Positions 1-64,000 of a stretch of DNA of 64,000 bases are shown in pieces. The stretch spans positions 122,128,203-122,192,202 of the forward strand of contig CP092863.1 of the NCBI GenBank assembly GCA_030710605.1. Direction: 5' to 3'. Position numbers and translations under genes: made by a program. The notes under the pieces were generated by a model, which saw only the letters and a list, made by a program, of their open reading frames with translations, made no database searches and was not told where the DNA came from. The stretch is from Cordylochernes scorpioides. Taxonomy: Eukaryota; Arthropoda; Arachnida; Pseudoscorpiones; Chernetidae. The stretch's first letter is position 1, and each line of letters begins with the position of its first letter.

Positions 1-570
1 TACCTCTTGGTATTGAAACTTTGGCTGCTTTAATAATGGTGTTTCGAAAGATATCATATTAGCCTTTTTGAAGTTCCAGAATTTTTCATAATTGAGCTAG
101 TTTTGGGGTCTTGGTGCTAATTTCTATCAAATTAGGCAAATGATCACTTCCAAAACTTTTTAATATTTGCTATTTGCATTTGTGGAAAATGTCAGGATAG
201 TAAAAACTTATATCAAGGGCTTGTGCAGTATTATAGCTTGTATGAATGATGGGTAGGATTCCCATCATTTAAGCACATGAAGGCATTGTCGTCAAATATG
301 TTTGATAGTATTTTGCCTCTTGGGTTTGGCGTAGGACATCCCCATAGTTGATGTTTGGCATTAAGGTCACCTACAATAATAGTGTTGTCTGTAAGAAATT
401 GAGCCATTGTTCCATCGTCAATAAATGTATTGTTTGGAGGGTGATACATATTGTATATGTTGATGGCTTTGTTTTGATTGAGGTAGACTTTGATACCTTG
501 GGCTTCGAGGTCTAATGTGTTTGTAATATTAACGGCTATGTCCTCATAGTACAAATTCTTGATAAAAATG
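1..570 (-). pseudogene. Jockey-like non-LTR retrotransposon endonuclease fragment
   Basis: On the minus strand this encodes part of an AP-type endonuclease of a jockey/I-like LINE, the domain that nicks target DNA. The longest intact piece (554 down to 231) contains IYNMYHPPNN, then GDLNAKHQLWG (GDxN metal/catalytic motif), then CLNDGNPTHHSY. After a frameshift near 231 the reading continues with ALDISFYYPD and the SDHLP motif (about 137-145), both typical of the C-terminal half of this domain, and runs off the window edge towards the RT. Frameshifts and stops make it a pseudogene. It points away from the RNase H fragment that follows immediately, which is explained as a twin-priming inversion. 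Family assignment rests on motif order; the exact clade is uncertain. Confidence 0.85.
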
Positions 571-1345
571 CTAGGCCACGCCCTTTAACAGCATATACAG
601 ATGGATCTTCAGACCTTACCCTGAGTAATGGAGGGGCCGGAATTAACATAATACTGCAAGATGGAACAAACATCAAAATCAAAGAAGGAGCAGGACAGAT
701 TTCGTCAAACTTCACTTGTGAACTGACAGCTATCTGGAAAGCTCTTGATTTATGCCTTAACCAACCATCCCTGCATCAAGCAGAAGGAATTTTATTATAC
801 AGCGACTCCATATCCGCTCTAGAAGCAATTCAGAAGGGCAATACTAGAATCACACAGAAAATACACTCGTTACTTACCCAACTGGAATCATTGGAGAATA
901 ACTGCATTCTACAATGGATTCCTGCCCGTGTTGAGATCGGGGTAATGAAATGGCAGATGAATTGGCAAAGGAAGCCAGAAAGCTGAGCCAAAATAAAGAA
1001 CAAATGTCAGTATTTGACGCTGAAGCTTTGGCAAAATACAAGATAATTAAACAAAAAATAAGAAAAGATCAAATATGTGAAATAAATTCTGAGAGAAAAC
1101 TGACAAAAACTATAACAAGACTTAGAACAAAACATTATAAAGGAATGAAAATACATCCAGATGGCACAAGAACCTATAGAACATGCAACAACTGTCCTGG
1201 TGTGGAACTAACACCTACCCACATATTCTCATTCCCGCAGCCTTGCAGAAAATTGACATAGACCCAGAGAAGCAGCTTTATACATCCAAGATAGTGGACA
1301 TTGCTGCTGCTGCTGTGATAGAAATGCATGGAGACATCTGAGGCT
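571..1345 (+). pseudogene. Jockey-like retrotransposon RNase H and 3' end
   Basis: Plus-strand RNase H domain from the 3' end of a jockey-type LINE ORF2. In order: YTDGSS (first Asp), CELTAIWKAL (Glu), LLYSDSISALEA (Asp), then after a one-base frameshift near 935-945 GNEMADELAKEA (last Asp). A cysteine cluster (CNNCPG) follows, and after a second frameshift near 1235 the C-terminus IVDIAAAAVIEMHGDI ends at the TGA at 1339-1341. RNase H removes the RNA strand during element copying. The 3' UTR is short and rich in aac repeats. Two frameshifts make it dead. With the inverted endonuclease to its left it forms one insertion that lacks a visible RT domain. Confidence 0.88.
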
Positions 1346-1996
1346 ATTTATTGGACACGACAAAAACAACAACGGCATTCCAGAGTAAAATAAATTATCA
1401 GAGATAGATACATATTTGTCAAATGAATTAAAATAAACATAATCGATACTGAGTGAGAGTTGAATTAAAAATATTAGAAATTTATTATCTTCGGGAACAA
1501 ACCTTATCTAAAATATCAATTTTCTTTTTGCTACATGTTTTAATTTGCATTTACCTATTTTACATATCTCTGATTGTATTTGAAAATCGTTAACCAATTC
1601 TTCATACTTTTGGCGAAGTGGTGTTTTATTAATTTGTTATTTGATATTATTAGGGTTCTTTCCTGGTATTCAAAAAGGAAAAATACGCGTCGATCAGTTA
1701 TATTTTTCAATTTATCAAACAATTTGGCCGCTGAATCTCTGATTCTGGTAGAGCGCCATCTGGCGAATAAAATTGTAACTAAAATCAATTTCGAATTTTT
1801 CATTATTTGCCATAAAAAATCCCATTGCATCCTGAATACAATGGTGTTTACCGCATTGCTCTAGCGCAAATATTCGGGGAGTTATTAATTTTTAAAGTTG
1901 TGCGGGACTTTTGGATCACCCTGTATATAAGAACCATGTTTGCATATACGTACACCGGGTAATTTATGAAATTCACAAATAAATACTTATGAAAAT
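1346..1996. other. AT-rich non-coding stretch
   Basis: No convincing gene. Open frames on both strands at about 1555-1864 mirror each other and look incidental. Around 1900-1925 there is a gggacttttggatcaccc-like end followed by TGTATATA, resembling the terminus of a decayed DNA transposon; no partner terminus was found. Confidence 0.4.
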
Positions 1997-1997
1997 T

Positions 1998-2460
1998 TAT
2001 GAAAATTCGAAACTATTATAGACGCGTATGATTCTTTTTTTTTAATTAAAAAAATTTCTCCTGCATTTACTGCGATGGAAAAAATTAATGGGAGGGCCTG
2101 GCTCATCAATGGTAAACCCTCCCAGCGGTTTCGCCAGTTTAATCTACCATGTTAAAGGCAGTAAGGACAGTATAAATTGTTTAATTTTTAAAAGAATCAT
2201 ACGCGTCTATAAAAGTTTAAAATTTCCATATAACAATTTTTATATTATGATGCATAGCGCGCCATCTGTTGAAGTTCCAAAAATGCAATATAACAGCGGT
2301 ATGGTAGATTAAACTGGCGAAACCGCTGGGAGGGTTCACCCCTGATGAGACAGGTTCTCCCTTTAATTTTTCCATTGCAGTAAGGGCAGTAGATATTGTT
2401 TAATTTTTAAAAGAATCATACGCGTCTATAATAGTTTCGAATTTCCATATAACAATATTT
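1998..2460. mobile_element. Family A palindromic MITE, two abutting copies
   Basis: Family A has long inverted arms (CGAAACTATTATAGACGCGT then an aac-rich stretch and tactgcccttactgcaatgg) around a core with GGGAGGGCCTGG...CCCTCCC, CGGTTTCGCCAG and TTAATCTACC. The terminus reads TAGCGCGCCATCTGTTAT. The first copy (1998-2245) has both arms. The second starts at the terminus near 2252 and jumps into the core, an internal deletion. No coding capacity; it is mobilised in trans by an unknown transposase or RT. Confidence 0.75.
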
Positions 2461-3097
2461 AATCAATATATTTTAGAAAATATATTTTTATTTTTTAGTA
2501 TTAAAAATGAGAACCTCAATAAAAAACATCATCAACAACAACAATAGAAATAATAAAACAATTTTTTTATACTCCGTTAAATCCTTTATTTATAAATGAA
2601 GATGAGTAGGTGAGATAAAATAAAAAATATGACAGAATAAGTTTTTTTTATTGCTGTTTTTTTTTATTCTAAATTATCTTTTAATTCAATCAGGTATTCG
2701 CTTCATCAAATTTAATTGGTCTATTATCAACAATTTATTGGGTTTTTTTCCCTTCATTTATTAAATGTTTCTTTTATAGAATGACGTCGTAGTCGTTGTG
2801 TAGAAATCTTCTCTACAGCTTTTTTATTATTACTTATTTGGCTGATTCTTTTTTAAAAGAAGAAACCTGACAGAAAAGGCTGATTCCTTTTTTGGGGGGA
2901 ATATTTCTTGGATGAAGTATTTTGTTCGCTTCAATATTTTTCTCTCTACTATAAAATAAAAGGTGAAAGTTTTTCTTATCGTTTTTTTTTAGATAAGTAA
3001 ATAAATAAAATATAGTTTTAAATAAAAAAAATCTCATAGGTGTGTATTAAACGTTTAGAAACCTAATTGTATGTTGGAATGATTAACATGCTTTATT
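2461..3097. other. AT-rich stretch, nothing recognised
   Basis: Homopolymeric A/T runs and low complexity. No motif, tRNA or family match to the rest of the window was found. Confidence 0.4.
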
Positions 3098-3372
3098 GTA
3101 TCAAAATTCGAAACTATTTTAAAGGCGTAAGATTCTTTTTGAAATTAAACAATTTCTACTGCCCTTACTGCAATGGAAAAATTAAAGGGAGGGCCTGGCT
3201 CATCAGTGGTGAACCCTCCCAGCGGTTTCGCCAGTTTAATCTACCATAATCTACTTTAATTTTTCAATTGCAGTAAGGGCAGTAGAAATTGTTTTATTTC
3301 AAAAAGAATCTTACGCCTTTAAAATAGTTTCGAATTTTGATAACAGATGGCGCGCTAGTAAATCATATTATA
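3098..3372. mobile_element. Family A palindromic MITE, best-preserved copy
   Basis: Arms of about 85 bp (3102-3185 and 3255-3340) are near-perfect inverted repeats around a loop of about 70 bp holding GGGAGGGCCTGG, a tcatcag word and CGGTTTCGCCAG. It ends in the ATGGCGCGCTAGT terminus at about 3350. Transcribed through, it would fold into a long hairpin. It serves as the reference copy for the family. Confidence 0.82.
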
Positions 3373-3674
3373 AATGCTTTATTGTGTGTCAACGTAAATA
3401 ATTTATAATTTTTCTCCAATTAATACAATGTTATAGCATTATAAAGCACAATTTGTATTATATCTACAAGCTAATAAGGCGTTTTCGTGAAAATCAACGC
3501 TTAGTTGTTATATCGGTGCTTAAAATGCTTAGTTTTTATTTGTCACAAGTTGTCTTACAGCTATGGCATCTTGCAGAAAGGATAAAACGTTTTCTATGAA
3601 TATTTAAGAAATAAAAGCACCTTGTGAGTAAATAGAATTCTACAATTGCTTTCTATATGAGTAGAGAGCATTAT

Positions 3675-4032
3675 ACATATGAACCTGTATTTACATATAA
3701 ACCTGTATTTACACATATTCCTGTATTTACATATATTCCTGTATTTACATATATTCCTGTATTTACATATATTCCTGTATTTACATATAAACCTGTATTT
3801 ACATATATTCCTGTATTTACATATATTCCTGTATTTTTATAATTCCTGTATTTACATATATTCCTGTATTTACATATATACTTGTATTTACATATATACC
3901 TGTATTTACATATATACCTGTATTATACATATAAACCTGTATTTACAAATATACCTGTATTTACATATATACCTGTATTTACATATATACCTGTATTTAC
4001 ATATATACTTGTATTTACAAATATACTTGTGT
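3675..4032. repeat. 18-bp minisatellite
   Basis: About 20 tandem copies of an 18-bp unit, ttacatatattcctgtat, with variants (cct/act/aaacct). Because 18 is a multiple of 3 the array stays open in more than one frame and yields 6-residue peptide repeats (for example LYLHIF). With no start context, splice signals or biased substitutions I read these as non-coding. Confidence 0.92.
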
Positions 4033-5160
4033 GGGCGTGTGATTACCCTAAGTAGGCTCCACCAACGTGTCCTTTAGCTTGGACGGCCAATAAACACTTA
4101 ATAAGGTGTCTCTCTAATTTGTGCTCTCTTCCCTTCTCTCTCTACTAAATGTAATAATAATAATTGGGTAATTAAGTTAAATCTTGGCACTAAATTTCCT
4201 TTTAACAACACGGAGTGAAACAAATGTTTGGAGTTCCAATTTGTAAAAGGGACGACCCATCCCCAAAATCTTTAATCCAATTACTAGAATCTGTTACAAG
4301 AGTAAATATGCAAGCAAGTTGACTCAATTTCCTTGTGCAACTTTCCTTCCTTGGCGTCTGCCATTGGAAATAGTTATGATAATTAGTGCCCCAGTCGAGA
4401 TGAGGTTAAATCAATAAACTGCTAGGTAATATTCGTTTCTGTTTGTCTTCCTTATTATCATCATTTGGAAAAAGATTACTAGTGGGTCTGGGAACAAAAC
4501 TGAATTCGATTTGCATATCTGAAGACCGAACCAATTTCCATATCTACCGAGTCAATACACTCATGCACCAAGAAAATTTTACGTATCTCCTATTCAAAAC
4601 GAACTATCGAATTTTAACAAACAAGGTTGATGGTAATAATAAGAGAATTGTGTAGAAATATGAATAAAATATTATAATCAGATATTCAACTATATAAATT
4701 TGATATGGGATTTGTGTACCTATAATTTATCCATACATTTGATCACCCATAAATATTTTCATATTTGCATATTGCCAAGCTAGATATATGAAAATAATAA
4801 TCCTATTTTAATATAAAGGAGAAACCCAACAATTCAATTTACATTTTCAATATCACATTCCAGCAATAATAAATAATACCATAGATAGTTCAAATCTGAA
4901 AAATAAAAGAAACAGATATTACTTCATATGCAAATATTTCATAATTGGTATGTTATGCAACTTTATATAATAAGTATATTTTTAAAATATATATATATAT
5001 ATAATACATATTATATATACATTATTTTAATAAAATAAAATTGAATTAGTTTTTTTTTTCTAAGTATAAAATCGAAATGCAAAAAAGTAGTCCAAGCGAA
5101 CAAAATAGAGAAAAACTAAAAAAAAAACAATTACAGGAGATATCTAATTCTCAATCACAG
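4033..5160. other. Apparently single-copy AT-rich sequence
   Basis: 4180-4420 is less AT-rich and not repeated elsewhere in the window. It has several ATTA/TAAT and CCAAT-like words and could be conserved non-coding DNA, but nothing proves it. An (AT)n microsatellite lies at about 4988-5003. Confidence 0.35.
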
Positions 5161-5480
5161 GGTTGCCGCCCAGTTTTTACGTGCTATCGAGAACATGTAC
5201 GCAGAGTTCCTAGCTCTAGGAAAAAAAGATAGAGGAAAAAAGAAAAGAAAAACAAGCTAAGCCTTTCCGAAGCAGACGACCAAAAAAAACAACCTTCTGA
5301 GGTGTGAGAGAAGCGTGAAACTATATTATTTATAATAAACGGAGAGTACCTTCTGCCCCATAATTCTGGGACTTGGCCCGTTGCCAGGGTAGTGACATTT
5401 CGTCTGCTCACTTCCGTTCGGAAGCCTAATCAAATAATAAAAGCGCGCCATTTTTTTTCCCCGCTCGCCATGTTTGAGGA
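5161..5480. promoter_or_regulatory. CpG-containing island with two CAGACGA words
   Basis: A GC-richer patch in AT-rich surroundings with gttgccagg, GCAGACGACC (about 5274), TCGTCTGC (about 5401) and GCGCGCC (about 5446). It resembles other non-repeat patches in the window carrying the same CAGACGA word. Whether it is a promoter is inference. Confidence 0.25.
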
Positions 5481-5944
5481 AGCTCCGGGCGATCCAGATT
5501 AATATTCAAAAAGTAATAAATCAATTTTACAACTCTGGGAATTGCCCTGACTTTTGCGCGATCGGAATTTCGTTTATTTTTCCCTTAAGTGTTTTGGATA
5601 TTAACTTTTTGGAAAATTGGTGCCCAATATTTTTCTTTGATCGAACTACTTTAGATAAGATGTAAATAAGTTTAAAGAGAATTTGCATTCTTCGAGCTTT
5701 AGGCTATCTATTTAAAGTTATTTACCAACTATATCCCCTCGATACTAAAAAGTTACCCGTCGAGAGTAAATGAGAAATTATGTGTTATGCCAACATCTTA
5801 ACACATTATAATATGATTCTATTTACATATATACCATTTGATAACTACTAGGGTGGAATATCTCGACATCACTCGAGGGGATAGGTTATGTAAAATACTG
5901 TTCAGAAAATAGAGATATCTATATTTAAATATTTAGATAAAAAA
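5481..5944. other. Non-coding, nothing recognised
   Basis: The 63-residue frame at 5474-5665 has AT-driven composition and no family signature. Confidence 0.35.
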
Positions 5945-6040
5945 TACCATATATTGGATTGAAAAAAATATATATTTTTGTCAATATTTCGGTTAGCTGA
6001 AAGCCAACCTTTGTCAAGGCAACGCAAGATAAAATAGTTT
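5945..6040 (-). mobile_element. Family E repeat with decayed hammerhead-like core
   Basis: Contains tatttcggttagctg...gccaacctttgtcaagg. Read on the minus strand this is UUGACAAAGG-UU-loop-AACCGAAA, a hammerhead-like arrangement with C3 changed to U and G8 to A. Other copies lie at 14200, 36905, 45655, 46795, 51625 and 56055. Confidence 0.55.
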
Positions 6041-6044
6041 ATTT

Positions 6045-6240
6045 CATTGCTTGCACCACGCTGATGAGGGCCAATAGCCCGAAACGCGTCCGTGGTTAGC
6101 TTTTCATGATTAATCAAGAATGGGTATTTGGCCAATTCTGGAATAATTAGAAATCAACGAGAATAGTTGATATTTATTCCGATAGATGGCGCAAGCCATC
6201 AGCAACTTTCAGTTGCACGATATGGAGATGCCTTTTTTCC
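6045..6240 (+). mobile_element. Family B short retroelement with 5' hammerhead
   Basis: About 190 bp: a hammerhead core, then gcttttcatgattaatcaag, then an AATTCTGGAATAATT block, then ATTCCGATAGATGGCGC / GCCATCAGCAAC, ending in GATGCC followed by a T run. Other copies lie at 10.1, 28.6, 43.0, 44.6, 44.9, 46.5 and 50.8 kb. It has no ORF. The T-run end shared with families C and E suggests recognition by a common reverse transcriptase (inference). Confidence 0.75.
6056..6095 (+). ncRNA. Hammerhead ribozyme (type I layout, palindromic stem III)
   Basis: All invariant parts are present: stem I 5' strand CCACG (6056-6060), CTGATGA (6061-6067), stem II GGGC/GCCC with loop CAATA (6068-6080), GAAA (6081-6084), then ACGCGT and C. 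Stem I 3' strand CGTGG follows (6091-6095) and pairs perfectly with CCACG. The predicted cut is after C6090, in a GUC context. Stem III (ACGCGU) is self-complementary, so it pairs best between two molecules or tandem copies, as known for retrozymes and satellite hammerheads. It would self-cleave the transcript and define an RNA end. Not tested; it is the best-preserved copy here. Confidence 0.82.
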
Positions 6241-6269
6241 CAGTTTATTTCATGTTTTTGTAATTCCAT

Positions 6270-6490
6270 ATATGCAACTCTACAGACCTATAAGCTTATG
6301 TCCATAGGTTCCCTAAACACCCCTAACTTGCCTTCCATAGTAAATACAGGGTATATAACAAAACCAATCCAATACAATAGTAGAGCGGTCTGGAGATTAA
6401 TTTGGTGATCGCTGAGAGGGTTCACTACACCATTGATGAGTCAAGCCCTCTCATATAGTAATTTTTATAAATGCAGTAATATTTGTTAGA
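6270..6490. mobile_element. Diverged family A relic
   Basis: Keeps ataagcttatgtccat, the gagagggttca...gatgagtcaagccctc core and aatgcagtaat, all diverged from the 3.1-kb copy. Confidence 0.5.
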
Positions 6491-6599
6491 GATAATATAT
6501 AATAAGAAACATGTTGTGAATTTACCCCCCATATAATAATTACAAATTAATATAATGTATGTTACCCAACAAAAACAGATTTCGTCAAATATACTCGTA

Positions 6600-7025
6600 T
6601 GATCATAAAATATGCATATATTACCTATAAACCTAGTTTCCCCCTAATTACATATGGGTAAAAAAATAGATATAAAAAGAGGAGAAAGAAGCTCTCTAAC
6701 CCGGGAAGTATGACGTATATATTGCAGTAAAAACAGCTTTCAGTCACATAAATGTTCACCAAATATGCATATATTACATATAAACCTAGTATCCCCCCCT
6801 AATTGCATATAGGTAAAAAAATAGATAGAAAAAGAGGAGAAAGAAGCCCTCTAACCCGGGAAGTATGACGTATATATTGCAGTAAAAAAGAGCTTTCAGT
6901 CACATAAATGTTCACCAAATATGCATATATTACATATAAACCTAGTTTTCCCCTAATTACATATAGGTAAAAAAGATGGCTTTCAAACTAGATATAAAAA
7001 GAGGAAGCACCCGGGAAGTATTGGG
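6600..7025. repeat. About 155-bp tandem repeat, 2.7 units
   Basis: Units start at ATGCATATATTAC (6612, 6765, 6921). Each carries aacctagtt, cccctaatt, aagaggagaaagaag, acccgggaagta and ttcagtcacataaatg. The third is truncated and shifts into the next array. Confidence 0.85.
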
Positions 7026-7189
7026 AGTGATCGGTCTAATTAGTTGAGAGTCCGTGGTTAAACAAAGTCCAGATCCCCCATTCATCTTGCCTCTCGCTCC
7101 ATTTCATCAGAGGCGCTCCAATAAAGTGGCAGCCCCCCCACCGTTGATTGGATGGATGGGCTGGGTCGATTCTCCACACTGTACCAGCC

Positions 7190-8641
7190 TTGGTTCAGAA
7201 AGCAGCTTTCCTTACCGCTATGTCTGGTTGAAGCATAAGATGTCTAGTATAGGATGTATTGCGAAAGTATTGGGTGTTATCTGAATATATAAGGATTCAA
7301 CTAGGAAATTTTCTCTTCTTTTGGTTCAGAATGCAGCTTTCCTGACCGCTATGTCTGGTTGAAGCATGTCTAGTATAGGATGTATTGCGAAAGTCCTGGA
7401 TTATCTATAAAATTATCTTTCTTAGTAGAGAACGCAGACTTCCTATCTACCTTGTTTATTCTGCCTTGTTGAAAGCATAAAGTTCGAGTCTAAGGAAAGA
7501 TCTACTAGTTTATATGTATCTACATGAAGATTTACTTAGCTTAGAATGTAGCTTTCCTGTCGACTATGTCTGGTTGAAGCATAAGATACATAGTATAGGA
7601 TGTATTCCGAAAGTTCTGGGTGTTATCTGAATATAAAAGGATTCAACTAGGAAAATTTCTCTTCTCTTAGTTCAGAATGTAGCTTTCCTACCCGCTATGC
7701 CATGTTGAAGCAAAAAGTGCCAATTTGAGGAAAGATTGCAAAAGCACTGAGTCATTTTAAAATATAAGGATTTAACTAGGAAATTTCTCTTAATTCAGAA
7801 GGCAGATTTCTGTCTACTAGGTCTGGTTGAAGCATAAGAGGCCGATCTGAAAATGAATTACGTAGGTCCTGGCTTAGCTGAATATATAAGGATTTAGCAA
7901 GGAAATTTCTCTTTTCTTAGTTAAGAATGATACTTTCCTGTCCACAATGACTTGTTGAAGCATAAGCTTCCTGGAAGAGAATGAATTAAGAATTGGTTCA
8001 GAACGCAGATTTCCTGTCATCTATTCCTAGTTGAACATAAGATGCCGATCTGAGAAGGTATTGCGAAAGTTCTAAGTGATCTGAATATATAAGAATTTAG
8101 CAAGGAAATTTATCTTAATTTAGTTCAGAACGCAGCTTTCCTGTTCACTATGTCTGATCGAGCATAAGCTCTGCCTAGTAGAGGATGGATTTAGAAAGTC
8201 CTGGGTTAACTGAATATATAAGGATTTAACCAAGAAATTTCTCATTTCTTATTGTAGAATACAGCTTTTTCTCTATTCCTGGTTGAAGTATAAAGTGCCG
8301 ATCTATAGATGGATTGCAAATTTACTAGGTTATCTCTATATACATTAATGTTATTTAAGGCATTTCTTGGTTTAGAATGCAGATTTCCTGACCACTCTGT
8401 CTTGTTGAAGCACAAATTGCCGATTTGAGGAAAGATTGCGATAGTCCTATGTTATCTGTATATACATGGATGTTAACTAAGCCATTTCCTAGTTCAGAAA
8501 GTAGATTTTGTACCCACTATGTCTTGTTGAAGCATAAAGAGCCTATCTGGATATACCTTAATGTTATTTAAGACATTTCTTGGTTTAGAATGCAGATTTC
8601 TTGTCCACACGGCTTGGTTGAATCATAAAGTGCCTATTTGA
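7190..8641. repeat. Degenerate satellite of about 125 bp, about 12 units
   Basis: Recurring words ttcagaatgcagctttcctg, tatgtctggttgaagcataa and tgccgatctgagg occur roughly every 120-130 bp (for example 7194, 7325, 7550, 7672, 7999, 8123, 8371, 8585). Units differ by many substitutions and indels, so the array is old. The preceding 7050-7190 is GC-richer, not repeated elsewhere in the window, and of unknown nature. Confidence 0.82.
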
Positions 8642-9260
8642 GAAATTTTTCACAATGTTTTCTTTGCGATGCTCTTTCTGCTCATTCGTTAAGAGATGTG
8701 GGACAAATTTATCCGGGAATCGTTTAAGATGCAGATCATTCTTTATGATGGTTTGGCATGTTCCAAAAGAGATATCCAAGTCTTCTGATAGCTCTCTGAT
8801 AGTTATTCTTTGGATTTCTTTGATCGATGACTTCATTTTGAGTGCATTTTCGGGGTTTCTTATCGATAAAGGTCTGCCAGTGTGTAGATAATCCTTGGCG
8901 CTTGTTCGACCAGCTTTAAATCGAGCAAACCATTCAAATGTCTTCGATTGTGATAGGGCATCTTCTTTAAAAGCCTGCTTCAACATTTGAAATGATTCGG
9001 AAGCTGCTTTCCCTAATTTAAAGCAAAACTTTATGCAGAATCGCTGTTTTTCAATACAGTCCATACTGAAGTTAGAAAAATTTCTGATATACTCGAGCTT
9101 ATAAATTCGAAAAGACGTTAGCACGTGCGTCTCTGTGATCAATTATTTTTCTACGTGTGGATAAATGTTTTATCTGATAAGGTCCTTATAAAATTATTTC
9201 ATTATTTTGAATATTTTACGCGATCCAGTCTCATTCCTGGAAATTATTGATCACACGTTG
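8642..9260 (-). pseudogene. Mariner-like transposase N-terminal half
   Basis: Starting at the ATG at 9064 the minus strand encodes the paired helix-turn-helix DNA-binding region of a mariner (Mos1-like) transposase: RFCIKFCFKLGKAASESFQML, ALSQSKTFEWFARFKAGRTS, GRPLSI, then ITIRELSEDLDISFGTCQTII and LTNEQKEHRKENI. The catalytic half is absent: at about 8642 the sequence changes abruptly into the 125-bp satellite, and the remaining open codons are satellite. The 5' end probably lies at the TA at 9261-9262 (gtgtgatcaataattt end). It cannot encode an active enzyme; a DNA-binding fragment could in principle act as a competitor, but there is no sign of selection. Confidence 0.88.
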
Positions 9261-9262
9261 TA

Positions 9263-10079
9263 TATTATAAATTTATCATAAGATTTGTGGACAGACAGAT
9301 ATGTAAGCAAGTTAAATATATATATGAGAGCTTTATAAACTAAGAAAAACCTTACATTCTATATTATTTATATATATATACTAAAAAAAGTTACAAAACA
9401 ACAAAAAAAGAGGTAGATCAGGGTGATAAAAAAGCACGCTGTCCTTCGTTCTATATAAAGTTTGATCAAGGTAAATTTGATTAGGCAGTTCCTAGTTTTG
9501 TTTCTTGGCCAGTTAATCACAGCTCCTGCCTCAGGCGTCCCCTGCCATCTATAATAAGTTAAATTTTTTCTCTATATTCCAGACACACTCTCTCTCGCAC
9601 AAATTTATATATATTTACATATTAGATAAAACTCACGTTACACATATGCAACTTTATTTATTTATTTATTTTTATTATCGTATTTAGAGTTCCATTTTAA
9701 TGAAGATCATTTGTATATCGTTTTTTAAAAATATTTTATCTTTTATTAAATTTATTTTGTTATTTTTCTAATAAAAGAGATAAAACTTTGTAGAAATATT
9801 CATATTTATTCCAAACAATATTTAATATATATATTTTGTTAATTACAATATAAATAACAAAAGATATAAACTCTTTTACAGTTAGGTTCTTTGTTAAATA
9901 ATATAAGCGATCTTTTTCGAGCTCTCGATCTTTAACAAGCAAAAGATATTAAGACTAAGAATGATTTCGTTAGGAAATGATATATTTATTTTCCGGATTG
10001 CTTATATGGAATTATTAAAAGTTTGTTTTAAAAACTAGATCTTCCAAAAGGCTTATGACTATTTAAAATAAATCCATCT
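9263..10079. other. AT-rich non-coding
   Basis: Mostly A/T with short runs such as tttatttattta. One GC-richer patch (9490-9550) is unexplained. Confidence 0.35.
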
Positions 10080-10160
10080 CTTGTTCGTGCAAATTAAAAG
10101 TTGCTGATGGCTGGCGCCATCTATCGGAATAAATATTAACTAATCGTTGTTTTTTTTTTT
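10080..10160 (-). mobile_element. Family B relic
   Basis: Retains GTTGCTGATGG and CGCCATCTATCGGAATAAATA; the hammerhead part is missing. Confidence 0.55.
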
Positions 10161-10601
10161 ATTTCACACGATCAGGAGATGTCTTACACTTTATTTTGCA
10201 ATCATATCTCAGTACAATTTGACCATTCTACTCATTTTTCTTATAAACAATCCGTTTCTATATTTCGATCAAACTGGGCGATCTTTCAAGCCAAAAATGT
10301 TCTTCTTCATTTCCCCCTAATACGATAAAACAGTGCTTAAAGAAATTCACCATATTTACATATCTACCTAATAGAGTTACATATATCTGGTTGAAATTTA
10401 TTTAAAACCTATTTAAAACTGAAAAATAGGATAGCATTTTGGCTTTTTGGCTAGCATTAAAGCTCGCCTAATTTTTATGGAAATAAGGGAACAAATAGCT
10501 TTATGTCCTTTTTTAAATAGCATTAGGGATTCAAGTTTTTATATGAAAATATGGATTAACTTTGATATGCGTATCAAATTATCTATTTTTACTGAATTTC
10601 T
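10161..10601. other. AT-rich, nothing recognised
   Basis: A 60-codon plus frame (10447-10629) runs into the SINE and looks incidental. Confidence 0.35.
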
Positions 10602-10747
10602 GGGGGGGTTCGGTGGAAGGATGATCTAAACCGTTGGTTTTCGACCGCTACAAACCGGGTTCGATTCCCGCATTGGGCACTTTTTTCTTATTAAAAAAAA
10701 TTCTCCAATGACCCCCGATTCTTGCAAGAGTCCAACCCCATCAGAAG
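10602..10747 (+). mobile_element. tRNA-derived SINE, 3'-truncated
   Basis: Head with tRNA features: GGTGGAAGGATGATCTAAACC (A-box region), an anticodon-arm-like ggttttcgacc, and a B box GGTTCGATTCC at about 10658, then gcattgggcac and a T run. This family has about nine copies here (16.4, 19.1, 20.6, 22.5, 22.85, 30.5, 38.0 and 54.0 kb). Full length is about 300 bp, with a tail ending tgataatcatgg...cacgtgtactt. Here the body stops where divergent satellite-flank sequence begins. The head looks tRNA-Glu-like but is too diverged to be certain. Confidence 0.82.
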
Positions 10748-10829
10748 TGAATTTCTGTGACAGTTACCTTGTTAAAGACTGTCTTGTCGACATGTTGTAA
10801 TTTAGCATTTCCGTCTAAATATAAATATT

Positions 10830-11620
10830 TATCATGGACAAAACTTGAGGAAGTTGTACCTTTCAGCATGTATATCGGGATTGAGACAATAACTCTGAAA
10901 GATATTACAGTGACCTTTATTGAAGACATACGAGATAACCAATATACACTCATGGACAAAACTTGAGGAAGTTGTACCTTTCAGCATGTATATCGGGATT
11001 GAGACAATAACTCTGAAAGATATTACAGTGACATTTATTGAAGACACACGAGATAACCAATATACACCCATGGACAAAACTTGAGGAAGTTGTACCTTTC
11101 AGCATGTATATCGGGATTGAGACAATAACTCTGAAAGATATTACAGTGACCTTTATTGAAGACACACGAGATAACCAATATACACCCATGGACAAAACTT
11201 GAGGAAGTTGTACCTTTCAGCATGTATATCGGGATTGAGACAATAACTCTGAAAGATATTACAGTGACCTTTATTGAAGACACACGAGATAACCAATATA
11301 CACCCATGGACAAAACTTGAGGAAGTTGTACCTTTCAGCATGTATATCGGGATACAGACAATAACTCTGAAAGATATTACAGTGACCTTTATTGAAGACA
11401 CACGAGATAACCAATATACACTCATGGACAAAACTTAAGGAAGTTGTACCTTTCAGCATGTATATCGGGATTGAGACAATAACTCTGAAAGATATTACAG
11501 TGACCTTTATTGAAGACACACGAGATAACCAAGTGTGAACAACCTCTGTCTCCTTTTTAAAAAAGCAGACGACCGACGACATCAAAATATGAAACTTCCT
11601 TAAATATCATCCATGAATGT
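10830..11620 (-). repeat. 118-bp array 1 (about 6 units) in TIR element
   Basis: Six head-to-tail units of 118 bp, each with catggacaaaactt, tgtacctttcagcatg, tatcgggattgagacaataa and gtgacctttattgaagacac. The right flank (11530-11620) is the family's unique terminal arm: acaacctctgtctcc, gcagacgac, acttccttaa and a decayed catgaatgta terminus. This array carries a private aaacttgagg variant in five units. Open frames of 81 to 104 codons across units are frame-shifted echoes of the repeat, not genes. Confidence 0.92.
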
Positions 11621-11919
11621 ACTTCATATGAAGATATACCTTTATTGAATAATTATTTATTTAAATTGTCACGCAGAATAATATTTTTTTTTTATTATAA
11701 ATATTTCAAATGTCTTTTCATAGCTTTGTTAACTCAGTAGAAAAGAACCTTTTCTCGAAAGCTAGTTCGTTTTCACAATAAAAAATACATTTTTTTTAAT
11801 TTCTGAACATTTAAATAACACTATTTTTCTCTATAAACATTGAAATATATATTTTTAAAATTAATAATAATTTGAAGAAAAATAGGGATGTTTCACTTTA
11901 TTAATCTCATATTATATAG

Positions 11920-12072
11920 GAGGCATTAAAGGAAGTCGTAGCAGTAAATTTACCACTCTATTTATCAATGGGGCTATGTCATAAAGAGAGAGGGAGAGAT
12001 AAAGAAGCTATTAATCAAGCCTTATTTACACATCTCCCCAGTAATAAAGCTGTTGAGGAAATGGCAAGATGA
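11920..12072 (+). CDS. Possible terminal coding exon, unidentified protein
   Basis: Directly after a plausible splice acceptor (tttattaatctcatattatatag|G) 50 codons stay open to the TGA at 12070-12072. The peptide includes LPLYLSMGLCHKERGRDKEA, then INQALFTHLPSNKAVEEMAR. Its content (K, E, R, A, D) is unlike the I/N/F/Y-rich peptides that AT-rich DNA gives by chance, and LYLSMGLCHKERGRDKEA is reminiscent of a TPR-like helix pair. I do not recognise the protein. An in-frame TAG overlaps the acceptor, so it would need splicing. It could also be a processed fragment or chance: an open run of 50 codons is not rare by itself. Confidence 0.3.
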   Translation, partial: EALKEVVAVNLPLYLSMGLCHKERGRDKEAINQALFTHLPSNKAVEEMAR

Positions 12073-12420
12073 TAAAGAGGGGTGTAGCGAGAAATAAAGA
12101 AATGTTAGGGGGGTTAAAAAGAACTCTACAGTGCTGCCAGATGGGCTCTATCTTTCGGAACATCGATGTCGTTAGTGTCGCCAACAGACGCCCCTTTGTT
12201 CTAGCGTCTGCTAGCGATCGTCTGCCGCGAATTAAGACACCACCGCCACAACTGACAACGTCTTATGGCTTCCTCCATAGAATGAAGATACCATTAACAT
12301 GTCTTCTTTTTCCACTTTTTTTATGGGTCTCTAACATTATTTTCTTTTTTACCAACATATATATATATGTGGTGTAATATCAAATGGGAGAAAGTTGTGT
12401 GCTAAGGGTAATTCAGAAGA
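12073..12420 (+). promoter_or_regulatory. CpG-bearing single-copy patch
   Basis: 12120-12260 is rich in CpG for this window and holds cagtgctgccag, GTCGCCAACAGACG, GCGTCTGCTAGCGATCGTCTGC and ccgccacaactg. It may be the 3' UTR or another part of the gene suggested by the preceding exon candidate, or a regulatory element. A 102-codon frame starting at 12069 overlaps the exon's stop in another frame and lacks recognisable features. Confidence 0.22.
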
Positions 12421-12479
12421 TAAATGTTTCCATTTTCTGAGGTGTTGCTTCATCTAGTATCAGTTAGTATAAAAAATTT

Positions 12480-12805
12480 TTTTGCGATATATTACAATTA
12501 CAATTATTTTATTTCCAAAGCGCTATATCCCGCAAGGGATACTTGCGCCAAACAAGAAGAAAAGTTTATTTACATAAGTTATTTACATTATTCAACGCAT
12601 GAAAACATTAGATCCAGATTTTGTAGAAAGTTTAGAATGTATTTACAAAATAAATTGAACTTCAAATATGATTTTTTTTTAATCGGAAATCAAATCGTTA
12701 AGTTCACAAACAACTAGTTCATTCTATAATCTTGAAATGCTGGGCAATCGATCAGTAGATGTCTTGAGGTTTGTTCCGCAATACCACAAAAGTAACTATA
12801 TTTTT
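12480..12805 (-). pseudogene. 5'-truncated LINE 3' end (zinc-knuckle C-terminus and UTR)
   Basis: On the minus strand 12805-12720 encodes FCGIAEQTSRHLLIDCPAF, the Cys/His cluster found at the end of many I/jockey/R1-type ORF2 proteins. A frameshift later, LQNLDLMFSCVE ends at a TAA (12588-12590). The 3' UTR has aataaacttttcttcttg, gcgcaagtatcccttgcggg and tagcgctttggaaataaaat, and ends in two ATTGTA-type tail units. A typical 5'-truncated dead LINE insertion. Confidence 0.78.
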
Positions 12806-13239
12806 ATATATTATGTATTTGTAAATATTTCTTGTAAGATATAGTCGATGTTTTTTATTAAGCCCGTTGAAGAGTTATTATCGCTTGAAAATTAGCATTT
12901 TAAAATAAAAAGAAACTCATTGTGAGAAAATATTTTGTATTTTAAAAACGTTTTTCACAATTTTATTATGAATGGGAAAGGATATATAGATGGCGCGCTA
13001 GTGCATCGTGATATAAAGGATATATTAAATAATATTGCCACGTGGAAAATTAGGGAAGACAAAAACTTCAGGAGGAAACAAATTTTATTTCAGGGAAGGA
13101 CAAAACTAAGAATGGTAAACAAAAGATAAGCCATGAGGGAAATTTACAGAGTCGCCAGATTTAAACATAAAAATGGCCACTCTGTTAATAAAAAATAATA
13201 AAATTAATAAATACTATGTTACAATATAAATATAGTACT
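12806..13239. other. Non-coding, with a family A terminus fragment
   Basis: 12985-13010 has ATGGCGCGCTAGTGCATC, the family A end. The rest, including a 64-codon plus frame, shows no family features. Confidence 0.35.
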
Positions 13240-13612
13240 GTTTTCAAATTACGAAACTATTTTAGGACGCGTAATATTCTTTTTAAAATAAAACAATTCC
13301 TACTGCCCTTACTTCAATGGAAAAATTAAAGGGAGGGCCTGACTCATCAGTGGTGAACCCTCCCAGCGGTTTCGCCAGTATAATCTACCATACCGCTGTT
13401 ATAATGCATTTTTGGAACTTCCTTTCATAGTGATACTGATGCTTGACTCTTCGAATGGGTATTTTAGATGAACTATGGACATAAGCTTTTAATTTTTCCA
13501 TTGCAGTAAGGGCAGGAGAAATTGTTTTAGTTTAAAAAGAATATTACGCGTCTAAAATAGTTTCGTAATTTGATAACAGATTGCGCGCTAGTGCATCGTA
13601 ATATAATAGTAC
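13240..13612. mobile_element. Family A MITE, long form
   Basis: Both arms and terminus are present. The loop carries an extra non-palindromic block (tttttggaacttcc, tgatactgatgcttgactc, gaactatggacataagc) also found at 41.1 kb. This long form is probably closer to the ancestral element. Confidence 0.75.
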
Positions 13613-14199
13613 TGTTTTGTTATATTTTATTATAACCTATTATTTCATTAAATATATCAATATTCATTTAATAAGCCATTTCATATATATAAAGAAGACA
13701 AAATTGAAAAATTATTATTAATATTTCATGACTAAATATAATTCCAAAAAGAATGTTTATATTCTTACTGTGTTTTTTAGATTATCTTTTGGATTGAAAT
13801 AATTTGAGAATGTATAGAGATTATAGAATTTATAAATGAATATATAAATATTTATTTATTTTGAAATTTCTCTCTCTTTCGATAAAATTGGTAATAATTA
13901 TTTATTAACAAGGTGTTTATTATTTTTATTAAAAATATATAATTCTTTAAATGATTAACTTTTGAAATTATTATATATTTTAAATATAAATAGATTCTGA
14001 ATCATAAAAATATATATTGAAAAAAACAATAAGAATATTTAAACAATTTATATATATCTATCAATAACATATATTTAAAATATATATTGTAATCTTTCAT
14101 TGGTGTGTTGAAATTAAAATTATAAAACTATATAAAATTAGTTTCAAAATAATTTGTATAAATGGCATTTTTATAATATAGGTCACACTCAAATATATA
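13613..14199. other. Extremely AT-rich DNA
   Basis: Nearly pure A/T with isolated G/C; no feature recognised. Confidence 0.4.
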
Positions 14200-14288
14200 T
14201 TTAATTAAAAAGGCATATATTGGATCAAAATACGATTTATTTACCTATTTTGATATAGTTTGATCCAATATATGCCTTTTTAATTAAA
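14200..14288. repeat. 30-bp perfect inverted repeat (family E tail)
   Basis: Arms 14200-14229 and 14259-14288 are exact reverse complements (tttaattaaaaaggcatata... / ...tatatgcctttttaattaaa) around a 29-nt loop. The arm is the 3' end of family E (ccaatatatgccttttt), here in head-to-head form. It is followed by the usual E flank (aagatttatttatggattt). Confidence 0.85.
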
Positions 14289-16396
14289 GATTTATTTATG
14301 GATTTCTATATTTTCAAAACCCAAATATATATATCGACGGTCTTTCTAATTTTTATCAAAATAATGTTTGAAATGAAATAATGCAAAGATAAATATTTAA
14401 TATTACATTTTTTTTTATGTATTTAAAATATATTTATATTTCATTTTGAAATCTTACCATTGAAACTATTTTAAATAGAATTTGTCGCCACCCTTTTTTG
14501 AAAAAATAACAAGAGATACGAAAAGATTTTCAATTTTTATAATATCATTCTTTACTTTCAAAAGATATATTATTCAATAAAATTTAAATTGCCAAAATAT
14601 ATTAGAAATATAATATTTTTTGTTGTATTTTATAAAATATATTCGCTAAAAACACATTCAATATTTTCAAAACCAAACGTAATAGATATTACGGTAGTAA
14701 TAACAGAAGATCAAAATGTAATCAAACTTTACCTTTTCGAAGATGGCGTCGTCCAAAAGTTATCGTTTGGTTTTAAATGCGAAAATGGAAATATTCTTTG
14801 CCGCAGGATTATCTGAACGAATCATATTTCACACCCCGAGGCTTCCATTATTTTTAAACTGTCAAACAATCAAATTTTATATTTACATACCAGTTTCGTC
14901 TGGTTGAAGGCTGGCCGACTAACATCTGGCACAAAACATTTATTTATCAGATGTTCTCTACTCTTTTTATAAATAATAAAAACATTATTAATAATAATAT
15001 TTTCATAATATAAAATACTTGTATTTTTTATATAATAATAAAATACATAAATATTTATTTTATATAATAAAGGCATACATTGGTAAAAGTAAATTATTTT
15101 TCGATTCAAAATATATGACATTTATTTTATATTACTATTAGAAAAAATATAATTTTGTGTAAATTTTTTTTATAAAAAAAATTAAGCGTTTATATAAAAA
15201 TATTTTATAATAATTTTTATATAAAATATATATTTCGGTGTTATAATAAAAGATTTGATTCGTTTTTATTTCAATTATATTTAAGATGTCATCAAAATAT
15301 TTGATTCGTTTTTATTTCAATTATATTTAAGATGTCATCAAATATTAAAATATTTTTAAATTAATGCCGTCGATCAATATTGAAATAATTATTTATTTCT
15401 GAAATAATAAAAAAACGTATAATTATATTAAATATATATATATATACATTTATAAATAAAAATATATATTAAGTGTATTCATATTTATCAAAAGTTAAAC
15501 GAAAAAATAAACATTTTAAAGCTTTTTTGTTTTAAACATTTTAAAATTTTAATTTAAATTCATCTCTTTCCAAATATATTAAACTATAATTACAAGTTAA
15601 AAAGAGGGCATGGCCTAAAAGGTCTACGATGATAAATTAAATTTTACTGAAAATTTCATATATAAGTATTATTCATTATACATATATTTTCTTTTAAACA
15701 TAATATATATGTGGTACTATATTTCGAGTTTACATTATAAAATATAAATAATAATCAATTTTTAAAAGGTATGTAGTGAATATTTTGCAGCCGACTGTCT
15801 TACATTAAGATCGCGGTATAAAACCCAATTTTAGAAAAGAAAATAATTGCAAGAGGTTTAATAAAAAATTTCATTTCCCCTCGACTTAGAGCAGTCTTAT
15901 ACGGGATTTAACGCAATATTATGTAAAATATTTTACCCTCTCTCAAATTAAAATATTCATTTATATTCATAAATTTATTTGAAAATAGTTTTTCAAATAT
16001 TTGAATTTATGTCAAGTGCCATATTTCATTTACCTTTACATGTGAAATTTGAGGGAAAATATAAATGTGTGAATTTTATTTCAAATATTATTACCGAATA
16101 TTATGAAAATATGCAAATATATGATTCTTTATATTTATATCACTTTAAATAGTTCATCTAAATACATAGTTCACAACACATATACAACGCTCGACATTTA
16201 TATTAGTATATTACGGTAAATATGCATATAAGTATAAGACTATGCATAGAGTCTAGACATATAGACAGAAATGTGAAAAAATAATAGAAAAAATATATAA
16301 ATAAAGCACATGTGCTCCTGGTCAGGTTATGCCTTCTCTGTTTATAATATACATATATGTTAGATTAAAAAATAATTTTATACTCTCTCGTCTAGT
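14289..16396. other. Very AT-rich non-coding region
   Basis: Includes a 45-bp direct duplication (about 15254-15344, ttgattcgtttttatttcaa). A 75-codon plus frame at 14589-14816 and a minus frame near 14870-15121 have chance-like composition. 14700-14790 is the least AT-rich part and is unexplained. Confidence 0.35.
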
Positions 16397-16695
16397 ATAC
16401 GTGGTATAAACCATGATAATCATTATGAGTAGTACTTAGTAATTGATTTTACTGTAAGTTCACCATATATCCACACATGTAAAAAGCAGTTTGACTTTTG
16501 CACTTACAAATACTTCAGAGCGCAGTTTGGTTACTTGCAGTCACTAATGGGGTTGGATTTTTGCGTGAATCGAGAGAAATTGAAACAATTTTTTTTTCTT
16601 CTTCAAAAAAAAAAAAAAAGTTTCCAAAGAGGGATTCGATCCCAGTTCGTGGCTGTCGACGGTTTATGCCACTGGTCTACTCTCTCTCTCTTACA
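16397..16695 (-). mobile_element. tRNA-derived SINE
   Basis: Minus-strand copy: tail words (accatgataatcat, cacacatgtaaaaagcag) at the left; the B-box region ggatcgaatccc and tRNA-like head at the right (16630-16690). An A-run splits head and body. Confidence 0.78.
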
Positions 16696-18033
16696 CCTCG
16701 AATAATTTATAATAAATATTAAAGGTAAGGTAAAGAGAGGTGTGTATTTATTAGAAGGAAGGGCTAAAAATTAATGCCCTTTGTCCTCTGCTGTCAGAAT
16801 AATGGATGACGTATACTATGTAATTAATTGGTATGGGGGGAGGGGGGGGGGGAGTGAATTCTACCAGTAGTTGTGGCGGCTGTATATATATATGAACATA
16901 TATATTTGCATATATATTATAGATATTCATTTCATAGCCCATCTTTGACGTATATTTTCAAAAAATAATTAAACTTATGGAAATTTGGATAAATAGATAG
17001 ATAGATAATAAAGTATCCCTATGCAATTTCTTCATTCTGTTCTATAGGATGTCCTTTCTCTTAGAGCGTTCTTAGGAAACATAGATACATATTTGTATAT
17101 CTATATTTAGCTATTTGTGCATTGTGTGCAGCTATATTTGTAATATGGCCAAATATATATGCAATTAGGTATAAAACTTTATATACAAACATATATGCAA
17201 TATAGAAACTCTTATATCAAATTGAGGGAGGATGGTATTCATACATCAAAAGAAGCACCTCTCCCTTTGAAAATGTAATTTAAAAATGCATTTTGTCTAT
17301 TACCACAGTAGAAGACTTAAAGGTGGTATAAAGAATGAGTCCTATCCCCGATTTTGATATTTTTACAACAAATCTATGCAACTATATATGCAACATGGAT
17401 AGAGGTTAATACAAATATGTATGTAATTCTAAAACCCAAACAGATACAATATGGTAACCATGATGGTATGCAACTCTATATGCAACAAGTGTAGCTAGCT
17501 ATATATGTAAATATGTATGCAACTCTACATACATGGCATATATAAGATCTGCTGCTATATATGCAACTATAATATGACAAGAAAATTTCTAATCACCCCC
17601 CCAGCTAATTACTTACAAGTAAAGATAACCCCAATTATGTGACATAAATATAATTAACGTTTTAATTTCCTTTTTTCCCTGCCCACTAATTGGATCCCTG
17701 TTGACTCGGTATCACCCGACCGGCCAAATTGGATGAACCACGGGATTAATTGGAATAAAAATTAGTAGTTCGGCTAATCATCTTAGAGAAGCCAGAATAT
17801 GGACTGTGGAGATGTGTAAATAGGAAATGGTACAAAGCCTTCCTCACTTCAATTCTCTCTTTTTCCTATTTAGTTCACTAATTGCATAAATCCGTCCTTT
17901 ATTTACAAAATCAATAAATTTGAATGGTCCCATCCTCTATACATATATACATATATAGGGCGCTGTGTGTATTGTTAAATGGAACTCTACTAAAATACAG
18001 AATTTGAACCAAAATCGATCCGTCTGAGTCTTC
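16696..18033. other. Non-coding with recurring TATATGCAA words
   Basis: 17100-17580 repeats tatatgcaact-like words irregularly. 17255-17280 has the cacctctcccttt word of family J. 17590-17800 is less AT-rich, with ATTA and CCAAT words, and appears single-copy. Confidence 0.35.
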
Positions 18034-19062
18034 TATACTCATGGAGACAAAACTTAAAGAAGTTGTACCTTTCAGCATGTATATCGGGATTGAGACAATA
18101 ACTCTGAAAGATATTACAGTGGCCTTTATTGAAGACACACGAGATAACCAATATACACTCATGGACAAAACTTAAGGAAGTTGTACCTTTCAGCATGTAT
18201 ATCGGGATTTGAGACAATAACTCTGAAATATATTACAGTGACCTTTATTGAAGACACACGAGATAACCAATATACACTCATGGACAAAACTTAAGGAAGT
18301 TGTACCTTTCAGCATGAATATCGGGATTGAGACAATAACTCTGAAAGATATTACAGTGACCTTTATTGAAGACACACGAGATAACCAATATACACTCATG
18401 GACAAAACTTAAGGAAGTTGTACCTTTCAGCATGTATATCGGGATTGAGACAATAACTCTGAAATATATTACAGTGACCTTATTGAAGACACACGAGATA
18501 CCAATATACACTCATGGACAAAACTTAAGGAAGTTGTACCTTTCAGCATGAATATCGGGATTGAGACAAAACTCTGAAAAGATATTACAGTGACCTTTAT
18601 TGAAGACACACGAGATAACCAATATACACTCATGGACAAAACTTAAGGAAGTTGTACCTTTCAGCATGTATATCGGGATTGAGACAATAACTCTGAAAGA
18701 TATTACAGTGACCTTTATTGAAGACACACGAGATAACCAATATACACTCATGGACAAAACTTAAGGAAGTTGTACCTTTCAGCATGAATATCGGGATTGA
18801 GACAATAACTCTGAAAGATATTACAGTGATCTTTATTGAAGACACACGATATAACCATATACACTCATGAACAAAACTTAAGGAAGTTGTACCTTTCAGC
18901 ATGAATATCGGGATTGAGACAATAACTCTGAAAGATATCACAGTGATCTTTATTGAAGACATACGAGATAACCAATTGTGGACAAAATTGCCTCTGTCTC
19001 ATTCGAAAAACAGTCGACCGGCGACATCAAAGACTTTCCACTTCCTTAAGATTTGTCCAGGA
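18034..19062 (-). repeat. 118-bp array 2 (about 8 units) in TIR element
   Basis: Eight units followed by the unique terminal arm (18972-19062: cctctgtctc, cagtcgaccggcgacatc, acttccttaag, tttgtcc). Units alternate between CATGTATATCGG and CATGAATATCGG over units 2-7, a dimeric higher-order pattern. Confidence 0.92.
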
Positions 19063-19091
19063 AGGTAATTCAAGCAGCAGTGTTTTATTCC

Positions 19092-19376
19092 CAAGTACGC
19101 GTAGTATAGACCATGATAATCATGGTGAGAGTTGAGCGAATGCTTTGACTTCAAGCGCAACACAGTCTGCAAATGTTGAAAGCAGCGCTATTTTACACTT
19201 TTAAGGGTTCTAGAGCCCCATTTGGTTACTTTTACTCATCGGTGAGATAACTTCTATAAGAATTGGGGTAATTTCGAAGCATTTTATTTTATTCAGAAAA
19301 AAAGGTTTCCAATGCGAGATTCAATCCCGGGTTGTGAGGCTATCGAATCCATCAAGCAAATTGAGCTACCCTGAAA
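19092..19376 (-). mobile_element. tRNA-derived SINE, diverged
   Basis: Left end accatgataatcatgg; middle gagccccatttggttac; B-box complement gattcaatcccggg at about 19318. It lies 30 bp after array 2. Confidence 0.72.
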
Positions 19377-19838
19377 TGATACTTATATATATTTACATAT
19401 ACCAATTTCCATTTTGAATTAACATATAGAAGATTTATACATCCAATAATAAAATGTTTCATGATATATCGTTAAATAAGATATTTGTAATTCAATATAT
19501 ATATTTTATATAAATTGAAACCGCTACGATTTATTTGTGATTTGCATAATATTCTTTTAAAAGGCCCTCTATACATAGTTTCTAACCTTTTGCATATATC
19601 CCACTCTAATATAGATTGAAGGTTAGAGAAGTGACATTTCCACAAGCCAACCAGCAGTTCAATGAGCAGCGACCTCTATCTACACGCCACACCCATAAAA
19701 CACGTGTCGTGACCAGAATATAAGTTTGCTGGGTGTATGAAGGTCGCAGCTTCCCGGACACACCGAGAAACACAAACCCAGGTTACTGGTTAATAATGAA
19801 GTGGTTAAACCAGCTTTCACCTAAGTCTTTAGAAAGTA
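19377..19838. other. AT-rich, then a GC-richer single-copy patch
   Basis: 19610-19830 is GC-richer. A 38-codon plus frame (VREVTFPQANQQFNEQRPLS then TRHTHKTRVVTRI and stop) looks protein-like but is too short to assign. No donor or acceptor is convincing. Confidence 0.3.
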
Positions 19839-19840
19839 TA

Positions 19841-20050
19841 CACTTATAGACAAAACTTAAGGAAGTTGTACCTTTCAGCATGTAATAGCGGGATTGAGAC
19901 AATAACTCTGAAAGATATTACAATGACCTTTATTGAAGACATATGAGATACCAAGTGTGAGCAGCCTCTGTCTCCTTCAAAAAAAAAACTAAAAACTTCG
20001 ACAACCGGCGATATTAAAATATGGAACTTCCTTAAGTATGTTTCCTAAGT
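19841..20050 (-). mobile_element. Single-unit form of the 118-bp TIR element
   Basis: TA then CACTTATAGACAAAACTTAAGG, one 118-bp unit, then the unique terminal arm ending acttccttaag. At about 210 bp this is the minimal element: two terminal inverted repeats, one unit and one arm. It shows that the long arrays are the same element with the interior amplified. Confidence 0.8.
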
Positions 20051-20064
20051 CTCCAACTTACTAA

Positions 20065-20548
20065 ATCTTGTTTTTGGTTTTTCAGAGTTTTATGGCAATT
20101 TTTCAGGGAAGAAAGAAAAGACTTCTGGAAAGAAAATGGCCGGAACTGTTTACTTTGTAAGGATCTCATGGATAGTAATTTGGTTCACTATTTCTTCCAA
20201 TGCCCTCTCTTAACAGAAAAAAGTACTGAAATTTTTCCCAAGCCCTAACTTTGGTCAATTTAGATACCATCGCATATGTCAACTTCTCTCCTCAGCTCTG
20301 GATGATGAATTACTGATTGTTAGATACTTTAAGTTCTGCACAGAAGCTGGGCGCATGAGAAAGAATGCAGGGCAAAGGATACTGGAGGATGACCTATATG
20401 TAAATAGGTACTGAATGTGAGACAAACTTTATTTTGTTGTAAATGTTTCCTCTTCCCTCTCCTCTTGTTGACGTGTAAATACGGCGAATCCTATATGGGG
20501 CGGAATGCCCTAAATAAAGGTTTTTGTTGTTGTTGTTTTTGTTTTTTC
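20065..20548 (+). pseudogene. 5'-truncated LINE 3' end
   Basis: Encodes KDFWKENGRNCLLCKDLMDS, then NLVHYFFQCPLLTEK (C..C...H....C cluster typical of LINE ORF2 C-termini). After frameshifts it reads ALDDELLIVRYFKFCTEAGR, then NAGQRILEDDLYVNRY and a stop at 20412-20414. The 3' UTR ends with aataaagg and a (TTG)n tail at about 20522-20545. A dead 5'-truncated copy of a different LINE from the one at 12.5 kb. Confidence 0.78.
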
Positions 20549-20549
20549 C

Positions 20550-20835
20550 AAACGGTGAAGGAGAGAATCAACCATCAATTTCCTATAGCCACGACTCGGA
20601 ATCGAATCCCGCATTGGACACTCCAGAATAAAACTAATTGATTCAATAACCCCCGATTCTTGAAGAAGTCCAACCCCACAGTTAGTGCAAGTAACCAAAC
20701 GGACCTCTGACACATTTTAAATGAAAAAGACGAACTGCGCTTTTTCTACATGTGTATGTAGATGTGGTGTACTTACAGTAAAAGTAATCGCTAAATATTC
20801 ACCATGATTATCATGGCTTGTGCACTTGGGAATAG
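20550..20835 (+). mobile_element. tRNA-derived SINE, directly after a LINE tail
   Basis: B box GGAATCGAATCCC, then gcattggacac, gagtccaacccc, gtaaccaaac, ctacatgtg and tgattatcatggc...cacttgggaat. It begins right after the LINE (TTG)n tail, so the insertion probably used the simple-sequence tail as target. Confidence 0.78.
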
Positions 20836-21248
20836 TAAAATAGAATAATAACAGAATTTACTGAATAAATCTTGTCTTCTTATGGAGTTCACTCACGAAG
20901 TTATAAAGGTATTTCTATCTTTCCGTTATATATAGTAGTTCAGTAATAAAGGAATTGCCTTATGATTAGAATTTGCATAGTTTATTCTCGCTACTTGGAG
21001 GAAACCCTATTTACTTAACTTAGCTTGTAATCTTATTTATGGATGTCGTTTAAAAGTTTGTGTGGGCACCTTTTAAACCATCTATGCTGTTAGCTGTGCC
21101 AGACATTTCCACAAACCTTTCTCAGAGTGTCTATGCAAATCAGAATACATATCAGACTGAATACAAATATGAATACAAATCCAGAGTAGAGAATACAAAG
21201 AATCTGGAATTTAGTGAACTTATTTGTAACGTAAACTAAAAGGAAAGG
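20836..21248. other. Non-coding, nothing recognised
   Basis: 21130-21200 has a short imperfect gaatacaaat repetition. Confidence 0.35.
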
Positions 21249-22237
21249 AACTCATAAACAAAACTTTAGGAATTTACATATTTTGATGTCGTTATTCGTC
21301 TGCTTTTCTGAAGGAGACAGAGACAATTTTTTCACAATTGGTTATCTCGTGTGTCTTCAAAAAAGGTCACTGTAATATCTTCAGAGTTATTTTCTCAATC
21401 CCGATATACATGCTGAAAGGTACAACTTCCTTAAGTTTTGTCCATGAGTGTATATTGGTTATCTCGTGTGTCTTCAAAAAAGGTCACTGCAATATCTTTC
21501 AGAGTTATTTTCTCAATCCCGATATACATGATGAAAGGTACAACTTCCTTAAGTTTTGTCCATGAGTGTATATTGGTTATCTCGTGTGTCTTCAAAAAAG
21601 GTCACTGTAATATCTTTCATATTTATTTTCTCAATCCCGATATACATGCTGAAAGGTACAACTTACTTAAGTTTTGTCCATGAGTGTATATTGGTTATCT
21701 CGTGTGTCTTCAATAAAGGCCACTGTAATATCTTTCAGAGTTATTTTCTCAATCCCGATATACATGCTGAAAGGTACAACTTCCTTAAGTTTGTCCATGA
21801 GTGTATATTGGTTATCTCGTGTGTCTTCAATAAAGGTCACTGTAATATCTTTCAGAGTTATTGTCTCAATCCGATATACATGCTGAAAGGTACAACTTCC
21901 TTAAGTTTTGTCCATGAGTGTATATTGGTTATCTCGTGTGTCTTCAATGAAGGTCACTGTAATATCTTTCAGAGTTATTGTCTCAATCCCGATATACATG
22001 CTGAAATGTACAACTTCCTCAAATTTTTGTCCATGAGTGTATATTGGTTATCTCGTGTGTCTTCAATAAAGGTCACTGTAATATCTTTCAGAGTTATTGT
22101 CCTCAATCCCGATATACATGCTAAAAGGTACAACTTCCATAAGTTTTGTCTATGAGTGTATATTGGTTATCTCGTGTGTCTTCAATAAAGGTCACTGTAA
22201 TATCTTTCAGAGTTATTGTCTCAATCCCGATATACAC
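21249..22237 (+). repeat. 118-bp array 4 (about 7.6 units), right end truncated
   Basis: Starts with a TIR (ctcataaacaaaactttagg) and the unique arm (tcgtctgcttttctgaagg, agacagagacaa), then units in the opposite orientation to arrays 1 and 2. The early units share the variant TTATTTTCTCAATC and a caaaaaagg variant; later ones are standard. The array stops mid-unit at about 22237 without a terminus. Confidence 0.92.
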
Positions 22238-22487
22238 CCGATATACACACCCCAATTTAAAGCCAATCAACCAATCTATATTTACCCCCTGCAAGAGTTA
22301 TATGGAGGTGTTTGGGTATAACCAGAAAGAGGCTGCCCATTGTTTCCACTAAGGCTATATATAAACCAAGCTGGGTAAAGAAGTAGCAATTAGGGCCCAG
22401 AATAGAAATTCTCATTTGGGAGGAGCCAGCTAGTTGGAATACTATATTAAATATATTGGTTTATATACTATAAATACGGCTTAATGT

Positions 22488-23160
22488 ATGGAGGCTGATG
22501 GAGTAGTGGTCTAAACCGTCGATTTCTGATAGATATGACACGGGTTCGAATCCCGCGTTGTACACTTTTTTTCTAAAGATTATTGCTTCAATGGGCACTG
22601 TTTCTTTCAAATGTCCAATTCCATTAGTGAGTCCAAGTAACATGAACTAGGCTCTAAGTGAAAAAGTCGAACAGCCTTTTACATATGTAAATATGTGGTG
22701 CACTTATAGTTAAACCAGTCTTTATCAGTAAAGCATCTTTTTTAGAAATTGTGAAGATTTCATTTGATACTTTGTGGATCTCCTAAAATCAAAGCTCGCA
22801 CTAAACTGAATAAGGCAATTAGCCCGAAACCATGGTCTCGAATGGTTCGAATCACGTATTGGACACTTTTTTCTAGAAAATATTGCTTCAATGGGCAATG
22901 TTTCTTTCAAATGTTCAATTCCATTAGTGAGTGCAAGTAACCAGAAATGGGGCTCTGGAACATTTGTAAGTGTAAAAGTTGAACTAGCTTTTACATATGT
23001 AGATATGTGGTGTACTTAGAGTAAAAGCAATCTTTATCAGCTAAGAATATCTTTAAGAAATTGTCAAGATTTCATTTGATACTTTGTGGATCTCATAAAA
23101 TCAAAGCTCGCTCTATACTGACGAGAGCCATTAGCCCGAAACCATGGTCTCGATGTGGGT
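22488..23160 (+). repeat. Tandem duplication of a SINE + family H chimera
   Basis: A unit of about 310-330 bp made of SINE body (B box GGTTCGAATCCC at about 22541; attgcttcaatgggca; aattccattagtgag) joined to family H (catttgatactttgtggatc, agcccgaaaccatggtctcg) is present twice (about 22517-22850 and 22851-23155). The second copy lacks the tRNA A-box part. Confidence 0.78.
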
Positions 23161-23560
23161 GTTTATCAGTTTACTAAACTTGATGTTGTGGCTTCTTCAC
23201 CGACCCGAGTCCGTTAGTTTGCCGAGACGGTTACTAGATGGGGCCTAGTTTCTAGCGTCTATTTTGACGGTGAGAGGTGACCTTTTATTTATATACCTCT
23301 ATATAGGTTACAACCTAGCTTTTTGTGGATCTCCTGAAATCAAAGCTCGACCTAAACTGAAGATGCCGATTAGCCCGAAACCATTGGTCTCGAGGACGGT
23401 GTGTTATCAGTTTGCTAAACTTGGTGCTCTGATTTTGTCACTTACCCGATTTCGCTAGTTTGCCGAGACGGTCAATAGTTGGGGTCTAGTTTCTGCCGTC
23501 TATTTTGACGGTGAGAGGTGACCTTTATTTATATAGCTATATATAGATTACAACATAGGT
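23161..23560 (+). mobile_element. Family H sequence, further tandem copy
   Basis: Two more blocks with gttgtggcttc, accgac/acccga, agtttgccgagacggt, tctattttgacgg and gagaggtgacctttt, separated by a third hammerhead-like core (aactgaagatgccgattagc and ccgaaacc at about 23356). Family H recurs at 52.6, 57.7-58.3 and 62.7 kb. Confidence 0.72.
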
Positions 23561-23835
23561 TTTGACTCACACTATATACAAGTTGAAAATTTCTACTAGA
23601 TATAGAATTGTAATATATTTAAGAACACTTTGTAAAAGTGAACTCTCTATTCTTTATACCTATCGCCTTCCTAGAAGATGTCTTTCATGTTAGACAATGC
23701 TAAAACGCTCTAGTATTTTAAAATATAAATAAATATTCATTTACAAGGTTATCCTAAAAGTCCGTAAACACTTGCAAAAAAATTGTACAAGATACTACAA
23801 GAATACTACTAGTGATGCTACTCGGTTGATACTAT

Positions 23836-24245
23836 GATACAAGAATATGCAATTGATGTAAGAATATGCAATTAATACAAGAATATGCAATTGATGTAAG
23901 AATATGCAATTGATGTAAGAATATGCAATTGATGTAAGAATATGCAATTGATGTAAGAATATGCAATTAATACAAGAATATGCAATTAATGTAAGAATAT
24001 GCAATTAATACAAGAATATGCAATTGATGTAAGAATATGCAATAGATGTAAGAATATGCAATTAATACAAGAATATGCAATTGATGTAAGAATATGCAAT
24101 TAATACAAGAATATGCAATTAATGTAAGAATATGCAATTAATACAAGAATACAATTTATGCATATGCAATTGATAAATATTCAATTGATGGAAGAATATG
24201 CAAATTGATGCAAGAATATGCAATTTTATACAAGAATATGCAACA
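23836..24245. repeat. 19-bp minisatellite with two alternating variants
   Basis: About 21 units of aagaatatgcaattgatgt or aagaatatgcaattaatac. The two variants occur in runs and alternations rather than at random. The first and last units are decayed. Confidence 0.92.
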
Positions 24246-24838
24246 AAATTCTTACAAAAAGGCTAAAGAACATATCGTTTGCTGTTATATTCAGGGGGTA
24301 AATCAATAAAAAGAAAGCTAAAAAGACTAGAAGGCCCACAGTTGAGGTAATAATACAAGGCATCGAACATTTTAATGGAAATTTTGACAAATCGAGGGTA
24401 ATTTTGTAGCAGCAGATTGGGTAGGTGGGTTGGTACAGTAATGGCGGAGGGGGAAATGCGTACAGACGATGCTTCTAAACAAATCCCGCCGTTATTCCTC
24501 CAATCAAAATAAGCCTACCAACAGAAATAGCACCTTTCAATTTATTAGCCAATTGATTCCTTTCTGCATGCTTCGTTAAATCTGCTAAAAAACAGAAATT
24601 TCCAAATATTTATCTTTTGTTTTTATTCTTTCACGTTATCAATGGGATTTTCTTCCACTGAATGCATCTTTATATTTGTACATATTCTTTTTTTTTTTCA
24701 AATATAAAACTGTTTATAGATAATAGGTATTGTATATTATAATAACTTTAACCTCTAGTGTATTATTCTCCGTTTATATATTTATATACGTCTGTGTGTG
24801 TGGATAAAAATGAATTTTGAAAAGAGGTCAGGTATTTA
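24246..24838. other. Single-copy patch, then AT-rich DNA
   Basis: 24400-24600 is not repeated elsewhere in the window, is less AT-rich, and has ATTGG/CCAAT words and a cagacga word (24461). Possibly conserved non-coding DNA. Confidence 0.3.
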
Positions 24839-24840
24839 TA

Positions 24841-25401
24841 CAGTAGAACCTCTCTTTAGCGGGCACCCCACTAGAGGACACCTCTATACAGTAGAACAAT
24901 ACTCCATGAGAGGACACTCACGCTAGAGGACACCTCTCTACAGTAGAACATACTCCATGAGAGGACACTCACGCTAGAGGACCACCTCTCGACAGTAGAA
25001 CATACTCCATGAGAGGACATTCCCACTAGATGACACCTCTCTACAGTAGAACATACTCCATGAGAGGACATTCCCACTAGAGGACACCTCTCTACAGTAG
25101 AACATACTCCATAGAGGACATTCCCACTAGAGGACACCTCTCTACAGTAGAACATACTCCATGAGAGGACACTCCCGCTAGAGGACACCTCTCTACAGTA
25201 GAACATACTCCATGAGAGGACACCTCTCTACATTAGAACATACTCCATGAGAGGAAACCTCCTATTAAGGACAGTTTTTTCCATTGCAAAATTACCATTT
25301 TTACTATATAGGAACTCTCCGGTAAGAGACATCTCTCTCCCTAAAGACAGTTTAGAGCTCTGCAGATTAGGTGTTGTCCTTTACAGGGAGTAGTTCTACT
25401 G
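24841..25401. mobile_element. TIR element with amplified 51-bp interior
   Basis: Ends CAGTAGAACCTCTCT... and ...AGTTCTACTG, flanked by TA (24839-24840, 25402-25403). Inside are about seven tandem units of about 51 bp (cagtagaacatactccatga, gaggacactcccgctagagg), each restarting with the terminal word CAGTAGAAC. The right third (25260-25390) is unique. TA target and CAG ends point to the Tc1/mariner-pogo superfamily. The ~110-codon minus frame is a by-product of the array. Confidence 0.83.
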
Positions 25402-25439
25402 TATTAAAAACAAAAAATGTATATACTTACAGCTCAAAC

Positions 25440-25640
25440 GAGCATTTTTAGATTGAAGAGAGCCATCTAGTGGAACAAAAATCAACTAAACGTTGATTTA
25501 GGCTTGTATTCATAATATTTGGTTAACCCATTTTCTTGATAAATCTAAAATAAGAAAACCACGTACGCGTTTCGGGCTGTTGGTCCTCGTCAGCGTGGTG
25601 TAGGCTGTACTTCATTGGTTGATCCGTGTCGAAATGTTTT
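25440..25640 (-). mobile_element. Family C short retroelement with hammerhead
   Basis: Minus-strand order: hammerhead, gattttcttat..., atgggttaaccaaata, aacgtttagttgattttt, then ccactagatggctctc. Same architecture as family B but with different body sequence. Other copies lie at 28.9, 31.4, 37.1, 48.8 and 53.4 kb. Confidence 0.72.
25559..25598 (-). ncRNA. Hammerhead ribozyme, near-intact
   Basis: Minus strand: CCACG, CTGACGA, stem II GGAC/GCCC (one A-C mismatch) with loop CAACA, GAAA, ACGCGT, A, then CGTGG. The predicted cut follows GUA, an allowed NUH triplet. Stem I pairs over six bp. Stem III is again the self-complementary ACGCGU. Confidence 0.75.
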
Positions 25641-26086
25641 ACATTTATCTGAAAAAAACTATATTTGTTTATAACCAATCATATTATCTCTGTTGAAACC
25701 TTACATATATATATATACAGCTAGGCCTAACCAGGCCTAACTGTTAAACCGTCCCAAAGACACAAACTATAGAAAAACTGTCTCATCTTACCAAACTAAG
25801 ATATATCAAACAAAATAAAACATCTTTAATCCAATCCAAAAACAAAAAAAAAAGTATTTGACACCCCGGCTGTGTAGCTCTTAATCTATCAGTGATGGGA
25901 AAATCAATAAAAATAATACTAAAATGTTTTGTTCTCAACTTTATTACACTTAGCGGGAAAATTTAATTTGTCACAGAAATAATAAAACGTGTTCAGAGTC
26001 CTATAAAATATAGAAATAGAAAATGTTCTATTTATCTGTTGTGTGTTTATAGCGTTTTAAATTATATTTGTGTATATATTATTGTA
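25641..26086. other. AT-rich non-coding
   Basis: Includes ctaggcctaaccaggcctaa (about 25722) and A-runs; nothing assigned. Confidence 0.35.
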
Positions 26087-26189
26087 AAAGAAAATAAGAC
26101 CTAATCCAAATAATTTATTAGTGTGTGACGTTTCGGTAACAGCATTGTCACACACTAATAAATTATTTGGATTAGGTCTTATTTTCTTT
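26087..26189. repeat. 43-bp perfect hairpin with gtttcgg loop
   Basis: Arms 26087-26129 and 26147-26189 are exact reverse complements; the 17-nt loop is gtttcggtaacagcatt. On the minus strand gaaacgtcacacac pairs with gtgtgt upstream, so it resembles a hammerhead relic whose CUGANGA part is changed to GUGACAA. Confidence 0.88.
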
Positions 26190-26383
26190 GAATATAATCT
26201 ATAATCCAAACTGTGCTTTATCTTGTGTCTTAGTGTTATAACAATTTATTAAATGATATGTGTGCGTATGTAAATATGAAATATGAGATGATTATTTCAA
26301 ATATATTGAATTTAATTGTTACATATACGACTCAAGGAGAAAGATACGATAAAGCTTAAATGTATAAAACTGTATAGAAAACA

Positions 26384-28062
26384 CACTCATGGACAAAACT
26401 TAAGGAAGTTGTACCTTTCAGCATGTATATCGGGATTGAGACAATAACTCTGAAAGATATTACAGTGACCTTTATTGAAGATACACGAGATAACCAATAT
26501 ACACTCATGGACAAAACTTAAGGAAGTTGTACCTTTCAGCATGTATATCGGGATTGAGACAATAACTCTGAAAGATATTACAGTGACCTTTATTGAAGAT
26601 ACACGAGATAACCAATATACACTCATGGACAAAACTTAAGGAAGTTGTACCTTTCAGCATGTATATCGGGATTGAGACAATAACTCTGAAAGATATTACA
26701 GTGACCTTTATTGAAGACACACGAGATAACCAATATACACTCATGGACAAAACTTAAGGAAGTTGTACCTTTCAGCATGTATATCAGGATTGAGACAATA
26801 ACTCTGAAAGATATTACAGTGACCTTTATTGAAGACACACGAGATAACCAATATACACTCATGGACAAAACTTAAGGAAGTTGTACCTTTCAGCATGTAT
26901 ATCGGGATTGAGACAATAACTCTGAAAGATATTACAGTGACCTTTATTGAAGATACACGAGATAACCAATATACACTCATGGACAAAACTTAAGGAAGTT
27001 GTACCTTTCAGCATGTATATCGGGATTGAGACAATAACTCTGAAAGATATTACAGTGACCTTTATTGAAGATACACGAGATAACCAATATACACTCATGG
27101 ACAAAACTTAAGGAAGTTGTACCTTTCAGCATGTATATCGGGATTGAGACAATAACTCTGAAGATATTACAGTGACCTTTATTGAAGACACACGAGATAA
27201 CCAATATACACTCATGGACAAAACTTAAGGAAGTTGTACCTTTCAGCATGTATATCAGGATTGAGACAATAACTCTGAAAGATATTACAGTGACCTTTAT
27301 TGAAGACACACGAGATAACCAATATACACTCATGGACAAAACTTAAGGAAGTTGTACCTTTCAGCATGTATATCGGGATTGAGACAATAACTCTGAAAGA
27401 TATTACAGTGACCTTTATTGAAGATACACGAGATAACCAATATACACTCATGACAAAACTTAAGGAAGTTGTACCATTCAGAATGTATATCGGGATTGAG
27501 ACAATAACTCTGAAAGATATTACAGTGACCTTTATTGAAGACACACGAGATAACCAATATACACTCATGGACCAAAACTTAAGGAAGTTTGTACCATTCA
27601 GAATGTATATCGGGATTGAGACAATAACTCTGAAAGATATTACAGTGACCTTTATTGAAGACACACGAGATAACCAATATACACTCATGGACAAAACTTA
27701 AGGAAGTTGTACCATTCAGAATGTATATCGGGATTGAGACAATAACTCTGAAAGATATTACAGTGACCTTTATTGAAGACACACGAGATAACCAATATAC
27801 ACTCATGGACAAAACTTAAGGAAGTTGTACCATTCAGAATGTATATCGGGATTGAGACAATAACTCTGAAAGATATTACAGTGACCTTTATTGAAGACAC
27901 ACGAGATAACCAATATACACTCATGGACAAAACTTAAGGAAGTTGTACCATTCAGAATGTATATCGGGATTGAGACAATAACTCTGAAAGATATACAGTG
28001 ACCTTTATTGAAGACACACGAGATAACCAATATACACTCATGGACAAAACTTAAGGGAGTTG
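26384..28062 (-). repeat. 118-bp array 5 (about 14 units)
   Basis: The largest array. Two diagnostic sites show a 4-unit higher-order repeat of 472 bp: gatacacg/gatacacg/gacacacg/gacacacg, with the TATCAGG variant only in the fourth unit; units 1-4 match units 5-8. From unit 10 (about 27450) onward all units carry ccattcagaatg in place of cctttcagcatg. The left edge is a unit start without the unique arm; the right edge stops at aacttaagggagttg. Confidence 0.93.
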
Positions 28063-28611
28063 ATAAATAAAAAAAAAATCAACCATATATATATATTATA
28101 TAAACACGACATTCATAAGAAAAATCGAAATATTGATTCTTCAATATATACACAAGAAATAGAATATGATATCATGAATAAACATTTGTAAAACGCTATA
28201 CATACTTTTTTAAGATGGTAAAATGTAATTTTCCAGGCAGAAGACATTTTTAAATTTAAGAAAAAAAGAACATGGAGGACCAACTGGAAATTCTTCCATC
28301 ATACCCCTCCGTTCTATTCAATAACTTATATTGAATTTTAATCTATCAATATTATATTTAATCATGTTTATATTTAAATAATAAAATTGAAATTCTATTC
28401 ATTGTGGTCACAAATTTGCCCCATTCAACATTTTATTTTATTACCCGCTGTCAAAACTTTTAAATGTATTTATTGAAAGATTATGAGGCTTATATGATGA
28501 GGTTTCCTGTAGTATATTGATATATGCAAATAATATGTAAATATGTAACGCATATGTTTCTATAATTGTTTTCCAGATAGAATATTGACACCATGTATAA
28601 TTATACCATTG
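28063..28611. other. AT-rich non-coding
   Basis: No repeats shared with the rest of the window were recognised. Confidence 0.35.
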
Positions 28612-28765
28612 TCCGTGGTTAGCTTTTCTTGATTAATCAAAAATGGGTATTTAGCCAATTCTGGAATAATTAAAAATCAACGAGAATAGTTGGTATTTAT
28701 TCCGATTGATGGCGCAAGCCATCAGCAACTTTCATTTGCACGATAAGGAGATGCCTTTTTTCATA
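28612..28765 (+). mobile_element. Family B copy without hammerhead
   Basis: Runs from gtccgtggttagc to gagatgcctttttt. It starts right after the predicted cleavage site (cgtgg), i.e. with the 5' end that hammerhead self-cleavage would make. Confidence 0.72.
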
Positions 28766-28904
28766 ATTATACCATTATACCACTATATATATATATATAT
28801 CATTTTCTTTCGTTATTTTTTTCCCCATCTTCAGTGTAACTATGCAAATTTTGCCTTAAAAACCTATTTCTTGGTTTCTCAGAAAGCCTCTTGGACCAAA
28901 TATT

Positions 28905-29100
28905 TGGTCGTTGAGGTACAGCCTACACCACGCTGTCGAGGACCAACAGTCTGAAACGTGTTGATAGTTGGCTTTTCTTGTTTTTATCAAGAAATGGGTG
29001 AACCAAATACTATTGAGAAAGTTAAATCAACTTTAGGTATTTTTTTGTTCATTTAAATGGCGCTCTGTCATCTAAAAATGCTTTTGTAAGCTGTCAGGAT
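28905..29100 (+). mobile_element. Family C copy with mutated hammerhead
   Basis: Core ccacgctgtcgagg...ctgaaacgtg at 28928-28957. The invariant A6 is changed (CUGUCGA) and stem III is altered, so cleavage is unlikely. The body follows with tttttatcaagaaatgg and aaatggcgctctgtcatct. Confidence 0.65.
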
Positions 29101-30544
29101 GTACCTATTCTAGTTTATAATATCACTTGACCCCTTTTTAAAAATATTTTCCTATATTTTCACATATTTTGAAGTCACCGGTCATCTATTTCCTTTTTTT
29201 TTTTTGAAGGATAGAGAGGGACTTTTATTCATTATGTTACTGTGTATCGAATATCTTTTAGAGTTATTATCCGAATCCCTATATACATGCTAGAAGTTAC
29301 AACTTCAAATTTCTGTCCATAGGTGTTTATTATATTTGCATATTTAATTACATATCACAATATATGTATACAGATATGTAAATTCAGTAGAAATATTCTG
29401 AAATAACACTTTATCTTATATATATAGAGGATTATCTGTTTTCCTTAGAAAGGTTTATACATTAAGCTTTGATTTTTTAAAAATATGAAATAACTCTAAC
29501 GGTATATAAAATATCAATATTATCGGGTTAAACAAACCTTTGTACTGAAATAGTCCATGTAGAGCTATTAGTTCAGTCCTATATATATTCCATAAATAAA
29601 ATCATCACACAAAGTCAATAAATCGAAAAATAAATTTGAAAGACGTTAGAGAAAAAAATTGCACACACAAATATAAAAAAAGGTTACCTTAAAATATTAA
29701 ATATATCTTCCATAAATATTTAATAATTCAACCAAAATATGAGGGTTATTTTGTATAGAGAAAAATAAAGGGGGAAAATATCTACGGATAAATCATTTTT
29801 TATCAAAATTTATTAAACACATTTATTAGATCGGGACGTCATAGAACTTTTGGTGAATTCTGGCATGGCTTTCATACTCTAACCTCTCTCAGGAAACATG
29901 GCTTCCCTTATTGAACCATGTTATTTATGTGAAGTCTTTCGAATTTCACCTCAAAATTTGAATTTTATCGTTATACCTACCGTAATGTAGATTGGAGAGT
30001 TAAAATTTTGAGGTAAGGAACGTTGTTTATTGAGGTTCGGCTGACTTTTATTTAAAAGTTGCATAACAGTCTTCTCTCTATTTCCATATTCTACAAAACC
30101 TATATGCAATTCAGTATATATTTTTTTATCTTATCTATAAAAGGTTTTATATTGGTTTTTCGATAGAGCGCTTTTAAAGTATTATGCAAATATTACTATA
30201 AATTTGATAGGTTAATAAAATTAGTTGTTTTTTATTAATAATTGTGTTTTTCAATTTTTACAAATGAATATTTACCTTATAAAGTTTAAATATTTTCTCC
30301 TCTTGGTAATTTTTCACGTCAAGGTTGACGTCTCCTAAATGTTTGAAATGAATTTACGTTATAATATTAGAATCATCTCCTTTTTTTTCAGATAATAAAA
30401 ACGATCAATTAAATGATATAAGAATGTTAATTAATAAATCTGCCTATGCTCTCTCTCTGTGAGAGATAGAGAATAGTTTTTAAAATATTTTTTAATCATT
30501 TTATATATAACATTTCTTTATAAAAATGATTATATTTTTAATCC
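29101..30544. other. Non-coding, with a diverged 118-bp unit
   Basis: 29240-29330 is a single decayed 118-bp unit (ttttagagttatta, atatacatgctagaag, tgtccataggtgt). The remainder is AT-rich, including 29840-30060, which is less AT-rich but unassigned. Confidence 0.4.
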
Positions 30545-31090
30545 TAAGTACAATTGGTATAGGCCATGATAATCATGGTGGGTAATAGTCAGCGATTGGT
30601 TTTACTGTAAATGTACCACATATATATATACAGTGGTACCTCGACATACGAGCGCCCCAACATACGAGTTTTTCGAGATACGAGCCGACGAGCAAGTGAT
30701 TTTTTTGCTTTGAGTTACGAGCGAAATTCGATATACGAGTTCGGTTCGGTAGTGTTGAAGATATTAATCTGTGATTTTAAATGGGAATTTTGTATGGGGA
30801 AATTTGCTTCGAGATACGAGTAATTCAAGATACGAGCAAGGTTGCGGAACGAATTAAACTCGTATGTCGAGGTACCACTGTATATACACGTAGAAGGCAG
30901 TTCGACTTTTGTACTTTACAAATGTGACAGAACTTATTTTGGTTTCCTGCATACATAGGTAATCTTTGGGCTTTTGCAATAATCGGAGGCTATTTGAGTA
31001 ATTTTGGTATTTAGGAAAAAAGAGACCTATGCGGGATACGATCCCGGGTTGTGTTTGTAGAAAACTAATGGTTTTATACCACTCATCCTA
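30545..31090 (-). mobile_element. tRNA-derived SINE interrupted by a MITE
   Basis: Tail (ccatgataatcatggtggg) at 30562-30582 and head (B-box complement gatacgatcccgggttgtg, about 31036) at the right, split by the 250-bp element at 30631-30880. The insertion is therefore younger than the SINE. Confidence 0.8.
30631..30880. mobile_element. Pogo/Tigger-like MITE, 250 bp
   Basis: Perfect 22-bp inverted termini beginning CAGTGGTACCTCGACATACG, flanked by TA (30629-30630, 30881-30882). Repeated tacgag words inside (gagatacgagc, gagttacgagc, gatatacgag) form sub-terminal repeats that could be transposase-binding sites. No ORF of note. CAG ends and a TA target fit the pogo branch of Tc1/mariner. Confidence 0.85.
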
Positions 31091-31119
31091 CACTGGTGTA
31101 TATTTCCACAAAGGTTTCT

Positions 31120-31180
31120 AAAGTTATTAAATCGAACCGTTTCTGTACTGATGAGTGTCATATCCCGAAAAGCTATGTAA
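31120..31180 (+). mobile_element. Relic with hammerhead-like core
   Basis: CTGATGAG, then a weak stem, then CCCGAAAAGC (31147-31172). Stem II no longer pairs well. Related to 42295-42322 on the other strand. Confidence 0.45.
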
Positions 31181-31429
31181 CTTGACATTATATATTTGAA
31201 ATGATATTCTGAATTTAACAAAAATGGTGTTTTGGTTTATACATCTTTCGAAAATAAGCCTTATGCTCAGAAACCATTAAAATCAATTGATTTGGGTTCC
31301 TTCAATAAATCAATTTATGTATTTATTCAAAAATAGGCACAAAGTTCTATATATAGATATGTGGAAAAATAATAGAAAAAAATAAAAAAAGGTTAGGTGT
31401 TGATATTAAAAATAAAAATGACATATCTT

Positions 31430-31675
31430 GACCGGGAGCACATGTGCTTTACAGAAGGCAGAGCGCCATCTGGTGGAACAGAAATCAACTAAACATTGAT
31501 TTAACCTGTTCCCTGATATTTGGTAATCCAATATTTTGATAAATAAAGAAAAGCCATGGGTTGGCCAAATATCAGGGAACAGGGTAAATCAATGTTAGTT
31601 GATTTCTGCTCCACCAGATGGCGCTCTTTCTTCTGTAAAGCACATGTGTTCCTGGTCAGGATATGCCCTTTTTAT
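31430..31675. mobile_element. Family C foldback, about 240 bp
   Basis: Two inverted family C bodies (cacatgtgctttacagaagg / cttctgtaaagcacatgtg; gagcgccatctggtggaaca / its complement) meet at a short centre near 31545. It is hairpin-forming and lacks the ribozyme core. Confidence 0.8.
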
Positions 31676-32153
31676 TTTTAATATATAGATATATGTATAT
31701 ATTTACATATATATGCAATATAAATTGCAAGAGGATGATAATTATGTAAAGAGGCATCTCTCGCTTGTAAAATACATAAAAACAAATTAGTAACCACTCC
31801 TGTACAGAAGGTAATGATGATAAAGATTGAGCAACAACACCAGTTTTGGAAAATACAGCTAGAAGCCAACCTGTATATTTTACAGGCAGAGGCAGGTACA
31901 TATATGTATATAGGGAGCCAGATTTAAATGCCAATATTTGCCTAAGAACAAAAAAAGGAACAGACGAGGAGGTTGTTGAGAAAAGAAATATAAAAACCAC
32001 ACAGACGATCTTCAGCCAACTGTCAATTAGCACGTTGCCTAGCAACGTCGTCTGACAATAAATAATAAAAGTTTTAGAGTCGTCTGCCGGCGAGTAGGTT
32101 TCGTCTGCATGGAATTCCACATCGGTTGTTGCGCCCCCTGTGGACCATTTCAT
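31656..32153 (-). other. Long unassigned open frame (165 codons)
   Basis: The longest frame here not explained by a transposase or tandem array. It starts MKWSTGGATTDVEFHADETY; the C-terminal half is I/Y/F/L-rich and could look like membrane segments (FYVFYKREMPLYIIIILLQF). No family is recognised. The last codons lie in family C. AT-rich strands give hydrophobic frames by chance, so I do not call a gene, but 165 codons without a stop is unusual at this composition. Confidence 0.15.
31955..32110. promoter_or_regulatory. RFX X-box with five CAGACGA words
   Basis: GTTGCCTAGCAAC at 32034-32046 is a perfect inverted-repeat X-box of the kind bound by RFX factors (GTNRCC, spacer, RGYAAC). CAGACGA or its complement occurs at 31961, 32002, 32048, 32080 and 32101. 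The sequence is not repeated elsewhere and is CpG-richer than its surroundings. It could be a promoter or enhancer; no adjoining gene is identified. Confidence 0.4.
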
Positions 32154-32159
32154 AAGTTA

Positions 32160-33175
32160 CATAGAATAAGCCAATCTTCTAAATAGCTTGAAGAGTCTAT
32201 TTTTGCATATTAACCCGTGAAACTGAATTTGCATAAGTTGTTCTCTTTACTGAGCACTGAGAGGGGGGGGGGGGGGGAAATGTAATTGATAAATTGCATA
32301 AAGAACATTTTCTTTTCAAATTTCCTTAATACATCGTATTTTGGGATGATAATAATTCAATTTTTATTTAAAAGTGAAATTTAAAAAGACCTGCTTTTAG
32401 AATTTATTGTTCTTATCCTAAATAAGTGTTTTTATTATTTTTAACTAGCACAAATCCAGCTATCTTGAAACCAAGATAATTTACATATCTACAGGGATGG
32501 GTCTGTCTATTGATGACAGTCAGTCAGAACTTACACTGTGCAACTAAGACTTGCACTGCGCATCTGTCCCTACACAGCAGCAGTAAACCTACTCAATTTT
32601 CGTCTGCCTCTATCTACTTTGCATATATAAACTGCTAAATTGTTCAAATAGAAGATATAGCGGTAAATCAACTTACCTTATATAATTCCACTCAAATCGC
32701 ATCAAAAGAATTAAACTAGCATTGCTCACGCCGAAATCAGATCAGCTTCGAAATATTGGCATTGCTATTCCATCCAATTTGCATAGCTGCATTGTGTAAA
32801 AAAAATACAAAAATAAATAGGTAAAATTTGATCGTTATTTTTTTTTTATACACAGTAGTGTCAATTTGCATAGTAAAAACACAAGAAGTCAATTTACATA
32901 CTCTATAGTTTCCCAGTTCAGAGTGGTCACGTGTTATATGATTGGTTTTGATCTTTATACTTTATTTTATAGGGCTTTCTTTCTCTGTTTCTAAAAGTTT
33001 AAGAGAACGAAGGAAAATGTTTCTATTGTTACAACAAGATATAAGCTTTCAAACCTCACGGTTCTTCTACTGGTGGAAAAATACCATTTCATATATGACA
33101 TATCATGAGTATACGATATGTGCGAAATATATTTGGCAAATATACATATAAGATATATTAATTATAAAATATTAT
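32160..33175. other. Mostly single-copy non-coding
   Basis: Poly-G run at about 32264-32277; TTCGTCTGC at about 32598; several ATTTGCATA octamer-like words (32203, 32228, 32625, 32780, 32866). A 69-codon frame at 32942 is unremarkable. Confidence 0.35.
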
Positions 33176-33285
33176 GATGCACTAGCGCGCCATCTGTTAT
33201 CAAAAATTCGAAACTATTTTAGACGCGTAAGATTCTTTTTGAATTTAAACAATTTCTACTGCCCTTACTGCAATGGAAAAATCTA
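33176..33285 (+). mobile_element. Family A half-element
   Basis: Terminus CACTAGCGCGCCATCTGTTA and the left arm to ttactgcaatgg, then an abrupt change into family J. Confidence 0.7.
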
Positions 33286-33289
33286 CCTT

Positions 33290-33500
33290 TATTTACATAT
33301 TGTTTTAAAGCACATTTAAAGGGAGAGGTGCCACTTTTACATAAATTACATTAAAATATAGTTTTAAACTAGGCCTAATGGTAAGCTTTAGACTTGATCA
33401 TTGTAAAAAAAATTAAAATATTCATAAGTTAGCTATTCTTTTTTTGTTAAATTTCACTCAAATATATATTGATGCTTAGTTTGTCCATTTCTTATAAAAT
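33290..33500 (+). repeat. Family J repeat, copy 1
   Basis: About 210 bp shared with 35275-35490: tttatttacatattgtttta, aaagggagaggtgccacttt, gacttgatcattgtaaaaa, atgcttagtttgtccatttc. The word gggagaggtgcc also occurs at 38.5, 42.4 and 53.3 kb, so this is a dispersed family. Confidence 0.78.
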
Positions 33501-33579
33501 ATTATATTGTAATGTATATATGTTATAGATTAGAAATTTTTTGTGTGTTTGATTGTTGAAAAGAGGTACAGTCGTGGAA

Positions 33580-33875
33580 AAAATAAAAATTATTATTTAC
33601 CTTTCAAGCAGATTTTTATTTTGAATCTCTTGAAGTAAAAATATACATAAAATTATTTAATCACAGTAATATAAAATTTAGAAAATGAATTCTATATCGT
33701 GATTTTCATTAGAAAGGTAGGGTTCACTTTACATATTTACAACAACAATAATTAAAGTGGTATATTTTGCATCTATGGTCAAATATATATAATAGTCAAT
33801 GAATGAAAAAATAAAATATATGTTTTTAAAAAAAATAAAATATTTGTATTTTAGATTATATAAATATATAATATT
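33580..33875 (+). repeat. Family K repeat, copy 1
   Basis: About 300 bp shared with 47975-48290 and 61795-62115, all in plus orientation: tcttgaagtaaa, aaatgaattctatat, tttacaacaa, gtcaatgaatgaaaa, tagattatata. No ORF, no clear termini; class unknown. Confidence 0.75.
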
Positions 33876-34405
33876 TATATTTCATATTAGTTATTGATTT
33901 ATAGGAAATTATGGTATAATTGTTTGAATTGTGTGAAAAAACATGGTAAAAATTAAAACCAAACAAAATACAGAATCCTTAGATAATATTTGGATAAAAA
34001 ATGTCAAATATGCAATTTTAGATTTTTTACAAAATAAAAGAGAAGATCTTTGAGAATTATATCTGGATGTTTTCAATGTAACCTTTGATATTGATTGATT
34101 TGTATGACATATATGATTGTAAAAATTAATAACAAGATACAATTGTTATATGGCTGTATATATGTAATATATGCAAATTTAGTTCTTTTTACATAGAAAG
34201 TTAGAGAAGGAATTTATTATCAGAAATTTTATAATTTTTGAATATAGTTACAGAACATGATTGAAATTGAAAACAAGTTACAATATAATTATTTAAAATT
34301 AATATATACAGTTATCAGCGTCATAATCAATTCTTTCTTAATCAATTCTGTCACCGTTTGCTTTTGTGAATGGAATAAATACCCAAATATGGCCATTTCT
34401 TATAA
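33876..34405. other. AT-rich non-coding
   Basis: 34347-34366 has ctgtcaccgtttgctttt, also present at about 58376, each upstream of a Helitron-like 3' end. Confidence 0.35.
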
Positions 34406-34476
34406 CCATCGGTGGTTCAATGGTAGAATGCTCGCCTGCCACGCGGGCGGCCCGGGTTCGATTCCCGGCCGATGCA
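34406..34476 (+). tRNA. tRNA-Gly (GCC anticodon), possibly a pseudogene
   Basis: 71 nt with a full cloverleaf: D arm ggttcaatggtagaat, anticodon arm CTCGC-CTGCCAC-GCGGG (anticodon GCC), T arm cccgg-gttcgat-tcccgg, acceptor ending ccgatgc-a. It is very close to the conserved metazoan tRNA-Gly(GCC). A T run right after it (from 34477) is a Pol III terminator. Odd: base 1 is C, not G, so C1 faces C72 and the top acceptor pair is broken. It sits 58 bp before a Helitron-like end, so it may be a captured or retro-copied tRNA. Internal A and B boxes are intact. Confidence 0.75.
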
Positions 34477-34533
34477 TTTTTTTTTTTTACAAATTTTAAA
34501 ACTCATTTATATATTATACAAGAATGACATCCA

Positions 34534-34622
34534 CGGCGCCAATTTATAATTGTAACGAATAGTATTTGAATAAAAGCATTTAATCGGGTAAATCCCGGGC
34601 GTTCCCCGGGTCATCCGGCTAG
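34534..34622 (+). mobile_element. Helitron-like 3' end
   Basis: gcgccaatttataattgtaa, cgaatagtatttgaa, then a GC hairpin cccgggc-gttc-cccggg (34594-34610), 8 nt, then CTAG (34619-34622) followed by T. A GC-rich hairpin shortly before CTRR with no target duplication is the mark of Helitron 3' ends. The same end occurs at 58662-58747 and 61122-61210, with a related one at 61335-61372. Confidence 0.65.
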
Positions 34623-34634
34623 TAAAAATATAAA

Positions 34635-34800
34635 CGGTAGCAATGCCTTTCTTTATTGGTGCAATGTGAAAGCTTTAGGATCTTTATAATCCTTCTACAG
34701 ACATAACTATAAATATGTGAACTGACAGCTATGCCTGTAGAAAGATTATAAAAATCCGAAAGCTTGTACTTCGCTCGAATAAAGAAACGCATTGCTACTG
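34635..34800. repeat. Foldback with hammerhead-like words
   Basis: Arms of about 65 bp (gtagcaatgcctttctttat.../...ataaagaaacgcattgctac), about 85% alike. The right arm reads CTGTAGA...AATCCGAAAGCT, a hammerhead-like order with A6 changed. A 151-codon minus frame crossing it is judged incidental. Confidence 0.6.
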
Positions 34801-35274
34801 TTATTTTATACTTTATAGCCATTTTCGATTCTAATATAGCTATATATATGGCTGAAATATGTAATATATGTAAATAGAGATTGTTGGGCATATATACAGA
34901 AAGGGTAAAAATTCTCAAAATTTCAGATAATTTTTTAATTTGCCACGTTAGGTTGGTTATATTGGTTAGATAAAGGAAAAGAATGGTTTGCTCCCGCGTT
35001 AAGAAAAGGTTAGCGATAAAATTTAGTTTTCCCATGTGCACAATTAGAATTCTAGGCTTGGTGCTACTAAACAATTTACCACTAAGATTTATTACTTCAA
35101 AATAATGCTCTTTTTATGTGTGAAATTGTTAAATTCTGTGTGCGGAGTTGGGGGAAAAATTTGCACAACTCTGTTATTTAATGAAGGTGGATTTTACTCT
35201 ATTGAAATAATGGTGAGAACTTGATATATGCAACATAAAGTTGCATATACAGTACAACATTGTACCAAATGTGG
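34801..35274. other. Non-coding, nothing recognised
   Basis: Covered by an open minus frame of AT-driven composition only. Confidence 0.3.
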
Positions 35275-35490
35275 TACCTCTCCCTTTATTTACATATTGT
35301 TTTAATGTATATTTAAAGGGAGAGGTGCCACTTTTACATATATTACATTAAAATATAGCTTTAAACGAGGCCTAAAGTTAAGCTTCAGACTTGATCATTG
35401 TAAAAAATCGAAATATTCATAAATTAGCTTTTTTTTTAATTTCACACAATATATATTTATGCTTAGTTTGTCCATTTCTTTTTTTTTTTT
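35275..35490 (+). repeat. Family J repeat, copy 2
   Basis: Matches 33290-33500. Its left part is palindromic (acctctccctttatttacat / atttaaagggagaggt), suggesting a small hairpin element terminus. Confidence 0.78.
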
Positions 35491-36574
35491 TTTTTACAAA
35501 AGAAAAATAGAAAAATAATAAAATTTATAAAGCTATCGTAAAGGGTTTTAAATATATGTAAATTTGTGAGACATAAAATACATACAACTCCCATAATAAC
35601 AAAAAAAAAAACACAACTCCAAATTTAATATAATCGCTAAAAGGTCATCATGAAAGAAAACACTTTTGTCCAAAAAGGAAATTTCGAACAAGTTTTCAGG
35701 ATGGCTGTCATTACAAGAGACAGAGTCGTAAATGTCACGCAGTGTTGCCAGTCTGATAAAATTAAACTAGTAGAAATTTATTCATAGAGTGTTTTATATA
35801 CACCCGGAGGTAAAAAAAAAAAAAAAATTTGTAAAGTAATTGGAAATGTATAAAGCAAATTGAGAAAACACTTTTCTTAACATTTGAGTAATAAAAACAC
35901 ACATACTACCAGAAAAATAAAAATTCTAAATTAAATTTTAGAAATTCGCATCCTTTCAAAACCCATTTATTTGTAGTTTATCATGAATAAATAACATAAA
36001 GTTTTTTATTTTATATAGATAGCTATCTATATATGTCGAATAATATAGCTTATTTTATTCTTTGTCGCCTTCAATAGTATTTTGAAAAGTTCGTTTGGCG
36101 CGATTGCCAATTGTCGTCTGCTACGTTTTTTTTTTATTTTTTTTTTATGGATGTTCGTCTGCAATAAAAATATATTAGTGGAAAGTTTTTTGTGATTCAA
36201 ACTAAGGATTTTGTTTCTTTCTAAATTTTATTGTTGAAATAAAATCGAAAGCTTTGTATGCAATTTGTAAATACGTTTTTTTTAAAGTGCTGACAAATAA
36301 ATGAAATCTTATTTACATATTACCTTGTAACAGGATCAAAGCGGTATGAAGGTGAATGTGTTAGGAGAAAGAATCCGAATATATTGAATTAGATACACTT
36401 GAATAAGAGAGATTTCAGAAAAGTTATATATTTATTTAAATTATAAACTTTAACTATACACACCTATTATTTACGGTGTTTATAACTAGAAACTATGCAT
36501 TTGAAACCCACGTTATATAAATATATATTTATATATATAGAGAGATTTTCTGCTTGATTTTTGATTAATTTGCG
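35491..36574. other. AT-rich DNA with CAGACGA-type words
   Basis: 36085-36165 has GGCGCGATTGCC, gtcgtctgc (about 36116) and ttcgtctgc (about 36154); 35735 has gtgttgccag. Otherwise featureless. Confidence 0.35.
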
Positions 36575-36840
36575 GATTATGTTATGGTAATGCTGTCGTG
36601 GGTAACATTTAGTGAGTATATACTAAAAATAGTCTTGATCAGATCAACAATTGCTTTGATTGAACTAAAGGAATATATAAAAACACAATTTGATAAAAGT
36701 ACTGTCTGGCTTAAGGCGTAAGAATAAAAAATAAAATACTTATTTACATAATGTACAAAAGGTTTGAGTCGGCCATCGGGTAACAACAACAATGAGTTTT
36801 TATAGGGGAAGCGTGACCTCTGGCGGTCGTATTAACAGAG
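36575..36840 (-). repeat. Family I dispersed repeat, copy 1
   Basis: About 265 bp shared with 45325-45590 on the other strand: gttgttgttacccgatggcc, ctcaaaccttttgta, attatgtaaata, ttattcttacgcc, gcattaccat. Both copies can be read as GRLKPFVxYVNxxFIF in one frame. That may be a retroelement C-terminus, but no domain is recognised. Confidence 0.65.
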
Positions 36841-36904
36841 TATTTGAATCGATGAAATATAATTTTAAATAAAATATTATTTTAATATAACATATTAATA
36901 TATA

Positions 36905-37060
36905 TATACATATTTAATTTAAAAGGTATATATTGAATAAAAAATATATATATATTTAACAATATTTCAGTTGGCCGAATGCCAACCTTTTTCAAGGTAC
37001 AACAACGTATTTATGTATATTTTTAATAAAATAAAGTGAGTTTCAATGAAATATCAAAGA
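36905..37060 (-). mobile_element. Family E copy
   Basis: aaaggtatatattgaata, atatttcagttggccg, ccaacctttttcaaggtac, aacaacgtatttat. Decayed hammerhead-like core. Confidence 0.65.
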
Positions 37061-37079
37061 TACGCCTAGTTATTGATCA

Positions 37080-37265
37080 TATATGGCTTTTCTTGATTTG
37101 AAAAAAAAAATGGGTTGGCCAAATATCAGGGAACAAGTTAACTCAACGTTTAGTTGATTTCTGTTCCACTAGATGGCGCTCTGTCATCTAAAAAGCACAT
37201 GTGCTCCTGGTCAGGATATGCTTTCTTCATTTTAAATATCAACACCTGACCCTTTTATATATTTA
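37080..37265 (+). mobile_element. Family C body
   Basis: gcttttcttgattt, atgggttggccaaatatcag, aacgtttagttgatttctg, ccactagatggcgctctg, then ggtcaggatatgc. The hammerhead part is absent; the copy begins just downstream of where the cut site would be. Confidence 0.7.
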
Positions 37266-37668
37266 TTTTTCTATTGTTTTTCATATATATATGTGGGTGT
37301 TCATTTTTATTTAAATGGTTTTAACATGACATGAACACGTGTCAATATATATAATTTCATTTAAATTTTAATTTATCACAACTTTTAAAATCTTATATTC
37401 AATTCAAACAAATCAAAATTATGTACAATATTAATGATTAATTAAGTATTTAAAGCTTTTAAACGAATCAAAAATGACCCCCTTAAGGTATATTTCTATA
37501 TTTAATTAATTAATTTGAATCTTCAATGTGTATATTAATATAATATTAATATTTGATATTCTTTTATAAAACTAACGTATTCCACGCCACCTAAATTAAA
37601 CATGTTAATCATTTTATATCTAAAGTTTATTAATTAATATAAAGTCACATAACAAATATTTCATTTAT
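37266..37668. other. AT-rich non-coding
   Basis: Nothing recognised. Confidence 0.35.
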
Positions 37669-37669
37669 A

Positions 37670-37835
37670 TTATCATGCATTAGCGCGCCATTTGTTATGA
37701 AAATTTGAAACTATTATAGACACGTATGATTCTTTTTACTTAAACTGGCGAAACCGCTGGGAGGGTTCATTACTGATGAGCCAGGTCCTCCCATTAATTT
37801 TTTCAATGCAGTAAGGGCAGTATAAATTGTTTAAA
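37670..37835. mobile_element. Family A MITE, internally deleted
   Basis: Terminus ATTAGCGCGCCATTTGTTAT and a short left arm join directly to the right half of the core (aactggcgaaaccgctggga...tgatgagccagg). Confidence 0.72.
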
Positions 37836-37970
37836 ATATTTCTGTATTCATTAGTGAATACAAGTATTTTATAAATAATATTTTTAAACATACTCTTGTT
37901 AAAATATATCAAAAGTGGTACTTTTTGTTTTAAAATATTTTTATATTTATAAATATATCGTTCGTATTCG

Positions 37971-38270
37971 GGGGGTCGGTGGAAGGATGGTATAAAACGT
38001 AGATTTTCGACCGCTACGACCCGGGTTCGATTCCCGCATTGGGTACTTTTTTTCTGATTAAAAAAAAAATGCTCCAATGTTCCCCTATTCTTGCAAAAGC
38101 CCAACTCCACCAGCGAGTGCAAGTAACCAAACGGGGCTCTGGCATATTTATTTGTAAGTGCAAAGTAGAACTGTTTTTCACGTGTGTAGACATGTGATGC
38201 ACTTACAGTAAAAGCAGTCGCCTTCTTCTACCCACCATGATTATTATGGCCTGTACCACGTGTACTAGGG
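37971..38270 (+). mobile_element. tRNA-derived SINE, full-length reference copy
   Basis: About 300 bp: head ggtcggtggaaggatggt, B box GGTTCGATTCC (38024), gcattgggtac and a T run, agcccaactccaccag, gtaaccaaacggggctctgg, a cacgtgtgtagacatgtg pair, and tail taccacgtgtactagg. Pol III promoter boxes lie in the head. Confidence 0.85.
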
Positions 38271-38584
38271 ATAAGCAAAAAAAAATTCGTTAAAACAAAG
38301 TGTCTATCACGTCAGTACAAAGCTTAAAGGTGTTGATAAGAAATAAGCCCCAGCACCAGTTTTTGGTATACAAGTTGGCTTTTATCCGGATTTTTCAAAA
38401 CAAGTGTTGTGGCTCATCGTTCTTCATCCATGGCATTACCGTTTGCATCGCAGTAATGAACCAAAAGGGGTTATTTTAAATCAGTTTTAAAGGGAGAGGT
38501 GCCGTTTTTAGAACATATATACCATACTCTCGTAATTTATTCTATATATATTTGTGAGTTATATATGTTGTGTGACGTTATATA

Positions 38585-39724
38585 CACTTATGGACAAAAC
38601 TTAAAAAGTGGAAAGTCTTTTATATCGACGGTCGTCTGTGTTTTTAAAGGAGACAGAGGTTGTTCACACTTGGTTATCTCGTGTCTTCAATAAAGGTCAC
38701 TGTAATATCTTTCAGAGTTATTGTCTCAATCCCGATATACATGCTGAAAGGTACAACTTCCTCAAGTTTTGTCCATGAGTGTATATTGGTTATCTCGTAT
38801 GTCTTCAATAAAGGTCACTGTAATATATTTCAGAGTTATTGTCTCAATCCCGATATACATGCTGAAAGGTACAACTTCCTTAAGTTTTGTCCATGAGTGT
38901 ATATTGGTTATCTCGTGTGTCTTCAATAAAGGTCACTGTAATATCTTTCAGAGTTATTGTCTCAATCCCGATATACATGCTGAAAGGTACAACTTCCTTA
39001 AGTTTTGTCCATGAGTGTATATTGGTTATCTCGTGTGTCTTCAATAAAGGTCACTGTAATATCTTTCAGAGTTATTGTCTCAATCCCGATATACATGCTG
39101 AAAGGTACAACTTCCTTAAGTTTTGTCCATGAGTGTATATTGGTTATCTCGTGTGTCTTCAATAAAGGTCACTGTAATATCTTTCAGAGTTATTGTCTCA
39201 ATCCCGATATACATGCTGAAAGGTACAACTTCCTTAAGTTTTGTCCATGAGTGTATATTGGTTATCTCGTATGTCTTCAATAAAGGTCACTGTAATATCT
39301 TTCAGAGTTATTGTCTCAATCCCGATATACATGCTGAAAGGTACAACTTCCTTAAGTTTTGTCCATGAGTGTATATTGGTTATCTCGTGTGTCTTCAATA
39401 AAGGTCACTGTAATATCTTTCAGAGTTATTGTCTCAATCCCGATATACATGCTGAAAGGTACAACTTCTTTAAGTTTTGTCCATGAGTGTATATTGGTTA
39501 TCTCGTGTGTCTTCAATAAAGGTCACTGTAATATCTTTCAGAGTTATTGTCTCAATCCCGATATACATGCTGAAAGGTACAACTTCTTAAGTTTTGTCCA
39601 TGAGTGTATATTGGTTATCTTGTATGTCTTCAATAAAGGTCACTGTAATATCTTTCAGAGTTATTGTCTCAATCCCGATATACATGCTGAAAGGTACAAC
39701 TTCCTTAAGTTTTGTCCATGAGTG
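38585..39724 (+). mobile_element. TIR element with 118-bp array 6, both ends intact
   Basis: Best complete copy: TA (38583-38584), CACTTATGGACAAAACTTAA, the unique arm (gtggaaagtc, cgacggtcgtctgtg, ggagacagaggttgttcaca), about nine 118-bp units, ending aagttttgtccatgagtg and TA (39725-39726). Total 1140 bp. The ends are inverted repeats of about 20 bp. TA target and CAC ends point to a Tc1/mariner transposase acting in trans. Confidence 0.93.
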
Positions 39725-39726
39725 TA

Positions 39727-40960
39727 TATAAAACTAAATATTAAAATTCACTATGTGTTAAACTATAAAATTATATTTTGATATAAAACAACAAAGTGGG
39801 TGATAGTAATCAAAAGTTCTTTATAAAAAAATCGATTTAAAAATCTCTGCGGGGAAATAAAAAAAAATTAAGATTAACTAGAATTAAATAAGATTCAAAT
39901 TTTCCAGTCCAGAAACTGTGACGACTTCTACTAATTATCTAAATTTCTGTGAAAAAAAAACGAAATCCGATTAGAATTTGGCAACCCTGCCAAATCAATC
40001 TCTAATCAGTGATTGGAAGTAAATTCTCAAGTAAAAAAAGACAAAACCTACCTCATATAGTGGTGATATCAACTTTATTTAATAAATATAAGAAAATTCA
40101 TTTTGTTTATATTTCGTTTGATATATACTTGTGTATATATAGATAATTATATTTGGGGGGAGGGAGAGAATAAAAAAAGAGTAATATTAATTATTAAGCA
40201 ATTGTTTAGTTTGTCGAATGCAAATTTAATAACTAAAAAAAATGAAATATCAATTATTAGCAAATATGCTTATTTTATTTAAACAAATTTAACTATATAA
40301 TATTATATTTTTGGCAAATGAGTTTATTAAAAAAACACATTTAACTAACCTAAAAGAAAAAAACAAATCTATTTATTAAACAGCACACACAAAATAATAA
40401 TTAAAAAAGGCTTTTTGTTTTTTGGTTAAGTTATAAAAAATATTTATATATAAAAAAAAATTAAATTGAATATAACGTATATATATAACATATAACATAT
40501 ATATAGTCAAATTATTCGAGGAATATGGCGGATATATCATAAGATAGTAAAGTGACAGCATTGGAAATGTTTATATAAACATATTTCAACTATAAATCGA
40601 CATGAAAAATGAGAAAAAAAAATCTCTTTTTCTGGATACCTATAAAAATATATATATATATGAATTGTCAGAGATTGGTTAATTTAGCCTTTTCAATTAT
40701 AAAAAGAAATTAATATTTATAAATGTTATATAATTAAAGTAAGTAAGAAGGACGTAACCAATTCAACTTTACATATTATTTATTATTAATAGTAATTATA
40801 TGAAACAAATCTTGGTATATGTTTTACATGAAAACAACAAAAACAATAAACATTATTTATATATATATATATATACAAGTTCCTTTTCAAACACGAGTTC
40901 ATCTATAGCCATTGTTACTCTGTGTAGTATTCCAACAGTAAATACATAAGAAAGGTATCT
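39727..40960. other. AT-rich non-coding
   Basis: 39940-40010 is slightly GC-richer (ggcaaccctgcc). The rest is low-complexity A/T with (AT)n near 40859. Confidence 0.35.
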
Positions 40961-40961
40961 A

Positions 40962-41225
40962 TCAAAATTCGAAATTAGTTTAAACGCGTATGATTATTTC
41001 TGAAATCAAACAATTTCTACTGCTCTTACTGCAATGGAAAAATTAATGGGAGGGCCTGTCTCATTAGTGGTGAACCCTCCCAGCGGTTTCGCCAGTTTAA
41101 TCTACCATATCGCTGCTATATTGAATTTTTGGAACTTCCTTTTATAGTGATACTGATGCTTGACTCTTGGAATTGGTATTTTAGATGAACTATGGACATA
41201 AGCTTTGAAGACAGTAGAATTATAT
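40962..41225 (+). mobile_element. Family A long form, right arm missing
   Basis: Left arm, complete core, and the tggaacttcc...gatactgatgcttgactc block; ends near agacagtagaatt. Confidence 0.74.
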
Positions 41226-41772
41226 GCAATTATAAATATATAATATGCTTCGAGAAATCGCTATTTCGCAAATATCAAATTGGGTCTTTTTTAGAACATT
41301 TATAATATGATGCATTAGCATCTATAGCACTATGTACTTGTCATTTTGGGTTAGCAGAAATATGATTGGTTCAGAATTTGACCCTTTTAGCCACCTGTCT
41401 TTTGACTGTAACAAGAAAGATGTCTCTATGTAAATAACATTTTGAGTTATCAGAAATACGGAGTTGAACGACAAACTGAAATATGGAAGATGAAAGCCAT
41501 TGATTGAAATAGCTAATGATATTTTTAATTGGATTCCAAAGTCCTTTGATTACTAATTGAAGGATAATTAAACTTAATTGAAATGGCAGTAGTATTGAAC
41601 TTGTTTATTTTGTAAAACAAAACTTGTATTTAATTATATTTAATTTTTTATTAGAGATAGAACACTCCACATATTGAAATGAATTGACGCATATGCAAAA
41701 ATGGTTTTATTGTATAGGAAATTATTCATCTCTGATTTCTCCTATTGTTCGAACAAATATCTTAGGGTTGTT
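41226..41772. other. Non-coding, nothing recognised
   Basis: Apparently single-copy; no gene features. Confidence 0.35.
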
Positions 41773-41773
41773 A

Positions 41774-42214
41774 CATTTGTGGATAAAACTTAAGGAAGTG
41801 GAAAGTCTTTGATGTCGTCAGACGGTCTTTTTTTATTTTTTTTATACAGAGGTTGTTCACACTTGGTTATTTTGCGTGTTTTCAATAAAGGTCACTGTAA
41901 TATCTTTCAGAGTTATTGTCTCAATCCCGATATACAGGCTGAAAGGTACAACTTCCTTAAGTTTTGTCCATGAGTGTATATTGGTTATCTTGCGTGTCTT
42001 CAATAAAGGTCACTGTAATATCTTTCAGAGTTATTGTCTTAATCCCGATATACATGCTGAAAGGTACAACTTCCTTAAGTTTTGTCCATGAGTGTATATT
42101 GGTTATCTTGCGTGTTTTCAATGACTGTCACTGTAATATCTTTCAGAGTTATTGTCTCAATCCCGATATACATGGTAAAAGGTACAACTTCCTTAAGTTT
42201 TGTCTCCATGATTG
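41774..42214 (+). mobile_element. 118-bp TIR element with three units
   Basis: 441 bp between TA dinucleotides (41772-41773, 42215-42216): a diverged TIR and arm (ggataaaacttaaggaagtg, gatgtcgtcagacgg), three units, closing TIR. Units share a private TTGCGTGT variant, so amplification happened inside this copy. Confidence 0.9.
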
Positions 42215-42239
42215 TATATTTTCCAATGCCTTTTAAAAA

Positions 42240-42360
42240 TCAGTATGTAAATTGAATTTGTCAAATTCAAACAAAAGGCTATGCAGTATACCATGTTTTC
42301 GGAATATGACCTTAATCAGTACAGAGACTGTTTTGATTTCATAACATCCTAGTGAGGTAA
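42240..42360 (-). mobile_element. Relic with hammerhead-like core
   Basis: Minus strand: tgtactgattaagg...ttccgaaaacatgg (42295-42322); same family as 31120-31180. Confidence 0.45.
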
Positions 42361-42452
42361 TAAACATAATTCATTGTTCTAAAATGTATATTTAAAGGGA
42401 GAGGTGCCTCTTTTAGCACAAGGCTAGCATCCTCCTATAACTTTATATTATA

Positions 42453-42500
42453 CTAGACGGGTGACCCGGGCTTCGCCCCGGGATTGACCCGTGTGCATAT
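42453..42500 (-). mobile_element. Helitron-like 3' end, second type
   Basis: Minus strand ends in hairpin cccggggcgaagcccggg, then tcacccgt and CTAG with T next. The upstream body differs from the 34.6-kb type. Confidence 0.5.
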
Positions 42501-42989
42501 CTACCCGAGTGATATATATTTAGATAAGATTTTTTTTTATAATTGTTTGTTATTAGCATTATCTATTTGTTTGCATCAGCATAATTTAATCTAATCTTTG
42601 ATAGAGGGCGCTGTTCGTGAGCTAAGTAGAATAATTTGAATATATAGTTTTAATAATTGATTTATATATTTTTAAAATAGCCTATCTTCTTCCCCGAATT
42701 TTCTTACCTATGTATGGAAATTTTGGTTTGAATTAGCGAACTACTGCGAATTTGTATACCGGACATACAAACAAACAAACAAACATACAAACATTGATTT
42801 TTATATGTATAGATATATCAGAGTTGAAGCTGTTCATTTCAAACACAGTAACTAATAAAAAGATAGCAAACTTACAAGCGCCTTGAATTCCAGAAGGAGA
42901 TAAGGAGCCAAGCTGAAACATTAATATTCCATAAAAACTATTGATTTAATATATGATTTTTTATTATTCAATATATACATAATATTAAG
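42501..42989. other. Non-coding
   Basis: An (acaa)n-like run at about 42766-42790; may be the body of the Helitron-like element. Confidence 0.35.
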
Positions 42990-43222
42990 AAAAAGGCATC
43001 TCCTTATCGTAAAACTGAAAGTTGCTGATGGCTTGCGCCATCTATCGGAATAAATATCAACTATTCTCGATTTCAGCCCCAAACGCGTCCGTGGTTCCGT
43101 GGATATTTAGCCAATTCTGGAATAATTAAAAATAAAACGAGAATAGTTGATATTTATTCCGATAGATGGCGCAAGCCATCAGCAACTTTCAGTTGCACGA
43201 TAAAGAGATGCCTTTTTTTCAT
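42990..43222. mobile_element. Family B foldback
   Basis: Two inverted B bodies (aaggcatctccttatcg... and ...gagatgcctttt) with a decayed core (cccaaacgcgtccgtgg: GAAA became CAAA) in the centre. A hairpin with arms of about 95 bp. Confidence 0.8.
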
Positions 43223-43489
43223 AATTCATGCACTTTATTCCAGTACAATATCATATTTGTACTATTTTTCACATATACATATTATATTAATAATTAATTA
43301 TATATTACGTATTTTGTATGCAATTATTTAAAAAATGTTTATAAATGCATTGTGTACATCTATTTTATGAACAAATGAAAATTTTTCTCGGGCAAAAATG
43401 TCAATTTTTCTCATGAAATGGGTAGAAAATGCCTTCAATATAATTTACTTTATTCAGTATTATATTTAAATATTCGATCACTATTATTT

Positions 43490-44165
43490 TAAAAATAAAA
43501 CAAACTTTATAATGTCCTTACTCTGCGATGAAAAAATATTGGGAGGGCTTGGCTCATCAGTGATAAACACTCTCAGCCGTTTCGCCAATTTAATCTACCA
43601 GACCGCTTCTTAGAGCTCTAATACTGTATTGGACGGTTCTGTTTATATATGTTACACTGAAGGATGGAATCTCAGAAATGGTATTCAAGCAAACTATGGA
43701 TATACGTTTTTAGGACAGTAGAATTATATATAATATTTGCATATAATTTTAGCGCTTGTTTTTCCCAATAAAGCAGACTGATACAAACAAGTATACTTGT
43801 ATGTGGCGTGCTAAGACATCATTTTATAATTGTTCTAAAAAGTATTCTACTTTATATTTGCATAAGAGCAATTGCTCGAAGCCTATTCTATATTTATAAT
43901 TACATTTTCTATATCGTCCTCAAAGCTTATGTCCATATTTCCTTTAAAATACCTTTTCCAAAAGGTCAGCTTCAGTATGAGAATAAAAGCAAAACATCCC
44001 AATGTGTGCCATATTACAGCGATATGGTGGATAAAACTGGCGAAACTGCTGGTAGGGTTCCACACTGATGAGCCAGGCCCTCCCATTAATTTATCAATGC
44101 AGAGAAAGGGCAGTATAAAATTGTTTTATTTTAAAAAGAATCATGCGTGTTAAAATATAGTTCAA
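43490..44165. mobile_element. Two diverged family A copies
   Basis: The first (43490-43725) has ttggcgaaac/gatgagccaa in place of ctggcgaaac/gatgagccag, a paired change. The second (43905-44165) is inverted, with a longer middle (gcttatgtccata...catattacagcgatatgg). Confidence 0.72.
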
Positions 44166-44634
44166 TTTTTTCTTATATAGTGATGATTGATTGATAGAAT
44201 ATGTAGCTATATATATTTGCACATATAACATATATACACATTGATTAGCAGACGATATGACACTGAAAGATTGGAATGTAAAATAATAATTTAAGAAATA
44301 CTTTGATGGAACTCGATTACATTTTTGTCCAATTCTATTTTGAAATAAAAAAAAAAGTACTTAGAAGATTTTTTTGGGAACCAATTTATTTATTTTTCCT
44401 CTTTCCGGGAGCTTCTTTTCTTGAAAAATAGATAAACTCGGGTTATTTGTAGCAGACGAAGTAAATACATTTAACAATCTTCTGAGATTTAATCGCAATC
44501 ATTTGTTTAGTTTAAATATATATATATATATGGCGATTAGGATTTTAAAAAATAAATAAATAAATACGCGTTCTCTAATTATCATTCAGATATTTACAAT
44601 TCAGAATTTTTTATTTACATACTTAGTTAATTAA
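44166..44634. other. AT-rich non-coding
   Basis: GCAGACGA words at about 44250 and 44453; (AT)n at about 44518-44530. Confidence 0.35.
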
Positions 44635-45085
44635 GAAAAAGGCATCTCCTTATCGTGCAACTGAAAGGTGCTGATGGCTTGCGCCATCTATCGGAATAAA
44701 TATCAACTATTCTCGTTGATTTTTAATTATTCCAGAATTGGCCAAATACCCATTCTTGATTAATCAAGAAAAGCTGCATCAGTTGCACGATAAGTAGATG
44801 CCTTTTTAATAATTTATGCACCTTATCCCAGTACAATATCACATTTGTACTATTTTTTCACACACTTAGTTGATTCGAAAAATAGTACAAAAGTAAATTT
44901 TTACTTGTATCAAGTAGATAAATTAGGAAAAAAATATATTTCCTGATCGTGCAACTCAAAGTTGCTGATGGCTTGCGCCATCTATCGGAATAAATATCAA
45001 CTATTCTTGATTTTTTAAATTTTCTAGAATTGGCCAAATACCGCTTCTTGATTAATCAAGATCAGGAAATGTATTTTTTCTTTAC
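44635..45085 (-). mobile_element. Two family B copies in tandem
   Basis: 44635-44808 and 44935-45085, both minus. The first has a short inverted second end (tgcatcagttgcacgataag). Neither keeps the ribozyme core. Confidence 0.75.
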
Positions 45086-45324
45086 TTAGTTAATTGTTAC
45101 AAAAATTATTAAGACATTAAACAAAGATAAATGATATAATTTACAATTTGGTGATAAATATGTAAATAGATTTTGTCAGGAAGGGAGGCTCCTCCACATC
45201 TTGTTCACCTACAGACAGACTCTCTCAGTTCTAGGTTGAACTTATATCGCCAACTCTTATTGAGGCAAGGAATATATATATGTTATATAAAAATTGTATT
45301 ACATTTTAAAATTATAATTCATAG

Positions 45325-45590
45325 ATTAAAATACTCTGTTAAGACGACAACCAGATGTCGCGACCTCCCTTTATATAGCCTGTTATTGTTGTTCCCCGTT
45401 GGCCGGCTCAAACCTTTTGTAAATTATGTAAATATGTTTTTCATTTTTTTATTCTTACGCCTGGCAATATTTTCTCAGATTATGTATTTTTGTGTTTTAT
45501 AAACTTAATTAAAACAGACTGACAATGATCTAAACTGTTTTTAAAATTTTAACAACGACTGCATTACCATAGCATAATCCTCGAGAAATC
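45325..45590 (+). repeat. Family I dispersed repeat, copy 2
   Basis: Inverse orientation to 36575-36840, sharing cggctcaaaccttttgta, ttattcttacgcc and gactgcattaccata. An overlapping frame reads GRLKPFVNYVNMFFIFLFLR. Confidence 0.65.
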
Positions 45591-45654
45591 TGAAATCATC
45601 ATAAAATCTCATTTTTATAATACATATGACATATATAATTGTATATATTTTTAT

Positions 45655-46100
45655 TTATTTTAAAAAGACATATATTGGATCAAAATATAATTTATTCGCT
45701 AATATTGCAGTTGGCTAAACCCCAAACTTTTTCAAGGTACAACAACGTATTCATGTCAACAATGAACTCAGCGCCACATAAAGATTAAACTAGCGAAACC
45801 GCTGGGAGGGTTCACCACTGATGAGCCAGGCCCTCCCATTAATTTTTCCATTGCAGTAAAGACAGTAAAAATTGTTTAATATCAAAAAGAATCTTACGCC
45901 TTTAAAATAGTTTCAAATTTCCATAACAGATGGCGTGCTAGTGCATCATAAAGTGAGCTGTTTACATTTTATATATAAACAAAGAACTCACGATATGTGG
46001 CTCTGAGTTGTTGTACCATGAAAAAGGTTGGCGTTCATCTAACTGAAATATGAGTATAAATAATTTTTTTTTTATCCAATACATACCTTTTTAATTAAAG
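45655..46100. mobile_element. Family E foldback with nested family A
   Basis: Left E arm (gacatatattggatcaaa...caaggtacaacaacgtattc) and right E arm (gttgtaccatgaaaaagg...ccaatacatacc) enclose a family A half-element (45783-45945), so A inserted into E. Confidence 0.78.
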
Positions 46101-46489
46101 ATTTATTTATGAATAACTCTATTTAAAAAATTAAATTGTATATATATGTCAAATATAAATATTCAAAACGAGAAATATTTACTAAATTTTTAAATTTTTC
46201 TTGAAGTATATACATCTATTAAAAATATATAAATATATTCAAAGTTTCCAAATTAACATTTTAATTATGAAGATTTAAAAAAGTGACAAAAGATGGCGTT
46301 AATTAAAGTACTCCATTTTGATCACCACTTGGATGAAATTTTAATATATTATATGGTCACACTGGGTGTATTGGGTAATACATCTTTTTGGATTGAAAAT
46401 CAAATTACACATTTTAAAAAACGGGTTTCTCTAATTAATATAGATTTTTTAAAATATATAATATTACCTAAATATATATTAAGAAAAAG
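46101..46489. other. AT-rich non-coding
   Basis: The 84-codon plus frame at 46293-46547 ends inside family B and looks incidental. Confidence 0.35.
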
Positions 46490-46660
46490 GCATCTCCTTA
46501 TCGTGAAACTGAGAGTAGTTGATGGCTTGCGCCATCTATCGGAATAAATATCAACTATTCTCGTTGATTTTTAATTATTCCAGAATTGGCCAATTACCCA
46601 TTCTTGATTAATCAAGTAAAGCTAACCACGTACGCGTTTCGGGCTGTTTGCCGAACTAAT
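46490..46660 (-). mobile_element. Family B copy with half hammerhead
   Basis: Body complete; the core keeps ccacgtacgcgtttcgggc, then is cut off within stem II at about 46650. Confidence 0.72.
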
Positions 46661-46794
46661 TACTAAATATATATAATATTTAATAATACAATTAGTGTTG
46701 TGCAATTTTAAAATTTATTAATTTAATTGGATATTTACCTAGGTATATAGTACAAATAGCAAATATTAAACTAAAAAGTGAAATTTAGTTAGCA

Positions 46795-47545
46795 AAATTT
46801 CGGTAGACAAACGTCAGCCTTTATCAATGTACAACAACGAATTTATTTGCATAAGTGATTATATTGCATATAATGTGTCTTTATATGTTGCATAAGCACG
46901 AAATCTGTTATAAGAAATTTGAACTATTTTTAACGCGTATGTTTCTTTTCGAATTAAAACAATTTTTACTGTCCTTACTGCAATATGATAAATTAATGGA
47001 AGGGCCTGGTTAGATTAAACTGGCGAAACTGCTGGGAGGGTTCACCACTGATGAGCCAGCCACTCCCATTAATTTATAATCACAGAAAGGACAGTGTAGA
47101 AATTATTTTAAATCAAAAAGATTCATACACGTCAAAAAAGAGTCTAAATATCTGTAGGGGACATGTGAAAATTATTGTTTTGTATTTCGATTTTATGTAA
47201 ATTTTGTTTGCTTTTTAAAAATTCATATTTGTTTGTTGAAAATATGCAAAATTTTTATTATCTAATTTATATATTTTTTTCCTATTTAATTGAATTCATT
47301 CTTTTTTTTTTGTTGTCTGAATATAATAACAATAACAAGGTATAACCTAAGTGATAACAATAAAACAAAACTTGATTTTGCAAGAAATGTTTATGTGGAT
47401 TATTGTTAATTAACCACCACATTTCTTATATCTTATATAATACCTTTTAGTACATTGAAAAAGGTTGGCGTTTAGTGACCCGAAATATTGCTAAATATAT
47501 CCATTTCTTAATTTTTGATCAATATAAACATTTTTATTATATAAA
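46795..47545. mobile_element. Family E foldback with nested family A
   Basis: Left E arm 46795-46855, family A 46898-47145 (loop lost between two half-cores), right E arm about 47455-47545. Same nesting as at 45.7 kb but an independent insertion point. Confidence 0.68.
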
Positions 47546-47974
47546 GGTTTATTTATGAATAGCTATATTTTCAAAACTTTTAATTACGAAATAAAAATTC
47601 AAATATTTTCTTTCAACAGAATATTTTTTTCTAAAAAATCTTTCTAAACTTTCGAGGTTTTAAAATTCCCTTCATCATATCTAATTCTAGAATCATATTT
47701 TAGGAGACAACGTTTCGTTATTTCCATATAAATAACTGAATTTGTATTTCATAATTTTCTATGTTACAATCTAATGATGTATATAAACGTTTAATAAGTA
47801 AAATATATATAGAAAAAGTGAAGAGTAGCCAAAAAACATCATCAAATATTTATTATCAAAGTTTTAAATAACACACATACACCCTTTTTAAAATTATATA
47901 TTAAACAGCTAAAGATTCTCTGTATCGCTATATATATATGTTATGATTAATTTGTTTTGTTGTTGAAAATGATA
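47546..47974. other. AT-rich non-coding
   Basis: Begins with the flank that regularly follows family E (tttatttatgaatagc); otherwise nothing. Confidence 0.35.
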
Positions 47975-48290
47975 GAGAATTGTAGGTGCAGTGTCGTGAA
48001 AATAGGAAAGATAATTATTTACCCATCAAGTAATTTTTTTTCTTTCGAATTACTTGAAGCAAATTACACATAAAAATATTTTTCACAATAATATAGATTT
48101 TATAAAATGAATTCTATATTCGTGATTTAAAAAAATATATGTAGGTTAACTATACATATTTACAACAATATTCAAAGTATTCTAAATCTATTTTCAAAAA
48201 TGTAGAACAGTCAATGAATGAATATAAAATATATGTTTTAAAAAATAAAATATTTGCATTTTAGATTATATAATATTACATATTGTTTGT
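47975..48290 (+). repeat. Family K repeat, copy 2
   Basis: Aligns along its whole length with 33580-33875 and 61795-62115. Confidence 0.75.
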
Positions 48291-48694
48291 AAATATGTAA
48301 TTAAGTTTGTATTATATTCTCGTTAGTGTGTTCCCCTGGTATATCCGCCATCTTGGCAGTCTGGAGAGTAAAGAAGCAGAAGATAAAAACAACCCTGGCT
48401 GTAATTTGTCACAACCATGACATCCATCAAAAACGACAAAGTCTTGCCCATGTCTTCTTATATATCCTCTTATAGATATTTATATTAAATATACTCCAAA
48501 ATATTATTTAAAATTAGGAATATATGTAATATATAAATTTACTGGCAATGTGTTTATTTTTAAAAAATATTATCTCTACAGAACTTATTTATTACCAGTT
48601 ACAAACAAGACACGCTATATCCAATCTGGATAATTGCGCGTGAAACTATTTACAATAATATGCAAATAAATTTTCGCAAATACAAATTTTATTA
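48291..48694. other. Non-coding, with a GC-richer patch
   Basis: 48330-48450 (tatatccgccatcttggc, gtcacaaccatgacatcc) is single-copy and unexplained. Confidence 0.3.
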
Positions 48695-48850
48695 AATCTA
48701 ATATATGCCTTTTTATTATCTAAAGATTTAAATATGGATTGCTCTATTTTCATGATTATATATTAATAATAATTAAAAAAGCATATCCTGACTGTTTACA
48801 TGAGCATGATAGATGGCAGAGCGCCATCTAGTGTGTGGAACAAAACATTC
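48695..48850. mobile_element. Family E 3' end and family C fragment
   Basis: ctaatatatgcctttttatt with the E flank, then catatcctgactg...gcagagcgccatctagtg of family C. Confidence 0.6.
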
Positions 48851-48909
48851 TTTTTCATATATGTAAATATATATTTGGATTTGGTTTTGTAACAATAGGT
48901 TTTTAATCT

Positions 48910-49080
48910 TTGGAATAACTCTGAGAGATATTACAGTGACACTTTATTGACGACACACTAGATAACTAGGTGTGAACAAAATTGTCTCTGTCTCCTTCAA
49001 AAAAAAAAAAAAAAAAACTGACGACGGGCGGCATCTAAGACTTTACACTTCCTTAAGTTCTGTGTGTGTCCATGAGTGTG
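48910..49080 (-). mobile_element. Truncated 118-bp TIR element
   Basis: Half a unit (aataactctgagagatatta), then the unique arm with an A-run, gacgacgggcggcatc, acttccttaag and tccatgagtgtgta. Confidence 0.75.
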
Positions 49081-50029
49081 TATTTTTAAATAGGTTAATT
49101 AAAATATCAATTATAAAATAGACATATTAAAGAATTTTTTTATAAAATTTAAAAAAAAAGATAAATATAAAAGTAGATTTTATAAAGTAATCAATAATCC
49201 ACACATCTATAGTTTTATCAGAATATTTTTATTTCCAAATTTCAAATTAAAGACATTAAAAATGCTATTTCTGAATTTTTTTATAAAATTTATTATGTAA
49301 ATTGAAATAAAAATTATTTAAATTTTATTCTCTCTCTCTCCCTAGAAATATAATTAAGACAAGGTTAAACTCTGAGTTCCTTATAACGATTGATTTTTCA
49401 ATTATTCAACTTAACATGCTTTAACACACATCCTCTTTCTTAATATATATATTTTGTTTCTTTATTGATAACTTAATTTGGTCTTTTAAAATTCCATTAA
49501 TTATAGAGGTAAGTATTCTATTTTAATTATTTCAATAATTATATTTGAATTTTTCCGCTTAAATTTAATTTCATGAATTTTTTAATAGAAATTTTAGTCT
49601 ATCATTTAAAAAATGGTATGTTAAATTATTTTTTGGAAATATGGGTGGGAGAAGTGGAGATCGAAAAAAGGAAAGAAAACAGGTATTTACATATGGAACA
49701 TACATATAATGGAACAAGTCAATTTAAGTTCTTCTGCTCACAAAGACTAAAATATAATAATATATATATATAATAATTAATATTTTAATATGATAAAAAT
49801 TATTCATTTTAATTGAATTGCCTTTTTCTCATTTTTTTTATTTCCGGGGAGTATCAATATAATTTTTAAAAATTATTTTAAATTACATATATAGATTATA
49901 GCACTTTTTTCCATTAAAAAAAAAAACAATTTTTTTACTTTTTACCAATCTCCATCTTCAAAAAACTGTTAATCCAATATAAATTGTTGTAAAGATAGAG
50001 GCTGCCTGGCCGGCATTCATATCTATATA
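49081..50029. other. AT-rich non-coding
   Basis: A short (TC)n at about 49330. The 66-codon frame at 49573 is not convincing. Confidence 0.35.
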
Positions 50030-50065
50030 AAAAATAGACACTTCGGCCAGTTGGAGTGTTTTATT

Positions 50066-50108
50066 TTCTCAACGTTTCGACAAAAATCTTTTGTCTTCGT
50101 CAGGAGAA
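50066..50108 (-). ncRNA. Hammerhead-like ribozyme in left arm of family F
   Basis: Exact mirror of the right-arm motif on the other strand, so transcripts of either strand carry it. Confidence 0.63.
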
Positions 50109-50141
50109 GTAAATAAAGCATTGGCAAGGCGTTAAATTTAC

Positions 50142-50184
50142 TTCTCCTGACGAAGACAAAAGATTTTTGTCGAAACGTTGAGAA
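50142..50184 (+). ncRNA. Hammerhead-like ribozyme in right arm of family F
   Basis: TTCTC (50142-50146), CTGACGA (50147-50153), one extra A, stem II GACAAAA/TTTTGTC with loop GAT, GAAA (50072-like core at 50172-50175), ACGT, T, then GAGAA pairing with TTCTC. Predicted cut after GUU. Stem III ACGU is self-complementary. The extra A beside stem II and the GUU triplet may lower activity. Confidence 0.65.
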
Positions 50185-50225
50185 AATAAAAAATAAAACT
50201 CCAACTGGCCGAAGTGTCTATTTTT

Positions 50226-50799
50226 CTAATATATATATATTTTTTTTTTTCAATTTTTTATTAAAATAACAATTTCTTTTATAACTATCAATAAATATAT
50301 TTTATAATTTATATAGAAGATATATAGTAAAAGAAATCAATTTTATATATTTATAAAATAACGATTTCGTACATTATAAAAATATCATTTAAAAAATCGG
50401 TATGATGAAAAGAAAAAAAAAAGGTTTACAATGAATCAGAAAATAAAAATAATCTTGGAAGGGAGGGTGATAAAGGTTCGCAGACGAAAATGCATACCTG
50501 GTCAAAAAAAAAGAGCAGAAGGCAATATAACAGAGGTGGTGAGGAATTTTTGGCGGGAAAAAATTTCTTCTGCTTTCTTATAAATTGTATTGAATATATT
50601 TTAGAAGAAATCGATACTAAACTGATATCCCATGTTTCTATGAAAGAAATCTATTGTATTATTTTAAATGTTTATATTTACATATCTCCTTTTTATCTGT
50701 TAAATATATATATACTTTTCTATTTAATTTATTAATATACTATACATTATTCCTTATTAATTAGGTTAAAACTATTTAAATATAGTTAACTTTTTCTTG
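50226..50799. other. AT-rich DNA, CAGACGA at 50481
   Basis: 50455-50580 is purine-rich, with gcagacgaaaatgc and ggcgggaaaaaa. An 81-codon frame there has no recognisable domain. Confidence 0.3.
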
Positions 50800-51135
50800 A
50801 TTAAACAAGAAAATATTTTTGGATAATATTATGGAATAAATTTTTTTAAAAAATCGACGATTAGTTTGTATATATGCCGATAGATGGCGCACACCATCAG
50901 CAAATATTATTTTCTCGATATCAGGATATAAATATTCGAAATTATTATAGACGCGTATGATTCTTTTGAAAATTAAACAATTTCTAATGTTCTTACTGCA
51001 ATGGAAATATTAAAAGGAGGGCCTGGCTCATCAGTGGTAAACCCTCTCAGAAAACCCTTCTAAAGAATAATCATACGCGTCTATAATAGTTTCAAATATT
51101 CATAACAGATGGCGCGCTGATGTATCATAATATCA
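50800..51135. mobile_element. Family B relic followed by family A copy
   Basis: 50800-50930: ttcttgattaaacaagaaaa and gccgatagatggcgcacacc. 50935-51135: family A with most of the loop lost, terminus cagatggcgcgctgatg. Confidence 0.68.
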
Positions 51136-51624
51136 GGGGAGATACCTTTCTATTCATTTATCAACCTGATCACAATAAAGTAAACACTTTTATATTTTAT
51201 TTTCATATATTTCAATATTTATTTTTAATTTAAAAAGAACGACATATATATTTAAAGATTCAAGTGTGCAATTAGATTTTTTTAAATTGTTACCTTAATA
51301 AAAAAAAATAAGTAGGTTTTATTTTCATTAAATATGTAAAATAGATTGGGAAACACCAAATGTGTACGTAAAGATATGTAAAATAGAGAGATGAAAAGTA
51401 CTGAAGATCAGGTAGTAAAATGATAAAATAAACATTTGATTTGCATAATATATCAACATACAATGGGTTTGGCTAATAATCTGGAATACCCAGATCAACG
51501 TTTAGTTAATATTTGATCCGATAGATGGCAATTTTCTATATTTTGTAATAATCTCTTTTATCAGTTCAAATTTGTTTCCCCACCTACTTTGTATTTTAAA
51601 TGATTTAAACTGTGATATTATAAC
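51136..51624. other. AT-rich non-coding
   Basis: 51475-51535 has a family B/C-like fragment (aacgtttagttaatatttg, ccgatagatggc). Confidence 0.35.
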
Positions 51625-51745
51625 ACTATGCAACGCTGAGTTTGTTTATACAAAAATGTAATACCTTGATAAAGGTTGGCGTTCAGCCAACCGAAATATT
51701 GGCAAAAAAATATTTTATTCAATCCAAAATATGCCTTTTTTACTA
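51625..51745 (+). mobile_element. Family E copy
   Basis: Core ttgataaaggttggcgttca, gccaaccgaaatattgg, then ccaaaatatgcctttttt. The U3/A8 variant of the core is conserved. Confidence 0.68.
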
Positions 51746-52584
51746 TCTAATGATTTAAGTATGAATTGCTCTATTTTCAAAACAAAAAAAAATATTTATT
51801 TAAAGAAAAAAATGTAGTATTGATAATAAGGGTAAGTTAAAATATAATTATCTTCAATATTAGCATAAAAAATTTTTGAGGAGCATATATATATATGTGG
51901 TACATATATATATATATGTAGTATATAAAAAAGGAAGAAGAGAGCCCTTTGCTTGATTAGCCCTACTCCGAGTATTCCCCCTGAGTGGAGAGTAATATAA
52001 AATTCAATATTCCACAAAATCCATTAGGCCTACTGGGGTTCGAACGTGCTTCCTTCAAGAATTTCTTGTCCAGAATTTTTTTTTCCCTTCAGACGAAATG
52101 TAATGGAAATTCAACAGTTTACTGGGAAAATTATAACTTATTTTTTCCCTTACCATTCCCAAATAACTTTCCATTGTTTCAAATAAATCTAAGACTCAAA
52201 TTCTGTGAAGTGTAATATTTAATAAAGTGATTTCTTTTTCTTCCGAAAGCCAGCAACATTGACATCGTGTGTGTGTGTTGTTTTTTTACTTGGATTTTAT
52301 AAAAGAAGCAGTTCTTGTGAACTTATTTTTTACACTTAGCGCGTTTTCAATTCTTCTCTGATAAATGTATAAACTCAAAGTGAAAGAGAGAATAAATACC
52401 TTAAAATCCGTATAGGGATCAGTTCTAAATTCATAAATTTGCATATACGACTCGGTTATATATACAGAAATAATAAGGATACCTTATTTGCATAGTGAAA
52501 CGTAGAATTTGAGGTAAATCGAACCATGTTACAATTACCAAATAAGTCTTCGTTCATTTCTCTGTTCCTAATGTCCATCTAGAA
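51746..52584. other. Mostly single-copy non-coding
   Basis: 52020-52100 is GC-richer, with ggggttcgaacg (B-box-like) and cttcagacgaaatg. Frames of about 75 codons on both strands overlap, so neither is favoured. Confidence 0.3.
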
Positions 52585-52619
52585 ACTATGGTTTCGGGCT
52601 AATGGCCCTCATCAGTACA
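52585..52619 (-). ncRNA. Family H hammerhead core cut by the assembly gap
   Basis: Minus strand: CTGATGA, perfect stem II GGGC/GCCC with loop CATTA, GAAA, then ACCATAGT. The 5' stem I strand lies in the N run, so completeness cannot be judged. Confidence 0.5.
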
Positions 52620-52719
52620 NNNNNNNNNNNNNNNNNNNNNNNNNNNNNNNNNNNNNNNNNNNNNNNNNNNNNNNNNNNNNNNNNNNNNNNNNNNNNNNNN
52701 NNNNNNNNNNNNNNNNNNN
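52620..52719. other. Assembly gap (100 N)
   Basis: Exactly 100 N, the usual placeholder for a gap of unknown size. The left side is family H, so repeats probably broke the assembly. Confidence 0.97.
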
Positions 52720-52854
52720 GATCGTATCTACCGTGTAAATCGGGGGATAGGTGTATAAGAAACTCATCCTGGGTGATTTTCTTTTTCTAATAATTGTCGA
52801 AGGATTTTAAGTCGATATGAATACGTAACGAAACTAAGAAGCAATTTTATTTTC

Positions 52855-53010
52855 AATTTTTCAATATGAAACTAACTTTATATACTGTCCTTACTGTGAC
52901 GATGATAAAAAGATATATTGGGAGGGCTTGGCTCATCAGTAGTAAACCCTCTATTTATTTATTAACCAGTTTAATCTACCATACCAATTTTAGAGCTCTA
53001 ATATTGTATT
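52855..53010 (+). mobile_element. Diverged family A copy
   Basis: tactgtccttactgtgacg, ttgggagggcttggctcatc, taatctaccatacc. Confidence 0.55.
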
Positions 53011-53429
53011 GGAAAATTTTGTTTACTTCTTTATCACCCTGAATTATCACCACCATTACGTTTTGTACTGTAGATAATGAAAATTGGAAGCTATATATTA
53101 GTAGTCAGTTTCTCAGCAATTTCAAACTCCTTGTTCATGAAATCTCAACAGAATTTGAATATCATCGTTAAATTAGCGCTCTCTATCGCTGAAAATTATC
53201 TTTATAGCTAATGCATCATAATATAACTGTAGATAATAAACAAACATAATGCATGTCTTTAATGTAATTTTAAAGGGAGAGGTGCCACGTTTACTTAATA
53301 TACTGAAGTGTTTACAAATTAGAGATTGCTTCTTCCAAAAAAAAAAGATACTGCCTCAGTACAGAGCTCAGACAAACCTGAAGAAGAAGGATCCCGCTCT
53401 AAAACGAAATATATATACATATAAACAAA
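53011..53429. other. Non-coding, with family J word
   Basis: ttaaagggagaggtgccacg at 53270-53289; otherwise nothing firm. Confidence 0.35.
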
Positions 53430-53720
53430 GAAGCCATCTCCTGAACACGAGCACATGTGCTTTTTAGATGGCAGAGCGCCATCTAGTAGAGCAAAAATAA
53501 ACTAAACGTTTATTTAGCTTGCTCCGTTATATTTGGCCATTCCAATTTCTTGATAAATCAAGAAAAGCCATCCACGAACGCGTTTCGCGCTGTTGGCGCT
53601 CGTCAGCGTGGAGAAGGCTGTAAAAAGCACATGTGCTCGTGGTCAGGAGATGCCTTTATTTTTAATATCAACACCTGACCCACTTATCTTTTATTTTTTT
53701 CTATTGTTTTTTCATATACA
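53430..53720 (-). mobile_element. Family C element, nearly complete, ends inverted
   Basis: Minus-strand order: hammerhead, gatttatcaagaaattgg, ataacggagcaagc, aacgtttagtttattttt, ctagatggcgctctgcc, aagcacatgtgctcgtg. Beyond the ribozyme the tail is present again in reverse (aaaagcacatgtgctcgtgg, ggagatgcctttatttt), so the copy is partly foldback. Confidence 0.8.
53572..53611 (-). ncRNA. Hammerhead ribozyme with covarying stem II
   Basis: Minus strand: CCACG, CTGACGA, stem II GCGC/GCGC with loop CAACA, GAAA, ACGCGT, T, CGTGG. Compared with the 6.06-kb copy (GGGC/GCCC) stem II has changed on both sides and still pairs, which supports selection for RNA structure. The cut is predicted after GUU. 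Confidence 0.8.
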
Positions 53721-53982
53721 TATAAATATACCGTAAAGAAATTAAACACTTAAATGTAGGGATAATTTTCAGTGATAGAGGGCGCTATAATTTAACGATG
53801 ATATTCAAATTTGAAGACTGTTGACATTTCATGAAAAACGTGTTTGAAATAGCTGAGAGAGAGAGAGTCTGACTATTCAATAAATCACATGCCATATTTA
53901 CATATTTCCAATATCCATTTATCTTAAGGAGTTATATCAAATTGTCAACTAAGCTTATAAATTAATTTTATTTCAGTATTAT
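53721..53982. other. Non-coding, nothing recognised
   Basis: Contains a gagagagagag run near 53858. Confidence 0.35.
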
Positions 53983-54292
53983 TCCAAGTACACGTGGTAC
54001 AACCCATGATTATCATGATGGGTAGAAGTTGGCAACTGCTTTTACTGTACCACCATGTCTACACATGTGAAAAGCAGTTCGACTTTTGTACTTACAAATG
54101 TGTCAGAGCCCCCGTTTGGTTACTTGCACTCGCTGGTGGGGTTGAACTTTTGCAAGAATGGGGCCCCTTGGAAAATTCTTTTATATTTTTTTATTATTAA
54201 TAGAAAAAAAGTGTGCTCAATGTACGTAATTCAATCCCAAGACGTAGCAGTCGAAAACCAACGGTTTAGACCACCCTTCCACCGAGACCCCA
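53983..54292 (-). mobile_element. tRNA-derived SINE, near full length
   Basis: Tail ccaagtacacgtggtac at the left; gagcccccgtttggttac; B-box complement aattcaatccc; head accacccttccaccgagacc at the right. Orientation opposite to the 38.0-kb copy. Confidence 0.82.
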
Positions 54293-54329
54293 ATTAAAAT
54301 TTTAAAAATTTAAAGTCAAAAATATATAT

Positions 54330-54545
54330 TATCATGCATTAGCGCGCCATCTGCTATGAATATTCGAAACTATTATAGACACGTATGATTCATTTAAAAA
54401 TTAAACAATTTATACTGTCCTTACTGCAATGGAATTAATTTAATGGAATCCCATTAATTTTTCCATTACAGTAAGGACAGTAGAAATTGTTTAATTTTTA
54501 AATGAATCATACGTGTCTATAATAGTTTCGAATATTCATAAAAAA
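54330..54545. mobile_element. Family A pure palindrome, core lost
   Basis: The arms (attcgaaactattatagaca... and complement) are nearly perfect over about 95 bp and meet at ggaattaatttaatggaatcc: the GGGAGGG...CCCTCCC core is deleted. A strong hairpin. Confidence 0.82.
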
Positions 54546-54979
54546 ATATATAATTTATATAGATATTTATATATTCATATCTCTTTCTATGTGTTTGATC
54601 ATCTAAAATGTCCCCCCCCCTCACCTATACATAAAATAATTGCTAAGCCTATATTAAAACTAGGCCTAAATACAAATATAGTTAATTGGTGCTAATCATT
54701 TATCTAAAAGATTACTACAATAAATAATAGTTAACGAATTGAAAACAATTTCTGTATTCAATGAATAAACAATTCAGGTGGGACAACGATTACATCTTCT
54801 TTTGGCAATCTGAAATCAATTATCAGACGACGGAAATTAGTGATGTTCGTCTGCTGCGTAGGTGAACATGTAGTTTAATTAATGTTTGGGGGGAAGGAAG
54901 GCATTTCCATTCTGTGAAATTGTTTTCGAATTAATCAAATAATTTGTGTTCGAACGAATTACTTTTCTCCCCTGTTTAT
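54546..54979. other. Non-coding, CAGACGA pair
   Basis: cagacgacgg (about 54824) and gttcgtctgc (about 54847) lie 20 bp apart in opposite orientation in single-copy sequence. Confidence 0.35.
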
Positions 54980-55470
54980 TATTATTACTATTATTCTGTG
55001 AGCAGACGATAGTTTGATAAGATTTGGCGGAAAAAAAATAGTTTTATTGAGATTATGTTATCAAATTTTGAGTTTACTATTTAGAGAAATATAGTGATTA
55101 TTATTACTATTATTTTGTGGACAGACGATAGTTTCGATAAGATTTGGCGGAAAAAAAAATAGTTTTATTGCGATGATGTTATCAAATTTTTGGGTTTACT
55201 ATTTAGAGAAATATAGTAATTATTATTACTATTATTTTTGTGAGCAGACGATAGTTTGATAAGATTTGGCGGGGGAAAAATGAATAGTTTTATTGAGATC
55301 TCATGTTATCAAAATTTTGGGTTTACCATTTAGAGAAATATAGTAATTATTATTACTATTATTTTTGTGGGCAGACGATAGTTTCGATAAGATTTGGCGG
55401 GAAAAAAAGAATAGTTTTATTGCGATGATGTTATCAAATTTTTGGGTTTACTATTTAGAAATATAGTAAT
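54980..55470. repeat. About 120-bp tandem repeat, four units
   Basis: Each unit has ttattattactattatt, GCAGACGATAGTTT, ataagatttggcgg, agttttattg and tttagagaaatatagt. Unit markers lie at 55001, 55121, 55243 and 55371. Units 1/3 and 2/4 share variants (gagatt.../gcgatgatg), a dimeric pattern. Confidence 0.9.
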
Positions 55471-55699
55471 ATATTGAAGAAGGAAGTTTACGGCAACGTG
55501 TTTCTTTTACTTGTGCGGTATAATCGGCAAGCTTTCGGACTATGACTTCCTTCAACAGGTCCTTTGATTCCTTTTTCAAGATGATGTCAGGCGATTCCTT
55601 CTCTTGTAATAGTAATATATGGAAAAAGGTTAATGGTACGTTAAAATATATAATTTGATGGACACATGTTTTTGCTTTCTAAATGTTTTTATATAGTTT
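55471..55699. other. Unassigned, hammerhead-like words
   Basis: 55530-55559 minus: CTGTTGA, stem II GGA...TCC, GAAAGCTT. A6 is changed, as in the 34.7-kb foldback. Confidence 0.35.
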
Positions 55700-56040
55700 A
55701 AAATAACCACCTCGGAGACTTTCTTAACCTGCTGGATATTCCAACTTTATTGTCGCGTAATCTTTCCTCAAGAGATATAATAACATCTACCCATGACTCT
55801 AGTTCCCCAGTAAGTCCTTCTCTCCCCCTTGACACATTGTAAATAACATTGCTAATTATTGTAACTATTGTATATACCCTCTTCTACTTGGAGAAGCTGT
55901 ATAAGACCAAAAGGTAATAACAGGGACTTTTGTTGTTGTTACTACTGTTATTCTTGTATGTACCCTACATTTCTGTGCTTGGAGAATCCGTGTAAGACTA
56001 AATTGTTTTAATAAAGCTTTTTGTTGTTGTTGTTGTTATA
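55700..56040 (+). pseudogene. 5'-truncated LINE 3' end with (TTG)n tail
   Basis: Open frame LGDFLNLLDIPTLLSRN, then DIITSTHDSSSPVSPSLPLD and a TAA at 55840-55842, which looks like the C-terminus of a LINE ORF2. The UTR has two similar blocks (cttggagaagctgtataaga / cttggagaatccgtgtaaga) and ends aataaagctttttgttg with (TTG)n. Related in design to the 20.1-kb fragment. Confidence 0.68.
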
Positions 56041-56054
56041 GTTTAAAATTAGAT

Positions 56055-56315
56055 AATTAGATAATAAAAATGCATATATTGGATTAAATAAAAATATTTA
56101 TTTGGTAATATTCCGGTTAGCTGAACGCCAACCTTTGTCAAAGTATAAAAACGTATTTATTTTTGTATAAACAAACTCAGCGCCTAATACTGTCATTCAA
56201 TTACAAAACTAATTTAACTGTAATCTAATGACGTTATGTGGCACTGAGTTTTGTTTATACAAAATAAATACGTTGTTGTACCTTGACAAAGGTTGCTGTT
56301 ACGCCATCCGAAATA
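56055..56315. mobile_element. Family E foldback
   Basis: Arms aatgcatatattggatta...ttgtataaacaaactcagcg and gagttttgtttatacaaaat...cgttgttgtaccttgacaaag enclose about 60 bp. The right arm is interrupted by a 118-bp TIR element. Confidence 0.78.
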
Positions 56316-56390
56316 CACTCATGGACAAAACTTAAGAAAAATATTTTTTAGCATGTATATCGGTATTCATACAATAACTCTCAATTCTCA
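56316..56390 (+). mobile_element. 118-bp TIR element fragment inside family E
   Basis: TA then CACTCATGGACAAAACTTAA at 56316, gcatgtatatcgg and acaataactct, then lost. It sits exactly after gaaa of the E core, so it is younger than E. Confidence 0.78.
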
Positions 56391-56815
56391 ATAAAAAAAT
56401 GGTATAAAATAAATTATAATTTTTTTTTTCTACTCTGTGTGTAATAATGACAATTATTCCTAAGACAATTCTTAAGATACTCCTATCATCATATTGTATA
56501 AGAAAACAAACAAAAAAAAAACTTTTAAATATTTAATTTGAAATCCACGTATCGGGCTTTTAACCAGCTATCTTTTAAATAATAAATGTCCACAAGGTCT
56601 CTACTCAGAAAATAGTTTAAAATCCCCATGAAACGACAATTATATAAATAAATAAATAAAGTAGAAGGGGAGGGTAAAAAGTTTGTTAAATTATCCAATT
56701 TACCATCTAAAACATTCGGGCAAATTTTACCGCCCATTAAAATACTTTAATTGAGATTTTATGGGGAGATTCTTTAAAAATGCACATCCACTAATTACAT
56801 TTTATGGGGGGGGGG
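56391..56815. other. AT-rich non-coding
   Basis: Poly-G run at about 56806-56820. The 70-codon minus frame is incidental. Confidence 0.35.
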
Positions 56816-56819
56816 GGGG

Positions 56820-57350
56820 GCTATGATTATCATGGCTTTAGGCGGCTAACTGAGAGAGAGAGAATACTGATTTATGCTGAGTATTCATAGGGATGTGTTT
56901 TAATACATGTGTGTTACGTAATGATTATCATGGCTTTAGGCGGCTAACTGAGAGAGATAGAGAATACTGATTTATGCTGAGTATTCATAGGGATGTGTTT
57001 TACACATGTGTGTTACGTAATGATTATCATGGCTTTAGGCGGCTAACTGAAAGAGAGATTAGATTGAAAAACCTTTTATTGAAATCTTGTCAATTATGTT
57101 TTACAAAACTAATGAAGAATAAAGGGAATATTTACAATGATTTATGAGTGAGGGAAGGCTCCACCATCTTGATAGGGTCCTCCTCCAGACCAGGAGAGGG
57201 TCTTCTTGGACCCCCCGTAACTCCAGGGCCAGCAAGTATTTGTAGATTCGGGTCTTGGCAGATGCCATGAGAGAGAGAGAGAGAGAGAGAATACTGATTT
57301 GTGCTGAGTATTCATAGGTATGTGTTTTACACATGTGTGTTACATATGTG
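56820..57350. repeat. About 95-100-bp tandem repeat with an insertion
   Basis: Units: atgattatcatggctttagg, cggctaactgagagagag, atactgatttatgctgagta, ttcatagggatgtgttt, acatgtgtgttacgta. Three and a half copies; the last is split by the segment at about 57060-57270. Confidence 0.83.
57060..57270 (-). mobile_element. Inserted retroelement 3' fragment (putative)
   Basis: A GC-rich segment (gagggtcttcttggaccccc, ggccagcaagtatttgtag) on the minus strand ending with ttcaataaaaggtttttc, a polyadenylation-like end. It splits a satellite unit. Class unknown: LINE tail or processed transcript. Confidence 0.4.
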
Positions 57351-57655
57351 TGTATACGTACATATTGTATAGAACGAGTTTAAACAAGTTTTACCGCAAA
57401 TGTTTCTTTTTACAGAACGAAAAATCGTAATTTTTGATTATTTTAAGGAGAAATAACGACTATTTCTATCCTTAGGGATGATTTATGAAAGGATGAATTG
57501 TGAAGAGTAATGATGAACGGAAAAATAAATGTGTCCAGGGATTGATGTGTACATGTTATATGTGTGTTGTTTGTATGTGTCATATACTACGTACGCTTGT
57601 ATTATGCGAAATTATGTCTATATCGGAATTTTAAAAATATATATTTTTCAATAAG
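57351..57655. other. Non-coding, nothing recognised
   Basis: Short (TG)-rich stretch around 57560. Confidence 0.35.
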
Positions 57656-57659
57656 TATA

Positions 57660-58320
57660 TTAGTCTATAAAGATAACCTCTCCCGTCAAAATAGACGTCA
57701 AACTTGGCGCCATATATTGACTGTCGCCGCAAACTAGCAGTCTAGGGTCGGTGACAAAGCCACAACACCAGCTTTGGTAAACTGAAAAGCGTCCACCTAG
57801 AGACCATGGTTTCGGGCTAATGGCCCTTGTCAGTACAGGACAGACTTTATTCCATGAGATCCACAAGGGATCTAATGGAATCCTCACAATCTACCAAATA
57901 TATGTTTAGCTGGTAAAGTGGCTAGGTCAAATCTATGGCCAGAATATAGATGGAAATTTTGCCGGGAGGATATCGGTCTATAAAGATAAAGGTCACCTCT
58001 CCCGTCAAAACAGACGTCAAAACCAGACGCCATCTATTGACTGTCGCCGCAAACTAGCGGCTTCGGGTCGGTAACAAAGCCACAACACCAGCTTTGGCAA
58101 ATTTTGACGGGAGAGGTGACCTTTATCTTCATAGGTGAATACCCTCCCGACAAAATTTCCATCTATATTCTGGCCATAGATTGGCCTAGCCACTTTACCA
58201 GCTAAACACGTCTTTGGTAGATAATGAGTATTCCATTTGATTCCTCGTGGATCTCATGGAATAAAGTTTGCCGTGTACTGACAAAGGACATTAGCCCGAA
58301 ACCATGGTCTCTAGGTGGAC
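57660..58320. mobile_element. Family H foldback, multi-part
   Basis: Contains two cctctcccgtcaaaa blocks in direct order (57676, 57990), one in reverse (ttttgacgggagaggtgacc, about 58095), paired 65-bp arms (agctggtaaagtggctaggt... 57911-57975 and complement 58140-58205), and two hammerhead-like cores in opposite strands (57808-57835 minus, 58268-58305 plus). Stem III ACCATGGT is an 8-nt palindrome followed by C, but both cores read CTGACAA (G8 lost). Confidence 0.78.
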
Positions 58321-58324
58321 GCAA

Positions 58325-58514
58325 TTTTAGTTATTCTATATACAGTTACGAGCGTCATTCCTCATCAGTCGTCTCTGTCACCGTTTGCTTTTTTTTTTTT
58401 TGGAATGGCGCCCTCCTATTGGTTGGCTACGGTCACGCCACCTTCCTCCCCCCCCATCATACCTCCCCCACTCGCTCTTTCGTTTTTGTAACTATCGTTT
58501 TGGAGCGGGCGCTC
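58325..58514. promoter_or_regulatory. GC-rich patch with CCAAT box
   Basis: ggcgccctcctattggttgg, ccccac, gagcgggcgctc. Unlike its surroundings; it may be a promoter or part of a Helitron-like body (ctgtcaccgtttgctttt is shared with 34.35 kb). Confidence 0.25.
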
Positions 58515-58748
58515 TTTAAATAAATGCATATATTAATTAATAACTAAATGGAATACTTTCTTTCCTTTTCCCAGTATGAGACGCCTACGGAAGCCAACAG
58601 TACATAGACAGATAAAGCACATAGGCTATAGTTATTAACTAATATATGCATTTATTTAAGGCGCCAATTTATAATTGTAACAAATAGTATTTGAATAAAA
58701 ATATTCAATCGGGTAAAACACGGGCGTTGCCCGGGCCATTCGGCTAGT
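58515..58748 (+). mobile_element. Helitron-like 3' end with internal hairpin
   Basis: Inverted pair aaataaatgcatatattaat / attaactaatatatgcattt (58515-58545, 58630-58658), then gcgccaatttataattgtaa, hairpin cgggcgttgcccg, ccattcgg and CTAG (58744-58747) with T next. Confidence 0.65.
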
Positions 58749-59538
58749 ATTATATATTAACCAAAATATGTATGTACGCCTTGGTTACATATGGTTTCTG
58801 TTTTGCACGTGTGTTACACCTGTGGATGTATGTTATTGGTGTTTGATGTACATTTGTTGTACAGTATATTGACGCAATTGTATCTTAGAATATCAATTAT
58901 CTTGTTGATATAGCTCTAATACATCGATATTGATACATATTGATTATCGAACCCCTCATATCAATCAATCAATCAGTATCTACTGAAGAATTGATATTTT
59001 TCAGATCAATTCCGTCATATCCTATATAAAACGTCATAATACAAAGGAATGATTAGCTATAAAACGCACATATAGCATTCTTCCCATGTTTTCTCAATCT
59101 TAGATAAAATTTGCACCAAGAGCTCGAAAGCTCGCGGTTTCGATAATATTAAAAAAACTTATTACTAATCTCTTTTTAATCTATATTAATAAAATGCAAA
59201 TTTCATAAGTGTTGTTCACTAAAAACTTTCGTTACAATGCATCAATTTCGACCAAATTTTCAACATTTATGTAAAACGAGATGGAGCAGGTTTTGCTTAA
59301 CATCAAAATATTTTTCCCTAACATTAACATGCGTAACTTCGCTGTTATCGATTAAATTCAAAAAAATCAACAGAGGCAATTTTATTTATATATAAATACA
59401 AAATTAAATTTCAACAGAGTTAATTTTTTTACATACTAGCTAATAATCTCAATCTAAAAAATATTCAAAACAAGCAATTTTAAGATAACACCATATGTAA
59501 AACAGTCGGCCAAGAAAACAAATAACGTGTAATATATA
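58749..59538. other. AT-rich non-coding
   Basis: No repeats in common with the rest; tatcaatcaatcaatcagta at about 58960. Confidence 0.35.
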
Positions 59539-59540
59539 TA

Positions 59541-60959
59541 CACTGCGTGACATTGAAAATGGAACACCAAGAAATAGTGGCCAGAAAGTGATGAAACTCG
59601 GCAGACAGAGAGAGACAGGGACGAACAATAAGTGATCTTTATTTCAAAATGATAGTCATAATACAGAGCGAGAACGGCGTCGGCTTAGTAGCAAGTAGGA
59701 CCACCGCGGACGGCGATGCACGCAGCAACACGTCTAGGTAGAGAGTCAATCAGAGTACGGATGGCGTCCTGAGGGATGGCTCTCCATTCCCTCTCAACCA
59801 TTTGCCACAGTTCGTCTTCTGAACGCGGCTGTGGCAAGGCATGCAAACGGCGTCCAATGATGTCCCAGACGTGCTCGATTGGTGAGAGATCAAGAGAGTA
59901 CGGTGGCCAGGGAAGCATCTGTACATCTTGCAGAACTTGTTGGCTAATGCGAGCAGTGTGCGGTCGGGCGTTATCCTGCTGATAAAGGGCATTGGGTTCC
60001 CCCTGAAGGTAGGGGAGTGTCACCGGTCGCAGCACATCATCAACGTATCGTTGGGCCGTCATAGTGCCCTGAATACGAAGTAAAGGTGACCTGAAATCAT
60101 ACGCGATTGCGCCCCAAACCATGATTCCACGTTGCCGCACGGTGGGGCGTTCCACAATTGCTGCCGGATTGGACCTTTCTCCACGTCGACGCCACACGCG
60201 TACACGGCGACTATCACTGGACAAGCAGAAACGCGACTCATCTGAGAACACGACCCTGTGCCATTCCGTCATCCACGTCGATCTAGCCCGGCACCATTCC
60301 AAACGTTGGCGCCTATTCGGTGGGGTCAATGGCAGTCTTCTTAGCGGACGGCATGAGTGCAAGCCATTAGCAACCAATCGACGGGAAATTGTTCTGGTCG
60401 AGATGGAATGATCTAGGGTGTCTTGCACATGTTGCAGGATGGCGGTACAAGTGGCTTGTGGGGCCGCCACTGCTTGTCGAAGGATAAGCCGATCTACACG
60501 TGCTGACGTCACTCTGGTTGCACCGACATTCCTATAAATTGCCACATTTCCTTGTTCCAACCATCTTCTCCACAGTCGGTGCACCGTGGACGCACCAAGG
60601 TGTGTATCAGCTGCGATTTGACGTATGGATCAACCTGCCCTTTTCAGTCCGATCACCATGCCCCTCGTAAAAGCGTCTATCTGCTTGAACTGCCTCCGTT
60701 TACGATGACCTGGCATTCTCTGTTATTACACGTGTCTTTTGACACAAGAACAAAATTTATACAATGATTTTCCTTGAAGAAATAACGACACGAATACTGT
60801 CCTTTCTGCAAGTTCCTTCCCTTATATCTTACTCCATGTGCGCACGAGAGCTGCGCATTTTACATCATTTGCATAACTCGGTTAGGCGCGTCTACCCTGA
60901 TATTTGCATAATTTTCTGGACACTATTTCTTGGTGTTCCATTTTCAATGTCACGCAGTG
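59541..60959 (-). mobile_element. Tc1-like DNA transposon, 1419 bp, structurally complete
   Basis: Perfect 39-bp terminal inverted repeats (start CACTGCGTGACATTG), flanked by the TA target duplication (59539-59540, 60960-60961). One transposase gene fills the interior on the minus strand. Identical termini indicate a recent insertion. GC content is clearly higher than in the neighbourhood, in line with horizontal or recent arrival (inference). Confidence 0.95.
59685..60716 (-). pseudogene. Tc1-like transposase with one premature stop
   Basis: DDE transposase that cuts and pastes the element at TA sites. It starts at the ATG at 60714-60716 (MPGHRKRRQFKQIDAFTRG); a TGA at codon 29 (60630-60632) interrupts the first helix-turn-helix, then 314 codons stay open to the stop. 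Of 343 codons, the DNA-binding region includes SIRQIAADTHLGASTVHRLW. The catalytic residues are D159 (VVFSDESRF), D248 (YQQDNARPHT) and E281 (LSPIEHVWD), with 32 residues between the last two by my count. GIMVWGAI and the GRP-like linker region are also present. A full length of about 340 residues is normal for Tc1. The TGA could be a TGG change. From codon 45 a GTG-initiated frame would lack the first HTH. Confidence 0.93.
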
Positions 60960-61019
60960 TATAATAAATATAATATATATAATATAACGGTATAATAACG
61001 GTATAAAGAAATAATGAGC

Positions 61020-61215
61020 CTATCGTTCAAATTTATAATTGTAACGAATAGTATTTTAATTAAAACATTTTAAAAACACACAGTTTGGAACTCGACGTTT
61101 CACAAGAGTGACATCCATGGCGGCAATTTATAATTGTAACGAATAGTATTTGAATTAAAACGTTTTTAAAATATATACGCACTCGGGTAAAACCCGGGCG
61201 TTGCCCGGGCCATTC
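61020..61215 (+). mobile_element. Helitron-like end, duplicated, CTAG lost
   Basis: Two copies of atttataattgtaacgaata (61029, 61127), the second followed by cgggtaaaacccgggcg and ttgcccgggccattcg, but the final CTAG is missing. Confidence 0.6.
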
Positions 61216-61334
61216 GTATTATATAAATATATAATAAAAAATATAATGTAATGAATATTATAATCATTATTATCATAATAGTCTATGTTCCGGAAAATTA
61301 TTTTCAATAATATTCGTTAGGCAAACTTTCACTC

Positions 61335-61372
61335 AGATAAAACCCGGGCGAAGCCGGGTACACATCCGCTAG
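61335..61372 (+). mobile_element. Helitron-like 3' end
   Basis: Hairpin cccgggcgaagccggg (61343-61358), 10 nt, CTAG (61369-61372), then T. Confidence 0.55.
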
Positions 61373-61375
61373 TAT

Positions 61376-61794
61376 ATAATATAATCTCTATCTCTCTGAT
61401 TCATGTAATGATGAAGAATATTTCATATAAATACACAGTTCTTACCAATACCGTCAAGCGATTTTTAAACAAAATATGCAACTTTTAAAATCCTATTTGG
61501 TCAATGAATATTCATTCTAAGGCTTGGAACTAGAGAAATATAGAGTTTGTGCGATTTCAACAACCACTTTCTAAATGGTTACATATATTATTACAGCCCC
61601 CCCCCCCTTGGGGGTAATTGTACTTGACATCCTATTTGCATATGCACATTATGTAAATTTTCTTGGATATGTATTTTATCACATGGTGGGTTTTATAGAT
61701 ATTATTTCCTATATATATGTTATATAATAAATATTAATTTGGGATAGAGATCAATTGCTGGTTGAGTACATGAGTACTTAATGGTATCGTTTGC
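61376..61794. other. Non-coding
   Basis: Poly-C run at about 61597-61606; two ATTTGCATA-type words. Confidence 0.35.
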
Positions 61795-62115
61795 AGTCGT
61801 GTCATCATGAAAGAAAAGCAGAAGTACAATTATTTCTATCAAGTAGTTTTTATTTTAAATTACTTGAAGAAAATTACAATAAGACATTTTTCACAGTTAT
61901 AGTTATATAGAATTTATGAAATGAATTCTATATTTGTGAATTTCAAAAATAGATTAGATTATATTTATTTATTTACAACAAGTATTAAAAGTCGGCGTAT
62001 TCTAAAACTATGGTCAAAAAACAAGTAGAATTATCAATGAATGAAAATAAAATATATTTTTTTAATTATAGAATATTTTTATATTTTTAGATTATATAAT
62101 ATATATATATTATTT
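61795..62115 (+). repeat. Family K repeat, copy 3
   Basis: Aligns with 33580 and 47975 copies; a small insert (gtcggcgtattctaaaacta) is shared in part with copy 2. Confidence 0.74.
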
Positions 62116-62450
62116 CAATGGTATATATGCAGCTTATTGCCGAGTTGAATGCATATATATAGAATCAGATAAATTAATGCATAATAGAACTTCACACATA
62201 CATATATAGAGATTGTAAAAAAATATTGAATAAGAATATAATATGAAAAATATATTATTTATTTATTTATACCGATTGGTGTTTCACTCCCAACTTTCTC
62301 AGGGGAAATATGTTCTACAAATATGTTTTACATTGATAACCTTCATTCTGTTGACAAAAATATATAGAAAACACCATCCAATTAACTTCGAATATTACTT
62401 AAATGCACATTGAGATATATTACATAGGACTTATTTGCATATAATGTGGG
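62116..62450. other. AT-rich, with a hammerhead-like remnant
   Basis: 62279-62305 minus: CTGAGAA, weak stem, GAAACACC. Confidence 0.3.
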
Positions 62451-62694
62451 CCACAGCTAATTATCCCAATTAACGGTAGTTCCCATAACAGCACGTAGCT
62501 TCATTAAAATATCGGTGTGGCTGCTTTGTTAAAAATTCCCAATTAACTAACGTATGAGTGCTAATGAAACTAATTGTCCTGCTCGGCATTGGTGGACCTT
62601 CGTGATTGGACATTATCTAAGCCAATCAAATCCGAGCTATGCAAAGTTGGAAGCTCCACCTTTTTATACTTTTATGGTGAATAAAACTAAAGAT
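62451..62694 (+). promoter_or_regulatory. Single-copy patch rich in TAAT, CCAAT and GATA words
   Basis: Several TTAATT/TAATTG words, gattggac and ccaatcaaat in opposite orientation, TTATCT, ATGCAAAG and a TATA-like cctttttatactttt in a GC-richer stretch. Looks like a regulatory or promoter region; no transcript start can be shown. Confidence 0.28.
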
Positions 62695-62820
62695 ATAGAT
62701 GGAAAGCTGGTGTTGTGGCTTTGTCACCGACCTGAGACTGCTAGTTTGCGGTGACGGCCAATAGATGGCGTCTAGTTTTGACGTCTATTTTGACGGGAGA
62801 GGCGACCTGTTTCTCTTTAA
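62695..62820 (+). mobile_element. Family H fragment
   Basis: gctggtgttgtggctttgtc, accgacctgag, tagtttgcggtgac, tctattttgacgggagagg. No ribozyme core. Confidence 0.68.
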
Positions 62821-63087
62821 AACTAAAGATATATTAAACTATTAGCTATGTAATTTAAGAATAAGGCATCTCCTGATCGTTCAACTTAAGGTTTTTATTT
62901 TACATATTAGCAATGTGTTCTACTTTTCTTAAGTAGGAAATAAAATAGACGTTCGACTATATGATCTTTAATTGTAGATCGCCCTGTTGAATAGCATGTA
63001 TACGAAAGCTTGTATAATTTATTGCTCTGATATGTAAATTTAAATAACTTCCACTCTATCTCTCTAAATCTATAAATAATTTGTATA

Positions 63088-63981
63088 CAAGGTATGTCCC
63101 ATAAGTTCCCGGACTGGGTCCATGAAAAAAAGGGTAAGATATTTTTTTAAAAAATTATTAAAACTTTTCAAAGTAATCCCCCCTTGCTTCAACGCACCAG
63201 CGCCATCGTTTCTCCCAATTGTCGAAACAGTTTTTATAGGCCTCTTTTGAAATGTTCTTCAGTACTAACAGGGATTTTTCTATTATGTCATCCCTGGTGT
63301 CAAAATGTCTTCCTTTTAGAACTGCTTTAAGTTTGGGGAACAGGAAAAAGTCATTTGGTGCGATGTCTGGGGAATAGGGTGATTGAGGTAGGATTTGTGT
63401 CCCGTTTTTCGCCAAAAAAACTCGTCACCAGGTGCGCTGTGTGAGGGCGGGCATTGTCATGGTGTAGGATCCAGTCACCATTAGTCCATTTTTCTGGCCT
63501 TTGTTTTTCGAATCGCTTCCCTTAGACGGCGAAGAATGCCCAAATACATTTCCTTAATAGCTATTTGGCCTGCAGGAAGATACTCGTGATGAACAATGCC
63601 CTTGTTATCCAAAAAGGCGACCAGAAGCACCTTGTTTCTGGATTTCAATATCCTGGATTTTTTTGGGTCTAGGCTCACCCTGACCTCTCCACTCGGCAGA
63701 TTGACACTTGGTTTCAGGGTCATAGCCATAGACCCATGTCTCGTCGCCTCGTCTATGCAAATTCTCGGCTTCAATTTTGTTCCATCGTAAAATCGCCGCA
63801 GCGCTAGGTGTAACCTTTAAATAAATTAGAATGACCTTGGCGCGCGCGCACGTACCGCCTCGATATTGGTACCACCGTGTTGCCAGATAATTTTTCTATA
63901 ATAAACTGTCAAATTTATTTACATTTTTCATTTATTTATTTTTTTATGGACCCAGTCCTGGAACTTATGGGACATACCTTG
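63088..63981 (-). mobile_element. Mariner transposon, internally deleted (894 bp)
   Basis: Terminal inverted repeats of 36 bp with one mismatch (CAAGGTATGTCCCATAAGTT), flanked by TA. The minus strand retains the catalytic part of a mariner transposase: ICIDEATRHGSMAMTLKPSV, VLLVAFLDNKGIVHHEYLPA and YLGILRRLREAIRKTKARK. After a frameshift (about 63420-63480) it gives GDWILHHDNARPHTAHLVT, then AKNGTQILPQSPYSPDIAPN with the final Asp 34 residues on (DD34D), ending WCVEARGDYFEKF. The N-terminal DNA-binding half is missing, so it is non-autonomous. It could move only with a related transposase. Confidence 0.92.
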
Positions 63982-64000
63982 TATATATATATATATATAT
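63982..64000. repeat. (AT)n microsatellite at window edge
   Basis: Simple AT repeat directly after the mariner terminus; may continue beyond the window. Confidence 0.9.

Follow-up and report, generated by a model that had tools for sequence, protein, structure and literature searches.

Short retroelement-like repeats with type I and apparent type-SGC hammerheads in a pseudoscorpion genome

We analyzed a window of 64,000 nucleotides from the arachnid Cordylochernes scorpioides (contig CP092863.1), and we put at about 60% the reading that several of its repeat families represent short retroelements, non-autonomous or 5'-truncated, of the Penelope-like element (PLE) type with a hammerhead ribozyme in the 5' part. 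The hammerhead would be of type I in families B, C and E, and of type SGC in family D. The blocks and helices of these hammerheads, two 3' sites, tails, head-to-head arms and direct repeats are present in the sequence. The 3' ends, tails, arms and target duplications point to mobilization of the PLE type. Because no ORF for a reverse transcriptase with GIY-YIG endonuclease was found, the elements are called PLE-type and non-autonomous instead of PLEs; PLE coding was sought by Pfam on 10 ORFs and by a crude RT and GIY-YIG motif scan of the window. Inspection of frames of at least 55 aa in the upstream part of the long D copies (~250 nt; 41.1 and 44.1 kb) found nothing PLE-like.

Block order and pairing in family D

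The hammerhead blocks of family D (13 copies) are arranged with the cleavage site first, then GAAA and last CUGAUGA (S-G-C), and stems I and II are connected by a fourth helix. The proposed layout reverses the cyclic order, which would make stems I, II and III cross one another, and the fourth helix would act as a bridge. The following copies illustrate the layout and its decay.

13330..13402 (-): intact copy, site side: stem III 3' strand AGCGGT 13397-13392, H17 = A 13391, stem I 5' strand TGGT 13390-13387; predicted cut between 13391 and 13390
Same copy (-), GAAA side: stem II 3' strand CTGGC 13378-13374, GAAA 13373-13370, stem III 5' strand ACCGCT 13370-13365
Same copy (-), core side: stem I 3' strand ACCA 13354-13351, CTGATGA 13350-13344, stem II 5' strand GTCAG 13343-13339
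Same copy (-), bridge: GGGAGGG 13364-13358 with CCCTCCC 13337-13331
2290..2362 (+): all blocks; stem I 3/4 pairs, stem II 4/5 pairs
41047..41119 (-): all blocks, core altered to CUAAUGA
43540..43612 (-): diverged; H17 = C, stem II UUGGC/GCCAA changed on both sides
44013..44085 (+): all blocks; stem I 2/4 pairs
6379..6453 (+): diverged, without GAAA; stem II and bridge with one pair each changed on both sides
52919..52993 (-): decayed G block

Judged by the block order and stems I-III of the copy at 13330-13402(-), family D appears to carry a type-SGC hammerhead. This is the one fully intact copy among the 13; the 41.1-kb copy has all blocks, but its core change should kill the ribozyme. All 22 of 22 pairs are formed in the intact copy, a number reached by none of 400 shuffled windows. 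In 40,000 permutations of the remaining letters around fixed cores, no more than 19 pairs formed, versus 22. Across the D copies 83.7% of cells are paired, compared with 38-53% when slid, and the bridge helix GGGAGGG/CCCUCCC reaches 92%. Core bases mismatch at 5/139 positions versus 177/1609 downstream (p 0.0035).

It could be argued that D contains no hammerhead: two ordinary hairpins might have loops that match each other by coincidence, with CTGATGA and GAAA falling in them fortuitously. The predicted fold of the intact copy does consist of two hairpins alone, stem III and the bridge (z -3.0), a fold that counts for the type-SGC layout too, and covariation is not significant, since 79-260 of 500 label shuffles reach the values observed for the four pairs changed on both sides. 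A strict scan for all six block orders gave one match in the window (S-G-C) and seven over 150 shuffled windows, so the scan is weak alone; it also forbids a palindromic stem III and is therefore blind to B, C and E. Against chance pairing, every block is flanked by flush helices on both sides, H17 is plausible, the fourth helix sits where type SGC has one, and the permutations stopped short of the observed pairing. We consider chance hairpins improbable.

Other placements of D were also tried. As type I, II or III, singly or across tandem units, D gave no fit, and the six-order scan returned only S-G-C. In viral contigs four patterns found no match, and the single match in a prokaryote genome, a Mycobacterium contig, was taken as chance. 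A blast comparison of D with B, C, E, H and F (word 5, E up to 1) listed no homology.

HRIMA-1 and its variants make up type SGC, a hammerhead whose permutation is non-circular. The first description, from 2023, came from RNA whose source organisms were not identified; its authors report none in the genomes of known organisms and leave the evolution of hammerhead permutations open (Eckert et al. 2023, PMC10085705). Type SGC resembles D in its S-G-C order, conserved nucleotides, stems I-III and helix joining I and II, and some examples likewise have 0 nt between the bridge helix and stem III. In D, 8 nt link stems I and II, versus typically 3 nt in type SGC. Unlike the published examples, D consists of dispersed retroelement copies in an animal genome. 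It is quite possible, though we would stop short of calling it probable, that D is a working non-circularly permuted ribozyme spreading in the PLE manner beside type I elements; no earlier one would then be known from the cellular genome of a probable known species.

Type I hammerheads in families B, C and E

The motif CTGANGA-N6..30-CGAAAC occurs 8 times in the window versus 0.04 expected (100 shuffles). A type I descriptor, defined as stem II, palindromic stem III and H17, matched at four places (6061+, 23118+, 25593-, 53606-), three of them with a 6-bp stem I. Altogether 60 shuffles yielded 3 descriptor matches, none with at least 4 contiguous stem I pairs. B, C and E each have one copy that combines the 6-bp stem I with the core, stem II and palindromic stem III (B6, C25 and E53 below).

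6048..6241 (+): B6, type I element; stem I ACCACG 6055-6060 / CGTGGT 6091-6096, core 6061-6067, stem II 6068-6080, GAAA 6081-6084, palindrome ACGCGT 6084-6089, H17 = C 6090, predicted cut between 6090 and 6091; direct repeats AGTTTATTTCAT at 6036-6047 and 6242-6253
28611..28762 (+): B copy with its start 3 nt upstream of the predicted cut; flanks ATAATTATACCATT, identical over 14 and, allowing one mismatch, over 16
46484..46652 (-): B copy truncated within stem II
44636..44807 (-): B copy, hammerhead lost; 5' side bears an inverted piece of its own 3' end
42990..43218 (+): B head-to-head pair, partial hammerhead at the junction
25532..25617 (-): C25, putative type I hammerhead; core 25593-25587, H17 = A 25564, A.C mismatch in stem II
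28912..29110 (+): C28.9; core altered to CUGUCGA (28933), stem II GGAC/GUCU
53428..53713 (-): E53, head-to-head; core 53606-53600, H17 = U 53577; one short arm, one tailed (53621-53716); direct repeats 53413-53427 and 53714-53728, 15 bp with one mismatch
31364..31684 (unstranded): E head-to-head pair lacking a hammerhead; the tailed arm reaches 31364(-), the short one 31684(+)
37083..37285 (+): E copy, 5'-truncated and tailed

At its sixth pair, stem I reads U-A in both B6 and C25, and A-U in E53. By their CUGANGA, GAAA and UH, stems I-III and the order C-G-S, B6 and E53 classify as type I, with stem III available only as a palindrome (dimer). Folding of these two adds an outer part of stem I past an internal loop, GCU/AGC in B6 and AGCC/GGCU in E53; the stability of the folds is unremarkable (z -0.82 and -1.47).

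The initial annotation had proposed a superfamily of ORF-less repeats, families B, C, E, F and H, built around hammerheads, and all five copies it named were located in the window (6056-6095+, 25559-25598-, 53572-53611-, 50066-50108- and 50142-50184+). ORF-less repeats with hammerheads are indeed present, as one superfamily (B/C/E) plus H and F. The hammerheads hold up in B and E and less surely in C, where C25 has the stem II mismatch; F has an extra base and H is decayed. The proposed change of stem II on both sides was borne out between families (B GGGC/GCCC, C28.9 GGAC/GUCU, E GCGC/GCGC). Exact stem I pairing, claimed for B, C and F, was recovered over 6 bp in B6 and C25 and over 5 bp in F, and is broken in C28.9. 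The 3' end ATGCC-TTTTT, said to be common to B, C and E, is present in B, roughly so in E and missing from C28.9. The description of B, C and E as otherwise different in sequence did not survive alignment (B6-C25 74% over 144 nt; C25-E53 82% over 165 nt): as aligned, they are subfamilies of one element, so three of the five families are not separate.

Rfam hammerhead models at their gathering thresholds gave no match in the window, a result that formally counts against the initial annotation on that point. Below threshold, Hammerhead_HH9 (cut-off 52 bits) scored 28.0 bits at 53557-53622(-) (E 0.0079) and 25.1 bits at 6043-6113(+) (E 0.07). The very short palindromic stem III is probably ill-suited to the models, which would account for the shortfall. 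The literature already has type I hammerheads both from PLE ends and from small repeats of animals (PMC7229834, PMC7761336, PMC11167929); taken alone, the type I part would be ordinary.

Insertion structures and 3' ends

The D loci are as follows (arm ends in consensus positions).

3099..3371 (unstranded): D head-to-head insertion, arm ends 177 and 206; direct repeats 3086-3099 / 3372-3385, inverted-strand reading, 14 bp with one mismatch
13238..13604 (unstranded): D head-to-head insertion, arm ends 181 and 206; direct repeats ATAGTACTGTTTT (13 bp)
1997..2449 (unstranded): two adjoining D head-to-head pairs, ends 178/177 and 206/177
46884..47133 (unstranded): D head-to-head pair, ends 202/154
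50927..51133 (unstranded): D head-to-head pair, ends 177/206
54326..54541 (unstranded): D head-to-head pair, ribozyme part gone, ends 206/178
37667..37834 (unstranded): D head-to-head pair, ends 206/131
45767..45951 (+): single D copy, damaged S block; direct repeats 45758-45770 / 45978-45990, 13 bp with one mismatch

Of the 24 D arm ends, 18 fall at two sites, consensus 177-181 (8) or 202-206 (10). D and E have two fixed 3' sites and an optional tail, of 29 nt in D and at least ~43 nt in E, where the query ended; B has a single 3' end. One short arm is combined with one tailed arm in 5/8 D head-to-head pairs and 2/2 E pairs, the exceptions in D being one pair with two short arms and two with an arm ending elsewhere. 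Direct repeats of 12-16 bp flank 8 of the 25 loci tested (p <= 0.034; ~1 expected). They were not found at the other 17, which include B at 43.0, 44.6, 44.9 and 10.1 kb, C25, C28.9, the F pair at 50 kb and the H arrays.

Inverted ends are seen in E53, the F pair, B at 44.6 kb and several D copies, as would be expected of DNA transposons (MITEs) with terminal inverted repeats. However, the inverted parts differ in length on the inner side, the direct repeats are not of one length, and the insertions at 6048-6241 and 28611-28762 lack inverted ends yet have direct repeats of their own. This origin was rejected as highly improbable.

Animal non-LTR retrozymes, which spread by hammerhead-made circular RNAs and LINE-type insertion in corals, mussels and axolotl, share several features with the present repeats. 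Such elements are described for arthropods too, and like the present repeats they are small, non-coding and AT-rich, with a type I hammerhead and target repeats >4 bp (Cervera and de la Pena 2020, PMC7229834); the H tandem of two 240-nt units is a further likeness to them. B, C, E and D differ in being non-tandem here (single or head-to-head), with fixed 3' ends and 5' truncations, and D and E are tailed, whereas a circular template should yield varied or multimeric ends. We regard a retrozyme origin as doubtful.

Minimal type I hammerheads of PLEs (Cervera and de la Pena 2014; Lunse et al. 2017, as reported in PMC7761336 and PMC6155905) resemble those of B, C and E in type, in their little or palindromic stem III and in their dispersal, and the tail signature of E is a further likeness to these PLEs. 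B and E differ from them in the internal loop and outer helix of stem I, and no PLE ORF was found in the window. PAc, a Penelope-like retrotransposon of Anolis, has two start sites with an optional tail of 30-40 bp between them, favors AT-rich DNA and extends the two strands (PMC11167929). D and E share with PAc two putative reverse-transcription start sites, the tail, AT-rich targets, apparent extension of both strands and a hammerhead near the end; unlike PAc, they are without an ORF here, and the D hammerhead is permuted.

PAc inserts in vitro without hammerhead cleavage, and no reads start at its hammerhead cut (PMC11167929). Together with the decay of most copies in the window, this suits the view of the ribozymes as dead relics: the repeats would be PLE ends with 5' truncations, and their hammerheads would no longer be relevant to spreading. 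Intact copies in B, E and D speak against it, as does the better conservation of D core bases relative to the downstream part, though not clearly relative to the stems (p 0.067). We judge dead relics unlikely, while giving them serious weight. The 5' ends cluster weakly at the predicted cut (3/17, p 0.039; best window corrected p 0.22), which is too weak to serve as proof of cleavage, the windows having been chosen after looking.

Proposed mechanism and implications

Under the preferred PLE-type reading, the ribozyme would cut a read-through transcript, and a PLE protein made elsewhere would bind the RNA close to its 3' end. Both cut strands of the target would prime reverse transcription, each beginning at one or the other internal site. 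The resulting pair of cDNAs would then meet, producing head-to-head arms of which usually just one has the tail, the tail being the stretch between the two 3' sites and the arms being flanked by the 12-16 bp target duplications. We infer the cleavage, the PLE enzyme, the joining of the two cDNAs and the order of these steps.

Head-to-head joining and template jumps could also be a process that reshuffles ribozyme blocks, which, if true, would answer how permutations arise. If an animal genome does contain a dispersed type-SGC family, this ribozyme would gain a host and a carrier, along with many copies on which covariation, dating and cleavage could be tested. With similar retroelements of a single genome carrying the classical and the permuted form, the evolution of permutations would become testable.

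Families D, F and H

Family D was absent from the list of the initial annotation; it lies among the same repeats and holds the more unusual hammerhead. Copies of F and H are listed below.

50030..50229 (unstranded): F head-to-head pair; cores 50103(-) and 50147(+), stem I UUCUC/GAGAA (5 bp), palindrome ACGU
23083..23563 (+): H tandem of two ~240-nt units, a decayed hammerhead in each, cores 23118 and 23357
57667..57918 (-): H copy, core CUGACAA at 57833

F has one additional A between core and stem II. Stem I of H contains a mismatch in 6/6 copies (the 52.6-kb copy being partly visible, with Ns), and its core is altered in 3/6 (22.8, 57.8 and 58.3 kb). Rfam microRNA matches, such as that at 50030-50225, were under the cut-offs and lie on inverted repeats.

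Hammerhead-bearing repeats in the window

We found that the hammerhead-bearing repeats proposed in the initial annotation are real, with pattern and descriptor matches far more numerous than expected by chance. The type I part, carried by the short families B, C and E and in altered form by F and H, is of an already known kind. Family D, a repeat of 13 copies, is judged from its sequence to be probably a permuted hammerhead carried by Penelope-like (PLE-type) elements. All hammerhead and repeat copy counts refer to the 64-kb window, which is eukaryotic, has a GC content of 31% and contains fragments of mariner, Tc1 and non-LTR elements:

8585-9142, 63481-63816, 231-584, 516-986: mariner-type transposase pieces, non-LTR endonuclease, RNase H ORF
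59685-60629: Tc1-like transposase ORF; many Cordylochernes scorpioides proteins match it at up to 98% identity
34406-34476: tRNA gene (59.5 bits)
10833-11532, 18037-18976, 21337-22236, 26383-28062, 38670-39729, 41863-42220: 118-bp satellite, six arrays, both orientations
26105-26170 and 31479-31608: long inverted repeats, weak sub-cut-off microRNA family matches
23083-23563: H tandem, two units of ~240 nt, a decayed hammerhead in each

A protein search with the Tc1 ORF gave 1,992 relatives (E <=0.001); the 120 listed were all named Cordylochernes scorpioides (arachnid, pseudoscorpion), at 80-98% identity. Judged by this single mobile gene, the host is probably C. scorpioides or a related species. 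It was noted that the inverted repeat at 31479-31608 is an E head-to-head pair and that the H tandem is the only retrozyme-like arrangement in the window.

Type I hammerheads

The best copies of B, C and E (near 6, 25 and 53 kb) each possess a 6-bp stem I, the core, stem II (one mismatch in C), GAAA and the palindrome ACGCGU; H17, the nucleotide before the predicted cut, is C, A and U, respectively. The two-sided stem II changes claimed earlier were recovered among B, C and E at two pairs, and one pair of stem I also changes on both sides; because the sequences are few, these changes are supporting rather than statistical evidence. The same core had been assigned to F and H, and this stood in part: F carries an extra base beside stem II, and H shows a stem I mismatch in all six copies and an altered core in three. 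No hammerhead in the window exceeded the Rfam covariance-model thresholds. Amphibian and PLE hammerheads with such a stem III are reported to show weak activity as a monomer and better activity as a dimer (PMC7229834, PMC6155905, PMC7761336); by analogy, the palindromic stem III of B, C and E would predict the same.

Family D as a probable permuted hammerhead

The consensus of the 13 D copies, read by eye, was AGCGGUA UGGU-AGAUUAAA-CUGGC-GAA-ACCGCU-GGGAGGG-UUC-ACCA-CUGAUGA-GCCAG-G-CCCUCCC. In this consensus, stem III pairs AGCGGU with ACCGCU, stem I UGGU with ACCA, stem II CUGGC with GCCAG and the fourth helix GGGAGGG with CCCUCCC; the cut is predicted after GGUA, or after GGUC in the copies at 43.6 and 6.4 kb. 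All three blocks, namely S (cleavage site), G (GAAA) and C (CUGAUGA), were recognisable in five of the 13 copies, here named by C-block position and strand:

13350-: all blocks, the only one of the five without defect
2342+: all blocks, two pairs missing
41067-: all blocks, core reads CUAAUGA
43560- and 44065+: all blocks, pairs missing
6.4- and 52.9-kb copies: G block lost
2118-, 3215-, 47039+, 45809+, 37764+, 51043-: site block absent or damaged

A covariance model built on 11 copies found 13 places at E <1e-7, being those 11 and two more, and the next of the 22 listed matches stood at E 0.15.

Six hammerhead block orders were defined by Eckert et al. 2023 (PMC10085705). As described in that paper, type SGC shares with D the order S-G-C and a helix that connects stems I and II at their other sides, and a few cases share the 0 nt between this helix and stem III; the stem I-II linker is 8 nt in D and typically 3 nt in type SGC. 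Within the open-licence literature covered, the term "type-SGC" was found only in that paper, and the papers listed there included no report of type-SGC in a genome.

A strict scan for the six orders matched the window once, at 13350(-) in the order S-G-C, and gave seven matches over all orders in 150 shuffled windows, one of them S-G-C. With the fourth helix scored, the window reached 22, 20, 20, 20, 18 and 17, while 400 shuffled windows gave 335 matches >=15, five >=20 and none at 22. The number of copies adds little because they are related, and the main chance test is the permutation that keeps the D cores: with all remaining letters permuted 40,000 times, the maximum was 19 against the observed 22.

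Across 11 copies, 83.7% of 239 cells were paired, compared to 38-53% when slid. Four pairs changed on both sides, two of these in one decayed copy, and no covariation measure over the 11 copies exceeded label shuffles (79 to 260 of 500 reached the observed value). Core bases were mismatched at 5/139 compared to 177/1609 downstream (p 0.0035) and 44/527 in stems (p 0.067). The predicted fold is two hairpins (z -3.0 at 13330-13402; -1.73 at 2290-2362).

Insertion anatomy and possible cleavage

Head-to-head insertions consist of two inverted arms, either short or carrying a tail between two 3' sites. The 24 D arm ends fell at consensus 177-181 (eight), at 202-206 (ten) or earlier (six). One short and one tailed arm made up five of eight readable D pairs, the others being one with two short arms and two with a tailed arm and an arm ending earlier, and likewise both E pairs. 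E short arms end at query 145-157 and tailed arms at 200-203; the query ends at 203, so that the E tail measures about 43 nt or more. B shows only one 3' end.

A search for direct repeats covered 25 loci, with p from up to 120 random placements per locus; eight reached p <=0.034, with about one expected by chance:

B 6.05: 12 bp
B 28.6: 16 bp, one mismatch
B 46.5: 15 bp, one mismatch, not at the expected ends
E 53.5: 15 bp, one mismatch
D 3.1: 14 bp, one mismatch
D 13.3: 13 bp
D 45.8: 13 bp, one mismatch
H 62.7 (5'-truncated copy, 62698-62819): 14 bp, exact

In a lizard PLE, two internal start sites enclose an optional tail of 30-40 bp; this element uses AT-rich targets, with both strands extended (PMC11167929). 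Two PLE-type cDNAs, one per strand, would join head to head, a joining that we infer.

Three D arms (2118-, 3215-, 47039+) start by eye <=2 bases from the predicted cut. By blast starts, three of 17 truncated D arms lay within 3-4 nt of it (p 0.039) and another window, immediately 3' of the ribozyme, held five of 17 (p 0.0055), the two windows being picked post hoc; 5'-end clustering of the 17 gave a best-window p of 0.22 after correction. These ends offer only hints of cleavage in vivo. The lizard PLE inserted in vitro without need for cleavage, and no reads began at the cut (PMC11167929).

CTCF-like matches

The E and C copies contain sequence that matches the CTCF site consensus, CCACYAGATGGCGCT:

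31476(-), 31611(+), 37166(+): match in E/C copies
25473(-), 48834(-), 53489(-): the same with one mismatch, E/C copies
24839-25223: tandem repeat of 51 bp containing CCACTAGAGGACACC, which has one mismatch to this consensus

Alternatively, this stretch of the E and C copies may be retained as an RNA hairpin. The window contains YAGATGGCGC 20 times.
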